Shown piece after piece: positions 1 to 64,000 of a stretch of DNA of 64,000 bases. Under the pieces are notes generated by a model. The model saw only the letters and a program-made list of their open reading frames with translations, did no database searches and was not told the DNA's origin. Positions within the stretch are counted from its first letter, which is position 1; every line of letters begins with the position of its first letter. A program made the translations under genes and the position numbers. This DNA is from Hydrogenovibrio sp. (GTDB lineage Bacteria; Pseudomonadota; Gammaproteobacteria; Thiomicrospirales; Thiomicrospiraceae): contig WFMZ01000058.1 in assembly GCA_015484555.1 (NCBI GenBank), positions 60,984 to 124,983 of the forward strand, written 5' to 3'.

Positions 1-1106
1 CCTGTGACGTTATTACGTTCGCCCACGTTCACAAACAGCGAACTTTCATCAATATTTAACGGCTCTAGCCCTGATAAGCGACAAACGGGTGCAATGTCTG
101 GCAGCTCTCGGCGAGGGTAACTGTTAGCCGCATCCGCCATGGCTTGTACATGGTCGGGCGTGGTACCACAACAGCCACCAATCATGTTTAGCCAACCACG
201 TTTTGCCCAAATATCAATTTCATGCGCCATTTGCTCTGGTGTTTCATCGTATTCACCAAACTCATTAGGCAGGCCTGCATTGGGGTGAATGGATACATAG
301 GTTTCACAAACACGACTGAGTTCTTCAACGTAAGGGCGCAGTTCTTTTGGCCCTAGTGCGCAGTTTAAACCAACCGTTAAAGGTTCTGCGTGTGCAATGG
401 CGTTGTAGAAAGCTTCGGTAGTTTGCCCAGAAAGGGTTCGGCCAGAGGCATCGGTAATGGTACCTGAAAGCTGAATAGGCACTTCGTAACCGACTTCATC
501 TTCGACTTCTTTAACAGCAAAAATCGCGGCTTTGGCGTTCAAGGTATCAAACACGGTTTCAATCAAAATAGTATCTACGCCGCCTTCTAGCAAAGCATGG
601 GTAGCTTGTTTGTAGGTGGAAACTAACTCATCAAAAGAGGTATTTCGAAAAGAAGGGTCGTTCACATCAGGAGAAATAGAAGCGGTACGGTTAGTCGGCC
701 CTAGCACGCCTGTAACAAAGCGTGGTTTGCCATCTTCAGCTTCGGCAATATCACAAGCTTCACGTGCTATTTTGGCAGCGGACAAGTTGATTTCAGACAC
801 ATATTCTTCCATGTCATAGTCAGCTTGTGCAATCACAGTCGCATTAAACGAGTTGGTTTCTAGCAGGTCTGTGCCATTGCGCAGAAACTCTAAATGAATA
901 TCTCGAATTAAGTCAGGTTTGGTGATAACAAGAATGTCATTGTTACCTTTAATGTCCATGTGGTAATCGGTGAAACGGTCGCCTCGAAAATCTTCTTCGC
1001 TTAATAATTTATCTTGAATCATGGTGCCCATTGCGCCATCTAGCACGACAACACGAGTCGCCAATAAGTCTTTTAAAAGTTGAATTCTTTCGCTGCGATT
1101 TTTCAT
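1..1106 (-). CDS. metH: Methionine synthase (cobalamin-dependent), N-terminal part, truncated by window start
   Basis: Minus-strand translation from ATG at 1106 reads [45 protein letters not shown]..., the typical MetH homocysteine-binding N-terminus; runs off the window edge. Confidence 0.93.
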
Positions 1107-1213
1107 AAGGATTGAGTCTGACAAAATTATAATAATAGCCCGATATTTTACCGCATTTCCAATCAATTTAGCTAAAACCTAGCGTAAGCTGCTTATAAAG
1201 GTAGCTAAACCTT

Positions 1214-1232
1214 AAAAATCGCCAGGGGTGGG
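1214..1232 (+). repeat. Dispersed repeat copy R1 (aaaaatcgccaggggtggg)
   Basis: Exact 16-mer core AAAATCGCCAGGGGTG; intergenic metH/trmA. Confidence 0.9.
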
Positions 1233-1242
1233 TGTCGGGTTT

Positions 1243-1251
1243 TGCTATAAT
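1243..1251 (+). promoter_or_regulatory. Putative extended -10 promoter element (TGcTATAAT) upstream of trmA
   Basis: tgctataat about 41 bp before the trmA ATG; no good -35, and the dispersed repeat R1 occupies the -35 region. Confidence 0.4.
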
Positions 1252-1292
1252 TTAGCCAATTAAGATTAAATAAAGACACGCGAGAATAAGCC

Positions 1293-2402
1293 ATGCTTTG
1301 CCAAGTTTTCCCCGAACAATATGCCGATCAACTGGCTGATAAAACAACCCGTTTTAAGACGTTAGTCCCTAGTTTTAAAGATTTAACCGTGTATGAATCA
1401 GCGCCTAAACATTATCGTGCCCGTGCCGAGTTTCGTATTTGGCATGATGGTGATGAGTCAGACTATATTATGTTTGACCAGGCGACTAAGGAAAAGGTCA
1501 AAATAAAGGCTTGTCCTATGGCTTTGGCAAGCATTGATAGTTTAATGCCTAAACTGATGGCGGCTATTTGTAAGGTACCTGTGTTACGTGTAAGGCTTTT
1601 TCAAGTAGATTTCTTGGCAACCTTATCAGGTGAAATATTGGTCACTTTAATTTACCGTAAATCGATTGAAGAAGATGCCGATTGGTTACAGGCTGCAAAG
1701 GATTTGAAAGATGCTTTAGGGTTGACCTCTTTAATTGGGCGAGCAAGAAAACAAAAGATTTGTTTGCCGAATGACTTTATTGAAGAGCATTTGGAAGTGG
1801 ATGGCAAACCATTTATTTACCAGCAAATTGAAAATAGTTTTACTCAGCCAAACGCTGAAGTCGCGCAAAAAATGTTGAGTTGGGCAAGGGCGATGTCTCA
1901 AAAAGGCAATGACCTTTATGGCAAAGCCGACTTAATTGAACTTTATTGTGGAAATGGCAATTTTTCAATTGCCTTGGCAGAATTTTACAACCAAGTGTTG
2001 GCAACAGAGATTTCTAAAACCTCTGTTTATTCTGCGCAATACAACATTGAGAAGAATGCAGTACAAAACTTAGTGGTTGTCAAAATGGCGGCAGAAGAAA
2101 TTTCGCAAGCAATGAAAGGCACGCGAGAATTCTTTAGAATGAAAGAGGTTGATTTAACGCGCTATGATTTCAAGACCTTATTTGTAGACCCGCCTCGTTC
2201 GGGGCTAGATGACTTGACGCGTAGCATGGTTGCTGACTTTGACAGAGTGATTTATATTTCTTGTAACCCGGATACGTTGGCAAGAGATTTGGTTGAAATT
2301 GAAAAAACTCATGATATTGTGGCGTCAGCTGTATTTGATCAGTTTCCCTATACGCATCACCTGGAAGCAGGTGTGTTTTTAATTAAGAAGGAGTTAGTAT
2401 GA
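1293..2402 (+). CDS. trmA: tRNA (uracil-5-)-methyltransferase TrmA
   Basis: 369 aa; TrmA N-terminus ([11 protein letters not shown]), [16 protein letters not shown] motif, [10 protein letters not shown] and [13 protein letters not shown]. Confidence 0.93.
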
Positions 2403-3166
2403 TTTTAGCTTGGATAGGCGCCTTATTTATTGGCTTAAGCTTAGGTTTATTAGGCTCCGGCGGTTCTATTTTAACCGTGCCGACATTGGTCTATTTGGTG
2501 GGGCAAAACCCTAAGGTGGCGATTGCTGGTTCGTTATTAATTGTCGCTTTAATTAGTTTTACTTCTGCGATTGCCTATGCTCGTCAAAAAATGGTGGAGT
2601 GGCCAATTGTGTTTGCCTTTGGGCTTCCTGGTATGTTGGGGGCTGTACTGGGTGCCTGGACAGGGCAGTTTGTTAGTGTGGATGTCCAAATGTTATTTTT
2701 TGGTAGTTTGTTATTAGTGTCTTCTTACTTGATGTTTAAACCGCCTGTTTTAGAAACGGCTTCTGATCAAGCAGAAAGGCATATTATCAAAACTTCTATC
2801 GATGGTTTTTTGGTCGGGATTATTACGGGTTTAGTGGGTGTAGGCGGTGGATTTTTAATTATTCCAGCCTTGGTTTTATTGGCTGGTTTGTCCGTGCGTT
2901 TAGCGATAGGCACCAGCTTAGTTATTATTTCAATGCAAGCCTTTGCTGGATTTGTTGAATATTTACAGGTGCTGGAAAAATTACAGCTGTCGCTTGATTG
3001 GCAGATTATTGGCATATTTTCTGTGATTGGTATCGTAGGTGGGTTAATCGGTAGTAAGCTTTGTGCGTTAATTGATCAAACCTTATTGAAAAAGGTATTT
3101 GGTGGAGTATTAATTTTAATGGGCGGGTTTATTTTGACAGAAGTCTTATCTAGGTTGCTAAGGTAA
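2399..3166 (+). CDS. TauE/SafE (TSUP) family permease
   Basis: 255 aa polytopic protein with duplicated GxxxGLLGSGG / GLVGVGGG motifs. Confidence 0.85.
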
Positions 3167-3224
3167 ATTATATCTCGAATCTCTCTTATATAAAAATAGT
3201 CAGTCATGATAAAAGGACTTAACA

Positions 3225-3881
3225 ATGAAAATCGTCTCAATTAATATAGGTAAAGTGAAACAGTATGGCTGGAAAGGCGGTACGCCTTCGGCCATCAATA
3301 AACAGCCAGTATCAGGCAATATTGCCTTGACCTCGACTGGCTTGGAAGGAGATGAACAAGCTAATTTAGAGGCACACGGTGGTGAAGAAAAAGCCGTGTT
3401 AGTCATTCCTGAAAGTAATTATTCATTTTTAGGGGTACAGCAATCAACAGGATTTTTAGGGGAAAACTTACAGTTAAGTGGGTTAACTGAAGCAGACGTT
3501 CAAGTTGGTGACCGTTTACAAATAGGCTCGGTTTTACTGGAAGTTTCCCAGCCCCGTTCACCTTGCTGGAAACTAGGTGAAATAATGAATGATAAAGCCT
3601 TTTTAAAGCAATATTCGCAAGCGGGTCGGGTGGGGTTTTATTGTCGCGTGTTAAAAACAGGGGTAGTAAAAGCTGGGGCAAAAGTAGAGCGGGTCAGTAG
3701 CCAGATACCGAGTGTCGCAATAGATGCCTTGTTTGTCGCACAATTTGAACGCAACCCCAGTAAAACACAATGGCAGATGATACAAAAAGCCATTGATCAC
3801 CCTGCTTTATCGCAAGCTTGGTTAAGCAAGCTAACCACCCTTCAACAACGGGCAAACTTAGCCTTAACACCAAATTTATAA
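3225..3881 (+). CDS. MOSC domain protein (YiiM-like)
   Basis: GLEGDEQANLEAHGGEEKAVL and GENLQLSGLTEADVQVGDRLQIG are MOSC hallmarks. Confidence 0.85.
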   Translation: MKIVSINIGKVKQYGWKGGTPSAINKQPVSGNIALTSTGLEGDEQANLEAHGGEEKAVLVIPESNYSFLGVQQSTGFLGENLQLSGLTEADVQVGDRLQIGSVLLEVSQPRSPCWKLGEIMNDKAFLKQYSQAGRVGFYCRVLKTGVVKAGAKVERVSSQIPSVAIDALFVAQFERNPSKTQWQMIQKAIDHPALSQAWLSKLTTLQQRANLALTPNL

Positions 3882-3899
3882 CGGTTTATACTAAAGACT

Positions 3900-4712
3900 A
3901 TGACAACGCCAAAATGGACTAAAAAAGAACGTACTAAAGACTGGATTAAACCCCCAAAGCATATTTTAAAATTGGTGGGAAGAGCCATTTCCCAATATAA
4001 AATGATTAAAGAGGGCGATAAAATCTTACTGGGGTTATCGGGTGGAAAAGATTCGATGGCTTTATTGGTTATCCTAAAGCACTTCCAACGTCATTCACCT
4101 GTTAAGTTTGAACTGGCTGCCTGTACCATTAACCCTGAAATTCCTGGATTTGATCCTTCGCCATTAAAGGACTGGGTAGCCTTATTAGGCAACGTAGCGT
4201 ATTTTTATGAATCTGAAGACATGGTTGCCTTGGCCGACTCCCACATGGTTGGAAACTCTTTTTGTAGTTTCTGTGCACGTCAAAAACGGGGCAAACTCTA
4301 TACCGTTTGTCGGCGAGAAGGCTACAACGTCTTAGCTTTGGCACAACATTTAGACGACTTAGCCGAAAGCTTTATCATGTCTGCTTTTAATGCGGGCGAA
4401 CTGCGTACCATGAAAGCACACTACTTAAACAATGATAAAGATGTGCGTATTATCCGCCCTTTGGTTAGAGTGAGAGAAAGAGATACCCGTGCTTTTTCAC
4501 AAGAAGCTGGCTTGCCGGTTATTGAAGATAATTGCCCAGCCTGTTATGCCAAACCCCAGCAACGTCAACGTATGAAAGAACTGTTGTTGGCTGAAGAAGA
4601 ACACAATAGCCATTTATATTCGAACTTATTGACGGCCATGCAACCTCTGATTCAAGATGATAACCATGATGGGCTAGCGGCTTTGCTGGAAGAGGCTTCT
4701 AATAATGGCTAG
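3900..4712 (+). CDS. ttcA: tRNA 2-thiocytidine biosynthesis protein TtcA
   Basis: PP-loop SGGKDS, CSFC and CPAC cysteine motifs, AQHLDDLAES. Confidence 0.92.
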   Translation: MTTPKWTKKERTKDWIKPPKHILKLVGRAISQYKMIKEGDKILLGLSGGKDSMALLVILKHFQRHSPVKFELAACTINPEIPGFDPSPLKDWVALLGNVAYFYESEDMVALADSHMVGNSFCSFCARQKRGKLYTVCRREGYNVLALAQHLDDLAESFIMSAFNAGELRTMKAHYLNNDKDVRIIRPLVRVRERDTRAFSQEAGLPVIEDNCPACYAKPQQRQRMKELLLAEEEHNSHLYSNLLTAMQPLIQDDNHDGLAALLEEASNNG

Positions 4713-5631
4713 TTCAAAAATCAGTAATACATCACCTTCTATCAAACACCGTATTGCTGGTTGGCTGTTTATAAAGTTCTTTTGGGTACTTTCTAAGTTT
4801 TCTTTAAAAAACTTACATAGGCTCGGTAGCCTTGTCGGTTGGGGACTATCTCTTTTTCCTAACTACAATCGTAATGTGGTACGAGCGAATTTAAAAGTGG
4901 CTTATCCACAGCTATCTTCAAGTGAACGGCTTGTGATGGAAAAGATGACCTTGAAAGAAAATGCTAAAAGTTTTACTGAGCTAGGCGCACTTTGGGAGTG
5001 GTCATCTGATAGCCGCCAAGCGTTGGTTAAAGCATTTTATGGCAAAGAGCACTTAGAGGCTAAGGAAGCAAAAGGCAAGGGCATTATTCTCTTGACCCCA
5101 CACTTTGGTGCTTGGGAGCTTTTAACCGAGGCTATTCAGGAGCAAGAGCTAGTAACGATACTCTATCAGCCACCTAAAATTAAGCAGATTGAAGACTATA
5201 TTGTGCAAGCTCGTTTGAGCGCAAAGGGGCGAGCCGTACCAACCAATGCACGCGGCGTGAAAGAAATTTTTAAGTCCTTGCTTAAAAAGCAAAGAGTGGG
5301 AATATTACCCGACCAAGACCCGGGTGATACTGGCAGTATCTATGCCCCTTTCTTTGGGCACCCTGCTAGAAGTATGACCTTGATTGCGAAGCTGGTTCGT
5401 AAGACACAAGCCACGGTTGTGTTTATCGTTGCAGAACGATTGCCCAATGCAGAGGGCTTTGCTATTCATATCTTACCAGCAGATTCGGAAATCTATTCAG
5501 AAGATGACTTGGTGTCTGTTATGGCTTTAAATAAAGGGGTTGAAGCCTGTGTGGCGATTAACCCCACACAGTATTTGTGGAGTTATAAGCGGTATCGTCA
5601 TCCTCCTGCTGGCACAGAAGATATCTATTAA
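4705..5631 (+). CDS. Lauroyl/myristoyl-type lipid A acyltransferase (LpxL/HtrB family)
   Basis: TPHFGAWELL, PDQDPGDTGSIYAPFFG, YLWSYKRYRHPP C-terminus. Confidence 0.88.
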   Translation: MASSKISNTSPSIKHRIAGWLFIKFFWVLSKFSLKNLHRLGSLVGWGLSLFPNYNRNVVRANLKVAYPQLSSSERLVMEKMTLKENAKSFTELGALWEWSSDSRQALVKAFYGKEHLEAKEAKGKGIILLTPHFGAWELLTEAIQEQELVTILYQPPKIKQIEDYIVQARLSAKGRAVPTNARGVKEIFKSLLKKQRVGILPDQDPGDTGSIYAPFFGHPARSMTLIAKLVRKTQATVVFIVAERLPNAEGFAIHILPADSEIYSEDDLVSVMALNKGVEACVAINPTQYLWSYKRYRHPPAGTEDIY

Positions 5632-5677
5632 ACGGCTTTAAGTAAACTATTTATTACTTAATGTTTTGATAGAGTCT

Positions 5678-6247
5678 TTATTTAAAGTCTGATAGTTTCA
5701 TTTTAGCCGCATCATCAACAGTACAGTCGGTGTCAAAATTATTTTGTGCAATTAGATAAGCTTGAAAGGCGGCAGGTATGTTTTCAAAACCATTATTTTT
5801 GACAATATGTTTAAAGATCGCGCCATAGTTTTTCTTATGAACAACGATATAACCTTGCTCTGAAGGCATGATCTTAACACCTTTCTTTTCTATCAAGGCT
5901 TTATAAAGGTTTGGCTTTTCAATTTGCATACGTTTGCCATCCAGCACTAAGAACGTAACATAAGAGTTGCCTTTTGTTTTAGCTGTAGTCGTGCCAGTAA
6001 GATTTTGGCTCAGTTTTTTAGCTAAACTATTTTGTAGCGTAGGTTCTGCAACAGAGATGTTTTTGGTTAACCAAGGCAAAAGCTTGTTGACTATTAAGGC
6101 AATATTATCGACATCTGTCTCAGACATAATATCTTTTAGTCTATCTTCAATATTCTCTAATCGATCAAGACGATCATTTAAAGTATCTAATTCTTGTTGT
6201 TGGCGACGTTTTAATTCGGCAATAGAAGTTTCTCTGTTTATGTTCAT
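5678..6247 (-). CDS. Hypothetical coiled-coil protein
   Basis: 189 aa ORF with N-terminal coiled coil (LKRRQQQELDTLNDRLDRLENIEDRL); no family recognised. Confidence 0.6.
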   Translation of the reverse strand: MNINRETSIAELKRRQQQELDTLNDRLDRLENIEDRLKDIMSETDVDNIALIVNKLLPWLTKNISVAEPTLQNSLAKKLSQNLTGTTTAKTKGNSYVTFLVLDGKRMQIEKPNLYKALIEKKGVKIMPSEQGYIVVHKKNYGAIFKHIVKNNGFENIPAAFQAYLIAQNNFDTDCTVDDAAKMKLSDFK

Positions 6248-6358
6248 AATTATTTCCTTTATATTTAATATAATTTGATAATATTATTTTTTATAAATCA
6301 TGTCAAGAGTGTCTTGATTGTTTTTGAGTTGTGATTGATGACTGAACGGAGCGTTAGA

Positions 6359-7279
6359 TTATTTTTTAATAGATAATATGAAGATGCCAGATAGTACCAG
6401 GCTAAGTCCAATAATATGTGACCAACCAAAAGGTTCGTTTAATATCCAAACGGCTAGCACTAATGTGAATATAGGTCCTAGCATACCAATAATGCCCGTT
6501 TGGGTTCCGCCTATTCGGTGAATGGCTTCAGCGACCATAAAGCTGGGAATAACGGTGCTAAAAATAGCCAATAACCCTAGCCATAACCAAGCCTTTGTTG
6601 TGATGATTAGGTCGGCAGGATTGACTAGGCTAAAGAAGTAAATTAACACCAATAGGCTGGAAATGCTCATTGCCAGGCTAGTAAACCATAGACTGCCTAT
6701 TTTGGCCATCACAGGCTTGCTTAGTAAGACATAAATGGAAAAAGTAAAGGCGGAAAGCATCACCCAAAAAGTGCCCCAAACAATATCATTTCCACCGACA
6801 CTCATTTCCGCTGAAAATACCACCCACAAGCCCACGTAGGATAGAAGGATGGCTATGCCGACCTTTTTGGTTAAGGGTGTTTTTAGAAATAGCGCGCCTA
6901 AGATGGCGACCCAAATAGGGTAGGTAAATAGGGTCAATCTTTCCAGTTGAGCGCTAATGGTTTCTAAGCCTTTTAGATCCAGCCAAGAAGATAAAAAATA
7001 GCCAATAAAGCCTAAAAATAAGATAATCAAAATCTTCCGTTTGATTAGTGAAGGCTGAATGGGCTGGCGTTTAATTAACCAAGCTATAATCATTAGGTAA
7101 ATAGGCAGTGCAATGGCCATACGTAGCATTAAAACGCTATCAGCATCGAGTCCCTCGGCATAGGCAAGCTTAATAAAAATAGATTTTAAAGAGAATAAAG
7201 CGGTGCCAATGATAGCTAATAGCATGCCGACTAAAAAGTACTGAGAATGAAAGTTAAGGCCAGATAGTTTATTGAACAT
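6359..7279 (-). CDS. DMT superfamily (EamA) transporter
   Basis: About 10 hydrophobic segments with EamA-like repeats. Confidence 0.85.
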   Translation of the reverse strand: MFNKLSGLNFHSQYFLVGMLLAIIGTALFSLKSIFIKLAYAEGLDADSVLMLRMAIALPIYLMIIAWLIKRQPIQPSLIKRKILIILFLGFIGYFLSSWLDLKGLETISAQLERLTLFTYPIWVAILGALFLKTPLTKKVGIAILLSYVGLWVVFSAEMSVGGNDIVWGTFWVMLSAFTFSIYVLLSKPVMAKIGSLWFTSLAMSISSLLVLIYFFSLVNPADLIITTKAWLWLGLLAIFSTVIPSFMVAEAIHRIGGTQTGIIGMLGPIFTLVLAVWILNEPFGWSHIIGLSLVLSGIFILSIKK

Positions 7280-7282
7280 GTT

Positions 7283-7876
7283 TTAAGTTAATTTATGCCC
7301 AATATACCAAGCATAGCGATGGGCGGAAAGGGTATTACTCTCTTTTAAAAAGCCTTCGCCATAAATTTCGGTGGTTAGGCTAGGAAAGGCATGATTCAAC
7401 TCACCGCTGTTCAAGTAAAAACTAGGGTTGCTAGGGGCGTTATTTTGAACGGGTGCTAAAAAGGTCTGTATAAATAATTTCCCACCTGGCTTTAGAGCCT
7501 GTTCAATTTGTGAAAACAAAGCTCTATTTAGGTATTTGCTCACCACAATCACATCATATTGTTGATAAGGAAATAGCATCTGTTCAAAGTCACATAAAGT
7601 AGGGGTGATACTTAAACGGTTTACCGCAGCATAATTATTCAGCTGTGTTAAGGCAATATCTGAAATATCCCATGCATCGACGGTTAAGCCACACTGTGCC
7701 ATAAACCGTGCATTACCACCGAGCCCACAGGCTAAGTCTAACCCCTTCCCTTTTAAAGGCAGTTGTGGGCCATGTTGTTTTAATACCCAGGCAGGAGGTA
7801 CAAAATCGCCAGGGGTGGTCTGTGCATATTTATAATCCCATTTTTTAGCAAGGGAATGAGGGGGTGAAAAGTCCAT
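7283..7876 (-). CDS. Class I SAM-dependent methyltransferase (TehB-like)
   Basis: GLDLACGLGGNARFMAQCGLTVDAWDIS motif I. Confidence 0.8.
   Translation of the reverse strand: MDFSPPHSLAKKWDYKYAQTTPGDFVPPAWVLKQHGPQLPLKGKGLDLACGLGGNARFMAQCGLTVDAWDISDIALTQLNNYAAVNRLSITPTLCDFEQMLFPYQQYDVIVVSKYLNRALFSQIEQALKPGGKLFIQTFLAPVQNNAPSNPSFYLNSGELNHAFPSLTTEIYGEGFLKESNTLSAHRYAWYIGHKLT
7802..7820 (+). repeat. Dispersed repeat copy R2, inside methyltransferase CDS (antisense orientation)
   Basis: aaaatcgccaggggtggtc; exact core. Sense strand encodes TTPGDF. Confidence 0.9.
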
Positions 7877-9327
7877 TATTTACGCCAGAATGCGGCGGTA
7901 AACAGTACTAATAGGGTGAATATTTCTAAACGCCCTAGCAGCATGGTGAAAGTTAGCACCCATTTTACGGGGTCAGAGACATTTTGATAGTTGGCAGCCA
8001 CTTCGCCTAAACCAGGTCCTAGGTTATTAATAGAGGCTGCGACGGCAGAAAAAGCCGTTACTTGATCTAACCCTAGCATCATTAAAGTCAGCATAATCAC
8101 CACAAATGAAACGATGTAAAGAGAGAAAAACCCCCAAACAGCGGTAATGACTTTATCAGGTATCGCTTTGCCATTTAGTTTGACGGGCATTAAAGCATTA
8201 GGATGTAGCAAACGTTTTATTTCTCGGCTACCTTGCTTAGCCAGTAGCACAAAACGAATGACTTTCATACCGCCCGCGGTAGAGCCTGCACTACCCCCAA
8301 TGAAACTCATCATAATAAGCATGGTGGGTACAAAGGCTGGCCAGACAGAATAATTGGTACTAGAAAAACCGGTTGTTGTGGCTAAAGAAATGGTCTGAAA
8401 AGCGCCAAAACGTAAGCTTTCTTCCCAGGTTGGGTAAACATTGTTGAGGGTTAAGTATAGGGTACTGATGACAATACCTAATAGTAGTAAGCCTGCATAG
8501 ACCTTTACTTCTGGATCAAGCCGATAGGCGGTTAGGCTTCTACTGCGGAAGGCGCTGAAATGTAAGGCAAAATTAATGCCGGATAACACCATAAATAGCA
8601 TAGCGACTAGTTCGACTTCGACGCTTTGGAAATAGCCAATACTGCTATCGTGAGTTGAAAATCCACCAATAGCGACGGTAGAAAAGCTATGGGTAATCGC
8701 ATCAAAGCCATTCATGCCAGCTAAATAGTAGCCAATAGCACAAGAAATAGTGAGCCCTAAATAGATATACCAAAGCGCTTTTGCTGTTTCAGAAATCCGG
8801 GGAGCGAGTTTAGAATCTTTCACTGGACCAGGTGTTTCGGCACGATAAAGCTGCATGCCACCAATGCCTAACATAGGCAAAATAGCGACGGCTAAAACGA
8901 TAATACCCATGCCGCCTAACCATTGAAGCTGCTGGCGATACCATAGTAAAGAATGGGGTAAAAGGTCAAGCCCAACCATCACGGTTGCCCCTGTGGTGGT
9001 TAGGGCAGAAAAAGATTCAAATACGGAGTCGGTAACACTCATAAATGTATTGGTGGTGAAATATAAAGGCACGGCGGCGGCAAAGCCTAGCACGGACCAG
9101 AACATGACTACTATTAAAAAGCCATCACGAATTTTTAATTCATGGTGATCATGACGGCTTGGATACCAGAGTAAAATACCGACAATAAGCAAGCCTATTA
9201 AGGATTTACTAAACTCTTCTATACCGCCATCTTGGTAGATAAGGGCAATGATAATAGGGGGAATCAACGTTAAGCTGAAGACCATTAACAGCAGGCCTAA
9301 TATTCTAAAAATCAGTTTACTATGCAT
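7876..9327 (-). CDS. trkH: Trk potassium uptake protein TrkH
   Basis: 483 aa; TTTGATVM, TTTGFS selectivity-filter-like segments, SAGSTAGGMK. Confidence 0.92.
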   Translation of the reverse strand: MHSKLIFRILGLLLMVFSLTLIPPIIIALIYQDGGIEEFSKSLIGLLIVGILLWYPSRHDHHELKIRDGFLIVVMFWSVLGFAAAVPLYFTTNTFMSVTDSVFESFSALTTTGATVMVGLDLLPHSLLWYRQQLQWLGGMGIIVLAVAILPMLGIGGMQLYRAETPGPVKDSKLAPRISETAKALWYIYLGLTISCAIGYYLAGMNGFDAITHSFSTVAIGGFSTHDSSIGYFQSVEVELVAMLFMVLSGINFALHFSAFRSRSLTAYRLDPEVKVYAGLLLLGIVISTLYLTLNNVYPTWEESLRFGAFQTISLATTTGFSSTNYSVWPAFVPTMLIMMSFIGGSAGSTAGGMKVIRFVLLAKQGSREIKRLLHPNALMPVKLNGKAIPDKVITAVWGFFSLYIVSFVVIMLTLMMLGLDQVTAFSAVAASINNLGPGLGEVAANYQNVSDPVKWVLTFTMLLGRLEIFTLLVLFTAAFWRK

Positions 9328-9336
9328 GATTTCGTC

Positions 9337-10734
9337 CTAAAACCAGTTTTTCTTTTCTTTGGGTGAAAAAATGTCAGAAATTTCTTCTGAACGGGTCGAA
9401 TCTGTTAGAAAAATAACAGCATGGTCTTCTGCTTCAATCACAATGTTTCTATGTGATATAAGCACTTCATTGTTTCGGATGATACAGCCGATGGTGATAT
9501 CCGCAGGCCATTTAATTTCGCCAATACGCTTGCCAATAATAGAAGAGCTATTCTCACTACCATGCACGATCACTTCTAATACTTCAGCTGCACCACGGCG
9601 TAAACTAAAGGCCTTCACCGTATCGCCTTCTCGCATATAGTGAAGCAGGTGGCTGGTCGTGATTTGGTGAGCTGAAATAGCCACATCAATACTGTTTAGG
9701 TGAATAAGATCAACATAAGATTGGTTGTTGACCAAGGCGATGACTCGGTTCACCCCTAATTTCTTGGCAAGCATACCTGAAATAATATTGGCCTCATCAG
9801 AGTTAGTGACCGCAATGAATAGATCAATTTCATCAATATTTTCTTCGGTTAACAATGACTTATCAGAAACATCTCCATGAATGATAATGGCATCATCAAG
9901 GGACTCTGCAATCATTCTAGCTTGCGAAATATCACGGTCAATAATTTTAACTTGGTGTTGTTTTTCAAGGTCTTTGGCTAAACTAAAACCAATATTACCG
10001 CCTCCCGCAATCATGATGTTTCGAGAAGGACGCACCTTGTCACGGCGTAGCTCGTTGGCAATAATTTGAATAGCATCTGGTACGGCTAAGAAAAATACTT
10101 CATCTCCTTCAAAAATAATCGTTTTGCCTGTTGGCATGATGACTTCACGATGGCGGTAAATGGCCACAATTCGGGTTTCAATGCCTTCTGGTAAATGGTG
10201 TTTAATTTCAGCAATTTCTTTCCCCACTAATAAGCTGCCTGCACGAGCCTTGATGGCTACAATTCGCACTTTAGAGTCTGCAAAATCGACTACTTGTAAA
10301 GATCCAGGGTATTCAATTAACTGCATAATGTAATCTTTAACTAGGTTTTCTGGGCTAATTAAGGCATCAATTTGAATGGCTTCATGGTTAATATTCTTAT
10401 CAAATAACTCTGGGTGGTTTAAAAAACCTGTGCTACGAACGCGGGCAATTTTGGTCGGTGTTTTGTGTAACATGTGAGCAATTTGACAGGCTAAGATATT
10501 GGTATCATCTTTTTGAGTAGCCGCAATAAGCATGTCTGCATATTCTAAGCCTGCTTGTAGCAAGACATCAGGATTAGCTGCATGACCGTTTATGGTTTGA
10601 ATATCTAATCGGTCTTGTAGGCGCTGCAGATTAGTGGAGTCAAGATCAACCACCGTCACGCTATGATTCTCTTTGGCCAGTAGCTCGGTTAAAGAAGACC
10701 CTACTTGTCCTGCGCCTAAAATTAATATATTCAT
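9337..10734 (-). CDS. trkA: Trk system NAD-binding protein TrkA
   Basis: Two RCK halves: MNILILGAGQVGSSL and IMIAGGGNIGFSLA. Confidence 0.93.
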   Translation of the reverse strand: MNILILGAGQVGSSLTELLAKENHSVTVVDLDSTNLQRLQDRLDIQTINGHAANPDVLLQAGLEYADMLIAATQKDDTNILACQIAHMLHKTPTKIARVRSTGFLNHPELFDKNINHEAIQIDALISPENLVKDYIMQLIEYPGSLQVVDFADSKVRIVAIKARAGSLLVGKEIAEIKHHLPEGIETRIVAIYRHREVIMPTGKTIIFEGDEVFFLAVPDAIQIIANELRRDKVRPSRNIMIAGGGNIGFSLAKDLEKQHQVKIIDRDISQARMIAESLDDAIIIHGDVSDKSLLTEENIDEIDLFIAVTNSDEANIISGMLAKKLGVNRVIALVNNQSYVDLIHLNSIDVAISAHQITTSHLLHYMREGDTVKAFSLRRGAAEVLEVIVHGSENSSSIIGKRIGEIKWPADITIGCIIRNNEVLISHRNIVIEAEDHAVIFLTDSTRSEEISDIFSPKEKKNWF

Positions 10735-10746
10735 GATATCGTTGCT

Positions 10747-12102
10747 CTATGTTGGGTTTTTAGGATCAATATGTAATGTTTTCAGTTTTCGATACAGGTT
10801 GGTTCTTTCTAGACCAGATTTTTTTGCAGTTTCAGAAACATTGCCCCCGGTTTCAATTAATAACTGACGAAGGTAAGTAGCCTCAAATAACTCTTTAGCT
10901 TGCTTTAAGTTGCTTGAAGTATCTACGGTCGCAATAGAGGGCGCTTTGTCTAATTGAATGTTTTTAAGTAAGTTTTTAACTTCATCATCACTGACTTCAC
11001 CCTCTCCTAGAATGAGCAGGCGTTGAATAAAATTTCTCAACTCTTTAAAGTTCCCGGGCCAATTGTGCTGACGTAATACATTTTTGGCTGCCATACTAAA
11101 AGAACGATACTGTAACCCTTCATGGGTTAAAAAATAGTCTACAAAATAGTCAATTAATTCAGGTAAGTCTTCGGTATGTTGGCGTAAAGAAGGTACCTTG
11201 ATGTGCATGATTTCTAACTTTTTAAGGATGGTAGGGTTAAACCCTTGTTTCGCTAAGTTCTCTAGGCTAAGGCAAGATAAGGCCATAACTCGAATATTGA
11301 TGGGAATGTCTTTATGGCTATTAACGCGAGAGTAGGTTTGTTGACTAAGTAGTTTTTCTAAAAAGTGTTGCCCAGCAGAATTTAATTTTTCTAGTTGATT
11401 AATAATTAAAGTGCCATTATCTGCTTGAGTTATTTCACCCAATAAAACGTTATCCGGCTGGTCTTCGCCCAGTATTTGAACTTGTTTTGCTTGGAAGTCA
11501 GCGCCCTGAATTTCTAAAATTTTGTGTTCTTTTTGTGCGCTCAACAGGGAGATAGCTTCGGCTAAACGAAATTTTCCAGTGCCTGTTTCTCCGGTAATAA
11601 GCAAGGGCATGGTGTATTGAGCGACCCTTTTGGCGGTATCTCGTAACTGTTGAACAAGCTTACTTTTGCCAATAGGCAAAATTTGCTCAGGCAGCTTTTG
11701 CTTTAGATGGCGGTTTTCATGCTGTAATTGTATGTTGTGCATGGCTTTTTCAGCGCTCACCAATAGCTTGGCTAAGGACAGTGGCTTTTCTAAGAAGTCG
11801 TAAGCCCCTAGCTTAATTGCATCAATCGCCGTTTCAATCGTGGCATGTCCAGACATCATCACCACATTGGTGTGTTCTAATGCTTGCTGCTCTATCATTG
11901 TTTTTAGCAAGGTAATGCCGTCTGTATCAGGCATCCAGATATCTAAAAATACTACATCGGGGGCTTCATCTTGCCACTGTGTTTTGGCTTGGGTGCCATT
12001 TGCAGCCGTGGTTACCTGGTAGCCTTCTTCACTAAAGATTTCTTCCATTAAAGAACGGATATCTTTTTCATCATCGACAATAAGAATTTTACCTGGTTTC
12101 AT
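10747..12102 (-). CDS. NtrX-like response regulator with degenerate AAA+ domain
   Basis: Receiver (DDEKD, VFLDIWMPDTDG), AAA+ with GETGTGKF, Fis-type HTH at C-terminus; GAFTGA loop and canonical Walker B absent. Confidence 0.85.
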   Translation of the reverse strand: MKPGKILIVDDEKDIRSLMEEIFSEEGYQVTTAANGTQAKTQWQDEAPDVVFLDIWMPDTDGITLLKTMIEQQALEHTNVVMMSGHATIETAIDAIKLGAYDFLEKPLSLAKLLVSAEKAMHNIQLQHENRHLKQKLPEQILPIGKSKLVQQLRDTAKRVAQYTMPLLITGETGTGKFRLAEAISLLSAQKEHKILEIQGADFQAKQVQILGEDQPDNVLLGEITQADNGTLIINQLEKLNSAGQHFLEKLLSQQTYSRVNSHKDIPINIRVMALSCLSLENLAKQGFNPTILKKLEIMHIKVPSLRQHTEDLPELIDYFVDYFLTHEGLQYRSFSMAAKNVLRQHNWPGNFKELRNFIQRLLILGEGEVSDDEVKNLLKNIQLDKAPSIATVDTSSNLKQAKELFEATYLRQLLIETGGNVSETAKKSGLERTNLYRKLKTLHIDPKNPT

Positions 12103-14321
12103 GTGTTCTCTTTTGTAACCTGTTTAAGGGCGGTTAGCTTATTGTGTATGGGCAGGGTAAGTATAAATTGTGTGCCATGTTCAGATTTTACCTGAATTTT
12201 ACCCTGATGTTCATCAACAATTTTCTTAACAATAGCAAGGCCGAGGCCCGTCCCCTTAGGCTTATCTGTTGCGTAGGGTTCAAATATCCAGTTACGCGCT
12301 TTTTCTGGGATGCCTGGGCCATTGTCTGCTACCTGAATTTCAATTTGATTATTAAGTGCTTTTGTCTGAATGACAATAATGGTATTAGGTCTATCTTCAC
12401 AAGCTTCAAGGGCATTTTTAACCAAGTTGTGTAGTAGTTGACGTATACGTGAGGCATCTGCTGGCAATAGGTTGCATAAAGGGTCTAATTTCGTTTTAAC
12501 CTGCCATTGTGCAGAAGGGTCGCTATACATGTCAGCAATATCTTGAATAAACAGGTTAATGTTGATGGGCTCGATAGATAGTTCGGGCGTGTCAGCATAT
12601 TCTGAAAAGGCTTGTACCAGCATTTGCATGGAGCTTACTTGTGCGATGATGGTGTTGGTCATTCGGGTTAAAAACTGCTCCCCATCAATATCTAATTTCT
12701 TACCTAATTTATATTGTAAACGCTCGGCAGATAGTTGGATAGGAGTTAAAGGATTTTTGATTTCATGCGCTAAACGTTTGGCTATATCACTCCAAGCGGC
12801 ATGTAGTTGTGCTTGAACAAGTGCGGTAACGTCTTCCATTACAATCACAAATCCGCCAATTTTCTGATCTAAACTGGGTAGGGTTGAACCATGAATAAGC
12901 AGTATTTTTTGACCTTCAATGCACTCGAAATTAACTTGTTTGCTCCAGCTGTGGGCCTCACCGGTGAACAGGGGGAATACTTCATTAAAAAAGAGATTTA
13001 GGTGCTGATGCTGTTCTTTAATTAACACCTCTTTAATGGGTTTGCCTAGTTCGTTATAAAGGTCTGCATTGAGGATTTGGTTAGCAGAGTCATTAATCGT
13101 TTTCAGTCGAAGGTTCATATCAAGGGTAATCACGCCACTGTTTAAGTTTTGAATGACGGTTTGCAGATATAGCTTTTGCACTTCCGTTTGCTGGTGGCTA
13201 AATTTTATCTCATTTCGAGCGCGGGAAATCTGTTGAATCATGTCATTAAAAGATTGTGTTAGCTCTCCCAAGTCATCATTTCGAACCACGGGCATCGAAA
13301 CACTATAGTCTCCTTGAGCAACAGACCTGGTCCCTTTGGCTAGAATTTCAACAGGTTTAATCACACCTTCCAAATACTTAATAATAAATAGAATAGAGGT
13401 CAATAATGTTAGCAACAGCAGGACGGTTAAAATAACGGTAAAACTAGTCTTTAAAGGCCCTTTTAGGTAAGAAAGCTTTTGGTATTGTCCTGCCGACTCT
13501 TGAACTTGTGCGGCTAAAAAGGTGAGCTGGTCCGGAATAGGATAGGTGGCGTATAGTACCTGATATTTTTGGGTTACTCTGTTCAGTAAAGGAATCATCA
13601 CCCGAATAATTTGGTAGTTACCCTCACTGCTAGGTACACTTTCTATGGAAGCATAGCTTCGCTGATTTCGAACTTGTTGAAAAAGTGTGGAAGAAGGGGC
13701 CTTGGGGATTTTAGCATAGTCAGATTTACTGCTATAAGCGATTAATTGGCCATTTAACGTATACAGTGCGACTTCTCGAATATTAAATTGCTTACGGATT
13801 TTGTTGACGGCTAGTATCGGGCTGGTTGCCAAACTATCTTGGTAAGTGTTTCCTGCTTGTTGTGTGGTCTTTAAGCGGTTTCGCCTTTGGTCATCTAAAG
13901 ATATTTGCACCAATTTTACGGCGCTGGTTAAGGCACTTTCGGTCTTAACGCCAAACCATTGGTCAATCCCTTGGTTGATAAAATTAATAGAAAATAAATA
14001 GGTTATGATTAGCGGAATGCCAATAGTCGCACTGACTAATAAGGTTAATCTGGAGGTAATTCTCGCACCAGGGCGTTTGTTAATAAAGTCTTTTCGTAAG
14101 GTTCGAAGGGTACGAAATAGCATCAATAGTAAAGCTAGAATTCCGCTCAAACTAGCGACGAGCAAACTGGTATAAAGCTTGGAAAATTGGATTGCATTTT
14201 GTAGCACTTCACTCATGACTATTAATGAAATGAGTAGAGACAAACTAATTAACACTAGCCAGCCATAGTGCTTTAATAAATGTGAAATCTTGCGTCTTAT
14301 CATGGTCGCGGCTGAGTCCAA
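12099..14321 (-). CDS. NtrY-like sensor histidine kinase
   Basis: TM segments, HAMP, PAS, AHEIKNPLTPIQLSAERL H-box, NGPGIPEKAR and GTGLGLAIVKKI; gene order with NtrX-like RR. Confidence 0.9.
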   Translation of the reverse strand: MDSAATMIRRKISHLLKHYGWLVLISLSLLISLIVMSEVLQNAIQFSKLYTSLLVASLSGILALLLMLFRTLRTLRKDFINKRPGARITSRLTLLVSATIGIPLIITYLFSINFINQGIDQWFGVKTESALTSAVKLVQISLDDQRRNRLKTTQQAGNTYQDSLATSPILAVNKIRKQFNIREVALYTLNGQLIAYSSKSDYAKIPKAPSSTLFQQVRNQRSYASIESVPSSEGNYQIIRVMIPLLNRVTQKYQVLYATYPIPDQLTFLAAQVQESAGQYQKLSYLKGPLKTSFTVILTVLLLLTLLTSILFIIKYLEGVIKPVEILAKGTRSVAQGDYSVSMPVVRNDDLGELTQSFNDMIQQISRARNEIKFSHQQTEVQKLYLQTVIQNLNSGVITLDMNLRLKTINDSANQILNADLYNELGKPIKEVLIKEQHQHLNLFFNEVFPLFTGEAHSWSKQVNFECIEGQKILLIHGSTLPSLDQKIGGFVIVMEDVTALVQAQLHAAWSDIAKRLAHEIKNPLTPIQLSAERLQYKLGKKLDIDGEQFLTRMTNTIIAQVSSMQMLVQAFSEYADTPELSIEPININLFIQDIADMYSDPSAQWQVKTKLDPLCNLLPADASRIRQLLHNLVKNALEACEDRPNTIIVIQTKALNNQIEIQVADNGPGIPEKARNWIFEPYATDKPKGTGLGLAIVKKIVDEHQGKIQVKSEHGTQFILTLPIHNKLTALKQVTKENT

Positions 14322-15010
14322 TTTTTAGGTGAATGTAGGTCAATGCTATGCCAGTTACTCGATAGGTGCCATCGGGGGTGTGTAAAAGCTTCAATTAATA
14401 GTGGGGTGGGTAATGCCCAGCGATTAAAAGAAACTTTAAAGGCAATAACGTAATCGGTTGAAGAATGTAAGTTTGCTAAATTGGCCAGTGTAAAGTTTTG
14501 AACCGTACCAAAAGTACGTAGTGCATTATGCAAGTTTTTGAAAGATTGATGCTCTGTATTTCGAGTGTTTGAAATAACATAGGTTTTATCATAAGTGTTA
14601 TACGACAGCTGGGTTTGATAGCGAATACTTTGGCGTGTTCTTGTATAGGAAATGCCCCAGAAATTATGCTTTTCAAGTAACTGTAACTCAATATTAAAAG
14701 TTAACGGAATTTCATGCCGAAGTGCTTTTAGCATGTCTTTAGGCAGCGTGAATAATATTTGTGAATTTACTTTTAACTGCTGGTCAACAATATGTTGGTG
14801 TAAGTAAGCAATATTTATACTAGGGGTATTTAAGTTTTCAGGACTCATCGCCTGTCCATTTTGTGCTGAAACTGAGAAACTCACTAGCAAGCAACTAATA
14901 AGAGCATGAGCGGGTAGATATTTGCGTGTATGTTGAAGGAGGGAAAGGGCAAAACTGAGTAATAGGTTTATATTATCAACCTTATTATGCAAGCATCGCC
15001 TTTGCATCAT
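14300..15010 (-). CDS. DUF4390-type protein
   Basis: Position between rsmB and ntrY; signal-peptide-like N-terminus; overlaps both neighbours. Confidence 0.6.
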   Translation of the reverse strand: MMQRRCLHNKVDNINLLLSFALSLLQHTRKYLPAHALISCLLVSFSVSAQNGQAMSPENLNTPSINIAYLHQHIVDQQLKVNSQILFTLPKDMLKALRHEIPLTFNIELQLLEKHNFWGISYTRTRQSIRYQTQLSYNTYDKTYVISNTRNTEHQSFKNLHNALRTFGTVQNFTLANLANLHSSTDYVIAFKVSFNRWALPTPLLIEAFTHPRWHLSSNWHSIDLHSPKNWTQPRP

Positions 15011-16344
15011 AAAGCTTCTTTTTGAAGCAAAGCGTAATAAAAACCATCCATATTACTATGTGCTTGCTCGGCCTGATTACCGGGTAGAATTTGGCGACCA
15101 ATGCCGCTGTTGGGTGTCATGCCCCAATCAACGGTTAAAGGGGTTTCAGAGGCATTGGGCGTTTTGTCTAAAAATTGCTTAACCTGCTCGCTATTTTCTT
15201 GTGGTAATACTGAACAGGTGGCATACAGCAGTGTGCCGCCTGGTTTTAACGTATTCCACAAGGCGGTTAATATTTCATCTTGTAATATCACTAAAGCTTC
15301 AATATCTTCTGGTGTTCTATGCCATTTAATATCAGGGTGACGGCGAATAATACCCGTTGCTGAACAAGGAGCATCTAGCAATATTTGGTCGAATAGCTCG
15401 CCATTCCACCAGTCATCAGGGGCGGAAGCATCGCCCACTTCAATGTCAGCGGTTAAGTCTAAACGGTATAGGTTTTCAGACAAACGTTCAATACGTTCAG
15501 GCTCTTTTTCCAAGGCAAATAACCTTGCCTGGTTATCAACCCGTTCAAGCAAATGACACGTTTTCCCGCCGGGGGCGGCGCAGGCATCCAGTATGTGCAT
15601 GCCTTTTTGTGGGTTTAGCAAGGCGGCGGCTTGTTGTGCCGCAGCATCTTGTACACTAAAACCACCTGCTTCAAAGGTTGGAAACTGGCTGATGTCGGCA
15701 GACTGTGCTAACTGAATGCCATTGTCACAAAAAGGGTGTGCGAAGGCTTCAATGCCTTCTTTGGTTAACAGGGCAAGCAACTCATCACGCGTTTGGTGCA
15801 TTTGGTTGTTACGCAAGTTAATGGGCGCGGGTAAATTATTGGCCTCTAAAATAGCTTGCCAATGATCGGGATACTGCTTGCGCAGGGTTTTGGTAAACCA
15901 TTGTGGGTGGCTATACTTATGTGCAGGTTTAACATCAACCGCGGCGGTAATGCCTTCTTGATCACGTAAAAAGTTTCTTAACACACCATTTACAAATCCT
16001 TTTGCCCAAGGCTTTTTCAGCTTTTTGGTGAGGTTCACCGTTTCAGACACGGCGGCGTGTTCTGGCGTGTCCATGTAAATAATTTGGTAAAGGCCTATTA
16101 AAATGAGCTGGTTTACATCTTCATCTTTGTCGCGCAGGCGTTTTTTTACTAAGCTATCACGAATGGCTTCTAGTCGTAACTGCCAACGAAGCGTGCCCAA
16201 TACTAGGTTTTGGGTAAAGGATCTTTCACGACGATCTTGAAACTGTGCCAAACCTTCGCCTAAAGATTGGCTAAGTGAACGCCCATGTTCGATAACATTT
16301 AGGCATATTTTAAGGGCGACAAATCGGCTATTAATTTCAGACAT
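15007..16344 (-). CDS. rsmB: 16S rRNA m5C967 methyltransferase RsmB
   Basis: NusB-like N-domain, DACAAPGGKTCHLLE, LLDAPCSATGIIRRHPDIK. Confidence 0.94.
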   Translation of the reverse strand: MSEINSRFVALKICLNVIEHGRSLSQSLGEGLAQFQDRRERSFTQNLVLGTLRWQLRLEAIRDSLVKKRLRDKDEDVNQLILIGLYQIIYMDTPEHAAVSETVNLTKKLKKPWAKGFVNGVLRNFLRDQEGITAAVDVKPAHKYSHPQWFTKTLRKQYPDHWQAILEANNLPAPINLRNNQMHQTRDELLALLTKEGIEAFAHPFCDNGIQLAQSADISQFPTFEAGGFSVQDAAAQQAAALLNPQKGMHILDACAAPGGKTCHLLERVDNQARLFALEKEPERIERLSENLYRLDLTADIEVGDASAPDDWWNGELFDQILLDAPCSATGIIRRHPDIKWHRTPEDIEALVILQDEILTALWNTLKPGGTLLYATCSVLPQENSEQVKQFLDKTPNASETPLTVDWGMTPNSGIGRQILPGNQAEQAHSNMDGFYYALLQKEAL

Positions 16345-16347
16345 AGA

Positions 16348-17307
16348 CTACCCTAGTTGCTCGCCAGTTAGTTGGCGTGCTTGTGCAAAATCGTAAGCAG
16401 ACATTTGTTTTTTACCGGTTGGCTGAACTAGGTGTAAGCACATAACGCCCGACCCTGTGGCAACATCCACGCCTTCTTTGTGTACCGCGAGGACCACCCC
16501 TGGCGTTTTTTGACTTTCAATGCCATTATCATCTGCTAGCAAGCTGGCTTGCCAAATACGTAATGGTTTGCCTTTAAATTGGGTGAAAGCAACTGGCCAA
16601 GGGTTGAAGGCTTGTACTTTTCGTACTAAGGTTTCAGCACTTTGTGTCCAGTCTATTTCTGCTTCTGCTTTCGATAGCTTTTCGGCATACACGACATCAT
16701 TTTCATTTTGTTTGATAGGGCGCAAGGTACCTTGCTGAATTTCATCTAGCGTTTGTAATAATGCGGTTGAACCTAGTTGGCTTAAGCGGTCGTGTAAAGT
16801 TTCGGCACTGTCTTCGGCTGTTATTTCGGTGCTTAACACGGCTAGCATATCGCCCGTATCCAAGCCTTTATCCATTTGCATAATGGTCACGCCAGATTCA
16901 GGGTCGCCTTGTTCTATCGCGCGTTGAATAGGGGCCGCGCCTCGCCATCTTGGTAATAAAGAAGCATGAATATTTAGACAACCATAAACGGGTGTATTTA
17001 AAACGATTTCAGGCAAGATTAAACCATAAGCCACCACAATCATCACATCGGCTTTTAAATTAGCTAGCTCGGCTTGTACGGCTTCATCACGTAAGGTTTC
17101 GGGTTGAAATACCGGGATATTTTCAGCCAACGCTTTTTGCTTAACAGGGCTGGCCGTTAGCTTTCGCCCGCGACCTGCTGGACGATCAGGTTGAGAATAC
17201 ACGGCAATGACGTTGTGTTTTGAAGCAATTAACGCTTCTAGTGCAGGCACGGAAAAGTCGGGTGTGCCAGCAAAGATAATGTTTAAAGGTTGGATTGTCT
17301 GGTTCAT
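16348..17307 (-). CDS. fmt: Methionyl-tRNA formyltransferase
   Basis: IIFAGTPDFSVPALEAL, NIHASLLPRWRGAAPIQRAI. Confidence 0.95.
   Translation of the reverse strand: MNQTIQPLNIIFAGTPDFSVPALEALIASKHNVIAVYSQPDRPAGRGRKLTASPVKQKALAENIPVFQPETLRDEAVQAELANLKADVMIVVAYGLILPEIVLNTPVYGCLNIHASLLPRWRGAAPIQRAIEQGDPESGVTIMQMDKGLDTGDMLAVLSTEITAEDSAETLHDRLSQLGSTALLQTLDEIQQGTLRPIKQNENDVVYAEKLSKAEAEIDWTQSAETLVRKVQAFNPWPVAFTQFKGKPLRIWQASLLADDNGIESQKTPGVVLAVHKEGVDVATGSGVMCLHLVQPTGKKQMSAYDFAQARQLTGEQLG
16492..16511 (-). repeat. Dispersed repeat copy R3 inside fmt (sense orientation)
   Basis: Reverse complement aaaaaacgccaggggtggtc, one mismatch; encodes QKTPGVV. Confidence 0.8.
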
Positions 17308-17819
17308 GATTGCTCTGCTTGCATATCGGCTTGTTCTTTATGGAACTTTTTAACCGCACGGTTTCGCTTTAAATTCGATAAATGGTCAATAAATAAACGG
17401 CCATTTAGGTGGTCAATTTCGTGTTGAATACAAATAGCTTGTAATTCATTGGCTTCAAATTCAATAATTTTGCCATCTCTGTTCATGCCTCTAACCAAAA
17501 TATCGGATGGACGAGTGACTTTGCCATAAATACCTGGCAAGGATAAACAGCCTTCTTCCCAGTCAATAGAACCGCTAGATTGAATAATTTCGGGGTTCAT
17601 TAAAGCGATAGGTTGGTCACCTTTTTCTGACACGTCAACAACGATCAACCGTTCTTGAACCGCTACCTGCGGTGCGGCAAGGCCGATTCCTGGCGCGTCG
17701 TACATGGTGTAAAACATGTCATCAATAAGCTTATCTAAGCGGTCTGTCATTTCAGGAATGGGCTTGCAAACTTCTCTTAAACCATTATCTGGGAAAAGCA
17801 CGATATCTAAAGGGGTCAT
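17304..17819 (-). CDS. def: Peptide deformylase
   Basis: GIGLAAPQV, EEGCLSLPG, QHEIDHLNG; start placed at MTPLDIVLFPD (17819) rather than upstream ATG at 17915. Confidence 0.94.
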   Translation of the reverse strand: MTPLDIVLFPDNGLREVCKPIPEMTDRLDKLIDDMFYTMYDAPGIGLAAPQVAVQERLIVVDVSEKGDQPIALMNPEIIQSSGSIDWEEGCLSLPGIYGKVTRPSDILVRGMNRDGKIIEFEANELQAICIQHEIDHLNGRLFIDHLSNLKRNRAVKKFHKEQADMQAEQS

Positions 17820-17897
17820 ATTATTTTGGATAATGTTATTATTTAAACGCTTATTATAACGCAACTCACCCGTTAACTTTTTGAGACTTTTCATCGC

Positions 17898-19046
17898 ATG
17901 GACAGACAAACACAATTACAACATTGGTTGCCTTTACATTTTGCACGCATGAGTGCAAAACAGTTGCAAAGTGCCGTGTCTATTTTTGGGTCTTTAGAAC
18001 AGGCTTTGTTAGCATCACCACAGGCTTGGAAGAGCAGTGGTATTGCGACAGATAAAAAAATTGAACACCTTTTTGATGAAGATATGCCCGCTAAAATTGA
18101 ACAGGCATTGGCTTGGTGTGCACAAGAAAATCACACTATTTTATTGTTAGAAGATAAGGCTTATCCGAAGTTGCTAGCCGAAATTTCCGACCCGCCAATT
18201 TTGCTTTATGTGATGGGCAGTGTGCCGTTATTGTCTGACCCACAGTTGGCAATGGTGGGCAGTCGCAATGCTTCACGATACGGTGTAATGGTAGCGCAAG
18301 ACTTTGCGCAACACTTAAGTAGCGTTGGCTTAACCATTACCAGTGGCTTGGCATCAGGTATCGATAAAGCCGCGCACGAAGGGGCGTTGAAAGCGGAGCA
18401 AAGTCAAAAATCGCCAGGGGTGGGGTGCACGGTTGCGGTGGTGGCAACGGGGTTAGATCGTGTTTACCCTGCGGTAAATAAAGCCTTGGCGCACAGTATT
18501 GTTCAAAATGGCACGATTGTGTCGGAATATCCTTTGGGTACCAAACCTTTGCCTCGTTATTTTCCAGAACGTAATCGCATTGTTTCCGGCTTAAGTGTCG
18601 GCGTGTTAGTGGTGGAAGCGGCATTGAAAAGTGGTTCTTTAATCACGGCACGTTTAGCGATGGAACAAGGACGAGAGGTGTTTGCTGTACCGGGTTCCAT
18701 TAACAGTACGCAAGCCAAAGGTTGTCACCAGCTGATTCGGCAGGGTGCTAAGTTGGTCGAATCGGGTAAAGATATTTTGGAAGATTTACGAGGCATGCTG
18801 CAGTTACCTTTGTTTGAAGAGGGTGCTTCGGCAGGGTCGAATACCTTTGACGTTTCAAACTCCCCGTCCAAGAAAGCTAAACCACTGGATATTTTAAAGT
18901 GGGTAGAATTTGAACCTATTGGCTTGGATGAGTTGGTGGTGTTGTCTAAAATGGCGGTGTCAGACATTCAATCGCAAATGATGATGTTGGAATTATCAGG
19001 TCAGGTGGAAGCTCTGTCAGCAGGGCGCTGGAGGCGGTTAACTTAA
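17898..19046 (+). CDS. dprA: DNA processing protein DprA
   Basis: MVGSRNASRYG, ITSGLASGIDKAAHEGAL, PLGTKPLPRYFPERNRIVSGLS. Confidence 0.94.
   Translation: MDRQTQLQHWLPLHFARMSAKQLQSAVSIFGSLEQALLASPQAWKSSGIATDKKIEHLFDEDMPAKIEQALAWCAQENHTILLLEDKAYPKLLAEISDPPILLYVMGSVPLLSDPQLAMVGSRNASRYGVMVAQDFAQHLSSVGLTITSGLASGIDKAAHEGALKAEQSQKSPGVGCTVAVVATGLDRVYPAVNKALAHSIVQNGTIVSEYPLGTKPLPRYFPERNRIVSGLSVGVLVVEAALKSGSLITARLAMEQGREVFAVPGSINSTQAKGCHQLIRQGAKLVESGKDILEDLRGMLQLPLFEEGASAGSNTFDVSNSPSKKAKPLDILKWVEFEPIGLDELVVLSKMAVSDIQSQMMMLELSGQVEALSAGRWRRLT
18406..18424 (+). repeat. Dispersed repeat copy R4 inside dprA (sense orientation)
   Basis: aaaaatcgccaggggtggg exact core; encodes QKSPGVG. Confidence 0.9.
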
Positions 19047-19071
19047 GTCAAAGTCTAAGCTAGGTTTTGAT

Positions 19072-19989
19072 TTACGAAAGTAATATTTCGGTTGGTTTAT
19101 CCCTTAACTTATGCGTAATGCAATGTACACGAGTGCCATTTTCGCTATATTTCAGGCTATCAAAGCTTAATTTATTCGCCATCATAATGCCACGACCATG
19201 GTTGTCCATGGCGCGTTCAAGCGAAAAATCTAAAAACGGGGTGACATCAAACCCCTTGCCCATATCTTTAATGCTAACTTCAAGTCGTGTATCAGATAAG
19301 TCAATGGTCACATCAACGACCTTGTCACTATATTCTGGCTGGGTAAGCCGAGTGGTAATTTCAGTTTTTAACTTGCCGGCTTGAATAAGCTGCGTTTTTT
19401 CATCGTAACTAATGCCTAAGTTGCCATGCTCTATACCGTTTAAAATAAGTTCAAAGTAGCCAATGGCTAAAGATTCTGGGTCAGAGGTTAACAGCCCCAG
19501 TAGGTTAGCCAGCTGCTTGGCTTCTTCTATGGTTTTAAGTTGGAAGTGTCCAGAAGTTAATAAAGGTAAAGAGCGATTAAGCCCTTTAAAAGCATCAATA
19601 TGATTTTGGTAATCATTTATGGCCGCTTCGATCACCGTGAGCAAGCTTGGTCGAGTAACGGGTTTGATAAGATAGTAAAAAGAACCCCGTTCCACGCCTC
19701 GTTTAATATCCCCTTGATCTGAATCGGCAGTTTCTAATATAAACGGAATATGTTTTAGATGAGGGTCTTGCTTGACGAAGTCTAGTAGTTCCAGCCCGGA
19801 CATATTGGGCATGCATATGTCAGATACGATGCAATTGAAGAAACTATTTGGCGCATCCTGTAGTGTTTGCATGGCTTCTAATCCATCACAGGCAGTAATA
19901 ATGTGGTAGGGTTCGTCCTTTAAGTAGGCCTCTAATAGCTTTAAGCTAACGACATCATCTTCAACTAGTAATATATTTGTATTTTGCAT
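19072..19989 (-). CDS. Response regulator receiver fused to HATPase (RsbW-like) domain
   Basis: Receiver (VEDDVVSLKLLEAYL, VSDICMPNMSGLELL) and C-terminal SIKDMGKGFDV...GRGIMMANKL ATPase motifs. Confidence 0.85.
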   Translation of the reverse strand: MQNTNILLVEDDVVSLKLLEAYLKDEPYHIITACDGLEAMQTLQDAPNSFFNCIVSDICMPNMSGLELLDFVKQDPHLKHIPFILETADSDQGDIKRGVERGSFYYLIKPVTRPSLLTVIEAAINDYQNHIDAFKGLNRSLPLLTSGHFQLKTIEEAKQLANLLGLLTSDPESLAIGYFELILNGIEHGNLGISYDEKTQLIQAGKLKTEITTRLTQPEYSDKVVDVTIDLSDTRLEVSIKDMGKGFDVTPFLDFSLERAMDNHGRGIMMANKLSFDSLKYSENGTRVHCITHKLRDKPTEILLS

Positions 19990-20047
19990 ACTGCAAGTGC
20001 TCTGTTAAATAGACTGAATTTGGAAATTAGTAGCTTGAGTGAAATTA

Positions 20048-20079
20048 CTTACGTAAAGTGTACTTTTGTACATTGTAAG
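20048..20079. promoter_or_regulatory. Interrupted inverted repeat CTTAC...TGTAC-TTTT-GTACA..GTAAG
   Basis: Perfect TGTAC/GTACA dyad at 20059-20072 in the divergent intergenic region before topA. Confidence 0.4.
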
Positions 20080-20152
20080 ATAAAAAGATTGCTTTTTAAA
20101 TTAAAATTTTGCAATCTAATAAAAAGAACCCGTAACTGAGTAGAGTAAATAA

Positions 20153-22747
20153 ATGACAAATCTAGTAATTGTAGAGTCCCCCGCAAAGGCCAAAACCATA
20201 GAAAAATATTTAGGTAAGGGCTTTACGGTTAGGTCTAGTTACGGCCATATTCGTGACATTCAGAAAAAAGGCATGGGTATTGATTTAGCGAACGGCTTTG
20301 AGCCGACCTATGAAATCTCGCCAGACAAAAAGAAAACGGTTGCCGAACTTCGAAAATTGACCAAAGAGGCCGATACGGTTTGGTTAGCGACCGATGAGGA
20401 CCGCGAAGGGGAAGCCATTGCTTGGCACCTAGCGGAAGCCTTAAAGCTAGATGTGACCGAAACCAAACGAATTGTTTTTCACGAGATAACCAAAAGCGCG
20501 ATTCAAAAAGCGATTTCTGAGCCAAGAATAGTCGATATGGATTTGGTTCATGCACAACAAGCTCGCCGTTTATTAGATCGAATTGTAGGCTTTGAGTTAT
20601 CGCCTATTTTATGGAAAAAAATTAGAACAGGCTTGTCTGCAGGCCGTGTACAGTCTGTTGCAGTACGTTTAATTGTAGAGCGGGAGCGTGCGGTAGAAGC
20701 GCACCAAGCCGACATTAGTTTTAAGCTGCAAGGTCAGTTGGCTTTGTTGAACGACACCTTGAAATCAGTTGGTCAATTAGATGTTAAGCGTACCGGTGCT
20801 TTTGCAACTGAAGAAGCAGCACGAACTTTCTTAGAAGCTTTGCAGTCTTCGTCGCTATCTGTTGCGAAGTTGGAAGAAAAACCTGCTAAAAAGACGCCAA
20901 AGCCTCCTTTCACGACATCAACCCTGCAGCAAGAAGCTTCTGCTAAACTAGGCTTTTCAGTGAAGCAGACGATGATGGTCGCTCAACGCTTATATGAGTC
21001 AGGTAAAATCACCTATATGCGTACAGATTCGGTGAACTTGTCGGAAGAAGCGCTTAAAAGTGCCAAAGAAGTCATTAGTAGCGACTACGGTGTTGACTAT
21101 TCAAACACTCGTCGATTTAAGACCAAAAATGCCGATGCACAAGAGGCGCACGAAGCAATTCGCCCTACTAGTTTTGCTGATTCGGATGTGACAGGTGAAC
21201 GTAATGAACAACGTTTGTATCAACTAATTTGGCGTAGAGCGATTGCCTCGCAAATGTCGGATGCGAAGTTATTAAGAACCACGGTTGATGTGGCTATTTC
21301 TGGTTTGCCAAGCGATAAGCTAGTGGCAAAAGGGGAAGTGGTTGTCTTTGATGGTTTCTTAAAAGTCTATAACTTAGAGGGCGATAATGCTGATGGCTTG
21401 TTGCCTCCTATGGAAATCGGTCAAGCCTTAAGCTTGGGCGAGCTAGGCGTTCGTCAAAGTTTTTCTCGTGCGCCAGCACGTTATAACGAAGCCAGTTTGG
21501 TTCGTACCCTTGAAGAAATGGGCATTGGCCGACCGTCTACCTATGCACCGACTATTGATACTATTCAAAACCGTGGTTATGTGGTGAAAGAAGATCGTGA
21601 AGGCACACCTCGTGAGTATCGTCAACTGGTGTTAACGGCCGATAAGTTAACGGCTGAAACCTTAACGGAAAACGCGGGTTCTGAAAATAAAAAACTATTT
21701 CCAACCGATATTGCTGGCATTGTAAATGACTTTTTAGTGAAGCATTTTGGCGATGTACTAGACTTCAAATTTACCGCTAACGTAGAAAACCAATTTGACA
21801 CTATTGCCAAGGGTGAAGAAGAGTGGGCAACCATGTTGGACAAGTTCTACAGCCAATTCCACCCTAAAGTGGTTGCAGCGGAAGACGTTTCTCGTGAAGA
21901 AGCAGGGCAGTCCCGCGCATTGGGTAATGACCCTAAGACGGGCAAACCTATGTTTGTTAAGATTGGCCGTTATGGTCCTTACGTTCAGTTGGGCGATGGC
22001 GAAAATGAAGAAAAACCAACTTTTGCTAGCCTAATGCCAGGCCAAAAAATGGATTTATTAAAGCTCGAAGATGCGTTAGAGCTCTTTAAGTTGCCTCGTG
22101 AAGTGGGTGAGATGCCAGAAAGCTTTTCTGCTACGGCAGTTGATGGAACGGTATTTGAAGTTGAAAAAGGTCAAATCATTATTGCGAAGCAAGGGCCTTT
22201 TGGACCTTACTTAGAATATGGCCCTAAAAAATATGCGCCTATCAAAGGCTTCAACCCTTTGCACATTACCTTGGAAGAAGCGACTGCGCTGATTGAAGTG
22301 AAGATTGTTGCTGAAGCGGAAAAGATTATTCGCGTCTTTAAAGGAACGGATGTCAAAATTTTAAAAGGTCGTTGGGGGCCTTATATTACGGACATTACGA
22401 CCAAGAAAAATGCCAAAATTGCCAAAGATGAAGATGCAATGGCACTCACTTTTGAAGAATGTGAAAAACGTTTGGAAGAAGCGCCAGAGCCTAAGAAGCG
22501 AGGCAGAGGCGCGAAAAAAGCACCGGCTAAGAAAAAGGTAGCGGCCAAGAAAACTGCCGCAAAGAAAGCGCCAGTTAAAAAGGCAGTTACGAAGAAAACA
22601 ACGGCAAAGAAAGCGCCAGCTAAAAAGGCAGTTGCTAAGAAACCAGCAGCCAAAAAAGCACCGGCCAAGAAAGCCGCTGCTAAAAAAGCGGTCGCCAAAA
22701 AACCTGCAGCTAAAAAGAAGGCAGTTAAAGCGAAAGAAGCAGGCTAG
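20153..22747 (+). CDS. topA: DNA topoisomerase I with lysine/alanine-rich C-terminal tail
   Basis: LVIVESPAKAKTIEKYLG, YMRTDS, GRPSTYA; C-terminal (K)KAPAKKA repeats. Confidence 0.95.
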   Translation: MTNLVIVESPAKAKTIEKYLGKGFTVRSSYGHIRDIQKKGMGIDLANGFEPTYEISPDKKKTVAELRKLTKEADTVWLATDEDREGEAIAWHLAEALKLDVTETKRIVFHEITKSAIQKAISEPRIVDMDLVHAQQARRLLDRIVGFELSPILWKKIRTGLSAGRVQSVAVRLIVERERAVEAHQADISFKLQGQLALLNDTLKSVGQLDVKRTGAFATEEAARTFLEALQSSSLSVAKLEEKPAKKTPKPPFTTSTLQQEASAKLGFSVKQTMMVAQRLYESGKITYMRTDSVNLSEEALKSAKEVISSDYGVDYSNTRRFKTKNADAQEAHEAIRPTSFADSDVTGERNEQRLYQLIWRRAIASQMSDAKLLRTTVDVAISGLPSDKLVAKGEVVVFDGFLKVYNLEGDNADGLLPPMEIGQALSLGELGVRQSFSRAPARYNEASLVRTLEEMGIGRPSTYAPTIDTIQNRGYVVKEDREGTPREYRQLVLTADKLTAETLTENAGSENKKLFPTDIAGIVNDFLVKHFGDVLDFKFTANVENQFDTIAKGEEEWATMLDKFYSQFHPKVVAAEDVSREEAGQSRALGNDPKTGKPMFVKIGRYGPYVQLGDGENEEKPTFASLMPGQKMDLLKLEDALELFKLPREVGEMPESFSATAVDGTVFEVEKGQIIIAKQGPFGPYLEYGPKKYAPIKGFNPLHITLEEATALIEVKIVAEAEKIIRVFKGTDVKILKGRWGPYITDITTKKNAKIAKDEDAMALTFEECEKRLEEAPEPKKRGRGAKKAPAKKKVAAKKTAAKKAPVKKAVTKKTTAKKAPAKKAVAKKPAAKKAPAKKAAAKKAVAKKPAAKKKAVKAKEAG

Positions 22748-22793
22748 TGTCGGTTTAAACCTCTTTTCTATTTCCCTCTCTTTTAGTGTTTAA

Positions 22794-22834
22794 AAACGGC
22801 TTATCCTTCTCAAAGGGTAGGCCGTTTGTTTTTT
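22794..22834 (+). terminator. Rho-independent terminator after topA
   Basis: aaacggc...ggccgttt hairpin followed by gttttttc. Confidence 0.7.
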
Positions 22835-22929
22835 CTGAACTCACTTATCTTTAATTCCGCTAAAAATTGTCCAAAGCCAGCCCGGTTGACAGTGTAAAAT
22901 AACCTCAAAATTTTAAGGAAGGATTTCGC

Positions 22930-24741
22930 ATGAAACAGCTTGTTGCTGATAGTTTGGTCAAGGCCATTAATCAACTGAAATTGGAAGCGGTTTTAGCCGC
23001 CGATTTCGAGCCTAATATTGTCGTTGAAAATGCCAAAGATAAAGCGCATGGTGATTTTGCAACCAACTTAGCGATGATGCTGACCAAACTTGTAGGCAAG
23101 CCACCTAGAGACGTTGCCCAGCTAATTATTGACCGCTTACCTGAATCAGATGTCATTACTAAAGTGGCGATTGCTGGCCCGGGTTTTATAAACTTCTTTA
23201 TTGATGAAGCGGCTAAATACCAAGTGGTGCATGAAGTAGCCAAACAAGGAAATCAGTTTGGTGAAAGTACGTTGGGGGCGGGGCAATCTGTATTGGTTGA
23301 GTTTGTTTCTGCTAACCCAACCGGACCTTTGCATGTAGGTCATGGTCGTGGTGCGGCCTATGGTGCCAGTTTATCTAACTTGCTGAAAGTAGCCGGCTAT
23401 ACCGTTTCTAATGAATATTATGTGAACGATGCAGGTCGCCAAATGGATATTTTGGCGACTTCTACTTGGTTGCGCTACCTGTCTGAAAGTGGTCAAAGCT
23501 TTCCTTTTCCAAGCAATGGCTATAAGGGTGACTACATCTTTGATGTGGCAAAAGGGTTGATTCAACAACATGGCGATAAGTTTGTTTTTGAAATAGCAGA
23601 GGTCTTTGCAAACGTAGCGGCTGATGAAGTAAAAGATGATCAGGGTGAAGTGATTTCTGGCGACAAAGAAAAGCATATTGATGGCTTAATCGTGAACGCC
23701 AAGCAGCTATTGGGCGAAGCCAATTACCGTGTTATTTTTGATGAAGTGTTAAACCTAATTTTAAGTGATATTAAAGAAGATTTATCAGGCTTTAACGTTG
23801 AGTTTGATACCTGGTTCTCCGAAAGATCATTAATGGATTCAGGTGTTATTGATGCGGCACTAGAAAAGTTACAAGCCGCAGGAAAAATTTATGAAAAATC
23901 AGGTGCGCTTTGGTTTAAGTCTACCGACTATGGCGATGAAAAAGATCGTGTTGTGGTGCGAGACAATGGTTTAAAAACCTATTTTGCATCGGACATTGCC
24001 TATCACCTAAATAAACTAGAACGAGGGTTTGATACGCTAATTGATGTTTGGGGGTCTGATCACCATGGTTATATTCCGCGCGTAGAAGCGGCGATGACAG
24101 CGATGGGTGCAGACCCTAAAGCGCTTGAAGTCTTGTTGGTTCAGTTTGCTATTTTGTATCGTTCGGGCAAAAAGTTATCAATGTCGACTCGTTCTGGTCA
24201 ATTTGTTACTTTGCGTGAATTACGCGAAGAAGTGGGCGTTGATGCGGCACGTTTTTTCTATGTTCAGCGTAAGTCAGAACAACACATGGACTTTGATTTA
24301 GATTTAGCCAAGTCACGTTCAAATGAAAACCCGGTTTATTATATTCAGTATGCGCATGCGCGTATTTGCCGTGTATTTGAGCAAGCAAAGCAAAAAGGTT
24401 TTGCGGTAGATTTTGAAAGTCAAAAGTCTACCCTAAAGGGCATAAAGCCAGGGGTGGTCCCGCTGTCTTCTTTGACACTAGAACAAGAAAGCCTGTTAGC
24501 AACCTTATTGGGCAAGTATCCTGATGTAGTGAGCCGTGCGGCACAAGCCCATGAACCACACCAAATTGCTTATTACTTAAAAGACTTGGCGCACGGGCTT
24601 CACAGTTACTATAACGCTTGTCAGTTTGTGGTGGAAGATGAAGCCGTACGTAGTGCACGTTTTGCATTGATTGCTGCGGTTAGACAAGTGTTACGTAATG
24701 GTTTGGCGATTATTGGTGTGTCTGCACCTGAAAGCATGTAA
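22930..24741 (+). CDS. argS: Arginyl-tRNA synthetase
   Basis: VEFVSANPTGPLHVGHGRGAAYG, KLSMSTRSG KMSKS-like motif. Confidence 0.95.
   Translation: MKQLVADSLVKAINQLKLEAVLAADFEPNIVVENAKDKAHGDFATNLAMMLTKLVGKPPRDVAQLIIDRLPESDVITKVAIAGPGFINFFIDEAAKYQVVHEVAKQGNQFGESTLGAGQSVLVEFVSANPTGPLHVGHGRGAAYGASLSNLLKVAGYTVSNEYYVNDAGRQMDILATSTWLRYLSESGQSFPFPSNGYKGDYIFDVAKGLIQQHGDKFVFEIAEVFANVAADEVKDDQGEVISGDKEKHIDGLIVNAKQLLGEANYRVIFDEVLNLILSDIKEDLSGFNVEFDTWFSERSLMDSGVIDAALEKLQAAGKIYEKSGALWFKSTDYGDEKDRVVVRDNGLKTYFASDIAYHLNKLERGFDTLIDVWGSDHHGYIPRVEAAMTAMGADPKALEVLLVQFAILYRSGKKLSMSTRSGQFVTLRELREEVGVDAARFFYVQRKSEQHMDFDLDLAKSRSNENPVYYIQYAHARICRVFEQAKQKGFAVDFESQKSTLKGIKPGVVPLSSLTLEQESLLATLLGKYPDVVSRAAQAHEPHQIAYYLKDLAHGLHSYYNACQFVVEDEAVRSARFALIAAVRQVLRNGLAIIGVSAPESM
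24442..24460 (+). repeat. Dispersed repeat copy R5 (degenerate) inside argS
   Basis: ataaagccaggggtggtcc; core gccaggggtggtc retained; encodes IKPGVVP. Confidence 0.6.
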
Positions 24742-24743
24742 CT

Positions 24744-25421
24744 TTGTCACAACGCGATTTTAAGCATGCGGGGCATCGCCCTAAAGCCAGTTACCAACGA
24801 AAATCTCAGGCAGATGCTAAACCTGTGGTGCCAACCCGTTCTGGTCTTTGGGCAATAATGCTGTTATTTAGTATTATTTTGATTACTTTATTTTTTGTAG
24901 CTAATCACTTTATAAAGGGTCAAGATGATGTTGAAGAGGTGGCTCTTGTCATACCTGATGCGCCAGAGCAAACCTTGCTTCAAGCGGAGGTCTTAAATGC
25001 CCCTGTTATAGTGGAAGAGCAAGGTAATGATTTGCCGAAGGTTAAGACCTATAAACCTTTAGTTGCCTCTTCTGAATCTAAAAAATCTAATAAAGTGAAT
25101 TATAGTTTTTATGAAGGCTTGGCCGCTTCGGAAGTGGTGGTTGATGTGGAGCCTATTTCGATTAAGCTGAAGAGTCCTTATTTTATTCAGGCAGGTACCT
25201 TTAGAAAAGAGGCTGATGCAAAGCAAGAGCAGGCGCGCTTGTTAAGGCATGGACAGCACTTATTTTTATTTGAAGTGACTTCGCGAGATAAGAAGTATTA
25301 TCGGCTACGTATGGGGCCTTATGAGGATCGCTTGAAAATGAATAAAAAAAGAAATGAGTTAAGAAGGTTGGGCGTTGATACTTTGTTGGTTAAGGCAAAG
25401 TATGCCGCTTCTAAAAAATAA
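24744..25421 (+). CDS. SPOR domain protein (TTG start)
   Basis: Single TM then C-terminal SPOR domain (FIQAGTFRKEADAKQEQARLL...YRLRMGPYEDRL). Confidence 0.85.
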   Translation: MSQRDFKHAGHRPKASYQRKSQADAKPVVPTRSGLWAIMLLFSIILITLFFVANHFIKGQDDVEEVALVIPDAPEQTLLQAEVLNAPVIVEEQGNDLPKVKTYKPLVASSESKKSNKVNYSFYEGLAASEVVVDVEPISIKLKSPYFIQAGTFRKEADAKQEQARLLRHGQHLFLFEVTSRDKKYYRLRMGPYEDRLKMNKKRNELRRLGVDTLLVKAKYAASKK

Positions 25422-25442
25422 AGAAGGGTAATTCTTGGCAAT

Positions 25443-25469
25443 AAAAAAGGCGCTATAAGCACCTTTTTT
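25443..25469. terminator. Bidirectional hairpin terminator between convergent genes
   Basis: aaaaaaggcgctataagcaccttttttt-type stem-loop. Confidence 0.7.
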
Positions 25470-25490
25470 ATTGTCTGGAACAGAATTATT

Positions 25491-26534
25491 TTAGCTTGTT
25501 ACTTCACTTTCATCTTTAACAATATTACGCCCCGATTCTTTGGCAAGGTATAGTGCATCATCTGCTCGCTGAATAAAGTCATCTATGGTTTCTTCTTCAC
25601 CACGATAAGTTGAGACCCCAAATGAAGCGGTAATTTGCCCGAGTTCTTTGGTTGAGCCTTTGCGCTTTAGCTTGGCTTGTTCAATGTTGTGTCGAATTTC
25701 TTCAGCACGCTTTCGGGCCGCTTCAGCAGTGGTACCAGAGAGAATAATGGCAAACTCCTCCCCCCCATAACGGCAAATAGTTTCATTTTCTTGCTTACCT
25801 TTTTTGATAATACTGGTGAAATATCTGAGTACGCTATCCCCGACTAAATGCCCGAAGTTGTCATTGAAGCGTTTGAAAAAGTCGATATCAGTCATAATCA
25901 TCGATAAACTGGCAGGATCCTCTTTAGCTTCTTCGGTTAATTCAATCATGGTGTTGTTAAAGGCCTTGCGGTTACCCACTTCAGTTAACTCATCCATCAT
26001 AATTTGTGCTTTGGCTTTAATTAGCTCGGCACGTAATTCAGTCACTTCATCTTGTGTGTTGAGGATATCATTTTGAAAGTCTTTACTAGACTGTTTCATT
26101 GAGTTGGCGGTTTCTAAGATATTATGGGTTAAACTCTGGAGCTGTTTCTGATCAATTTCACCTTCTTCTAAGGTCGATGCCACCTTAGAAAGTTCATCAG
26201 TTTGCTTGTTGAGTAAATCACTCCAAAAGTCCATTTTTTTAATAACAGAGCTAATTAAACGTTTTAGCGCCCTGTCAAAATTGGTGTCGGCTTCGTCTTC
26301 TTCAGAAAGATAGGTTTCATATAAGCGTTTTCCTAGACGGTCGTTATAGCCAAAAGGATCATTTAATGCCGTGTCTAATTCTTTGGTAAATTTTGGAATA
26401 TTACCCTTAAAATATTGGTACCAGACATAGTAATTAAGCGGAGTGGGTGTGATTCCTTGTTCCTCAAACATATCGGTTAATTTTTTAAAAATTCGTCGCG
26501 CTTGGTCTGGCGCATCTTTGATATCAATTAGCAT
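25491..26534 (-). CDS. Diguanylate cyclase (GGDEF)
   Basis: DELTEVGNRKAFN, DIDFFKRFNDNFGH, RYGGEEFAI. Confidence 0.92.
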   Translation of the reverse strand: MLIDIKDAPDQARRIFKKLTDMFEEQGITPTPLNYYVWYQYFKGNIPKFTKELDTALNDPFGYNDRLGKRLYETYLSEEDEADTNFDRALKRLISSVIKKMDFWSDLLNKQTDELSKVASTLEEGEIDQKQLQSLTHNILETANSMKQSSKDFQNDILNTQDEVTELRAELIKAKAQIMMDELTEVGNRKAFNNTMIELTEEAKEDPASLSMIMTDIDFFKRFNDNFGHLVGDSVLRYFTSIIKKGKQENETICRYGGEEFAIILSGTTAEAARKRAEEIRHNIEQAKLKRKGSTKELGQITASFGVSTYRGEEETIDDFIQRADDALYLAKESGRNIVKDESEVTS

Positions 26535-26640
26535 AGGTTTTCCATTGTTTTTAATTTGGTAAACATCAATAATAGTGAATTATTTTACACCTAATCATAG
26601 GCAGAACCGACTTAAAATATTCTTTCGTGTTAATAGAATG

Positions 26641-26666
26641 GCGTTCGATGGGATTATTTCGAACGC
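26641..26666. promoter_or_regulatory. Perfect 8-bp inverted repeat GCGTTCGA-N10-TCGAACGC
   Basis: Located in the divergent region between the GGDEF gene and ubiK. Confidence 0.45.
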
Positions 26667-26714
26667 TCAAATATAGTATAGTGAGCATTAAATAGAAATA
26701 ATAGAGTGAAATAG

Positions 26715-26954
26715 ATGATTAATTCAGAAAAAATAACCTCTTTAGTTGAAGCCGTCTCTAAGGCTATTCCTGATGGGATTGGGCAATTGCCAGAAAATGC
26801 TCAAAATAACTTGAAAGCTATGCTGAGCAGTGTGTTTGAAAAAATGGACTTGGTTAGTCGAGAAGAGTTTGACCTGCAAACTCAGGTTTTGTTAAAAACT
26901 CGTTTGAAGGTAGAGGCTTTAGAAAAAGCTGTTGAAGCACTAGAGCAGAAATAA
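26715..26954 (+). CDS. ubiK: BMFP-type accessory factor UbiK
   Basis: 79 aa; SEEF-like coiled coil LVSREEFDLQTQVLLKTRLKVEALEKAVEALE. Confidence 0.8.
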   Translation: MINSEKITSLVEAVSKAIPDGIGQLPENAQNNLKAMLSSVFEKMDLVSREEFDLQTQVLLKTRLKVEALEKAVEALEQK

Positions 26955-26956
26955 GC

Positions 26957-28480
26957 ATGTCGAGCAGCTACGCTTCTATTCAAACACGCGCTTTTATGGG
27001 ATTAGCATCTCCATTGGTTGAGGTAGAAATTCACGTTACCAATGGTTTGCCCCAATTATCAATGGTAGGTTTGCCAGAGGCTGCCGTGAAAGAAAGTCGA
27101 GATAGAGTGCGTTCTGCCATTTTATCTAGCGGGTTTAGTTTGCCTCCCAAACGTATTACCTTGAACTTAGCGCCGGGTGACTTACCGAAGCAGGGCAGTC
27201 ATTATGATTTACCGATTGCAATTTCCATTTTATCGGCAACGGGTCAAATTACTTTGCCCACAGAGATGGATTCGTTTGAGTTTTTTGGTGAGCTTTCTTT
27301 AAATGGCGAAATTCGTTCCGTGAATGCCTTGTTACCTGCCTTGTTAGCGGCTAAAAACCAGGGCAAGACGGTCGTCCTTCCCATGCAAAACCTTGAAGAA
27401 GCTAGCTTGCTTGATTACCCTAATATTCTCGGCGCGGCTCATTTATTAGACATTGTTGCCTTTTTACAAAATGGAATGTCATTAACCTCTGTTCCAGACA
27501 AAGGCTGTAGTGAGCAAGCTTGTTACGAGCAAGATATGGCGGATGTTCAAGGCCAAGTACAGGCAAAAAGAGTGCTAGAAATTTGTGCCAGTGGCGGGCA
27601 TTCATTGTTAATGGTAGGTGAGCCGGGTTCTGGAAAAAGTATGTTGGCCACGCGCTTATTAACCATTTTACCTGAGTGGACTCAAGCTGAAGCGGTTGAG
27701 GCAGCAGTGATTCGTTCTATTGCTGGTCAGTCAGTTTCAGCAGATAATTTTTATACTCGTAAATTAATTGCGCCACATCATTTAACCACGGCAGCCGCTT
27801 TAATTGGTGGTGGGTCGGGCGCGGTGCCTAAGCCAGGCGCGATTAGTTTGGCGAATCATTCAATATTATTTTTAGATGAACTACCAGAATTTAGACGAGA
27901 TGTTTTAGAGGCATTAAGAGAGCCGTTAGAAAGTAAAGAGGTGACTATTTCACGAGTGAATGGGCATGCTTCTTACCCTGCTAATGTCCAGCTAGTAGCG
28001 GCTTGTAATCCTTCGCCTTCAGGATTTTTTGCAGATGATTCTTTGGGGCGCTGTCAAGATACGCCTGAACAAATTGCACGTTATATGCAAAAAATATCGG
28101 GCCCTTTGTTGGATAGAATTGATTGCCATATTGAAGTCAAACCGGTGTCATTTAATGAGTTGAATGGCGAATCAAAGACGGTGAGTGAAACTTCAGCGGT
28201 AATTCGTACCAGAGTGGTTGCTTGTCGTCACAGACAGCTTCAGCGCCAGGGCAAGCTAAATGCTGACTTATCCCCTAAAGAAATTTCTGCCGCGGCAAAG
28301 CTAAATGCTGAGGCCTCACAGCTATTAGAGCATGCTGTGAATCGTTTAGGCTTGTCGGCAAGGGGGTATCACCGAGTATTGAAAATAGCCTTAACGCTAG
28401 CAGATATGTTGGGTGAGCCTTGCCAGGCCAATCATATTGCAGAAGCGTTGGCCTATCGTAAATTGGATTCAACCCTGTAA
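26957..28480 (+). CDS. comM: YifB/ComM Mg-chelatase-like AAA+ ATPase
   Basis: LPQLSMVGLPEAAVKESRDRVRSAI, GEPGSGKSMLA, LFLDELPEF. Confidence 0.93.
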   Translation: MSSSYASIQTRAFMGLASPLVEVEIHVTNGLPQLSMVGLPEAAVKESRDRVRSAILSSGFSLPPKRITLNLAPGDLPKQGSHYDLPIAISILSATGQITLPTEMDSFEFFGELSLNGEIRSVNALLPALLAAKNQGKTVVLPMQNLEEASLLDYPNILGAAHLLDIVAFLQNGMSLTSVPDKGCSEQACYEQDMADVQGQVQAKRVLEICASGGHSLLMVGEPGSGKSMLATRLLTILPEWTQAEAVEAAVIRSIAGQSVSADNFYTRKLIAPHHLTTAAALIGGGSGAVPKPGAISLANHSILFLDELPEFRRDVLEALREPLESKEVTISRVNGHASYPANVQLVAACNPSPSGFFADDSLGRCQDTPEQIARYMQKISGPLLDRIDCHIEVKPVSFNELNGESKTVSETSAVIRTRVVACRHRQLQRQGKLNADLSPKEISAAAKLNAEASQLLEHAVNRLGLSARGYHRVLKIALTLADMLGEPCQANHIAEALAYRKLDSTL

Positions 28481-29172
28481 TGGAAATGGAGTCTATTTAC
28501 CTGACCGCTTTGCTGGTCGGTTTACTGGGCGGCGTGCATTGTTTGGGTATGTGTGGCGGTATTGTCGGCACGCTAAGCTTTAACCTACGCCCTGAAGTTC
28601 AACTTAGCTACATTCGGCAAATTCCTTATCAGTTGGCTTATAACCTTGGCCGTATTACGAGCTATGTATTAATAGGTTGTTTGTTTGGTTTTTTAGGCAG
28701 TCGCTTAGTCTCTTTAGCGGAATTTTTACCCCTTCAACAAGGTCTGCAGTTTTTTGCGGGTAGTTTCATGATTGTACTTGGGCTTTATTTAGCGGGTGTT
28801 TGGAACGGTATTGTTAGAGTTGAAGCGCTGGGTAAAACGGTGTGGAAATGGCTAGCGCCTGTGGCTAGCAAGATGTCTTGTGTACAAACTCTGCCACAAG
28901 CGATGTTATATGGTTTGGTTTGGGGTTGGTTGCCTTGTGGCCTGGTGTATAGCATGCTTATTATGGCTTTGTCAGCGGGAAGTGCGCTAGAGGGTGGATT
29001 GGTGATGCTCGCATTTGGCTTAGGCACCTTGCCAAACTTGCTTTTAATGGGCTCGTTCGCGTTCTTCTTTACGCGCTTATCTCGTCATATCTGGGTTCGC
29101 CGATTTGCAGGTAGTACCGTAATTTTGATGGGTTCATGGCAAATATGGCTGGCGGTGAGTGTCAGTGTTTAA
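28480..29172 (+). CDS. Sulfite exporter TauE/SafE-family (COG2836-like) membrane protein
   Basis: GGVHCLGMCGGIVG and GLVWGWLPCGLVYSML motifs. Confidence 0.85.
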   Translation: MEMESIYLTALLVGLLGGVHCLGMCGGIVGTLSFNLRPEVQLSYIRQIPYQLAYNLGRITSYVLIGCLFGFLGSRLVSLAEFLPLQQGLQFFAGSFMIVLGLYLAGVWNGIVRVEALGKTVWKWLAPVASKMSCVQTLPQAMLYGLVWGWLPCGLVYSMLIMALSAGSALEGGLVMLAFGLGTLPNLLLMGSFAFFFTRLSRHIWVRRFAGSTVILMGSWQIWLAVSVSV

Positions 29173-29190
29173 TGAATCGAGATAGACGGA

Positions 29191-29210
29191 GACCACCCCT
29201 GGCGATTTTT
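29191..29210 (-). repeat. Dispersed repeat copy R6
   Basis: gaccacccctggcgattttt; exact core; between convergent genes. Confidence 0.9.
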
Positions 29211-29290
29211 GGCATTGAAATATGCTAGCGTTCAATAGCATTCACAATGGGCGAGCCTTTTATCTGTTGATGAGATAAAGGTTATTTATC

Positions 29291-30619
29291 TTAGTCGTCA
29301 TCTTTAACCGCAAGAAAGTTATAGTTTATTTTTAAGGTTTCTAGTAAGAGCCCTTCTCCAGCTAGTATTCTATACTTTGCAGTTAATTCATCTGCATCAC
29401 TATTAATAAGACTGCGGCTCGCGGTGACATATTCATTTTCAGTGTTTAATAGATCTAATAAAGAGCGACGTCCCAAGTTAAATTGCTTACGGTAACCCAC
29501 GAGTGTTTTGTGGGTTAGCTTGATGTGTTGGTTAATATATTCTAATTGTTTGCCAATATAGCTTTGTGCATTCCAAGCAAACCTTAAGTTTTCGATGACT
29601 TGTCTTCTGGTGTTGTTACGAATTTCAGAGGCTCTATGGTATTCAGCGGCAGTTCTATCTCTAGCAGCGCTATCTTTTCCACCATTGTATAGGTTGTATT
29701 TCACACGGATCATGGCTTGAAGATATTCATTTTTACCAGCAATGCCGGCTAAATTATTATCATAAGTCTTTTCTATTTCTAGGTTGACTGAAGGATAGTA
29801 GCCTTTTTTAGAACTATCAAATTGTGCTCTGGCCGCGGCAACATCAGCATTGGCAGAGCGTAAAGTAGGGTGGTTTTTCATGGCTAGTGCGGTTGCATCT
29901 TCAAGGGTATCAGGCAGCTTGAAAGTGAATTTAGGCTTAACTAAAGCATTGTCTGGTTGGCGGCCTAAAACACGCTGGAATGTCGCAAAGGCATCATAGT
30001 AATTATTTTCAGCCCCCCCTTGGTTAGATTGTGCTAAAGCTAAGCGTGCTTTAGCTTGGTCGACTTCAACCTGATTTCCAATACCTGCATTATAGCGCTT
30101 TACGATCTGGTCAAGAATTTTTGTGTGCGTGGTTAAGTTGTCTTCAGACAGCTTTAAAATGTCTTTTTCACGCAATAAATTGATATAGGCTGTTGCCATA
30201 CTTAAAGCAATATCATTTGCTGCTGATAGAGCTTTGAATGAAGCTGAGTCTAAACGAGATTGCTGGCGAGCGACTTCATTTTGCGTACCGAATCCTTCAA
30301 ATAAATTTTGAGTTAACTTGATAGAAGCTTCTCGGCGAGTCAGTTCGTTGTTAAACTCATTTCCTTGTGTGCCTCTAGAGACTTTTTCATACCCAAGCCC
30401 TCCCTTTAAATCAATAACAGGGCGGTAACCACCTTTTGCTCCATTAACCTCCGCTTCAACGCTACGAAAGGCCTTCACTTCTTGGCGGAATTTTGGGTTA
30501 TGAATAATGGCATCTTTAATAGTGCTTTCTAAAGAAATGGCCGAGGCAGTGCTAGGAAGCCAGGTAAGGCTTGATAATAATACTGCAGGAAGGGAAAGTT
30601 TAAGAGTTGAGTGTGTCAT
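29291..30619 (-). CDS. TolC-family outer membrane efflux protein (LapE-like)
   Basis: TolC repeats, RYNAGIGNQVEVDQAKARLALAQ, GRRSLLDLLNTENEY. Confidence 0.9.
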   Translation of the reverse strand: MTHSTLKLSLPAVLLSSLTWLPSTASAISLESTIKDAIIHNPKFRQEVKAFRSVEAEVNGAKGGYRPVIDLKGGLGYEKVSRGTQGNEFNNELTRREASIKLTQNLFEGFGTQNEVARQQSRLDSASFKALSAANDIALSMATAYINLLREKDILKLSEDNLTTHTKILDQIVKRYNAGIGNQVEVDQAKARLALAQSNQGGAENNYYDAFATFQRVLGRQPDNALVKPKFTFKLPDTLEDATALAMKNHPTLRSANADVAAARAQFDSSKKGYYPSVNLEIEKTYDNNLAGIAGKNEYLQAMIRVKYNLYNGGKDSAARDRTAAEYHRASEIRNNTRRQVIENLRFAWNAQSYIGKQLEYINQHIKLTHKTLVGYRKQFNLGRRSLLDLLNTENEYVTASRSLINSDADELTAKYRILAGEGLLLETLKINYNFLAVKDDD

Positions 30620-30622
30620 ATT

Positions 30623-31228
30623 TTATATATCCTTCCAGTTTTGGATGTAAATAACCAGTGCTAAGCGATCTTTAACGGAAAATTTTTCAAGTAAATGACT
30701 GATATGCGATTTAACGGTACGCTCAGAAATAGTCATCTCGGTTGCTATTTGTTGGTTTGTTTTGCCGGTTAGAAGGAGTTGGAGGGTTTCCTTTTCTCGT
30801 TCGGTAACACACTCTTGCCAACCATGGTTGGTTGCAGGAAGGGTACTGGCTTGGCTAATTAAAGCTTGCATGACACTTTGCCCTAACCAAATATTACCTG
30901 ATAAGACAGTGTCAATAGCCTGTTTTATTCTTAAAGAGTTTGCGAAGGTGTTCAGATACCCTTTGATACCTTTCTGGAGCCAGGCAATGGCTTCGTCATT
31001 GGTAGGGGTGTTAGAAAAAAGAATAATTTTATATTGTTTAGCGAGTAGATTTTCTAATTCAGGTGTTTCAGTAGTTGGGTATTTTAGTTGAATGAGAGCA
31101 ATAATTTCTCCTGGCTCATAGTTGTTCACTTGATCAATGGTTGATACAAGTTTACATTTGCTATGTGCAGACTGCGCCCAAGTTTTGAACGCAGTGGGTT
31201 CATTAACGTAAAACACAAGTTGTTTCAT
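30623..31228 (-). CDS. LuxR/CsgD-type regulator with non-canonical receiver-like N-domain
   Basis: C-terminal LTEREKETLQLLLTGKTNQQIATEMTISERTVKSHI HTH; N-domain lacks the phospho-acceptor Asp context. Confidence 0.85.
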   Translation of the reverse strand: MKQLVFYVNEPTAFKTWAQSAHSKCKLVSTIDQVNNYEPGEIIALIQLKYPTTETPELENLLAKQYKIILFSNTPTNDEAIAWLQKGIKGYLNTFANSLRIKQAIDTVLSGNIWLGQSVMQALISQASTLPATNHGWQECVTEREKETLQLLLTGKTNQQIATEMTISERTVKSHISHLLEKFSVKDRLALVIYIQNWKDI

Positions 31229-31297
31229 AAGAGGTCGTTTACCATCCGGTTTTATATTTTAATATAGCAATTTTATAAGTCTTTATAATAACTTATT

Positions 31298-32635
31298 TTA
31301 TGATTCGCGCAAAGCCAAATCCCGTGCTTTTATAATGGGTTTAATGAGATAATCTAAAATAGTATGTTTGCCCACAACCACATCTACTGTGGCAGTCATG
31401 CCGGGTAATAATACTAAAGGTGCCTTTTCAGGGCCTAAATAATTTTTAATGGTTTTGATACGGGCAATATAAAAGCTATTACCTTCGTCATCTGTTAAGG
31501 TGTCGGCAGATATTTTTTCAACCACGCCTTCAAGGCCGCCATAGATAGCAAAATCATAAGCCGTAAATTTTACCTTAGCAGTTAGCCCAGGGTAAACGAA
31601 ACCAATATCAGACGGTAATATTTTGGTTTCTAAGACAAGGCTTTCATCGGTAGGAATGATTTTAACAATATCACTACCTGGTTGAACGACTTCACCAATG
31701 GTGCTAACCAAGAGCTCACTAATCTTGCCATAAACGGGTGAGATGATGTTAGTTCTTTTGACCTTGTCGGCAAGTGCTGTTTTGGCTCTTTTTAATTGCT
31801 CTAGTTTGGCTAAAACTTCATTTAATTTTTCTTGCGCTTCATTCTCAAACTTTTGTCTGGCTTCCACTCGTTTAGATTTAGATTCAGCAATAATCGACTT
31901 TATTTTAGGAATAGAGAGCTCTGTTGACCTTAGCTTGGTAAAGGCTTCATTGGCTTCCCGTTGTGTTTTTAGTAGGTCAACTTCCGAGGCAATACCTTCT
32001 TTTACCAGCGGTTGTATAATCGCAATTTCACGTTTGAGGAGCTTGTATGAACGGGAAAGTTGTTTAAGTTGGTTATAGGCTTCTTGTAATTCACTTTTGT
32101 TTTGTTGTACCTTTTCATCTAATATTTTTTGGGTAGTTTTTAATTGTTTTAAATGATTTTGATATAAATGACGCTCTCGAGCATATATTTTTTTAACGTA
32201 GGGATCTTTGATGTCGGTGTGTTGGTTAAAAATACTACCAAACGCTTCTGCTCGAAGGCGTTCTGCACGGGCATTTAAATCGTATTCTTGCGTTTGTGTT
32301 TCGCCAAAAGTACTAATAAATTGGGTGTTGTCTAATTTAACCAGGATTTGACCTTTCTTAACTCGGTCTCCAGAATGTACAAATATTTGAGAGACAATGC
32401 CGCCTTCTAAGTTTTGTACTAACTGTACTTGAGTGGAGGGGACGACCTTGCCCTCGCCTCTGATTATTTCATCTAGTTCCGCGTAATTTGCCCATGTGAT
32501 TAAAAAAATTAATACGGCAAAGACAACCCAAATAACGAGTTGAGACTTGAATGTGGGTTTTTCGAGTGCAGCCTGGCTTAGGCTGGACATAAACTCAATA
32601 TCTTCTTCTTTTATGAGGGTTGGCTTTTTTAACAT
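31298..32635 (-). CDS. HlyD-family type I secretion membrane fusion protein (LapC-like)
   Basis: GEGKVVPSTQVQLVQNLEGGIVSQIFVHSGDRVKKGQILVKLDNTQF. Confidence 0.92.
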   Translation of the reverse strand: MLKKPTLIKEEDIEFMSSLSQAALEKPTFKSQLVIWVVFAVLIFLITWANYAELDEIIRGEGKVVPSTQVQLVQNLEGGIVSQIFVHSGDRVKKGQILVKLDNTQFISTFGETQTQEYDLNARAERLRAEAFGSIFNQHTDIKDPYVKKIYARERHLYQNHLKQLKTTQKILDEKVQQNKSELQEAYNQLKQLSRSYKLLKREIAIIQPLVKEGIASEVDLLKTQREANEAFTKLRSTELSIPKIKSIIAESKSKRVEARQKFENEAQEKLNEVLAKLEQLKRAKTALADKVKRTNIISPVYGKISELLVSTIGEVVQPGSDIVKIIPTDESLVLETKILPSDIGFVYPGLTAKVKFTAYDFAIYGGLEGVVEKISADTLTDDEGNSFYIARIKTIKNYLGPEKAPLVLLPGMTATVDVVVGKHTILDYLIKPIIKARDLALRES

Positions 32636-32636
32636 A

Positions 32637-34835
32637 TTAGGTTTCTTTCTTATTAATACGGCCAGATTTCAAGGCCTCTAAGACGGTATCTTTTTGGCCT
32701 ATGGCAACTAATTTCCCATTTTCAATAACAATTAAGCGGTCAACCAGTTGTAAGATATTCATTTTATGGGTCACCACGACCAGTGTATTTTCAATCGTAT
32801 TTTCTTTCAGTCGCTGGATTAAGGTTGCTTCAGTACTAGAATCCATTGAATTCGTAGGCTCATCGAACAAGTATATGGGGGCGGGTGTTAAGAGTGCACG
32901 GGCCACCCCAATACTTTGACGTTGTCCGCCAGAAAGCGAGGTGCCTCCTTCATTGATCTTTAAGCTGTAGCCAGAAGGGTGGGTTTTAATAAAATCATCT
33001 ACACCTGCAATTTTAGCCGCCTTTAAAATAGACTCATCTTCAATATAAGGTGCTTTGTAGGCAATATTTTCTCGGACATCTCCACTGAATAATGTCACTT
33101 CTTGTGGGACGTAGTTAATATTGTGTCTAAGTTCCGCTGGATCTAGTTGAGCGATATCAATGCCATCAATTAAAATTGAGCCAGAATCCAGCTTGTAAAA
33201 TGCCAGTATCAACTTTTCAATGGTCGACTTCCCTGAGCCGATTCGGCCAATGATACCCACTTTATCCTTGGCATTAATTTTAAAGCTAACCCCATTTAAG
33301 GCAGGTTTAGTTTCATTTGGGTAGGTAAAAACAACATTAATAAATTCAATTTCACCTTTAAGGATAGGGTGTTGAATAAATTTCTTGCCCATAGGTCGTT
33401 CAACGTCTTTGTTCATTAGTTCATTTAAGGAATTAAGGGCTGTTTTGGTTTGTTCATAACTGGCGGTTAGATTTGCAAATTGCCCAGCTGGTCCAATGGC
33501 TCTTTGGCTTAGCATGACGGTAGCGATGAGTCCTCCCATGGTTAAGTCGCCATCTTGAATAAGGTAAACCCCTGCTAAGACGATAATCACCGTACTCATT
33601 TGTTGCATGAATCCAGTCGCTCGGCCAATAGAGCTTTGTAGCATTTTAGATTTAATACTCGTCTTGGCAATTTCGCCAACGGCTTGTTCCCATTTCCATT
33701 GTGCTCTTGCTTCGACCCCGAGCGCTTTAATTGTTTCAATAGAGGTGAGGGTTTCAATGAGCACTGCATTTTTTTGAGAAGAGGCTTCATAAGTTGCTTC
33801 AGTAGCCTCTTTTATCGACTTTTTCATGGCAATACTATAGAGCAAGATAATGGCAATGATGCCAATAGGAACCAGAACAATGCTACCGGCAATAAAAAAT
33901 ATAACGAATAAGAAAATAATAACGAAAGGAAGATCTACTAAGGAAGCAATGGTGCTAGAGGTAAAAAAGTTTCGGATGCTATCAAACTCTTTTAAATTAT
34001 TGGCAAAAGCACCGATGGCACCTTGACGATTTTCCATGGTTAAGCCGAGCGTTTGCTCAAATAGTTTAGCGGACATGATGACATCACTCTTTTTGCCCGC
34101 GATTTCTAAAAAATAGGAACGTAGGTGTTTTAATATGATGTCAAACATATAAACCATGCTAATTCCCAAGGCTAATACCCATAAGGATTCAATGGCATTA
34201 TTCGGGACAATTCGGTCATAGACGTTCATGACAAATAGTGGGTTAGCAAGAATGAATATATTGATGACAATCGAGGCAATAATGACGTCTCGATAAATTG
34301 CTTTATTGTTCCAAAAAGTTGACCAGAACCAATGCCCTTTTTTTTGCTGAACTAAGTTTTCTTTACGGTTAGCCTGGTTCAGTGTTTCTGCAAGGTAGAT
34401 GGTATAGCCGAGGTATTGTTCATTTAAGTCCTTTAAAGATAGCGTGGTTTGACCTTCAGTCGAATTTGCCAAAATAACATTGGCCTGTTGGTCATCAATG
34501 GATTGTAGTAGGCAGGCCTGGTCGTCCTTTAAAATTAAAATACAAGGTAGGACCAGATTAGAAATTTCTGATAATTTCCTCTGTTTAATTGAGGCTTTAA
34601 TGTTTGCTCTAGCCGCTGCGCGAATCAGCAGTTCTGGCGATAAACGCTTTGAATCTTGTATCGGCAGGCCTGCTAAGAAAGCGCTGCTAGAAAAAGGGCG
34701 ACCTTGTAGCTTACAGTAGGTCACTAAGCTGTCTAGTAAAGGATCAAAAAACTCATTTTTTATAGTTGGTGTAGGAATCACTGACTCTCTTTTAAAGTGA
34801 ATTATTTGAGGGGGACTAATTTTGTCATATAACAA
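32637..34835 (-). CDS. Type I secretion ABC exporter/ATPase (LapB-like, N-terminal C39-like domain)
   Basis: GRIGSGKST Walker A, LSGGQRQSIGVARALL signature, LFDEPTNSMD Walker B, TM domain. Confidence 0.92.
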   Translation of the reverse strand: MLYDKISPPQIIHFKRESVIPTPTIKNEFFDPLLDSLVTYCKLQGRPFSSSAFLAGLPIQDSKRLSPELLIRAAARANIKASIKQRKLSEISNLVLPCILILKDDQACLLQSIDDQQANVILANSTEGQTTLSLKDLNEQYLGYTIYLAETLNQANRKENLVQQKKGHWFWSTFWNNKAIYRDVIIASIVINIFILANPLFVMNVYDRIVPNNAIESLWVLALGISMVYMFDIILKHLRSYFLEIAGKKSDVIMSAKLFEQTLGLTMENRQGAIGAFANNLKEFDSIRNFFTSSTIASLVDLPFVIIFLFVIFFIAGSIVLVPIGIIAIILLYSIAMKKSIKEATEATYEASSQKNAVLIETLTSIETIKALGVEARAQWKWEQAVGEIAKTSIKSKMLQSSIGRATGFMQQMSTVIIVLAGVYLIQDGDLTMGGLIATVMLSQRAIGPAGQFANLTASYEQTKTALNSLNELMNKDVERPMGKKFIQHPILKGEIEFINVVFTYPNETKPALNGVSFKINAKDKVGIIGRIGSGKSTIEKLILAFYKLDSGSILIDGIDIAQLDPAELRHNINYVPQEVTLFSGDVRENIAYKAPYIEDESILKAAKIAGVDDFIKTHPSGYSLKINEGGTSLSGGQRQSIGVARALLTPAPIYLFDEPTNSMDSSTEATLIQRLKENTIENTLVVVTHKMNILQLVDRLIVIENGKLVAIGQKDTVLEALKSGRINKKET

Positions 34836-34881
34836 CGCATGATGTTTATTATCAATATTACAGCATGTTTAGCAAGAGTAA

Positions 34882-34896
34882 GGGGGGTTTACCCCC
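34882..34896. other. Intercistronic G/C hairpin GGGGGG-TTTA-CCCCC between lapD-like and lapB-like genes
   Basis: Strong stem at the junction; possible terminator, attenuator or RNA-stability element. Confidence 0.45.
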
Positions 34897-34898
34897 TG

Positions 34899-36851
34899 CT
34901 AGGGGTTAAGATTACTCTCTAGTGGTTTAGGTGCGCCATATAAATAGCCTTGGTAAATTTTAATACCCAAATCATTAAAAGCTTGTTGTTGAGCGGCAGT
35001 TTCTACTGAACAAGCAATAATATCAATATCTAAGCTTTGGCACATGTCAATTAAGCTAGAAACATAAGAGCGTGTCTGTTCATCTTTTTCAATAGCATGA
35101 CTAAAAGCCGCATCTAGCTTGATGTAATCAGGCCGTATTTTTTGCACATAGGCCATGTTGGTAAAGTGGCTACCGAAGTTATCAATACCAAATTGAATGC
35201 CCATTGCCTTTAAGTCTGTAATAACAGGCGTGCAGAGTGCCTCATTAAGGGTGAGTGTTTGTTCAGTGACTTCAAAGGCAAGTTGTTCGGGCTTAATGTT
35301 TCTGGTTCTATCTTTTAGGTAGGGAATAAACTGTGGGTTTTTGAAAAGACTAGGGTTTAAATTAATATCGATTTTAATATTTGATAATGAACTCATGCGC
35401 TCTAAATAATCAATAGCCATTTCTAAAACTAGGGTATCTAGCTCAGCTTCTTTATTTAACTTAAGAATGGCTGGAAAAAAGTAGCCTGCAGACTGTATTT
35501 GCCCTTCTTCTGTTTGCAGACGAACCAATAGTTCTTTGGCGTAACAGTCATGGTTGTTTAAAAAACTACTTTGTTGGAATAGAACGAACTGCTTTTGCTC
35601 AAGGGCATTTTTGACTGTGTCTAACCAATTATTGTTCAAGTTATTTTGTGTTTCAGTGGCTTCGTAGTAAATAGAATTAAGACTGTATTTTTGTGCTTTA
35701 TTAATGGCTAAATCAAGTTTTGCCATTAAAAATCCCCGCTTTTCTCCGGGTATATAATCGACTAAGCCAATATTTATTTGAGGCAGGTTAGAAGCAATAT
35801 TTAACGTATCTGATAGGCTGTTAAGCTCTTCAAGAACGGGTTTTAAGGCATTAATTAGTTGTTCGCTATTTATATTAGGGACAGTGACAATAAGCTCTGT
35901 TCCATTTAAGCGAGCAGCGATGCAAAGAGGCTGGTCAATATTTTTAATAAATTTTTTGGCGAGTAGTTTCATAAATTGGTCACCAATCATATAGCCGTAT
36001 TGGTCATTAATTTCTTTTAAGTTATGCACCCTTAAGATAGCCATTAATCCTGGCATGGCATCACTATTATTATCGAGTAAAGGCTCTAGGCTCATTTCAA
36101 AGTGAACTCGATTAGATAGGCCTGTTACCGTATCTTGATAGGCCATCTTTTGTAGTTTTTCAGCCATTTTGGCATCTCGGTCAAAGACACCTTTCATTTT
36201 ATGTACCATGGTGTTCATGGCGGAGACAACCTGTTTAAATTCTGTTGTTCTAGGTAAGTTTTTTTGGAGCAAATACTGTTTTTTGACAATTGCTTCGGCT
36301 TGTTTTTTCATCGCTTTCAAGGGCGAAAGCATTATCCTTATGGCATAAAAAGCTAGACTGGCGGTGAGTAAAAGGGCAAATAAGAACCAAGCTGATAAAG
36401 CTTCACTGTTATGCCATAGCTTAACATAGGCGAGGTCAGGGTTGCTTTGTACGGAAAGTTTTCCGATCGGTATCCAGCCAGTTTGAATGAGTGCTTGTGC
36501 GGTAGGAGCCTCTATGTCAATCAAAGAAATAAACCAGCTAGGAATGCCTTCTATTTTGATAGAGTTAGATCTGTGATAGATGACTTTGTCATCCATGTCG
36601 GTTAAAGAAATGGATGAATAGTCGCCTCGGTCGAATACGGCATTAATCATAGTATTCATGCTAGAAGGGTCATCAGGGTTTGCAACAGAGCTTAAAGATA
36701 AGCCTAGCGAGGTGGCGGTATCTTGTGCGTGAGATTCGAGCTGCTTTTCTAAGTAGGATTTTGTTTGGATAAAATTTAAGGTAAAGGTTCCCAGTAGTAC
36801 AATTAACAGTACCGAAGTGATAAATATTAGCATTTGTTTGTTTAAGCTCAT
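34899..36851 (-). CDS. LapD-like inner-membrane c-di-GMP receptor (HAMP, degenerate GGDEF, degenerate EAL)
   Basis: MSLNKQMLIFI N-terminus, periplasmic domain, HAMP; RLNGTELI instead of GGDEF, KELLVR instead of EALLR, DNFG instead of DDFG. Start at 36851 preferred over 36893. Confidence 0.85.
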   Translation of the reverse strand: MSLNKQMLIFITSVLLIVLLGTFTLNFIQTKSYLEKQLESHAQDTATSLGLSLSSVANPDDPSSMNTMINAVFDRGDYSSISLTDMDDKVIYHRSNSIKIEGIPSWFISLIDIEAPTAQALIQTGWIPIGKLSVQSNPDLAYVKLWHNSEALSAWFLFALLLTASLAFYAIRIMLSPLKAMKKQAEAIVKKQYLLQKNLPRTTEFKQVVSAMNTMVHKMKGVFDRDAKMAEKLQKMAYQDTVTGLSNRVHFEMSLEPLLDNNSDAMPGLMAILRVHNLKEINDQYGYMIGDQFMKLLAKKFIKNIDQPLCIAARLNGTELIVTVPNINSEQLINALKPVLEELNSLSDTLNIASNLPQINIGLVDYIPGEKRGFLMAKLDLAINKAQKYSLNSIYYEATETQNNLNNNWLDTVKNALEQKQFVLFQQSSFLNNHDCYAKELLVRLQTEEGQIQSAGYFFPAILKLNKEAELDTLVLEMAIDYLERMSSLSNIKIDINLNPSLFKNPQFIPYLKDRTRNIKPEQLAFEVTEQTLTLNEALCTPVITDLKAMGIQFGIDNFGSHFTNMAYVQKIRPDYIKLDAAFSHAIEKDEQTRSYVSSLIDMCQSLDIDIIACSVETAAQQQAFNDLGIKIYQGYLYGAPKPLESNLNP

Positions 36852-36853
36852 TG

Positions 36854-37513
36854 CTAGAATCCTTTTTCTAATTTTTTTAGCAGAGTTTGCCATTGTTTGA
36901 GTTCTTGTGTGCCACCTTTAACCGCATTGCCTTTGCCTCTTTGCTTGGCAAGCCAAAGCCCATCGCCATTAAAACTGTAAATAGGGATGAGATCTTTCCG
37001 TTTGGTTGCTTTTAAAATTCGGGTATTGAGGTTGTCGAGGACTAATGGAATAGAACGAGGTGTTTTAAAGTAGGTTAATACCATGTGTGCTTGTTTTAAG
37101 CGAATCGCTTTAACATAGGTTAAGTATAGTTTTTTTTCATCAACTCCTATGGCTTTAAGGGTTATATACTTGGCGATGACAAAGTCTTCACAGTCACCCG
37201 CATCCTTAGTCAGGAGTTCTAATGGCGTTGCCCAATAATCTTCTTTGTGCCAGTTTTTTTGATCACTGATAAAGTGAGCGCCATTAAAAAAGTCATTCAC
37301 TAGTCGTAGTTTTAAACGCTCAGGTTTTTGGTAGCTTGTTTCAACAAGGTGTTGCCAAGCAATTAAACGGCTAGCAACCAACGCGCCATACTTTTTTTGA
37401 GCCTTTTGTATTTCAGCTTGAGAAATAATAATCGGCGCAGAGGAGGCAATGATACGTTGGCTTGTCATTAAGTTTAGGCATACAAGCCCAAGTATTAATG
37501 CAAGCTTAAACAC
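36854..37513 (-). CDS. LapG-like periplasmic transglutaminase-like cysteine protease
   Basis: AGDCEDFVIAKYITLKAIG (Cys), QAHMVLTY (His), PLVLDNLN (Asp) triad. Confidence 0.9.
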   Translation of the reverse strand: MFKLALILGLVCLNLMTSQRIIASSAPIIISQAEIQKAQKKYGALVASRLIAWQHLVETSYQKPERLKLRLVNDFFNGAHFISDQKNWHKEDYWATPLELLTKDAGDCEDFVIAKYITLKAIGVDEKKLYLTYVKAIRLKQAHMVLTYFKTPRSIPLVLDNLNTRILKATKRKDLIPIYSFNGDGLWLAKQRGKGNAVKGGTQELKQWQTLLKKLEKGF

Positions 37514-37518
37514 TTTGT

Positions 37519-38445
37519 TTAGCGTCTTACTCGAGTCATTTCAGCGGGAATTTCTAGCTTAGCTCCTTTAGGGATGTTGTTTCGCTTTATAATTTCAAAC
37601 TCAATGCGACGATTTTTCTGGCGACCCGAGGCAGAAAGGTTGCTCGCAATAGGGTCTGCTTCCCCTTTCCCTAAGATTAAAAACTGTGCTTTAGGATAGT
37701 CAAAGCTAGTGATAATAAGATCACGAACATTATTTGCTCTAGCCCAAGATAATTTTAAGTTGTCTGATTTGGTTCCCTGGCTATCAGTAAATCCCGTAAT
37801 AAGGGCAACTTCATCTGGCTGTAATTCTTTTAGCTTACTGGCCTCTTGTTCAATTTTTATTTTTTGTTCTGCGGGAATAAAAGCGGAGTTACTTGGAAAA
37901 GTAGCGTTGATAATCACTTTAAGCTGGGGCTTACAGCCATATTTATTAACGGTTGTGCCCTTAGGTGTGTTTGGACATTGGTCAATAGCGTTATAAATAC
38001 CATCACCATCTGTGTCATCGTCAATTTTACACCCCTGGGTGTTTACTTTCGTGTTTAAGGGGGTCCCTGCACACTTATCTTTACTGTCAACGACCTTGTC
38101 AGAATCTTCATCACCTTCGCAACCTAGAAAGTTAACATGCGTTCCTAATGGGGTATTCGGGCATTGATCTGTTTTGTCATAAATTCCATCTTTATCACTG
38201 TCTAGCTCGCAGCCATGGCTATCCACTTTTGTGTTTAATGCCGTATTGGCACAAAAATCTTGTTTATCAGCAATGCCATCTTGATCTAAATCTTGGTAAG
38301 GATTTTTATTGTACAAGCTACTTCTAGGATTATCGCCCTCTAATGTTTTTTCAGCTAAAGTCTCTTTTTTGGCATTGGCATTAGCGAAGGTAGCAACAGG
38401 TAGCAACAAGGCTAAAAGCAGTAAGTTTTTTGATAAGTAGGCCAT
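37519..38445 (-). CDS. OmpA-family outer membrane protein with thrombospondin type 3 repeats
   Basis: Repeated DxDxDGI..DQCPNTPxGTxVN motifs then OmpA C-domain (TGFTDSQGTKSDNLKLSWARA). Confidence 0.9.
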   Translation of the reverse strand: MAYLSKNLLLLALLLPVATFANANAKKETLAEKTLEGDNPRSSLYNKNPYQDLDQDGIADKQDFCANTALNTKVDSHGCELDSDKDGIYDKTDQCPNTPLGTHVNFLGCEGDEDSDKVVDSKDKCAGTPLNTKVNTQGCKIDDDTDGDGIYNAIDQCPNTPKGTTVNKYGCKPQLKVIINATFPSNSAFIPAEQKIKIEQEASKLKELQPDEVALITGFTDSQGTKSDNLKLSWARANNVRDLIITSFDYPKAQFLILGKGEADPIASNLSASGRQKNRRIEFEIIKRNNIPKGAKLEIPAEMTRVRR

Positions 38446-38547
38446 AGTATTCTCGGATTAAGTTTTAATGTAAGAAGTTATGCGATTATTTGAAAGTAAA
38501 AATAATATTGCTATTCTAACCCGCAAGGTTTATTTTTTTCAGGTTTT

Positions 38548-39720
38548 TTACAAGGCTTGTTGTATGGCGTTAAGTAGTTGTTGGTCTGTTAAGGTGACTG
38601 GGTTTCCTAACATGCTACCAGACCGACAGTTTTGGATGACCGGGTTCATTTGCTCACAAGACATTCCAAAGTCTGCCAAACTTTGCGTTAATAATTGTTG
38701 AGAAAGCGTTTTTAGAAAGTGAATAAAGTCTTCTAAGGAAGCGCTTGTGCCTAAGAAAAGTTGGCTAATTTTCAGGTATTTAGCTAATGTTTTTTGAGCT
38801 ATTTTAGTTTGCTGTGCTTGTAGCGTTTCAATGTTGGCTTGTGTAATGGGGCTAAGCAAGCAAGCGCAGACAGTACCATGAGGAACTTCAAAGAAAGCCC
38901 CGATAGGGCCTGCTAGTCCATGAACAGCACCTAAGCCAGCATTGGCTAAAGTGGTGCCAGACAAACTAGCGGCTAACATTAAGTTTTCAAACCCTTGTTG
39001 ACGATCGGTAGGAATTGAACTGTTAATTTTATCAAATGCACCTTTAAATAGGCTTAACCCTTGCCAAGCCAAAGCGTCGGTAATAGGGTTAGATTTTAAG
39101 GTGGTGTAAGACTCTATCAGCTGGGTGAAAGCATCCATTCCTGTGCTGTACAAAATGGTATCGGGGCAGGTTTCTAAAAATTGAGGATCTAACCAAACTT
39201 CTTTGGCGAGTAATTTATCATCCCGAAAAGACTTTTTAAACGCTCCAAGCTTTGACAGTACGGCATTTTTGGTGGTTTCACTGCCGGTACCTGCTGTGGT
39301 CGGCAAGGCATAAAAGGGAAGGGTTTCAACGTTAAAAGGTTTACCTAGGCCAACGCCTTCTAAATAATTCATGACAGATGTTTGGCTAGGGATAAGGCCG
39401 GCTATCGCTTTCGCGGCATCTAAGACGCTACCGCCGCCAATAGCGATAACGGCTTGTGCATTGTGTGGACTATTTTTGACCAGCTCATCGACGAGCTCAG
39501 GAGAAGGCTCTCCTGACACGGTAAATATATTGACGCGAATATCTGCTTGGTTAAGCTCGGCAATTAACTGTGCGCTGTATTGTTGCGGTTGCATTAGGAA
39601 GCGGCTGCTAATCAGTACAACAGAAGCATAGCCTTGTTTAATAATATGTTGTGCAAACTGCTGGCGAATTCCCCAACCAAAATGGGTGTTTGGGGTGGTT
39701 GCTATTTCAAATGGTTGCAT
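38548..39720 (-). CDS. Iron-containing alcohol dehydrogenase
   Basis: IGGGSVLDAAKAIAGL, PTTAGTGSETTKNAV, GAVHGLAGPIGAFFEVPHGTVCA. Confidence 0.92.
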   Translation of the reverse strand: MQPFEIATTPNTHFGWGIRQQFAQHIIKQGYASVVLISSRFLMQPQQYSAQLIAELNQADIRVNIFTVSGEPSPELVDELVKNSPHNAQAVIAIGGGSVLDAAKAIAGLIPSQTSVMNYLEGVGLGKPFNVETLPFYALPTTAGTGSETTKNAVLSKLGAFKKSFRDDKLLAKEVWLDPQFLETCPDTILYSTGMDAFTQLIESYTTLKSNPITDALAWQGLSLFKGAFDKINSSIPTDRQQGFENLMLAASLSGTTLANAGLGAVHGLAGPIGAFFEVPHGTVCACLLSPITQANIETLQAQQTKIAQKTLAKYLKISQLFLGTSASLEDFIHFLKTLSQQLLTQSLADFGMSCEQMNPVIQNCRSGSMLGNPVTLTDQQLLNAIQQAL

Positions 39721-39744
39721 ATTATTTCCTTTATTAATGAGAGA

Positions 39745-41802
39745 TTAGCCTTTTAATAAAGCTTTTAAACTGTCTAGTGTGGCATTGCCATTGGTTTTAG
39801 CTTCTTCGGGCGATATTTCTACACCAGGCTTACCATCCCATTGTAATAACTCTGCGGGCAGCTCTTCTAAAAAACGGCTGGGGTCACAACTAATAGTTTC
39901 ACCATATTTACGACGTTTTTTGGCATAGGTCATGGTTAGGCTGCGTTGCGCTCGTGTAATGCCAACATAGGCCAGGCGCCGTTCTTCTTCTAACCCTGCA
40001 TCTTCCATATTTTGCTTGTGTGGTAGTAGTTCTTCTTCCATGCCAATTAAGAAAACATGAGGGAACTCTAAGCCTTTTGAAGCATGTAAGGTCATGAGTG
40101 AAATTTGGTTTTGTTCTGTTTCTTCTTCGTTACGTTCCATCATGTCCATTAAGGTCATGTAAGACACGATTTTGTCTAGCTTCCGTTCTTCGCCATCTTC
40201 ATTTTTAGCTTTATCAATAATGCGTTCAATCCATAAGAATAAGTCACGGACTTGTTCAACACGTTTTTCCGCTTGTCTAGGCGTGGCAGAGGTTTCAAAC
40301 AACCAGTTGTCATATTCTATTTTCTCAATGAGCTGGCGAATAAATGAGATGACCTCGGAGCCTTCTTTTTCATCAGCTTCCTTTGCCCAGCCTAGTAGTA
40401 ATTGACCAAAATATTGAACGCGAGCCAGTGCTTTGCCATCTAAAACCGTACTAAGGCCAATTTCTTGTGTGGCATCAAATAAGCTGATATTTCGGCGAGT
40501 GGCATAGCCAGCTAGCTTGGTTAAGGTAGCGGCACCAATTTCTCGTTTAGGGGTGTTGACGACTCTTAAAAAAGCCGCATCATCATCTGGGTTCACAATG
40601 AGTTTTAGGTAAGACATGACGTCTTTTATTTCAGACTTTTCAAAAAAAGATTGGCCGCCAGAAATTTTGTAAGGCAGGTTTTGTTCACGTAAAGCACGTT
40701 CAAATAAGCGTGCTTGGAAGTTGCCTCGGTACAAAATGGCATAATCTTTAAACTGGGTTCTGTGTTTAAATTTATGCACAATAATTTCAGATACGGCTCT
40801 TTCCGCTTCATGGTTTTCATCGTTACAAGCCAGTACGCGTAACATTTCCCCTAAGCCCATATCTGACCAGAGTGTCTTTTCAAAGATATGCGGGTTGTTC
40901 GAAATAAGCTGGTTCGCCGCTTGTAGTATGCGGTTAGAAGAGCGGTAGTTTTGCTCTAGCTTGATGATTTCTAAGTGCGGAAAATCTTCTTTTAGCAGGT
41001 TTAAGTTTTCAGGCTGTGCACCACGCCAAGCGTAAATAGACTGGTCATCATCGCCAACTACTGTAAATCGAGCTTGAATACCGACCAATTGTTTCACTAA
41101 CGCATACTGGGCGGCATTGGTATCTTGGTACTCATCGACTAGCAAGTAGCGTACTTTATTTTGCCACTTGGTGAGAATGTCCGGTTGTTCATTAAATAAC
41201 CTAACGGGCAGGCCAATAAGGTCATCAAAGTCCATGGCGTTATAAGCTTTTAATTGCTTTTCATATAGGTCATACAAAATGGCGCGGGCTTGTTCAAGAC
41301 CGTCTGTGGCTTCACTAAGCGCTTGTTCTGGTGAGGTATGGGCATTCTTCCAGCCCGAAATATCCCATTGTGCGCCATCTAAAGTTTCTTCATCTAACTT
41401 CTGTTTTTTCAGTAAGTCTTTAATGATTTGCTTGGTATCAGAACTATCCATAATAGTGAAGTTAGCTTTGTAGCCCAATGCTTGGTACTCTTGGCGAATA
41501 ATATTTAGACCCAAGTTGTGGAAGGTAGAAACGTTAATGCCTTGTGTGTTTTCATTTTTAAGCAACTTCATTACACGCTCTTTCATTTCACGCGCAGACT
41601 TGTTGGTAAAGGTTAGGGCATAAATATGATAAGGCTTAATATCGAGCTTACGAATGAGGTAGGCAATCTTTTCAGTGATGACTCTGGTTTTGCCTGAACC
41701 TGCACCCGCTAAGACTAACGCAGGGGTATTGGTGTGTAAAACAGCTTTGCGTTGACGTTCATTTAATGAGTGCATGGGGCGGAAAAGGTGTCCAAAATTC
41801 AA
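39745..41802 (-). CDS. rep: ATP-dependent DNA helicase Rep
   Basis: UvrD/Rep motifs LAGAGSGKTRVI, VDEYQDTNAAQ, VGDDDQSIYAWRGA; start may be the internal Met at 41775 (MHSLNERQ). Confidence 0.93.
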   Translation of the reverse strand: MNFGHLFRPMHSLNERQRKAVLHTNTPALVLAGAGSGKTRVITEKIAYLIRKLDIKPYHIYALTFTNKSAREMKERVMKLLKNENTQGINVSTFHNLGLNIIRQEYQALGYKANFTIMDSSDTKQIIKDLLKKQKLDEETLDGAQWDISGWKNAHTSPEQALSEATDGLEQARAILYDLYEKQLKAYNAMDFDDLIGLPVRLFNEQPDILTKWQNKVRYLLVDEYQDTNAAQYALVKQLVGIQARFTVVGDDDQSIYAWRGAQPENLNLLKEDFPHLEIIKLEQNYRSSNRILQAANQLISNNPHIFEKTLWSDMGLGEMLRVLACNDENHEAERAVSEIIVHKFKHRTQFKDYAILYRGNFQARLFERALREQNLPYKISGGQSFFEKSEIKDVMSYLKLIVNPDDDAAFLRVVNTPKREIGAATLTKLAGYATRRNISLFDATQEIGLSTVLDGKALARVQYFGQLLLGWAKEADEKEGSEVISFIRQLIEKIEYDNWLFETSATPRQAEKRVEQVRDLFLWIERIIDKAKNEDGEERKLDKIVSYMTLMDMMERNEEETEQNQISLMTLHASKGLEFPHVFLIGMEEELLPHKQNMEDAGLEEERRLAYVGITRAQRSLTMTYAKKRRKYGETISCDPSRFLEELPAELLQWDGKPGVEISPEEAKTNGNATLDSLKALLKG

Positions 41803-41969
41803 GATGAGTAAGCAATCGCTATTTTAACAGTTAACTTTAAATTTGAATGGGGTTTTTACAACAAATAAAAGTGGGTATGGGTAAGCTAAATTAAGAAAAG
41901 CAACGTGCAAATAAGATGTGAAGCTGTTAATCTACTCCTTTAATTAAATCAGATCTAAACCAGAAATTT

Positions 41970-42875
41970 ATGAAAAAACTATTTATCCTATTGTTAACCC
42001 TCTCTTCTTTTATGGCCTTTGCTTCTGTGGCAGAAGCAAAACGTTTTGGCTTTGGCAAAAGCTTTGGCTACTCTAAGCAGGTCGCGCCTAAAAATTATGG
42101 TCAGAAAAATACCTTCAAGACTTCTCCTGCTAGCAAGCCTAGTGCACAACCTGGTAAAGCGGGTGCCGCAAAGTCTCGTTCGGCTGGTCTAGGTATTTTA
42201 GGTGGCTTAGCAGCAGGGGGGCTGTTGGCGGCTTTATTTATGGGGGGTGGCTTTGATGGCATTCAGCTATTTGATATTTTAATCATTGGCGTAGTAGGCT
42301 TTATCTTGTTTAAGTTGTTTATTTATTTTCGTCGTCAACCGAAGTATGCAGGTCATCAAGATGAGTATGCGGTTCATCAAGATGAGCAACCCCCTGCAAA
42401 CACGCAACAACGTGACAATGTGCAAGCAGCTTACCCAGCACCGAGTGCATCGGGTTCTATTTTTGGAACCGCTTTATCAGAAGAAGCACAGCCTATTTCA
42501 GAATTGCCTGCTTGGTTTGATGAACAAGGGTTTGTTGACAATGCTAAGTCACACTTTGTTGCTGTGCAGGCCGCTTGGGATGCCGCAGATGTGACTGAGC
42601 TAAAAGACTATTGCTCGCCAGAATTATTAGCGGCTATGTCAGTTGAAATGGCCGCTTTACAACCTGGTGCAAACCATACGGTGGTTGATGAGCTGAACGT
42701 TGAGTTAGTCGATGCTGTTTTAGATGGTGAATATCTCGTGGTAAGTGTACGTTTTACGGGCTTTATTATTGAAGAGTTGGGTGGCGAAGCCCATGCCTTT
42801 AATGAAATTTGGCATATTCGTCGTTTGGCTGAAGGATCGGGCAACTGGCAAATTTCGGGTATTCAACAGCCTTGA
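41970..42875 (+). CDS. Tim44-like domain membrane protein
   Basis: Signal peptide, KRFGFGKSFGYSKQ, GGLLAALFMGGGFDGI, C-terminal Tim44-like domain. Confidence 0.8.
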   Translation: MKKLFILLLTLSSFMAFASVAEAKRFGFGKSFGYSKQVAPKNYGQKNTFKTSPASKPSAQPGKAGAAKSRSAGLGILGGLAAGGLLAALFMGGGFDGIQLFDILIIGVVGFILFKLFIYFRRQPKYAGHQDEYAVHQDEQPPANTQQRDNVQAAYPAPSASGSIFGTALSEEAQPISELPAWFDEQGFVDNAKSHFVAVQAAWDAADVTELKDYCSPELLAAMSVEMAALQPGANHTVVDELNVELVDAVLDGEYLVVSVRFTGFIIEELGGEAHAFNEIWHIRRLAEGSGNWQISGIQQP

Positions 42876-43008
42876 TTTGACTATATTTGAGTTAACCCTT
42901 TGTTTTGACAGCCTAAATGCGCTGAACAATGCTTTATCAAATAAAGTTATGTATAATCGTTTCAGTAGGTTAGTATATTTCCTATAAGTTGATGAGAGGG
43001 GTGGCAAC

Positions 43009-43455
43009 ATGAATATGAAACGTTTACGAGTTTGGGTTTCTTTATTGGGTGTAGTGTTTATACTGTCAGCTTGTGAAAAAGCACCGGTCAATATTACCTC
43101 CGTCAGTTTTGTTAACGATGACAAAGGCTCTGGAAACTTTAATCGTATGGTTAAGATTTGTTTCGAAGAACCTCTTAGTAGTACTTACTATCATAAAATT
43201 ACGATTGTAACAAAGCAGTCTTACAAATTAACGGGTGGTAATTTCTTGCGCCCAATGGCTTCTGATCCAGACAATAAATGTCAGCAACGTAATCTATATA
43301 GCTATATTAATAAGTCTTCTCCTCTGGGATCCCGTGAAATGATTAAAGACTACATGACGCCGGGTAATATCCACCAAGTGCTGGTTCAGATTTATGCTAA
43401 CAAGCCTAAAGGTAAAGAGCTGCCTATGACGGAAGCCTTGTTTACAAACCTTTAA
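43009..43455 (+). CDS. Hypothetical lipoprotein
   Basis: Lipobox (VFILSAC) after short signal peptide; no family recognised. Confidence 0.7.
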   Translation: MNMKRLRVWVSLLGVVFILSACEKAPVNITSVSFVNDDKGSGNFNRMVKICFEEPLSSTYYHKITIVTKQSYKLTGGNFLRPMASDPDNKCQQRNLYSYINKSSPLGSREMIKDYMTPGNIHQVLVQIYANKPKGKELPMTEALFTNL

Positions 43456-43468
43456 TTCTAGTGACACT

Positions 43469-43485
43469 CACCCCTGGCGATTTTT
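43469..43485 (-). repeat. Dispersed repeat copy R7
   Basis: cacccctggcgattttt; exact core, 14 bp after a stop codon. Confidence 0.9.
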
Positions 43486-43518
43486 AACCTTTATCGCTTT
43501 TTATTAGGAATATACTTT

Positions 43519-44262
43519 ATGATAAACCAAGCCAAATCCACTACTTTAAATAGTATTTCATTGCCGCTTAAAGCCTTGTTTACAGGTTACCTTTTGGTCA
43601 TTGGCGTGGGGCTATTGATGGCTGGTGCGCAAATTATGCTGACTCACGGCATGGCAGACGGAAAACCAGGGTTATCCATTGATGATATTGTGTATAGTTA
43701 CTATGGTCATCGAAATAATTCAAAACTGGAATCTAAATTAAATGGATCTATGAAAGATAAAGCGCCCGAAAATGTGCGTTTTCAGCTAATAGAATGGGCT
43801 AGAAAAGGAGCGAAAGCTAAAGACTGGGAACCTAGCATTAAAGGTATTACTCAGCAATATTGTGTGAAATGTCATTCTGTCGTACCCGGTATTCCTAATT
43901 TCACTAAATTAAGTGCATTTCAGAAAGTTGCTCAAGTGGATGAAGGAGATGACTATAAAAAGTTAACCCGAATTTCTCATATTCATTTATTCGGTATCGC
44001 CTTTATTTTCTTTTTTGTCGGGTTTATTTTCTCAATGGCACAGGGTTTTTCCAGTCGAGTTCAAGCAGCGATTATTGCCATTCCTTTTGTCTTTTTATTG
44101 GTAGATGTTAGTTCTTGGTGGCTCACTAAATTAGACCCTGAATTTGCTATATTGGTCATTGTTGGGGGAGGGGCTTATAGCTTGGCTTCTGGTGTTATGA
44201 TTGCGACTTCTCTTTACCAAATGTGGGTAATGGACTGGTTAGCCAATAGGCGACTAAAATAG
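43519..44262 (+). CDS. Membrane protein with single c-type heme motif
   Basis: 247 aa; N-terminal TM, QQYCVKCHSVVPG (CxxCH), followed by three or more TM segments. Confidence 0.65.
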   Translation: MINQAKSTTLNSISLPLKALFTGYLLVIGVGLLMAGAQIMLTHGMADGKPGLSIDDIVYSYYGHRNNSKLESKLNGSMKDKAPENVRFQLIEWARKGAKAKDWEPSIKGITQQYCVKCHSVVPGIPNFTKLSAFQKVAQVDEGDDYKKLTRISHIHLFGIAFIFFFVGFIFSMAQGFSSRVQAAIIAIPFVFLLVDVSSWWLTKLDPEFAILVIVGGGAYSLASGVMIATSLYQMWVMDWLANRRLK

Positions 44263-44318
44263 CACAGTTTTCTAACTTATGTCGTTAGTGGTTCACTAAA
44301 TATCAAGCTAGCAGTTAT

Positions 44319-44337
44319 CCCACCCCTGGCGATTTTT
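44319..44337 (-). repeat. Dispersed repeat copy R8
   Basis: cccacccctggcgattttt; exact core; intergenic before truD. Confidence 0.9.
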
Positions 44338-44402
44338 GGCTTGCCAGAGGTGAATTCTATGCCTTTTCTTTCTTAAATACTTATCTTAGGGGCTTATCGT
44401 TA

Positions 44403-45434
44403 ATGTCCATGAACTTTCCTTTTGAATATGCTTATTCTGTAGCGCAATCCTCTGCTATTTTGAAGCAGGTAGTTGAAGACTTTGTGGTTACTGAAACCAT
44501 TGCCTATCCGCTTTCTGGCGAGGGTGAACATGTTTGGTGTTGGGTAGAAAAGCAGAATCAAAATTCAGAATGGGTTGCTAAACAAATTGCTAAATTTTGT
44601 GGGGTGACCAATGCTGAAATGGGGCTAGCTGGTAAGAAAGACAAGCAAGCGGTCACCTATCAATGGATGAGCTGTCATTTACCTGGTAAGCCTATCCCTG
44701 ACTTTTCGTCATTGAATGTCGCGGGCGTCAAAATCCTTAAAGCGATGAAGCATGACAAGAAACTACAAACAGGTGGCTTGTCTGGTAATGAGTTTGCATT
44801 ACGTTTAAGAGATGTGAAGGGTGACCCTACAGAGGTTGAAGCGAATTTACAGCGAGTTCAACAGCAAGGCTTTGCCAACTACTTTGGTGAACAGCGTTTT
44901 GGGGTAGAAGGCCAAAATTTAACCCAAGCAATCGCTTTTTTTAAGGGTGAAATACGCCCTAAACGTCACCAAAAAACAATGTATATTTCAGCCGCTCGCT
45001 CCTGGGTTTTTAATGAAATTTTAAGTGAACGCTTGGCAGAAGGTTCTTGGAATCAATACCAAGCGGGTGATGCTTTTCAGCTGGCGGGTTCAAAAAAGTG
45101 GTTTGTAGATGATAGTGATGCTTCGTTACCTAGCCGAGTTAATGAGCAGGATATTCACCCAACAGGCGCATTAGCCGGTAAAGGAACCTTAGCTTCAAAA
45201 GGCCATGTTCAAGTTTTAGAACAAGCCGTTATAGACAAACACCCTGTTTGGGTAAAAGGTTTGGAAAAGCTAGGCCTGAAGCAAGAAAGGCGTGCTTTGC
45301 GAGTCGTGCCTAAAGGCATGAAATGGCAATGGGAAGGTAATGATTTATTGCTTAACTTTGGATTGCCTGCGGGCAGTTACGCGACGATGTTGGTACGTGA
45401 AGTCTTAAATGCAGAAGAAGCTTTACCCGAGTAA
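44403..45434 (+). CDS. truD: tRNA pseudouridine(13) synthase TruD
   Basis: MGLAGKKDKQAVTYQW, ANYFGEQRFG. Confidence 0.93.
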   Translation: MSMNFPFEYAYSVAQSSAILKQVVEDFVVTETIAYPLSGEGEHVWCWVEKQNQNSEWVAKQIAKFCGVTNAEMGLAGKKDKQAVTYQWMSCHLPGKPIPDFSSLNVAGVKILKAMKHDKKLQTGGLSGNEFALRLRDVKGDPTEVEANLQRVQQQGFANYFGEQRFGVEGQNLTQAIAFFKGEIRPKRHQKTMYISAARSWVFNEILSERLAEGSWNQYQAGDAFQLAGSKKWFVDDSDASLPSRVNEQDIHPTGALAGKGTLASKGHVQVLEQAVIDKHPVWVKGLEKLGLKQERRALRVVPKGMKWQWEGNDLLLNFGLPAGSYATMLVREVLNAEEALPE

Positions 45435-45446
45435 TAGAGTAAGGCG

Positions 45447-45887
45447 TTACTTTTTATAAAGGTCTTCTGGACTGATAATAGGGTCAGAAGTGATGGTCGC
45501 GGTATGGCCTTCTACTTGTGTGTAGAAGCAACTCTTTCGGCCAGAATGACAAGCCGGGCCTGTTTGGTCTACTTGTAATAAAATGGTGTCGCCATCACAG
45601 TCAAACGCCAAGCTTTTCAATAGTTGAATTTGCCCAGACTCTTCACCCTTACGCCAATAGTTTTGGCGAGAACGAGACCAATAACAAACACGGCCTGTTT
45701 CTAAGGTTTCTAATAAAGACGGTTCATTCATCCACGCCATCATTAAAATTTCTTTGCTGTCATATTGTTGAGCAATAGCGGGTATTAAGCCGTTACTGTC
45801 GTATTTGACTTGTGCGCGCAAACTTTCCCAGTCAAACTGATCATCTTTATGGGCTTTTTCTAAGATTTTAAAGGTAGGCGTTATCAT
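45447..45887 (-). CDS. hisI: Phosphoribosyl-AMP cyclohydrolase
   Basis: LMMAWMNEPSLLETLETGRVCYWSRSRQNYWRKGEESG, CDGDTILLQVDQTGPACHSGRKSCFY. Confidence 0.93.
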   Translation of the reverse strand: MITPTFKILEKAHKDDQFDWESLRAQVKYDSNGLIPAIAQQYDSKEILMMAWMNEPSLLETLETGRVCYWSRSRQNYWRKGEESGQIQLLKSLAFDCDGDTILLQVDQTGPACHSGRKSCFYTQVEGHTATITSDPIISPEDLYKK

Positions 45888-45895
45888 GTTGGCGT

Positions 45896-46975
45896 TTATT
45901 TTTTACGTTTGGCTTGTGCAAAAGCGGCTGCAAATGGGTTGTTGCTAATTTCAGCATGCTTAGGCTCTGGCTTTTTAATCGTTACTTGTGACTTACGGCC
46001 TTTTGACAACATGGCTAAGAATAATTCTGCTGTTGCTCTAGCATCTGCCAAGGCATCGTGTGCATCGCCAGGGAATGGCTTGCCTAGAATAACCTCATAA
46101 GCCATGGTTAGCTTAGGGGTCTTGTAGAACCAGTACATTTTTTCAGACTGCCAGCGTAGTGCGCCAATTAAGTCTTTAGCCGAAACGGCAACATCTAACC
46201 ATTTTGTGTAATCTAGGTCAAAGTCTAGCATCTTTTTAGCCGCCCCTTTTTCAAGGTAAGCATAGTCAGACTCTGTGCTGTAGGCCAAGACAATATCGGC
46301 TTCTTGTAAAATAGGATAAAAACCTTCCCAAGCTTCGGCTAGGAAAGGGGCGTCTTTCACCATTTCGGTGGTAATATTGTGTTTTTCATTTTCAGGAATG
46401 TCGTAACCAGGGTTAATTAACTGGCTGTAAAGTTCCTTACCTTCTAAGTCGCAAATAGACACCTGAATCATATCTGCTGTTTCTTTGGTGCAAATGTCGG
46501 TAGCTTCAATATCGATACAAACCACTTTCTTGCCTTTAAGCATGCCATCCATTTCTTTTAGTTTGAAATGAGCATCGTTCCGGCGTTCTTGAATAAGGTT
46601 AATGACTTCTGATGAGGTAAATTCAGCCACTAAATCGGTTAACTTAGCGGTTAGCTTTTTAACCGACTTGGTGAGTGATTTTTGAACCGCTTCATCATCA
46701 CTGGCTTTTACGATCATCTCGTCCACAGTCATGCTTTCGCCATTGACTTGCATGTTATTTAAGATGTTAGCAATAATTTTTTGATCATTAAAATCAAACT
46801 GCTCTAATGCAGGGATTTTTAAGGTGGCGTTTAATAAGGCTTTTTCACCCTTAGCAGGGGAAGCAATAACGTTAATACCTTTGATGTTCAAACCATCAGA
46901 TGAGGCAACGGCAACAATATATTCTTTAATAGGTTGGTTACGTTTGTCGATCAGAATTAGCTGTGCATTGCTCAT
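45896..46975 (-). CDS. DnaQ-like 3'-5' exonuclease with N-terminal extension
   Basis: CIDIEATD (ExoI) and HDALADARATAELFL (ExoIII); about 150 aa unrecognised N-terminal region. Confidence 0.8.
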   Translation of the reverse strand: MSNAQLILIDKRNQPIKEYIVAVASSDGLNIKGINVIASPAKGEKALLNATLKIPALEQFDFNDQKIIANILNNMQVNGESMTVDEMIVKASDDEAVQKSLTKSVKKLTAKLTDLVAEFTSSEVINLIQERRNDAHFKLKEMDGMLKGKKVVCIDIEATDICTKETADMIQVSICDLEGKELYSQLINPGYDIPENEKHNITTEMVKDAPFLAEAWEGFYPILQEADIVLAYSTESDYAYLEKGAAKKMLDFDLDYTKWLDVAVSAKDLIGALRWQSEKMYWFYKTPKLTMAYEVILGKPFPGDAHDALADARATAELFLAMLSKGRKSQVTIKKPEPKHAEISNNPFAAAFAQAKRKK

Positions 46976-47185
46976 GGTAAAAAGTCTGTCTTATTATAAA
47001 AAATGTTATTTTAACTTATGTTGCGGTAAAGTCTGCGATTAATTAGGGGAATGTTTGGTTAAAAAAATGACCTCGAACATGCTTAATTTGCATGTCAGTT
47101 ATTGAGTAGGTATAGTTATTTTATATTTCTTGATATAGGTGTTGAAAGGGTGGCTCAGGCGGGTAGTTTTGGGTAAACAACCGCT

Positions 47186-47204
47186 AAAATCGCCAGGGGT
47201 GGTC
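47186..47204 (+). repeat. Dispersed repeat copy R9
   Basis: aaaatcgccaggggtggtc; exact core; intergenic. Confidence 0.9.
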
Positions 47205-47246
47205 TGGCCAGATAAAGCTTGTTTAAGTTTACTTTACAGTCGCCTG

Positions 47247-47750
47247 TTAAGGTTTGCTAGCTTGTTTGGGCGTAATATGTTTGTTTTGAGTGATTAGCCT
47301 GAAAGGGACTTGGTGAATATGCCCTTTGTTATCTAAAATCATTACCGATAATAGCCACTCCATACTGCTGTTGGTGCAAAAAGCTAACAAAGCCTTACCA
47401 GAAAATTTCTGATTGCTATCTTTTGTTAAATCAATTCGATTGTAGCCCATATACATGTTGGTGCCAGTAATATCCAGCTGAACTTTTTTAGCTTGAATGC
47501 CTTTAATGGTGACGTTAACCTGAAGTTGTTGTGCAATTGGAATGGGTTGGTTTGGGCTAATACTTAAGCTAACACTCGCGCCATTTTGTTGATTACTACA
47601 CTGTCCAGAATGGAGGTTGCAAGCTTCATTAATGCCCCAAACATCAACAGCTGGCTTTTCACTGCAGCCAGATAGGGGCAGTGTTGCCAATAACGCTAGG
47701 CTAAAAAGAAAGAAAGTTTTTAGGGGTGGAAAGGTAGCTATCTCTCGCAT
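47247..47750 (-). CDS. Hypothetical lipoprotein
   Basis: Start at MREIATFPPLKTFFLFSLALLATLPLSGC (lipobox LSGC); ORF can extend to 47816 but the signal peptide supports 47750. Confidence 0.7.
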   Translation of the reverse strand: MREIATFPPLKTFFLFSLALLATLPLSGCSEKPAVDVWGINEACNLHSGQCSNQQNGASVSLSISPNQPIPIAQQLQVNVTIKGIQAKKVQLDITGTNMYMGYNRIDLTKDSNQKFSGKALLAFCTNSSMEWLLSVMILDNKGHIHQVPFRLITQNKHITPKQASKP

Positions 47751-47803
47751 GATAAGTCTCTTAAATATAGGGGGTTTATAAGGTTTGACTATACTTTCTA
47801 ATG

Positions 47804-48619
47804 CTAATTTTGGCAAGTAGAACAGTAGTAGCTAGCCCGTTGCGCTTGTATTATTTTTTGAATAGGCGTTCCGCAAGCACCACAATCTTGTCCCGCTCGA
47901 CCATATACCGCTAGTTGTTGTACAAAGTAACCGGGTTTGCCATCGGGTGCTGAAAAGTCTTTTAAGGTGGTGCCACCTTGTTCAATGGCTTTTTCTAAAA
48001 TAACTTTAATGTTCTTAACCAGGTTTTCTGCTTCTTGTAAGCTTAAGCTGTTGGCTATTCTAGTGGGTAGTATTTGGCTTTTAGATAAGGATTCATTGGC
48101 ATAAATATTGCCCACGCCCACCACACATTTGTTATCCATTAACAGTACTTTAATACTCACTTTTCGCTTTAAACATTGGCGATGAAAATAGTCTGCTGAA
48201 AACTCATCGGTTAGAGGTTCTGGCCCTAAATGACGTAATAGCTTAAAGGTTTTAATAGGCTCTTCTGTCCAAAGCATAGCGCCAAAACGTCTAGGGTCGT
48301 GGTAACGCAATAACCAACCATTATCAAATTCAATATCAACATGGTCATGCTTTTGTGGGGGCGTGTCGCGGGGTAATATTTTTAAGTTGCCAGACATCCC
48401 TAAGTGAATAATTAAATGCCCTTTGTTTGTCTTTAAAAGCAGGTACTTTGCCCGTCGGCTTATTTTGTTAATAACCAGTCCTGCGAGAGTTTCAGGTAAA
48501 GAAGTCGGTATTTCCCAACGTAATTGGTGCTGGCGAATAATGACCTTTTGAACAGTTTGGTTTAACACTTTCGGGGTAATGCCTTTGCGCGTGGTTTCTA
48601 CTTCGGGTAATTCTGGCAT
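47804..48619 (-). CDS. mutM: Formamidopyrimidine-DNA glycosylase
   Basis: MPELPEVETTRKGI, C-terminal zinc finger CGACGTPIQKIIQAQRASYYCSTCQ. Confidence 0.96.
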   Translation of the reverse strand: MPELPEVETTRKGITPKVLNQTVQKVIIRQHQLRWEIPTSLPETLAGLVINKISRRAKYLLLKTNKGHLIIHLGMSGNLKILPRDTPPQKHDHVDIEFDNGWLLRYHDPRRFGAMLWTEEPIKTFKLLRHLGPEPLTDEFSADYFHRQCLKRKVSIKVLLMDNKCVVGVGNIYANESLSKSQILPTRIANSLSLQEAENLVKNIKVILEKAIEQGGTTLKDFSAPDGKPGYFVQQLAVYGRAGQDCGACGTPIQKIIQAQRASYYCSTCQN

Positions 48620-48766
48620 GGTATTTTCTTTATAGTTTGATGTATTGGCAGTTAACGAGCTTACTACATAACGTGATTGAGTGTATCTAGGTCAGGTTAA
48701 GTTTTTTCATTTTAGCCGATACAGAAATATAAGAGCATGGCTAATTTTTGAACGGAGGAGACGGTT

Positions 48767-48964
48767 ATGAATGCCTCAACTTATTATATAGAAAGTACGG
48801 AATATGGGTTTAGTATTTGCTGTGGTGGTACTAGTTTGGTGACCTTGTCATCAATAGGGCAAGCGATTAGCGTGATGAGAAGCTTTCAAAATAAAGCCTT
48901 TCCCCGTCAATGGCAAAAAATCCCGCCAGCCATGAGAAGAGCGAAAGAAAAACTTTATCAATAA
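48767..48964 (+). CDS. Small hypothetical protein (65 aa)
   Basis: Strong Shine-Dalgarno (ggaggag) upstream of ATG; no family recognised. Confidence 0.6.
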   Translation: MNASTYYIESTEYGFSICCGGTSLVTLSSIGQAISVMRSFQNKAFPRQWQKIPPAMRRAKEKLYQ

Positions 48965-49011
48965 GTAATAAAGCCCTGTTTAAGATAGGATTTAGGCTTA
49001 TACTATTAAAC

Positions 49012-51756
49012 ATGAATATATTGAAAAATGTCCTATTTTTAATCTTCTTTTTTTACAGTAGTCTTCTCCTGGCTTCAACCCATGAAGCGATGGCAATCGA
49101 TTCGCCTGATAATAACGACTTACAGCTTTTAGCGACGTCATTAGGCACTACGCCACAAGCCATTAATCAATCTGGAAATACCGCTAAAAAACGTCAGGTT
49201 GTTTCATTGCAACTGCAGTGGCACCACCAGTTTCAATTTGCCGGTTACTATGCAGCTATTAAAGAAGGCTACTATAAGGAGGTAGGGCTGAAACTTGCGC
49301 TTCATGATTGGTATCCTCATGTTGATTTGGTAAAAGTTGCTCAAACGGGTGAAGCCGATTTTTCTATTTCCTATGATAATGCGTTAATAAAGTATTTACA
49401 GAAAGGAGACATCACCGCGGTAATGGCTGCATTTCAACATTCTCCTTTGGTTTTTATTTCTAAAACGCCGATAGACTCTCTATCTGATTTATTGGGAAAG
49501 CGTATTTATCTATCTGATAATGTAGATTTATCGGCTTTGATAGAAAAAGCCCCTAAAGAGGTGGTAGATTCATTAAGTAAATCCCCTTCATCAGGAGATT
49601 TAACAGACTTTGAAGAGGGGCGTATCGATATTTATACCGCTTCCCAGACCAATGAGATCTTTCAGTTAAGAGAAAAAAATATTCCATTTTACATTCTGGA
49701 TCCTAAGTTATTTGGCGTACAAAGTTATGGTGACTTGGTTATTACGTCCAATAAATTTGCTAACTTAAATCCAACACTAGTCCAAAATTTTAAAGAAGCT
49801 TCTATTAAGGGTTGGCAGTATGCCTTAGGGCATAAAGAAGAAATGGTCGACTATATTATGGCGCATTACCCGGTGGTTAAAAGCCGAGAATCCTTGTTAT
49901 CTGAAGCCCAGGCCACAGAATCTTATGTGCGTAGTGGTAGTATCCCCGTTGGGGATTTAGATCCGACTCGACTGGCCTCTATTGCAAATAGTGCGGTTAG
50001 AGCGGGCTTGTTGGACACTAAACCGAATAACTTTGCAATATCCAGCTTTATTTTTAACCCTTATGACCTGCCTTTTACGGCTGAAGAAAGGCAATATTTA
50101 TTATCCCATCCTGACATAAAGCTTGCGAATGATATTGATTGGGCGCCCTTTGAATGGGTGGATAGTAAAGGACAATATAAGGGCTTGGTCTCAGACTATT
50201 TAGAGATCATTTCTCAAAAAACGGGGCTAAGGTTTCACCCGGTTAAAGACTTGCATTGGGATCAAATGCTGAAAGGACTTAAGTCGGGTAAATTTGATAT
50301 GCTATCTTGTGCAGTGAAGACGAAAGAACGTCAAACCTATTTAGATTTTACCCAGCCTTTTATTTCAGTTCCTATGGTGATGGTCTCTAAGATTGGAACC
50401 CCTTTAGTCGATGATTTTAGCTATTATAACGGTCAAATGGTTGCAGTGGTTGAAGGTTATTGGTCGCAAGAATATCTTCAAAAAAATTACCCTAAAGTCC
50501 TTTTATTGTTGGTTAAAAATGCAGAAGAAGGCTTGCGCTTAGTTAGCCAGGGTAAGGCGGCAGGTTATCTGGGTAACCTAGTGGTGGTGAATTATTTAAT
50601 TCAAAAAGAAGGTTTGTCTAATTTAAGTGTGGTGGCAGAATTACATGGGAAGAGTTCTGATTTATCGATGGCCGTGCCTAAAAACAACCCAATATTATTA
50701 AGTATTTTAAATAAAACACTGGCCAGTATTTCAGACAAACAGCATGCTCAGTTATTGCAAAAATGGTTGCCAGTGGATGCGGTTAAGCGCGTTGATGACC
50801 GAGTGATATATGATATTTTTGGCTATTTCTTCGCAGTGATTCTGCTATTTGTGGCTGTCTTGTTGTTTTATCGGCATCAGTATAAAAGGCGACAAAAATA
50901 TTTAGACCAAATTCATGAGCTAACCTATGCCACAGAGTTTGATCCTAAAAAGGGGCTATATAGCTGGGTAAGTGATACTTATGCTGAGCTGTCAGGTTAT
51001 AGCAAAGAAGAGTTATATGCGCTACCTGTTGAAAAATTATTAGGCTCTAAGGCCGATTTAGATAAGCTGTTGTTTGCTATTCAGTCGAAAGGCAGTTGGG
51101 CAGGTTTGGTGAGAGCTTTTAAAAAAGATGGCAGTTATTATTGGGTTGAAGCTTCATATCGTCTATTTAAGCCTAACATTTTTTCATCACCTAAAATCTG
51201 GACAACGCGTGTCGATGTGACTGATAAAATGAAATTAGAAATGCTTTCTAACACAGATGCTTTAACAGGTTTATATAACCGTCGTTACTATAATGAATTG
51301 TTATCTGAAGGCTTGAAATCTGATTATGCTGAACAGCGTGATGTTTATGCTTTGTTACTAGATATTGATTGGTTTAAATCTGTTAATGACCACTTTGGGC
51401 ATCAACAAGGCGATGAAACTTTAATAAAGGTGTCAGATAGAATTCAGTCATTCTTTATGCGTGAGTTTGATTATGTGTTCAGAATGGGGGGCGAAGAGTT
51501 TTTTGTCTACTCTCGTTGTGATGGCAAAGAGATCTTTGAGAAGCGTGTTAAAAGTATTTGCCAAGCAATAGAAGACTTGCACTTGCCCACAGGTATGGAG
51601 GGGGAAAATAAGATATCAGACTATGTTACTATTTCAGTGGGAGCGGTTTACTGGGCCTACCCTAATATTATTGACGCTGATAAACTTTACGCGCTAGCAG
51701 ATAAAGCCTTGTATCAAGCCAAGCATAATGGTCGTAACCAGGTTGTCTTTTTATAA
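49012..51756 (+). CDS. Diguanylate cyclase with NMT1/THI5-like and SBP_bac_3 periplasmic sensor domains plus PAS
   Basis: LQLQWHHQFQFAGYYAAIKEGYYKEVGL, SBP-type second domain, TM, PAS, GGEEF; start at 49012 (MNILKNVLFLIF) preferred over 48910. Confidence 0.87.
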   Translation: MNILKNVLFLIFFFYSSLLLASTHEAMAIDSPDNNDLQLLATSLGTTPQAINQSGNTAKKRQVVSLQLQWHHQFQFAGYYAAIKEGYYKEVGLKLALHDWYPHVDLVKVAQTGEADFSISYDNALIKYLQKGDITAVMAAFQHSPLVFISKTPIDSLSDLLGKRIYLSDNVDLSALIEKAPKEVVDSLSKSPSSGDLTDFEEGRIDIYTASQTNEIFQLREKNIPFYILDPKLFGVQSYGDLVITSNKFANLNPTLVQNFKEASIKGWQYALGHKEEMVDYIMAHYPVVKSRESLLSEAQATESYVRSGSIPVGDLDPTRLASIANSAVRAGLLDTKPNNFAISSFIFNPYDLPFTAEERQYLLSHPDIKLANDIDWAPFEWVDSKGQYKGLVSDYLEIISQKTGLRFHPVKDLHWDQMLKGLKSGKFDMLSCAVKTKERQTYLDFTQPFISVPMVMVSKIGTPLVDDFSYYNGQMVAVVEGYWSQEYLQKNYPKVLLLLVKNAEEGLRLVSQGKAAGYLGNLVVVNYLIQKEGLSNLSVVAELHGKSSDLSMAVPKNNPILLSILNKTLASISDKQHAQLLQKWLPVDAVKRVDDRVIYDIFGYFFAVILLFVAVLLFYRHQYKRRQKYLDQIHELTYATEFDPKKGLYSWVSDTYAELSGYSKEELYALPVEKLLGSKADLDKLLFAIQSKGSWAGLVRAFKKDGSYYWVEASYRLFKPNIFSSPKIWTTRVDVTDKMKLEMLSNTDALTGLYNRRYYNELLSEGLKSDYAEQRDVYALLLDIDWFKSVNDHFGHQQGDETLIKVSDRIQSFFMREFDYVFRMGGEEFFVYSRCDGKEIFEKRVKSICQAIEDLHLPTGMEGENKISDYVTISVGAVYWAYPNIIDADKLYALADKALYQAKHNGRNQVVFL

Positions 51757-52000
51757 AGTAACCTGGTTGGTTTGTAGGAGGGGGTTTGAGTTGTGTTTGT
51801 CTAATCGTTTAACGCTTAAGAATTTCTTGTATTCTCTTCAAAAAAATAATCTTTTACATTAACCTCAAAAATACTTCTTGAATGCGACTCTAAAATTTAA
51901 AATTACGTCTCTTCAGGCGTTATTCATGCAAATGGAATTATGTCTAGGATGGGTGGATAGGTCACTCTTATCTTTAGTCCAATGTTTAAATTTTAGGCAT

Positions 52001-52028
52001 AAAAAAACCCAGCCTTTTGAGCTAGGTT
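52001..52028 (-). terminator. Terminator after rpmB-rpmG
   Basis: AACCcAGC-loop-GCTaGGTT stem followed on minus strand by a T run. Confidence 0.65.
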
Positions 52029-52052
52029 AGTCTCAATTCACTTGGGTAAAGC

Positions 52053-52205
52053 TTACTTGATTTTTGCTTCTTTGAACATTACGTGTTTACGCAGTACAGG
52101 GTCGTACTTTTTAATTTCAAATTTGCCAGCCATCGTACGCTTGTTTTTATCAGTAGTATAAAAATAAGCACTTTCAGTCGATTGTAATTTAATTTTTTCG
52201 CGCAT
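52053..52205 (-). CDS. rpmG: 50S ribosomal protein L33 (50 aa)
   Basis: Minus-strand translation [50 protein letters not shown]; shorter than the supplied ORF cut-off. Confidence 0.93.
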
Positions 52206-52216
52206 ATCGAGTCTCC

Positions 52217-52453
52217 TTAAACCTTCTCACCACGTGCACGGATATCCGCAAGCACTGACTCAATTCCGTTCTTATCAATAATACGCATACCTGAAGTGGT
52301 TAAGCGTAGCTTAATAAAACGGTTTTCGTTTTCAACCCAAAAACGGTGAGTTTGTAGGTTAGGTAAAAAACGACGACGAGTTCTACGATGAGAGTGGGAA
52401 ACATTGTTACCCGCTACAGGTCGTTTTCCTGTTACTTGGCATACTTTTGACAT
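52217..52453 (-). CDS. rpmB: 50S ribosomal protein L28
   Basis: [34 protein letters not shown]. Confidence 0.96.
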
Positions 52454-52854
52454 TTCTCAATTCCTCTCAAAAAATATAGACACCCTAAAATGGATATCCT
52501 TGTATAAAAAATATTCGAATATTTCTTCATTTAGTTGCAACTTTTAAAGGTCGCTAAAAACAAGAATGCGGAATTATCCATAAAATAAGGGGGTATTGCA
52601 AGTCAAATATCACAATAATGGTTAATTTAATATATGCTGCTGGGGGTTTATCTACTTTTGTCAAAGCAATAGGGTGACTAAATAAGTGGATAGGCTAGTG
52701 TCTCGTAGGCTTAGGCCTCGATAAATGTGAATAAACTAGCTACTTCCATCATGTAACTTATTTAATGAGTTTTCATCGTAAAAATCAATAAGATTGGTGA
52801 CATTTAAGTTAAAGGTTGTTTTTAGATAGGTCTAAGCGTCATGATAGGAACCTT

Positions 52855-52873
52855 AAAATCGCCAGGGGTGGTC
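52855..52873 (+). repeat. Dispersed repeat copy R10
   Basis: aaaatcgccaggggtggtc; exact core; intergenic downstream of radC. Confidence 0.9.
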
Positions 52874-52939
52874 ATGGCTGTTGTGCTGGGGCAAGAGGGT
52901 GTATTCAGGGTTTGCAATGCTTGGGTAGGCTTAATTTAA

Positions 52940-53656
52940 TTATATTAAGCCTTTTTTAGCCAAGGAAGCCCAACGGCCATGGTCGCCTATAATAATATGG
53001 TCAATACAGCGAACGTCAACTAGGTCTAAAGCTTCTGTTAGGTGTTGGGTTAGCTGAATATCTGATTGGCTAGGCGTAGGGTCACCAGAAGGGTGGTTGT
53101 GCGCCAGAATGACCGCTGCGGCATGATTGTCTAGCACGGTTTTAATCACTTCTCTTGTGTGGACACTGGCTTGGTTTAAGGTGCCGGTAAATAAAGCTTG
53201 GAATGAAATTAAGTTATGTTGTTGGTCTAGCAAAACTAATCCAAAGGATTCTCGCTTCTGGTAGCCTATTTGTGTAAACAGAAACTGGGCAACGCTTTCG
53301 GGCGACTGTAAAATAACACCCGAGCTTAATCCTGATTCAAAGTGTCGTTTGGCAATTTCTACCACGGCTTTAAATTGTACAAACTTGGCTGGACCTAACC
53401 CTTTGGCAGAGCAAAATTCTGCTTCGCTAGACACCAGTAAGGTATGCAGGTCGCCAAAGTGGTCTAGTAAGTCTTGTGCCAGCTCAACAGCACTTTTGCC
53501 TTGCACGCCAACACGTAATAAAATGGCAAGTAGTTCAGCATCTGTTAAATTTTCTGAACCAAACTTTAAAAGCTTTTCTCGGGGGCGATCATTTTCGTGC
53601 CAGTCGCTAATTGCCATGGTTAAAAACCTGTGGAAGTGAGTTGAATCTATTATCAT
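52940..53656 (-). CDS. radC: RadC/JAMM family protein
   Basis: [38 protein letters not shown]. Confidence 0.93.
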
Positions 53657-53666
53657 AACTGACAGG

Positions 53667-54083
53667 TTGAAAAAAACAAAAAAGGATCTAGCAATGTACC
53701 AAATTAATTTAAGTGTTAGGGATTATGAGTGTGATTTGCAAGGTATTGTCAATAACGCGGTTTACATGAATTACCTAGAGCATGCACGCCATGAATTTTT
53801 GTTAGAAAATAAAGTCGATTTTGCCGAACTGGCTGAAAAGGGGATTGATTTAGTGGTCGTTCAATCAACCTTAAAGTATAAAAAGCCGCTTAAGCCACAT
53901 GATAAATTCTATGTAACGGTAGCGCTAGAACAGGAAGGGCGTGTGAAGATTAATTTTATACAAAATATTTACCTAATGGATGGCACTCTAATGTTAACCG
54001 CCACCACAATGGGTGTGGCTTCAAAGAAGGGTCGGCCTATTAAACCGCCGGCAGAAATGTTGGCCTTGGCTGCCACGCTTTAA
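53667..54083 (+). CDS. Acyl-CoA thioesterase (4HBT, YbgC-like)
   Basis: [28 protein letters not shown]; an internal ATG at 53694 ([12 protein letters not shown]) may be the true start. Confidence 0.85.
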
Positions 54084-54133
54084 GTTAAAATAGTGGGCTA
54101 ATACAGGGTGTCGTAAATGATGAGAAGAGCACA

Positions 54134-55345
54134 ATGCAAATTTTAATAGGCGTGACAGGTGGTATTGCCGCTTATAAAGCACTAGAGCTGGTTAGGTTGT
54201 TTATCAAACAAGGCAGTCAGGTTCAAGTAGTGATGACGGAAGGGGCAAAAGCCTTTATTCAGCCGCTGTCTTTTCAAGCCTTGTCGGGCAATCCTGTGCG
54301 CGATAGCTTGTTTGATGAAAATCAAGAAGCAGGTATGGGGCATATTGAGTTGGCTCGATGGGCGGATTTAATTGTCATCGCACCTGCTTCTGCTGAAACC
54401 ATGGCGAAGCTAAGAATGGGGCGGGCTAACGACTTATTAACCACGCTTTGCTTAGCGACTGAAAAGCCGATTATGATTGCACCTTCTATGAATCGTTTAA
54501 TGTGGGCGAATGAAGCAACGCAAGAGAATGTGGCTGTCTTGCGCCAAAGAGGCTTACAAGTATTAGAGCCAGAAGAGGGCGAGCAAGCTTGTGGTGAAGT
54601 GGGTACCGGTAGAATGCCTGAACCTACTTCTATTTGTGAACAAGCTTTGGTCTTCTTAAAACACCAAGAACAAGCAAGCCAAGATAGAGAAGCCTTGCAA
54701 AAATTTTGGTCGGGCAAGAAGGTATTAATTACGGCGGGGCCAACTTATGAAGATATTGACCCCGTCAGGTTTATTGGCAATAAAAGCTCGGGTAAAATGG
54801 GCTTTGCTTTAGCAGAAAGTGCGGAAAGCTTAGGCGCCTCCGTGACTTTGATTAGCGGGCCGGTAGCTTTAGTAACTCCTTTGAATGTGGAGCGCATTAA
54901 GGTTCGCAGTGCTGAAGCGATGTTCACCGAAGTAAAGGCGCAGTATCAAAAAGCCGATTATTTTATCTCAGCCGCTGCCGTCGCCGATTATCGAATTAAC
55001 ACTCCGTCAGAGCAAAAGCTAAAAAAAGTGGCGAGTGAAGATACCTTAACCTTAGAATTGACTAAAAACCCTGACATTGTTGCTTGGGTAGCCAGTCAAA
55101 AAGATAAACCTATTGTGATTGGTTTTGCAGCAGAAACCCAGAATGTATTGGCCTATGCAAAACAAAAGCTAGTGGCCAAAGGGTTAGATATGATTTGTGC
55201 CAATACAGTCGGTGATTTACAAGGGTTTGAGGTTGAAGACAATCAATTGACCTTAATTACCCCAAACACCGAACACACTTTAAAACGATCTAGTAAAAAA
55301 CAGCAGGCGATAGCCTTGCTTAGTTTTATTTCAACAACATTATAA
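54134..55345 (+). CDS. coaBC: Phosphopantothenoylcysteine decarboxylase/synthetase
   Basis: GVTGGIAAYKALELVR, APSMNRLMW, TAGPTYEDIDPVRFIGNKSSGKMGFALA. Confidence 0.95.
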   Translation: MQILIGVTGGIAAYKALELVRLFIKQGSQVQVVMTEGAKAFIQPLSFQALSGNPVRDSLFDENQEAGMGHIELARWADLIVIAPASAETMAKLRMGRANDLLTTLCLATEKPIMIAPSMNRLMWANEATQENVAVLRQRGLQVLEPEEGEQACGEVGTGRMPEPTSICEQALVFLKHQEQASQDREALQKFWSGKKVLITAGPTYEDIDPVRFIGNKSSGKMGFALAESAESLGASVTLISGPVALVTPLNVERIKVRSAEAMFTEVKAQYQKADYFISAAAVADYRINTPSEQKLKKVASEDTLTLELTKNPDIVAWVASQKDKPIVIGFAAETQNVLAYAKQKLVAKGLDMICANTVGDLQGFEVEDNQLTLITPNTEHTLKRSSKKQQAIALLSFISTTL

Positions 55346-55351
55346 AAAGGA

Positions 55352-55819
55352 ATGATGATGTCACTTCAAGTGGAATTTAAAATTTTAGACAAACGCCTAG
55401 GCAATGAAATTGAACTGCCTAAATATGGTACAGAAGGTTCAGCAGGCTTAGATTTAAGAGCCTGCCTTGATGAAGCTTTAGTGCTTGCGCCTGGTCAGAC
55501 GTTTTTAATTCCAACGGGAATGGCTATTCATTTAGATGATCCTGGCTATGCGGCCATGTTACTGCCTAGATCGGGTTTAGGTCATAAGCACGGTGTGGTG
55601 TTGGGCAACCTAGTCGGTTTAATTGATTCTGACTACCAAGGGCCTTTAATGGTGTCCTGTTGGAATAGAGGCGACAAGCCTTACACGATTGAAGTGGGTG
55701 AGCGTATTGCTCAGATGGTTATCGTGCCAGTAATTCAGCCAGAGTTTAAGTTGGTGGCCGAATTTGGTGATGCCACAGAACGTGGCGAAGGTGGTTTTGG
55801 CCATACGGGCACCAAGTAA
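55352..55819 (+). CDS. dut: dUTP diphosphatase
   Basis: [37 protein letters not shown]. Confidence 0.95.
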
Positions 55820-55865
55820 TTCAATTATAAACACGACATACTTAACATTTAATTAGGAGAGCGCA

Positions 55866-56351
55866 ATGCCTACATTTGATATTGTTTCAGAGATAGACAA
55901 ACACGAACTAACCAATGCCGTTGATCAGGCGAATAAAGAGGTCACTACTCGCTATGACTTTAAAGGAACCGATTCAAGCTATGCGTTGAAAGATACGACG
56001 GTGACCTTGTTAACCGAGTCAGACTTTCAGCTAACCCAAATGTTTGATATTTTGGTGCAAAAAGCGAATAGACGAGGCATTGATATTAAATGTATGGAAG
56101 CGGGCGATCCAGATATCCAGCTAAAAACGGCTAAGCAAGCTATTGAAATGAAAGAAGGCTTAGATGCGCCTTTAGCGAAAAAGATTATTAAAGCGATTAA
56201 AGATTCTAAGCTAAAAGTACAAGCAGCGAGCCAAGGGGATTCTATTAGAGTCACCGGTAAAAAACGTGATGATTTGCAAGATACTATGCAACTATTACGT
56301 GCGATGGAAGACTTAGATTTGCCTTTACAGTTTAATAACTTTAGAGATTAG
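55866..56351 (+). CDS. YajQ family nucleotide-binding protein
   Basis: MPTFDIVSEIDKHELTNAVDQANKEVTTRYDFKGT. Confidence 0.94.
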   Translation: MPTFDIVSEIDKHELTNAVDQANKEVTTRYDFKGTDSSYALKDTTVTLLTESDFQLTQMFDILVQKANRRGIDIKCMEAGDPDIQLKTAKQAIEMKEGLDAPLAKKIIKAIKDSKLKVQAASQGDSIRVTGKKRDDLQDTMQLLRAMEDLDLPLQFNNFRD

Positions 56352-56364
56352 TTCTAATCTGCAA

Positions 56365-56403
56365 GCATAAAAAAGGGCGGTTTATATAGCCCTTTTTTTA
56401 TGC
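56365..56403 (+). terminator. Rho-independent terminator
   Basis: GCATAAAAAAGGGC-loop-GCCCTTTTTTTATGC. Confidence 0.8.
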
Positions 56404-56581
56404 GAAGGCGGAAGAGGTTGGCCTGATACTTTATACAACAAGTGTCATGTTTCTGAAGAGCGGCAAGGCAGATAGCATCTCTAAAAAGTAAGTGAAATTA
56501 GGTGAATAATGTAAGTAAGGCCATCTTAATACCCAAAGCGGTTTTTGGTTATCAATGTTAGAATAATCCTATTATCTATAA

Positions 56582-57508
<927 letters not shown>

Positions 57509-57536
57509 TGAGTGGTTTGGTTGTAGAGTCATTTAT

Positions 57537-58301
57537 GTGATGGATTGGCTAGATACTTTATTACTGTTATTCATTTCCTTTGTCGCCAACCTGCTTTCTG
57601 CCTTAGCAGGAGGCGGTGCAGGCTTGCTTCAACTGCCTGCTTTACTCTTTCTTGGGTTGCCTTTCTCGGTCGCCTTGGCCACCCATAAAGTTGCCAGTGT
57701 CTTTTTAGGTATTGGTGCCAGTACACGCTACCTAAAAGAATCAAAACTTAACGTTACTTTTATTGCCCTTATTCTTGCCTTTGGCTTGCCTGGCGTTGTG
57801 CTGGGTGCCAATGTTATTTTAAGCATAGATGATCGGCTTTCACAGTTAGCGCTAGGATTTTTAACCTTGTCCTTAGGTATCTATTCCTTTTTTAACCCTG
57901 CTTTGGGCAAAGATATGTTGCTTAAAAATCAGCATTTTATGGGCTGGCTAATTGGGGGAGGTGTGTTGTTTGTCATTGGTTTTTTAAATGGTTCCTTAAC
58001 GTCTGGAACCGGCCTGTTCGTGACCTTGTGGCTAGTCCGTTGGTTTGGGTTAGATTACAAGTTGGCAGTTGCTTATACCCTGGTGTTGGTTGGCATGTTT
58101 TGGAATGGAACAGGGGCCATTACCTTGGGCATGCAAGGTCAAATAGAATGGAGTTGGTTGCCGGCTTTAATTGTAGGCTCTTTATTAGGGGGTTACTTTG
58201 GTGTACATTTAGCCTTAATGAAAGGTAATGTCTTGATTAAGCGTAGCTTTGAAGTGATTACGGTATTGGTCGGCCTTAGCTTAATGATTAAGAATATTTA
58301 A
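57537..58301 (+). CDS. TauE/SafE (TSUP) family permease
   Basis: NLLSALAGGGAGLLQLPALLFLGLP and repeated TM architecture. Confidence 0.85.
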   Translation: MMDWLDTLLLLFISFVANLLSALAGGGAGLLQLPALLFLGLPFSVALATHKVASVFLGIGASTRYLKESKLNVTFIALILAFGLPGVVLGANVILSIDDRLSQLALGFLTLSLGIYSFFNPALGKDMLLKNQHFMGWLIGGGVLFVIGFLNGSLTSGTGLFVTLWLVRWFGLDYKLAVAYTLVLVGMFWNGTGAITLGMQGQIEWSWLPALIVGSLLGGYFGVHLALMKGNVLIKRSFEVITVLVGLSLMIKNI

Positions 58302-58335
58302 CCTGCTTAAAGGTGAGTAAAGTGGTTCGTTTTTT

Positions 58336-58848
58336 TTAAATGTCCTGAGAACGTATGACCTGAACTAACTTACCGCACCCTTGCTTAAGGTCTTGCCAAT
58401 GATTTGGCAGTATAAAGTGTACCAAGGCTCCAGAAGGGAATAGGCCACTATCACAATGCTCGCAACTTCCTTTTTCTTCTAAGAATTGAATTAAGGCTTT
58501 TAGTCCGGGTTCATGCGCCACAATACAAACCTTGGTGTAGTCAGGTGGAATATTCGCTAGTAGCTCAATCAGGGTATCTAGGTCGGCGGTTGCTAAGGTG
58601 GGCAAAGTCTCTTTGTATGGGGAGGTATTCGCTGGCTTTAAACGTCGAAATGTTTGGCAGACTCGATTGTCAGGGGAAAGATACACGGCATCAAATAAAA
58701 TATTTTTGTGTTTAAGCCATTCCCCTAACTTACAAGCCTGCTTTTTACCTTTGGGTGAAAGGTGAGGGTCTGTAGAAGTGCCTGTTTCATGTCTATCCGT
58801 TTTGGCATGACGAATAATAAACAGCTCTCTTAAGGGTTGGGTTGTCAT
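58336..58848 (-). CDS. SixA-like phosphohistidine phosphatase
   Basis: LFIIRHAKTDR, LSPKGKKQA, VAHEPGL. Confidence 0.87.
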   Translation of the reverse strand: MTTQPLRELFIIRHAKTDRHETGTSTDPHLSPKGKKQACKLGEWLKHKNILFDAVYLSPDNRVCQTFRRLKPANTSPYKETLPTLATADLDTLIELLANIPPDYTKVCIVAHEPGLKALIQFLEEKGSCEHCDSGLFPSGALVHFILPNHWQDLKQGCGKLVQVIRSQDI

Positions 58849-58850
58849 CC

Positions 58851-59522
58851 CTAAATACCGTACTGCGCTCGATAGCTACTCATTGCCTCTAAATATTGTT
58901 GGCAATTTGGCATAGTAGGGTGGGTTTCAAGGTAATGAATAATATCGTGCATATTAATAATGCTGTAAACGGGAATACCATAATCTCGCTCTACTTCTTG
59001 AATGGCAGAAAGGTCGCCTTGACCTTTTTCCATTCTATCTAGCGCCACAATGACGCCCGCAGGGGTTGCGCCTTGTGCCTTGATTAAGTCCATTGATTCA
59101 CGAATAGCAGTACCTGCTGTAATCACATCATCAATAATTAAAATATTTCCTGCTAGCTCATGGCCAACAATGTTGCCACCTTCACCATGGTTTTTCGCTT
59201 CTTTACGGTTAAAGGCATAGGGTCTGTCTATTTGGAAGTCGAGCGCTAAAGAAACTGATGTGGTGGCGGCTAAAGGAATACCTTTGTATGCAGGGCCAAA
59301 CAAAACGTTAAAAGGAATCTCTTTATTGGCAATGGCGGCGGCATAGCCTTTCGCTAAGGTGGCGAGTTGCCTGCCAGTATTGAACAGGCCAGCATTAAAA
59401 AAGTAAGGACTAATTCGACCAGATTTTAAGGTAAATTTCCCTAGCTTTAGTGCACCAGTGTGCAGAATAAATTCAATAAATTCACTTTTATTTGTATCGC
59501 TGTTCATGTTGTTTAAGGCCAC
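58851..59522 (-). CDS. pyrE: Orotate phosphoribosyltransferase
   Basis: [38 protein letters not shown]. Confidence 0.95.
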
Positions 59523-59781
59523 TTTTCGGGTAAAAATAATGATTTATATTTTACGCTTAAATTGACACTTTTCAAGTCGTTTTGGTTTGAAAGCTAAACC
59601 GATAAAATTAAAAATAATTTTATTTGCTTTGCGGTAAAGTGTTTTTAAAACAAATGGTTATCTTTATTTTTGAGTGTTTTAAATAAATTGGCATAAATGG
59701 TGCGTTAGCTAGGCTTAACAAACATTAAACAATGTAATTAGTCAAAAAAATGACAGTTGCGTCTGAATAAGGAAAACCATC

Positions 59782-60279
59782 ATGGCGATTGATTTGAGAC
59801 AAGTAGAGCCACTAGGTTCAAAGAGCGTTTTATTAGAACAAGCAATGAGACGACATAAAGCTAATAATGATATGGGAGTGGGCGCCCACATTGATATGTC
59901 GGACATGGTTGAGCCAGATTTTGAATGGTTAAATGAAGATAAGTCGGCCTTGAAGGACTTGGTTTCTCAAATGGATTCTTCTATTGGTACCTTGGCCAGA
60001 CAAATGAAAGACATGGAGTCTGAAGCAGAACGCGCGCGCCGTAAAATGGAAAAAGAGCAGACATTACTGTTTAAACAAATTCGAACCTTGAATACCTTGT
60101 TGAAAAACCAAGTAGAAATTTACAGCTCGGTGGAAACCCAAATGGATGCGATTGAATTAAAGCAAAACCAGTTTGTGCCTCAAATAGGCGTAGGGCTTTT
60201 AGCAGGCTTGCTGTCAGCCATCACTGTGTTGGCAACAGCACCTTGGATGACCTTACTAATGGAAAGCTTAAAGGCTTAA
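59782..60279 (+). CDS. Hypothetical coiled-coil protein with C-terminal TM segment
   Basis: Coiled coil MKDMESEAERARRKMEKEQTLLFKQIRTLN and C-terminal hydrophobic helix. Confidence 0.65.
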   Translation: MAIDLRQVEPLGSKSVLLEQAMRRHKANNDMGVGAHIDMSDMVEPDFEWLNEDKSALKDLVSQMDSSIGTLARQMKDMESEAERARRKMEKEQTLLFKQIRTLNTLLKNQVEIYSSVETQMDAIELKQNQFVPQIGVGLLAGLLSAITVLATAPWMTLLMESLKA

Positions 60280-60289
60280 AGGCTTAAAG
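60266..60289 (+). repeat. Three perfect 8-bp tandem copies GCTTAAAG over the stop codon
   Basis: gcttaaaggcttaaaggcttaaag read directly. Confidence 0.8.
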
Positions 60290-60334
60290 ACTTGATTTAA
60301 GGGCTTAGGCTTGTGAAGCTAATCCTCCAACCTT

Positions 60335-60353
60335 AAAAATCGCCAGGGGTGGG
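60335..60353 (+). repeat. Dispersed repeat copy R11
   Basis: aaaaatcgccaggggtggg; exact core. Confidence 0.9.
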
Positions 60354-60363
60354 TACTATAAAA

Positions 60364-60384
60364 GACCACCCTCTGACGATTTTT
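60364..60384 (-). repeat. Dispersed repeat copy R12 (degenerate), inverted against R11
   Basis: gaccaccctctgacgattttt; forms an R11/R12 inverted pair in a convergent intergenic region. Confidence 0.75.
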
Positions 60385-60405
60385 GCCTTTTAGGAAAGGC
60401 TTAAG

Positions 60406-64000: not shown

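Follow-up and report, generated by a model that had tools for sequence, protein, structure and literature searches.

To our knowledge, uptake sequences have been established only in Neisseriaceae and Pasteurellaceae, and none of the known DUS or USS is palindromic. The receptor for the Neisseriaceae DUS is ComP. Dialects of this DUS follow phylogeny and its inverted pairs are tied to terminators (PMC3630211); for the Pasteurellaceae USS, ComN/PpdA has been proposed as the receptor (PMC12616744). Two other kinds of dispersed site are relevant here. Between close relatives, sites of the cyanobacterial palindrome HIP1 (GCGATCGC) can disappear and other sites take their place (PMC4390886), and E. 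coli gyrase, which acts downstream of transcription units, has a 130-bp motif with flanks phased at 10.75 bp (PMC6379681). The cleavage preference of gyrase is -4G, -2A and +1G (PMC12324340).

The window analysed here is a stretch of 64,000 nucleotides from a Hydrogenovibrio draft genome (G000; 1.92 Mb, 94% complete) in which the word AAAATCGCCAGGGGTGG is dispersed. Like the Neisseriaceae DUS, this word has hundreds of dispersed copies, many more than chance would give, in both orientations and without replichore polarity; it is enriched between genes, forms inverted terminator-like pairs at gene 3' ends, is tolerated within genes and has lineage dialects that follow phylogeny (PMC3630211), and competence machinery is present. 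It differs from that DUS in its taxon, its longer word (17-27 bp), a putatively ancestral palindromic form and phased AT flanks, and no receptor was found among the competence and pilus genes. With the Pasteurellaceae USS it shares the Gammaproteobacteria, a GC-rich core beside AT tracts and subtypes by clade; however, the core is unrelated, AT phasing reaches ~70 bp on each side, copies are fewer and most relatives' words are palindromic. The open-access literature searched contains no earlier description of the word and no match for Thiomicrospira with a DNA uptake sequence, and among the matches listed for the related palindrome CCAGGCCTGG none is, by title, on the subject.

Distribution of the word in the window and the genome

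An earlier note on this DNA had reported nine exact copies of the 16-mer AAAATCGCCAGGGGTG in the window, and all nine were found within 0-3 bp of the positions given there (forward strand: 1215, 7802, 18407, 47186, 52855 and 60336; reverse strand: 29194, 43469 and 44321). Of the three near-copies it listed, one has a single mismatch (16494-16510, -), another is the degenerate partner of an inverted pair (60364-60384, -), and the third (24441-24457) has four mismatches. Altogether, 11 matches with three or fewer mismatches are present in the window against 0.49 expected from dinucleotide shuffles. The sites, together with dprA, are as follows.

1215..1231, +, exact copy; intergenic, upstream of the tRNA (uracil-5-)-methyltransferase gene (1293-2402)
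7802..7818, +, exact copy; within a methyltransferase-like gene (7283-7876, -), antisense to the gene
16494..16510, -, one-mismatch copy AAAAACGCCAGGGGTGG; within gene 16348-17307 (-)
17898..19046, +, dprA, DNA-processing protein of transformation (TIGR00732, E 3.3e-78)
18407..18423, +, exact copy; within dprA, in a variable-length loop, kept in the Lost City lineage
24441..24457, +, degenerate near-copy retaining CCAGGGGTGG; within argS
29193..29209, -, exact copy; intergenic, in the convergent gap separating 28480-29172 (+) from 29291-30619 (-)
43468..43484, -, copy matching 16 of 17 bases; intergenic, shortly past a gene end at 43455
44320..44336, -, exact copy; intergenic, past a gene end at 44262
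47186..47202, +, exact copy; intergenic
52855..52871, +, exact copy; intergenic, with convergent genes on either side
60336..60352, +, exact copy; between two convergent genes, as the left arm of an inverted pair
60364..60384, -, degenerate copy; inverted partner (right arm) of 60336..60352

Together, the last two sites form a hairpin resembling a terminator (-26.4 kcal/mol, z -4.1). Gene 16348-17307, judged by its start, is a formyltransferase gene (fmt); in the relative G007 the bases of its site read CCAGGCCTGG, and in the Lost City lineage they follow the window's dialect. The only competence gene recognised in the window is dprA, which carries a copy of the motif.

The dispersal of the word is confirmed genome-wide. 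A count of the word and its variants over the draft genome, which the earlier note had proposed along with a comparison of intergenic and coding DNA and a search for a RAYT gene, gives 222 exact 17-mers (111 on each strand) and 75 near-copies (46 with one mismatch, 29 with two); a reversed control word has no match at two or fewer mismatches in the same genome. The count thus lies well above the 20 or so copies below which the earlier note would have doubted a signal. Nor do the copies belong to one larger repeat family, as conservation around the 17-mer reaches no further than ~8 bp upstream and ~2 bp downstream.

Intergenic copies make up 214 of the 297 (72%), and 25% of copies are tolerated in genes. 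Motif density is 2.81 per kb in convergent gaps as against 0.32 per kb in divergent gaps, and the majority of intergenic copies follow a stop codon by no more than 60 bp. Close pairs are mostly in +- orientation (36 of 44), usually with 11-16 bp between the arms. Copies are spaced more evenly than chance (CV 0.67 versus 0.95 ± 0.06 for random placement). The earlier note's argument from mixed strands against a Chi or KOPS role holds for the whole genome: orientation relative to GC skew (133:110) has no clear polarity, and a strand-polar role is rejected. Among contigs longer than 15 kb a single one lacks the motif, and it carries a type III-D CRISPR-Cas cluster. As a further gauge of depletion in recently acquired DNA, genes with a detected ortholog bear the motif only slightly more often (0.18-0.20 of genes) than those without (0.14).

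Dialects and respelling among relatives

The exact G000 word is absent from 60 relatives. Words of their own are found among the relatives: the palindrome CCAGGCCTGG, ACCGGCCGGT, AAAATCTGCCAGG(T/C)TGGG and AAAAAGTCGGGGACCCCC. In 25 of 46 family genomes the form SCAGGCCTGS has 132-1037 copies, against 0-10 for the control. The G000 word belongs to a set of dialects that are mostly palindromic; the window dialect is asymmetric. On a single-gene TopA tree of 30 genomes the dialects cluster, consistent with phylogeny; they change even among species within one genus. The motif is wholly absent from some relatives (G014, G020, G437 and G442), and in genus g6 more than 90% of copies lie inside genes. 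A scan of genome contigs, a set from which the window's own genome may be absent, gave only isolated, chance-like single matches to the word, in unrelated taxa.

In 7 of 29 gene pairs, representing six distinct genes, alignment places the word of the relative at a distance of 0-1 bp from that of G000, whereas the control gives 0.4% within 20 bp (p 3e-11). The signal has therefore been respelled in place. A Thiomicrospira metagenome from Lost City, at 74% DNA identity, uses the window's dialect and shares 22 sites with G000; 7 sites are unshared, several of which differ by substitution alone. Respelling in place and this sharing of sites together argue strongly against a mobile repeat.

The word as a possible self-DNA tag

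We favour, with a probability of about 60%, the interpretation that this family of sulfur oxidisers, putatively the Thiomicrospira lineage, has an uptake-sequence-like tag of self DNA, of which the motif is the local dialect. The word looks like a previously unrecorded system for telling own from foreign DNA, and its reader is probably a type IV pilin, as yet a candidate. The likeliest DNA receptor is a (minor) pilin of type IV; it would favour word-bearing DNA, which would enter via the pilus and ComEA/ComEC, be shielded by DprA and then recombine. Biased uptake followed by recombination (molecular drive) could have raised the word to hundreds of copies, which would accumulate preferentially where they do little harm, at gene 3' ends and in variable protein loops, with inverted pairs at 3' ends doubling as terminators. 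A shift in receptor specificity might then lead to respelling at existing sites and hence to dialects.

The genome encodes ComEC, ComEA and DprA, an MSHA-type pilus (ATPase, secretin and prepilins) and PilT/PilU-like ATPases; PilQ was not found in the 94% complete draft, the secretin being of the MSHA type only. However, this machinery is not specific to the motif, because ComEC, ComEA, the MshL-type secretin and the pilin family are present in genomes with and without it alike. The presence or absence of any of these, or of minor pilins, has no association with the motif and was rejected as its switch. None of the minor pilins found is tied to a dialect, and one that was modelled (mean pLDDT 81) has a type IV pilin as its best match in the PDB, at a level that is not significant. 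Of the explanations offered in the earlier note, the uptake-like sequence is the one that best fits the distribution, the terminator-like pairs, coding tolerance, same-site respelling and competence genes, although no receptor was identified. The palindromes in most relatives also count against an uptake role, known DUS and USS being non-palindromic.

More tentatively, and with less than even confidence, we suggest that the family signal was ancestrally the perfect palindrome CCAGGCCTGG, respelled in place to give asymmetric dialects, AAAATCGCCAGGGGTGG among them. The family would then represent a third lineage of uptake-sequence bearers and have the first palindromic uptake sequences, with an extended wrapped-DNA component and a link between HIP1-like palindromes and uptake sequences.

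Alternative explanations

The main rival is that the motif is the site of a chromosomal protein, either a nucleoid protein or a strong gyrase or gyrase-like site, bending or wrapping ~140 bp. Such a protein would sit at gene 3' ends, where positive supercoils accumulate, and dialects would follow changes in the protein. It is the main rival because AT content is phased at ~10 bp between about -75 and +66, for intergenic and coding copies alike, with peaks in G036 and G015 at ~10, 21, 31 and 43 bp from the dyad. Phasing of this extent, beyond that known for USS, is suggestive of a wrapping protein; even spacing and the palindromic form of most dialects, as for a symmetric complex, agree with it. 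Phased AT/GC flanks over ~130 bp and a location at 3' ends are also shared with the E. coli gyrase motif and BIME/REP (PMC6379681), from which the word differs in its core, its dialects and respelling in place, and in a RAYT associated with another REP family. For the chromosome-organising site put forward in the earlier note the flanks speak in favour, but as a gyrase site the core does not fit: the palindrome is unlike the gyrase cleavage preference, because when centred on GGCC it has C at -2 in place of A, and -4G/-2A/+1G with the dyad is not matched. Moreover, phasing is absent in genus g6, which has the most copies (G017, G033 and others), and neither dialect changes within one genus nor absence from four relatives is expected of a conserved chromosomal function. 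We regard this explanation as somewhat unlikely.

Much less probable is an iterated palindrome of the HIP1 kind, kept by mutation or repair bias with an orphan DNA methyltransferase and without a role in uptake. Most family members do have a short GC-rich palindrome, mainly genic in one genus, and other words occur in some relatives, much as HIP sites turn over (PMC4390886). However, the window dialect is not palindromic, measures 17-27 bp, lies mostly between genes and in part forms terminator pairs. At least 19 of 25 palindrome-rich genomes lack C5-methyltransferase genes (PF00145), and no association with this class was found.

A REP/REPIN or MITE repeat, another proposal of the earlier note, would owe its spread to a RAYT or some other transposase; we give this reading hardly any credence. 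Many copies are exact or in inverted pairs, coding alignments have gaps at the motif more often than elsewhere (15 of 54 versus 5.5%), and a RAYT (PF01797) does exist at C27:74340-75047 with one two-mismatch copy directly downstream. However, the repeats flanking this RAYT belong to another family, GGGTAGCGTCCCC (~26 pattern matches, GTAG head), in the usual RAYT-REP arrangement. The motif lacks a GTAG head and flanking homology, has no target duplication that we could see and is often coding; relatives carry another word on the bases of the motif, and several sites differ by substitution only.

That the word is merely a favoured terminator stem reused genome-wide is just as improbable: inverted pairs fold as terminators and copies cluster past stop codons, but 209 of the 297 copies are singletons, single copies fold no better than shuffled sequence and many lie in coding DNA. 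A virus-borne repeat is rejected, as only two IMG/VR contigs contain the 17-mer and neither aligns to G000.

Significance

If the motif is an uptake sequence, it would add a third lineage of bearers, in free-living chemoautotrophs and with several dialects in one family. These dialects, together with relatives that have lost the word, would make the origin, switching and loss of uptake specificity directly testable, and exact respelling at orthologous sites separates a reader that changed, with sites following, from independent spread. A palindromic ancestor, if confirmed, may also account for the purpose of highly iterated palindromes. If instead a wrapping protein binds the motif, the surprise would be no smaller, for there would then be an unknown DNA-wrapping system that acts genome-wide and whose specificity evolves quickly.

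Copy number and placement of the motif

The positions of the nine exact 16-mers that the earlier note had placed in the window were borne out, all within 3 bp. Eleven matches with up to three mismatches are present in the window against 0.49 expected from shuffling. In the whole Hydrogenovibrio sp. draft genome (G000; 1.92 Mb, 73 contigs, GC 40%), the 17-mer AAAATCGCCAGGGGTGG has 222 exact copies, 111 on each strand, along with 46 copies bearing one mismatch and 29 bearing two, and the reversed word, used as a control, has no match at up to two mismatches. The logo of the copies reads approximately (C/G)AAA-S-Y-Y-A-AAAATCGCCAGGGGTGG-K-Y, in which CCAGGGGTGG is almost invariant, and it reveals no longer repeat common to the copies around the word. 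No earlier description of the motif was found in the open-access literature searched.

Simple gene calls assign 90% of the genome to genes, yet 214 of the 297 copies are intergenic, 73 lie in coding sequence and 10 are at gene edges. Copy density is 2.81/kb in convergent, 1.18/kb in tandem and 0.32/kb in divergent gaps, and a stop codon is located within 60 bp of most intergenic copies. Mismatches are commoner in the coding copies. Spacing is more even than chance (CV 0.67 against 0.95 ± 0.06 for random placement), and orientation relative to GC skew is 133:110. Close pairs are mostly inverted in the +- sense (36 of 44), usually with a gap of 11-16 bp; one such pair (window 60336-60352/60364-60384) folds into a terminator-like hairpin (z -4.1), and single copies fold no better than shuffles. 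The sole contig longer than 15 kb without a copy is C72, positions 1-15367 of which hold a type III-D CRISPR-Cas cluster (Cas10, Cas7-like, Csx1/CARF).

Dialects among relatives

None of the 60 other genomes in the first search, 12 congeners among them, contains the exact word, and about 400 members of the class give lone matches only, at one mismatch. A looser search reveals that congeners carry a related yet different word. Counts of over-represented k-mers in samples of 57-200 kb gave the following counterparts.

Dialect words in relatives
CCAGGCCTGG: palindrome flanked by A/T tracts to left and right; G002, G005, G006, G007, G009, G010, G015, G036
A(C/G)CAGGCCTG(C/G)T: form of the palindrome in genus g6
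AAAATCTGCCAGGTTGGG(G): G001, G011
AAAATCTGCCAGGCTGGG: G004
ACCGGCCGGT: G034
AAAAAGTCGGGGACCCCC: G018, 9 copies in 100 kb (L137-L141)

The G018 word shares the A-tract layout but differs in core. The k-mer counts in samples of G014, G020, G437, G442 and G013 gave no comparable word. Genome-wide, copy numbers of the palindrome, counted as SCAGGCCTGS, range from 132 to 1037 in 25 of 46 family genomes, against 0-10 for its reversed control. Dialect labels are clustered on a midpoint-rooted tree of one gene, TopA (none of 200 shuffles was equally low), where G001/G011 and G004 form one clade. Because the palindrome is present in the deepest branch and most others of this tree, it is probably the ancestral form of the word.

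Genus g3 has lower palindrome counts in G032 (28), G435 (132) and G024 (198) than in near relatives (375-922), possibly reflecting decay or switching under way. G008, the sister of G000, is without the palindrome and has 8 copies of a TTAAGTGCCTCCTTAA-type repeat scattered over 133 kb of sample (L055-L058, L167-L174), perhaps a further dialect or a hairpin repeat. ParS-like palindromes of TTTCACGTGAAA type occur within the first 300 kb sampled of G020 (L117-L121, L157-L161).

Respelling at shared sites

When word-bearing G000 genes are aligned with their orthologs, 7 of 29 pairs have the G000 word and the relative's own word offset by 0-1 bp; these represent six distinct genes and include the window copy at 16494-16510 aligned with G007. 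Control positions come within 20 bp in 0.4% of cases (p 3e-11). For sites 3' of genes the association is weaker but still there (20/73 versus 62/485, p 0.002).

Many metagenome contigs bearing the G000 dialect (ACQI01...) come from the Lost City carbonate chimneys, the oxic zones of which are dominated by Thiomicrospira-like bacteria (PMC2958825). At 74% DNA identity to G000, 22 sites are common and 7 are not, a shared fraction inflated by the choice of contigs for holding the word. Several of the non-common sites differ by substitution with no gap, and at the Lost City sites the word is conserved against diverged flanks. G000 also encodes a form II RuBisCO, which together with the dialect shared with the Lost City contigs suggests a position of the organism within the Thiomicrospira lineage.

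Alternative explanations

A chromosomal wrapping site is the main rival reading of the motif, though a less likely one than an uptake-sequence-like signal. AT content around single G000 copies has a period of about 10 bp from roughly -75 to +66 (amplitude up to 0.10, 95% null about 0.03), at coding and intergenic copies alike. Similar phasing flanks the gyrase motif of E. coli (PMC6379681), but the core of the present motif departs from the sequence that gyrase prefers to cleave (PMC12324340). In the palindrome genomes G036 and G015, peaks lie at distances of about 10, 21, 31 and 43 bp to the dyad; phasing is weak in the remaining congeners, and neither genus g6 nor G034 shows it.

The search for a RAYT gene proposed in the earlier note did find one (Y1_Tnp, PF01797, C27:74340-75047), but a RAYT-spread repeat is rejected because the gene is bordered by GTAG-headed REP-like repeats, GGGTAGCGTCCCC (about 26 pattern hits in G000), the lone motif copy nearby being degenerate and adjoining the downstream repeat. 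Several GGGTAGCGTCCCC repeats form tandem or inverted pairs, and the family is unrelated to the motif. In alignments, gaps occur at 15 of 54 coding copies against 5.5% elsewhere; this excess is read as placement in variable loops, as in DprA, whose longer loop is present even in relatives lacking the word, and some insertion may also contribute. A link to C5-methyltransferases is not supported, the enzymes being missing in at least 19 of 25 palindrome-rich genomes.

Candidate uptake machinery and comparison with known systems

G000 encodes ComEC and ComEA, together with the following.

Window 17898-19046: dprA, encoding DprA
C34: MSHA-type pilus ATPase, secretin and accessory genes
C43: PilT/PilU-like ATPases
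C27:68977-74213: prepilin cluster

The best PDB match of one modelled minor pilin is a type IV pilin, at a non-significant score. A type I secretion permease/ATPase of LssB type is located at window 32637-34835. ComEC and ComEA are each present in 44 of 46 family genomes, and the secretin and pilin families in the majority, whether or not a genome bears a motif. Uptake would be possible with this gene set, which accounts for neither motif presence nor dialect.

Like the Neisseriaceae DUS (PMC3630211), the motif has dialects, forms terminator pairs and is tolerated inside genes, and the Pasteurellaceae USS is a second system that it resembles (PMC12616744); the nearest palindromic analogue is cyanobacterial HIP1 (PMC4390886). 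The motif is a candidate DUS/USS: it has the features of this class at the sequence level, and the class is defined functionally by a receptor and biased uptake. That this is a real genome-wide signal with lineage dialects is strongly supported, and, with a probability of about 0.6, it would be an uptake-sequence-like signal.
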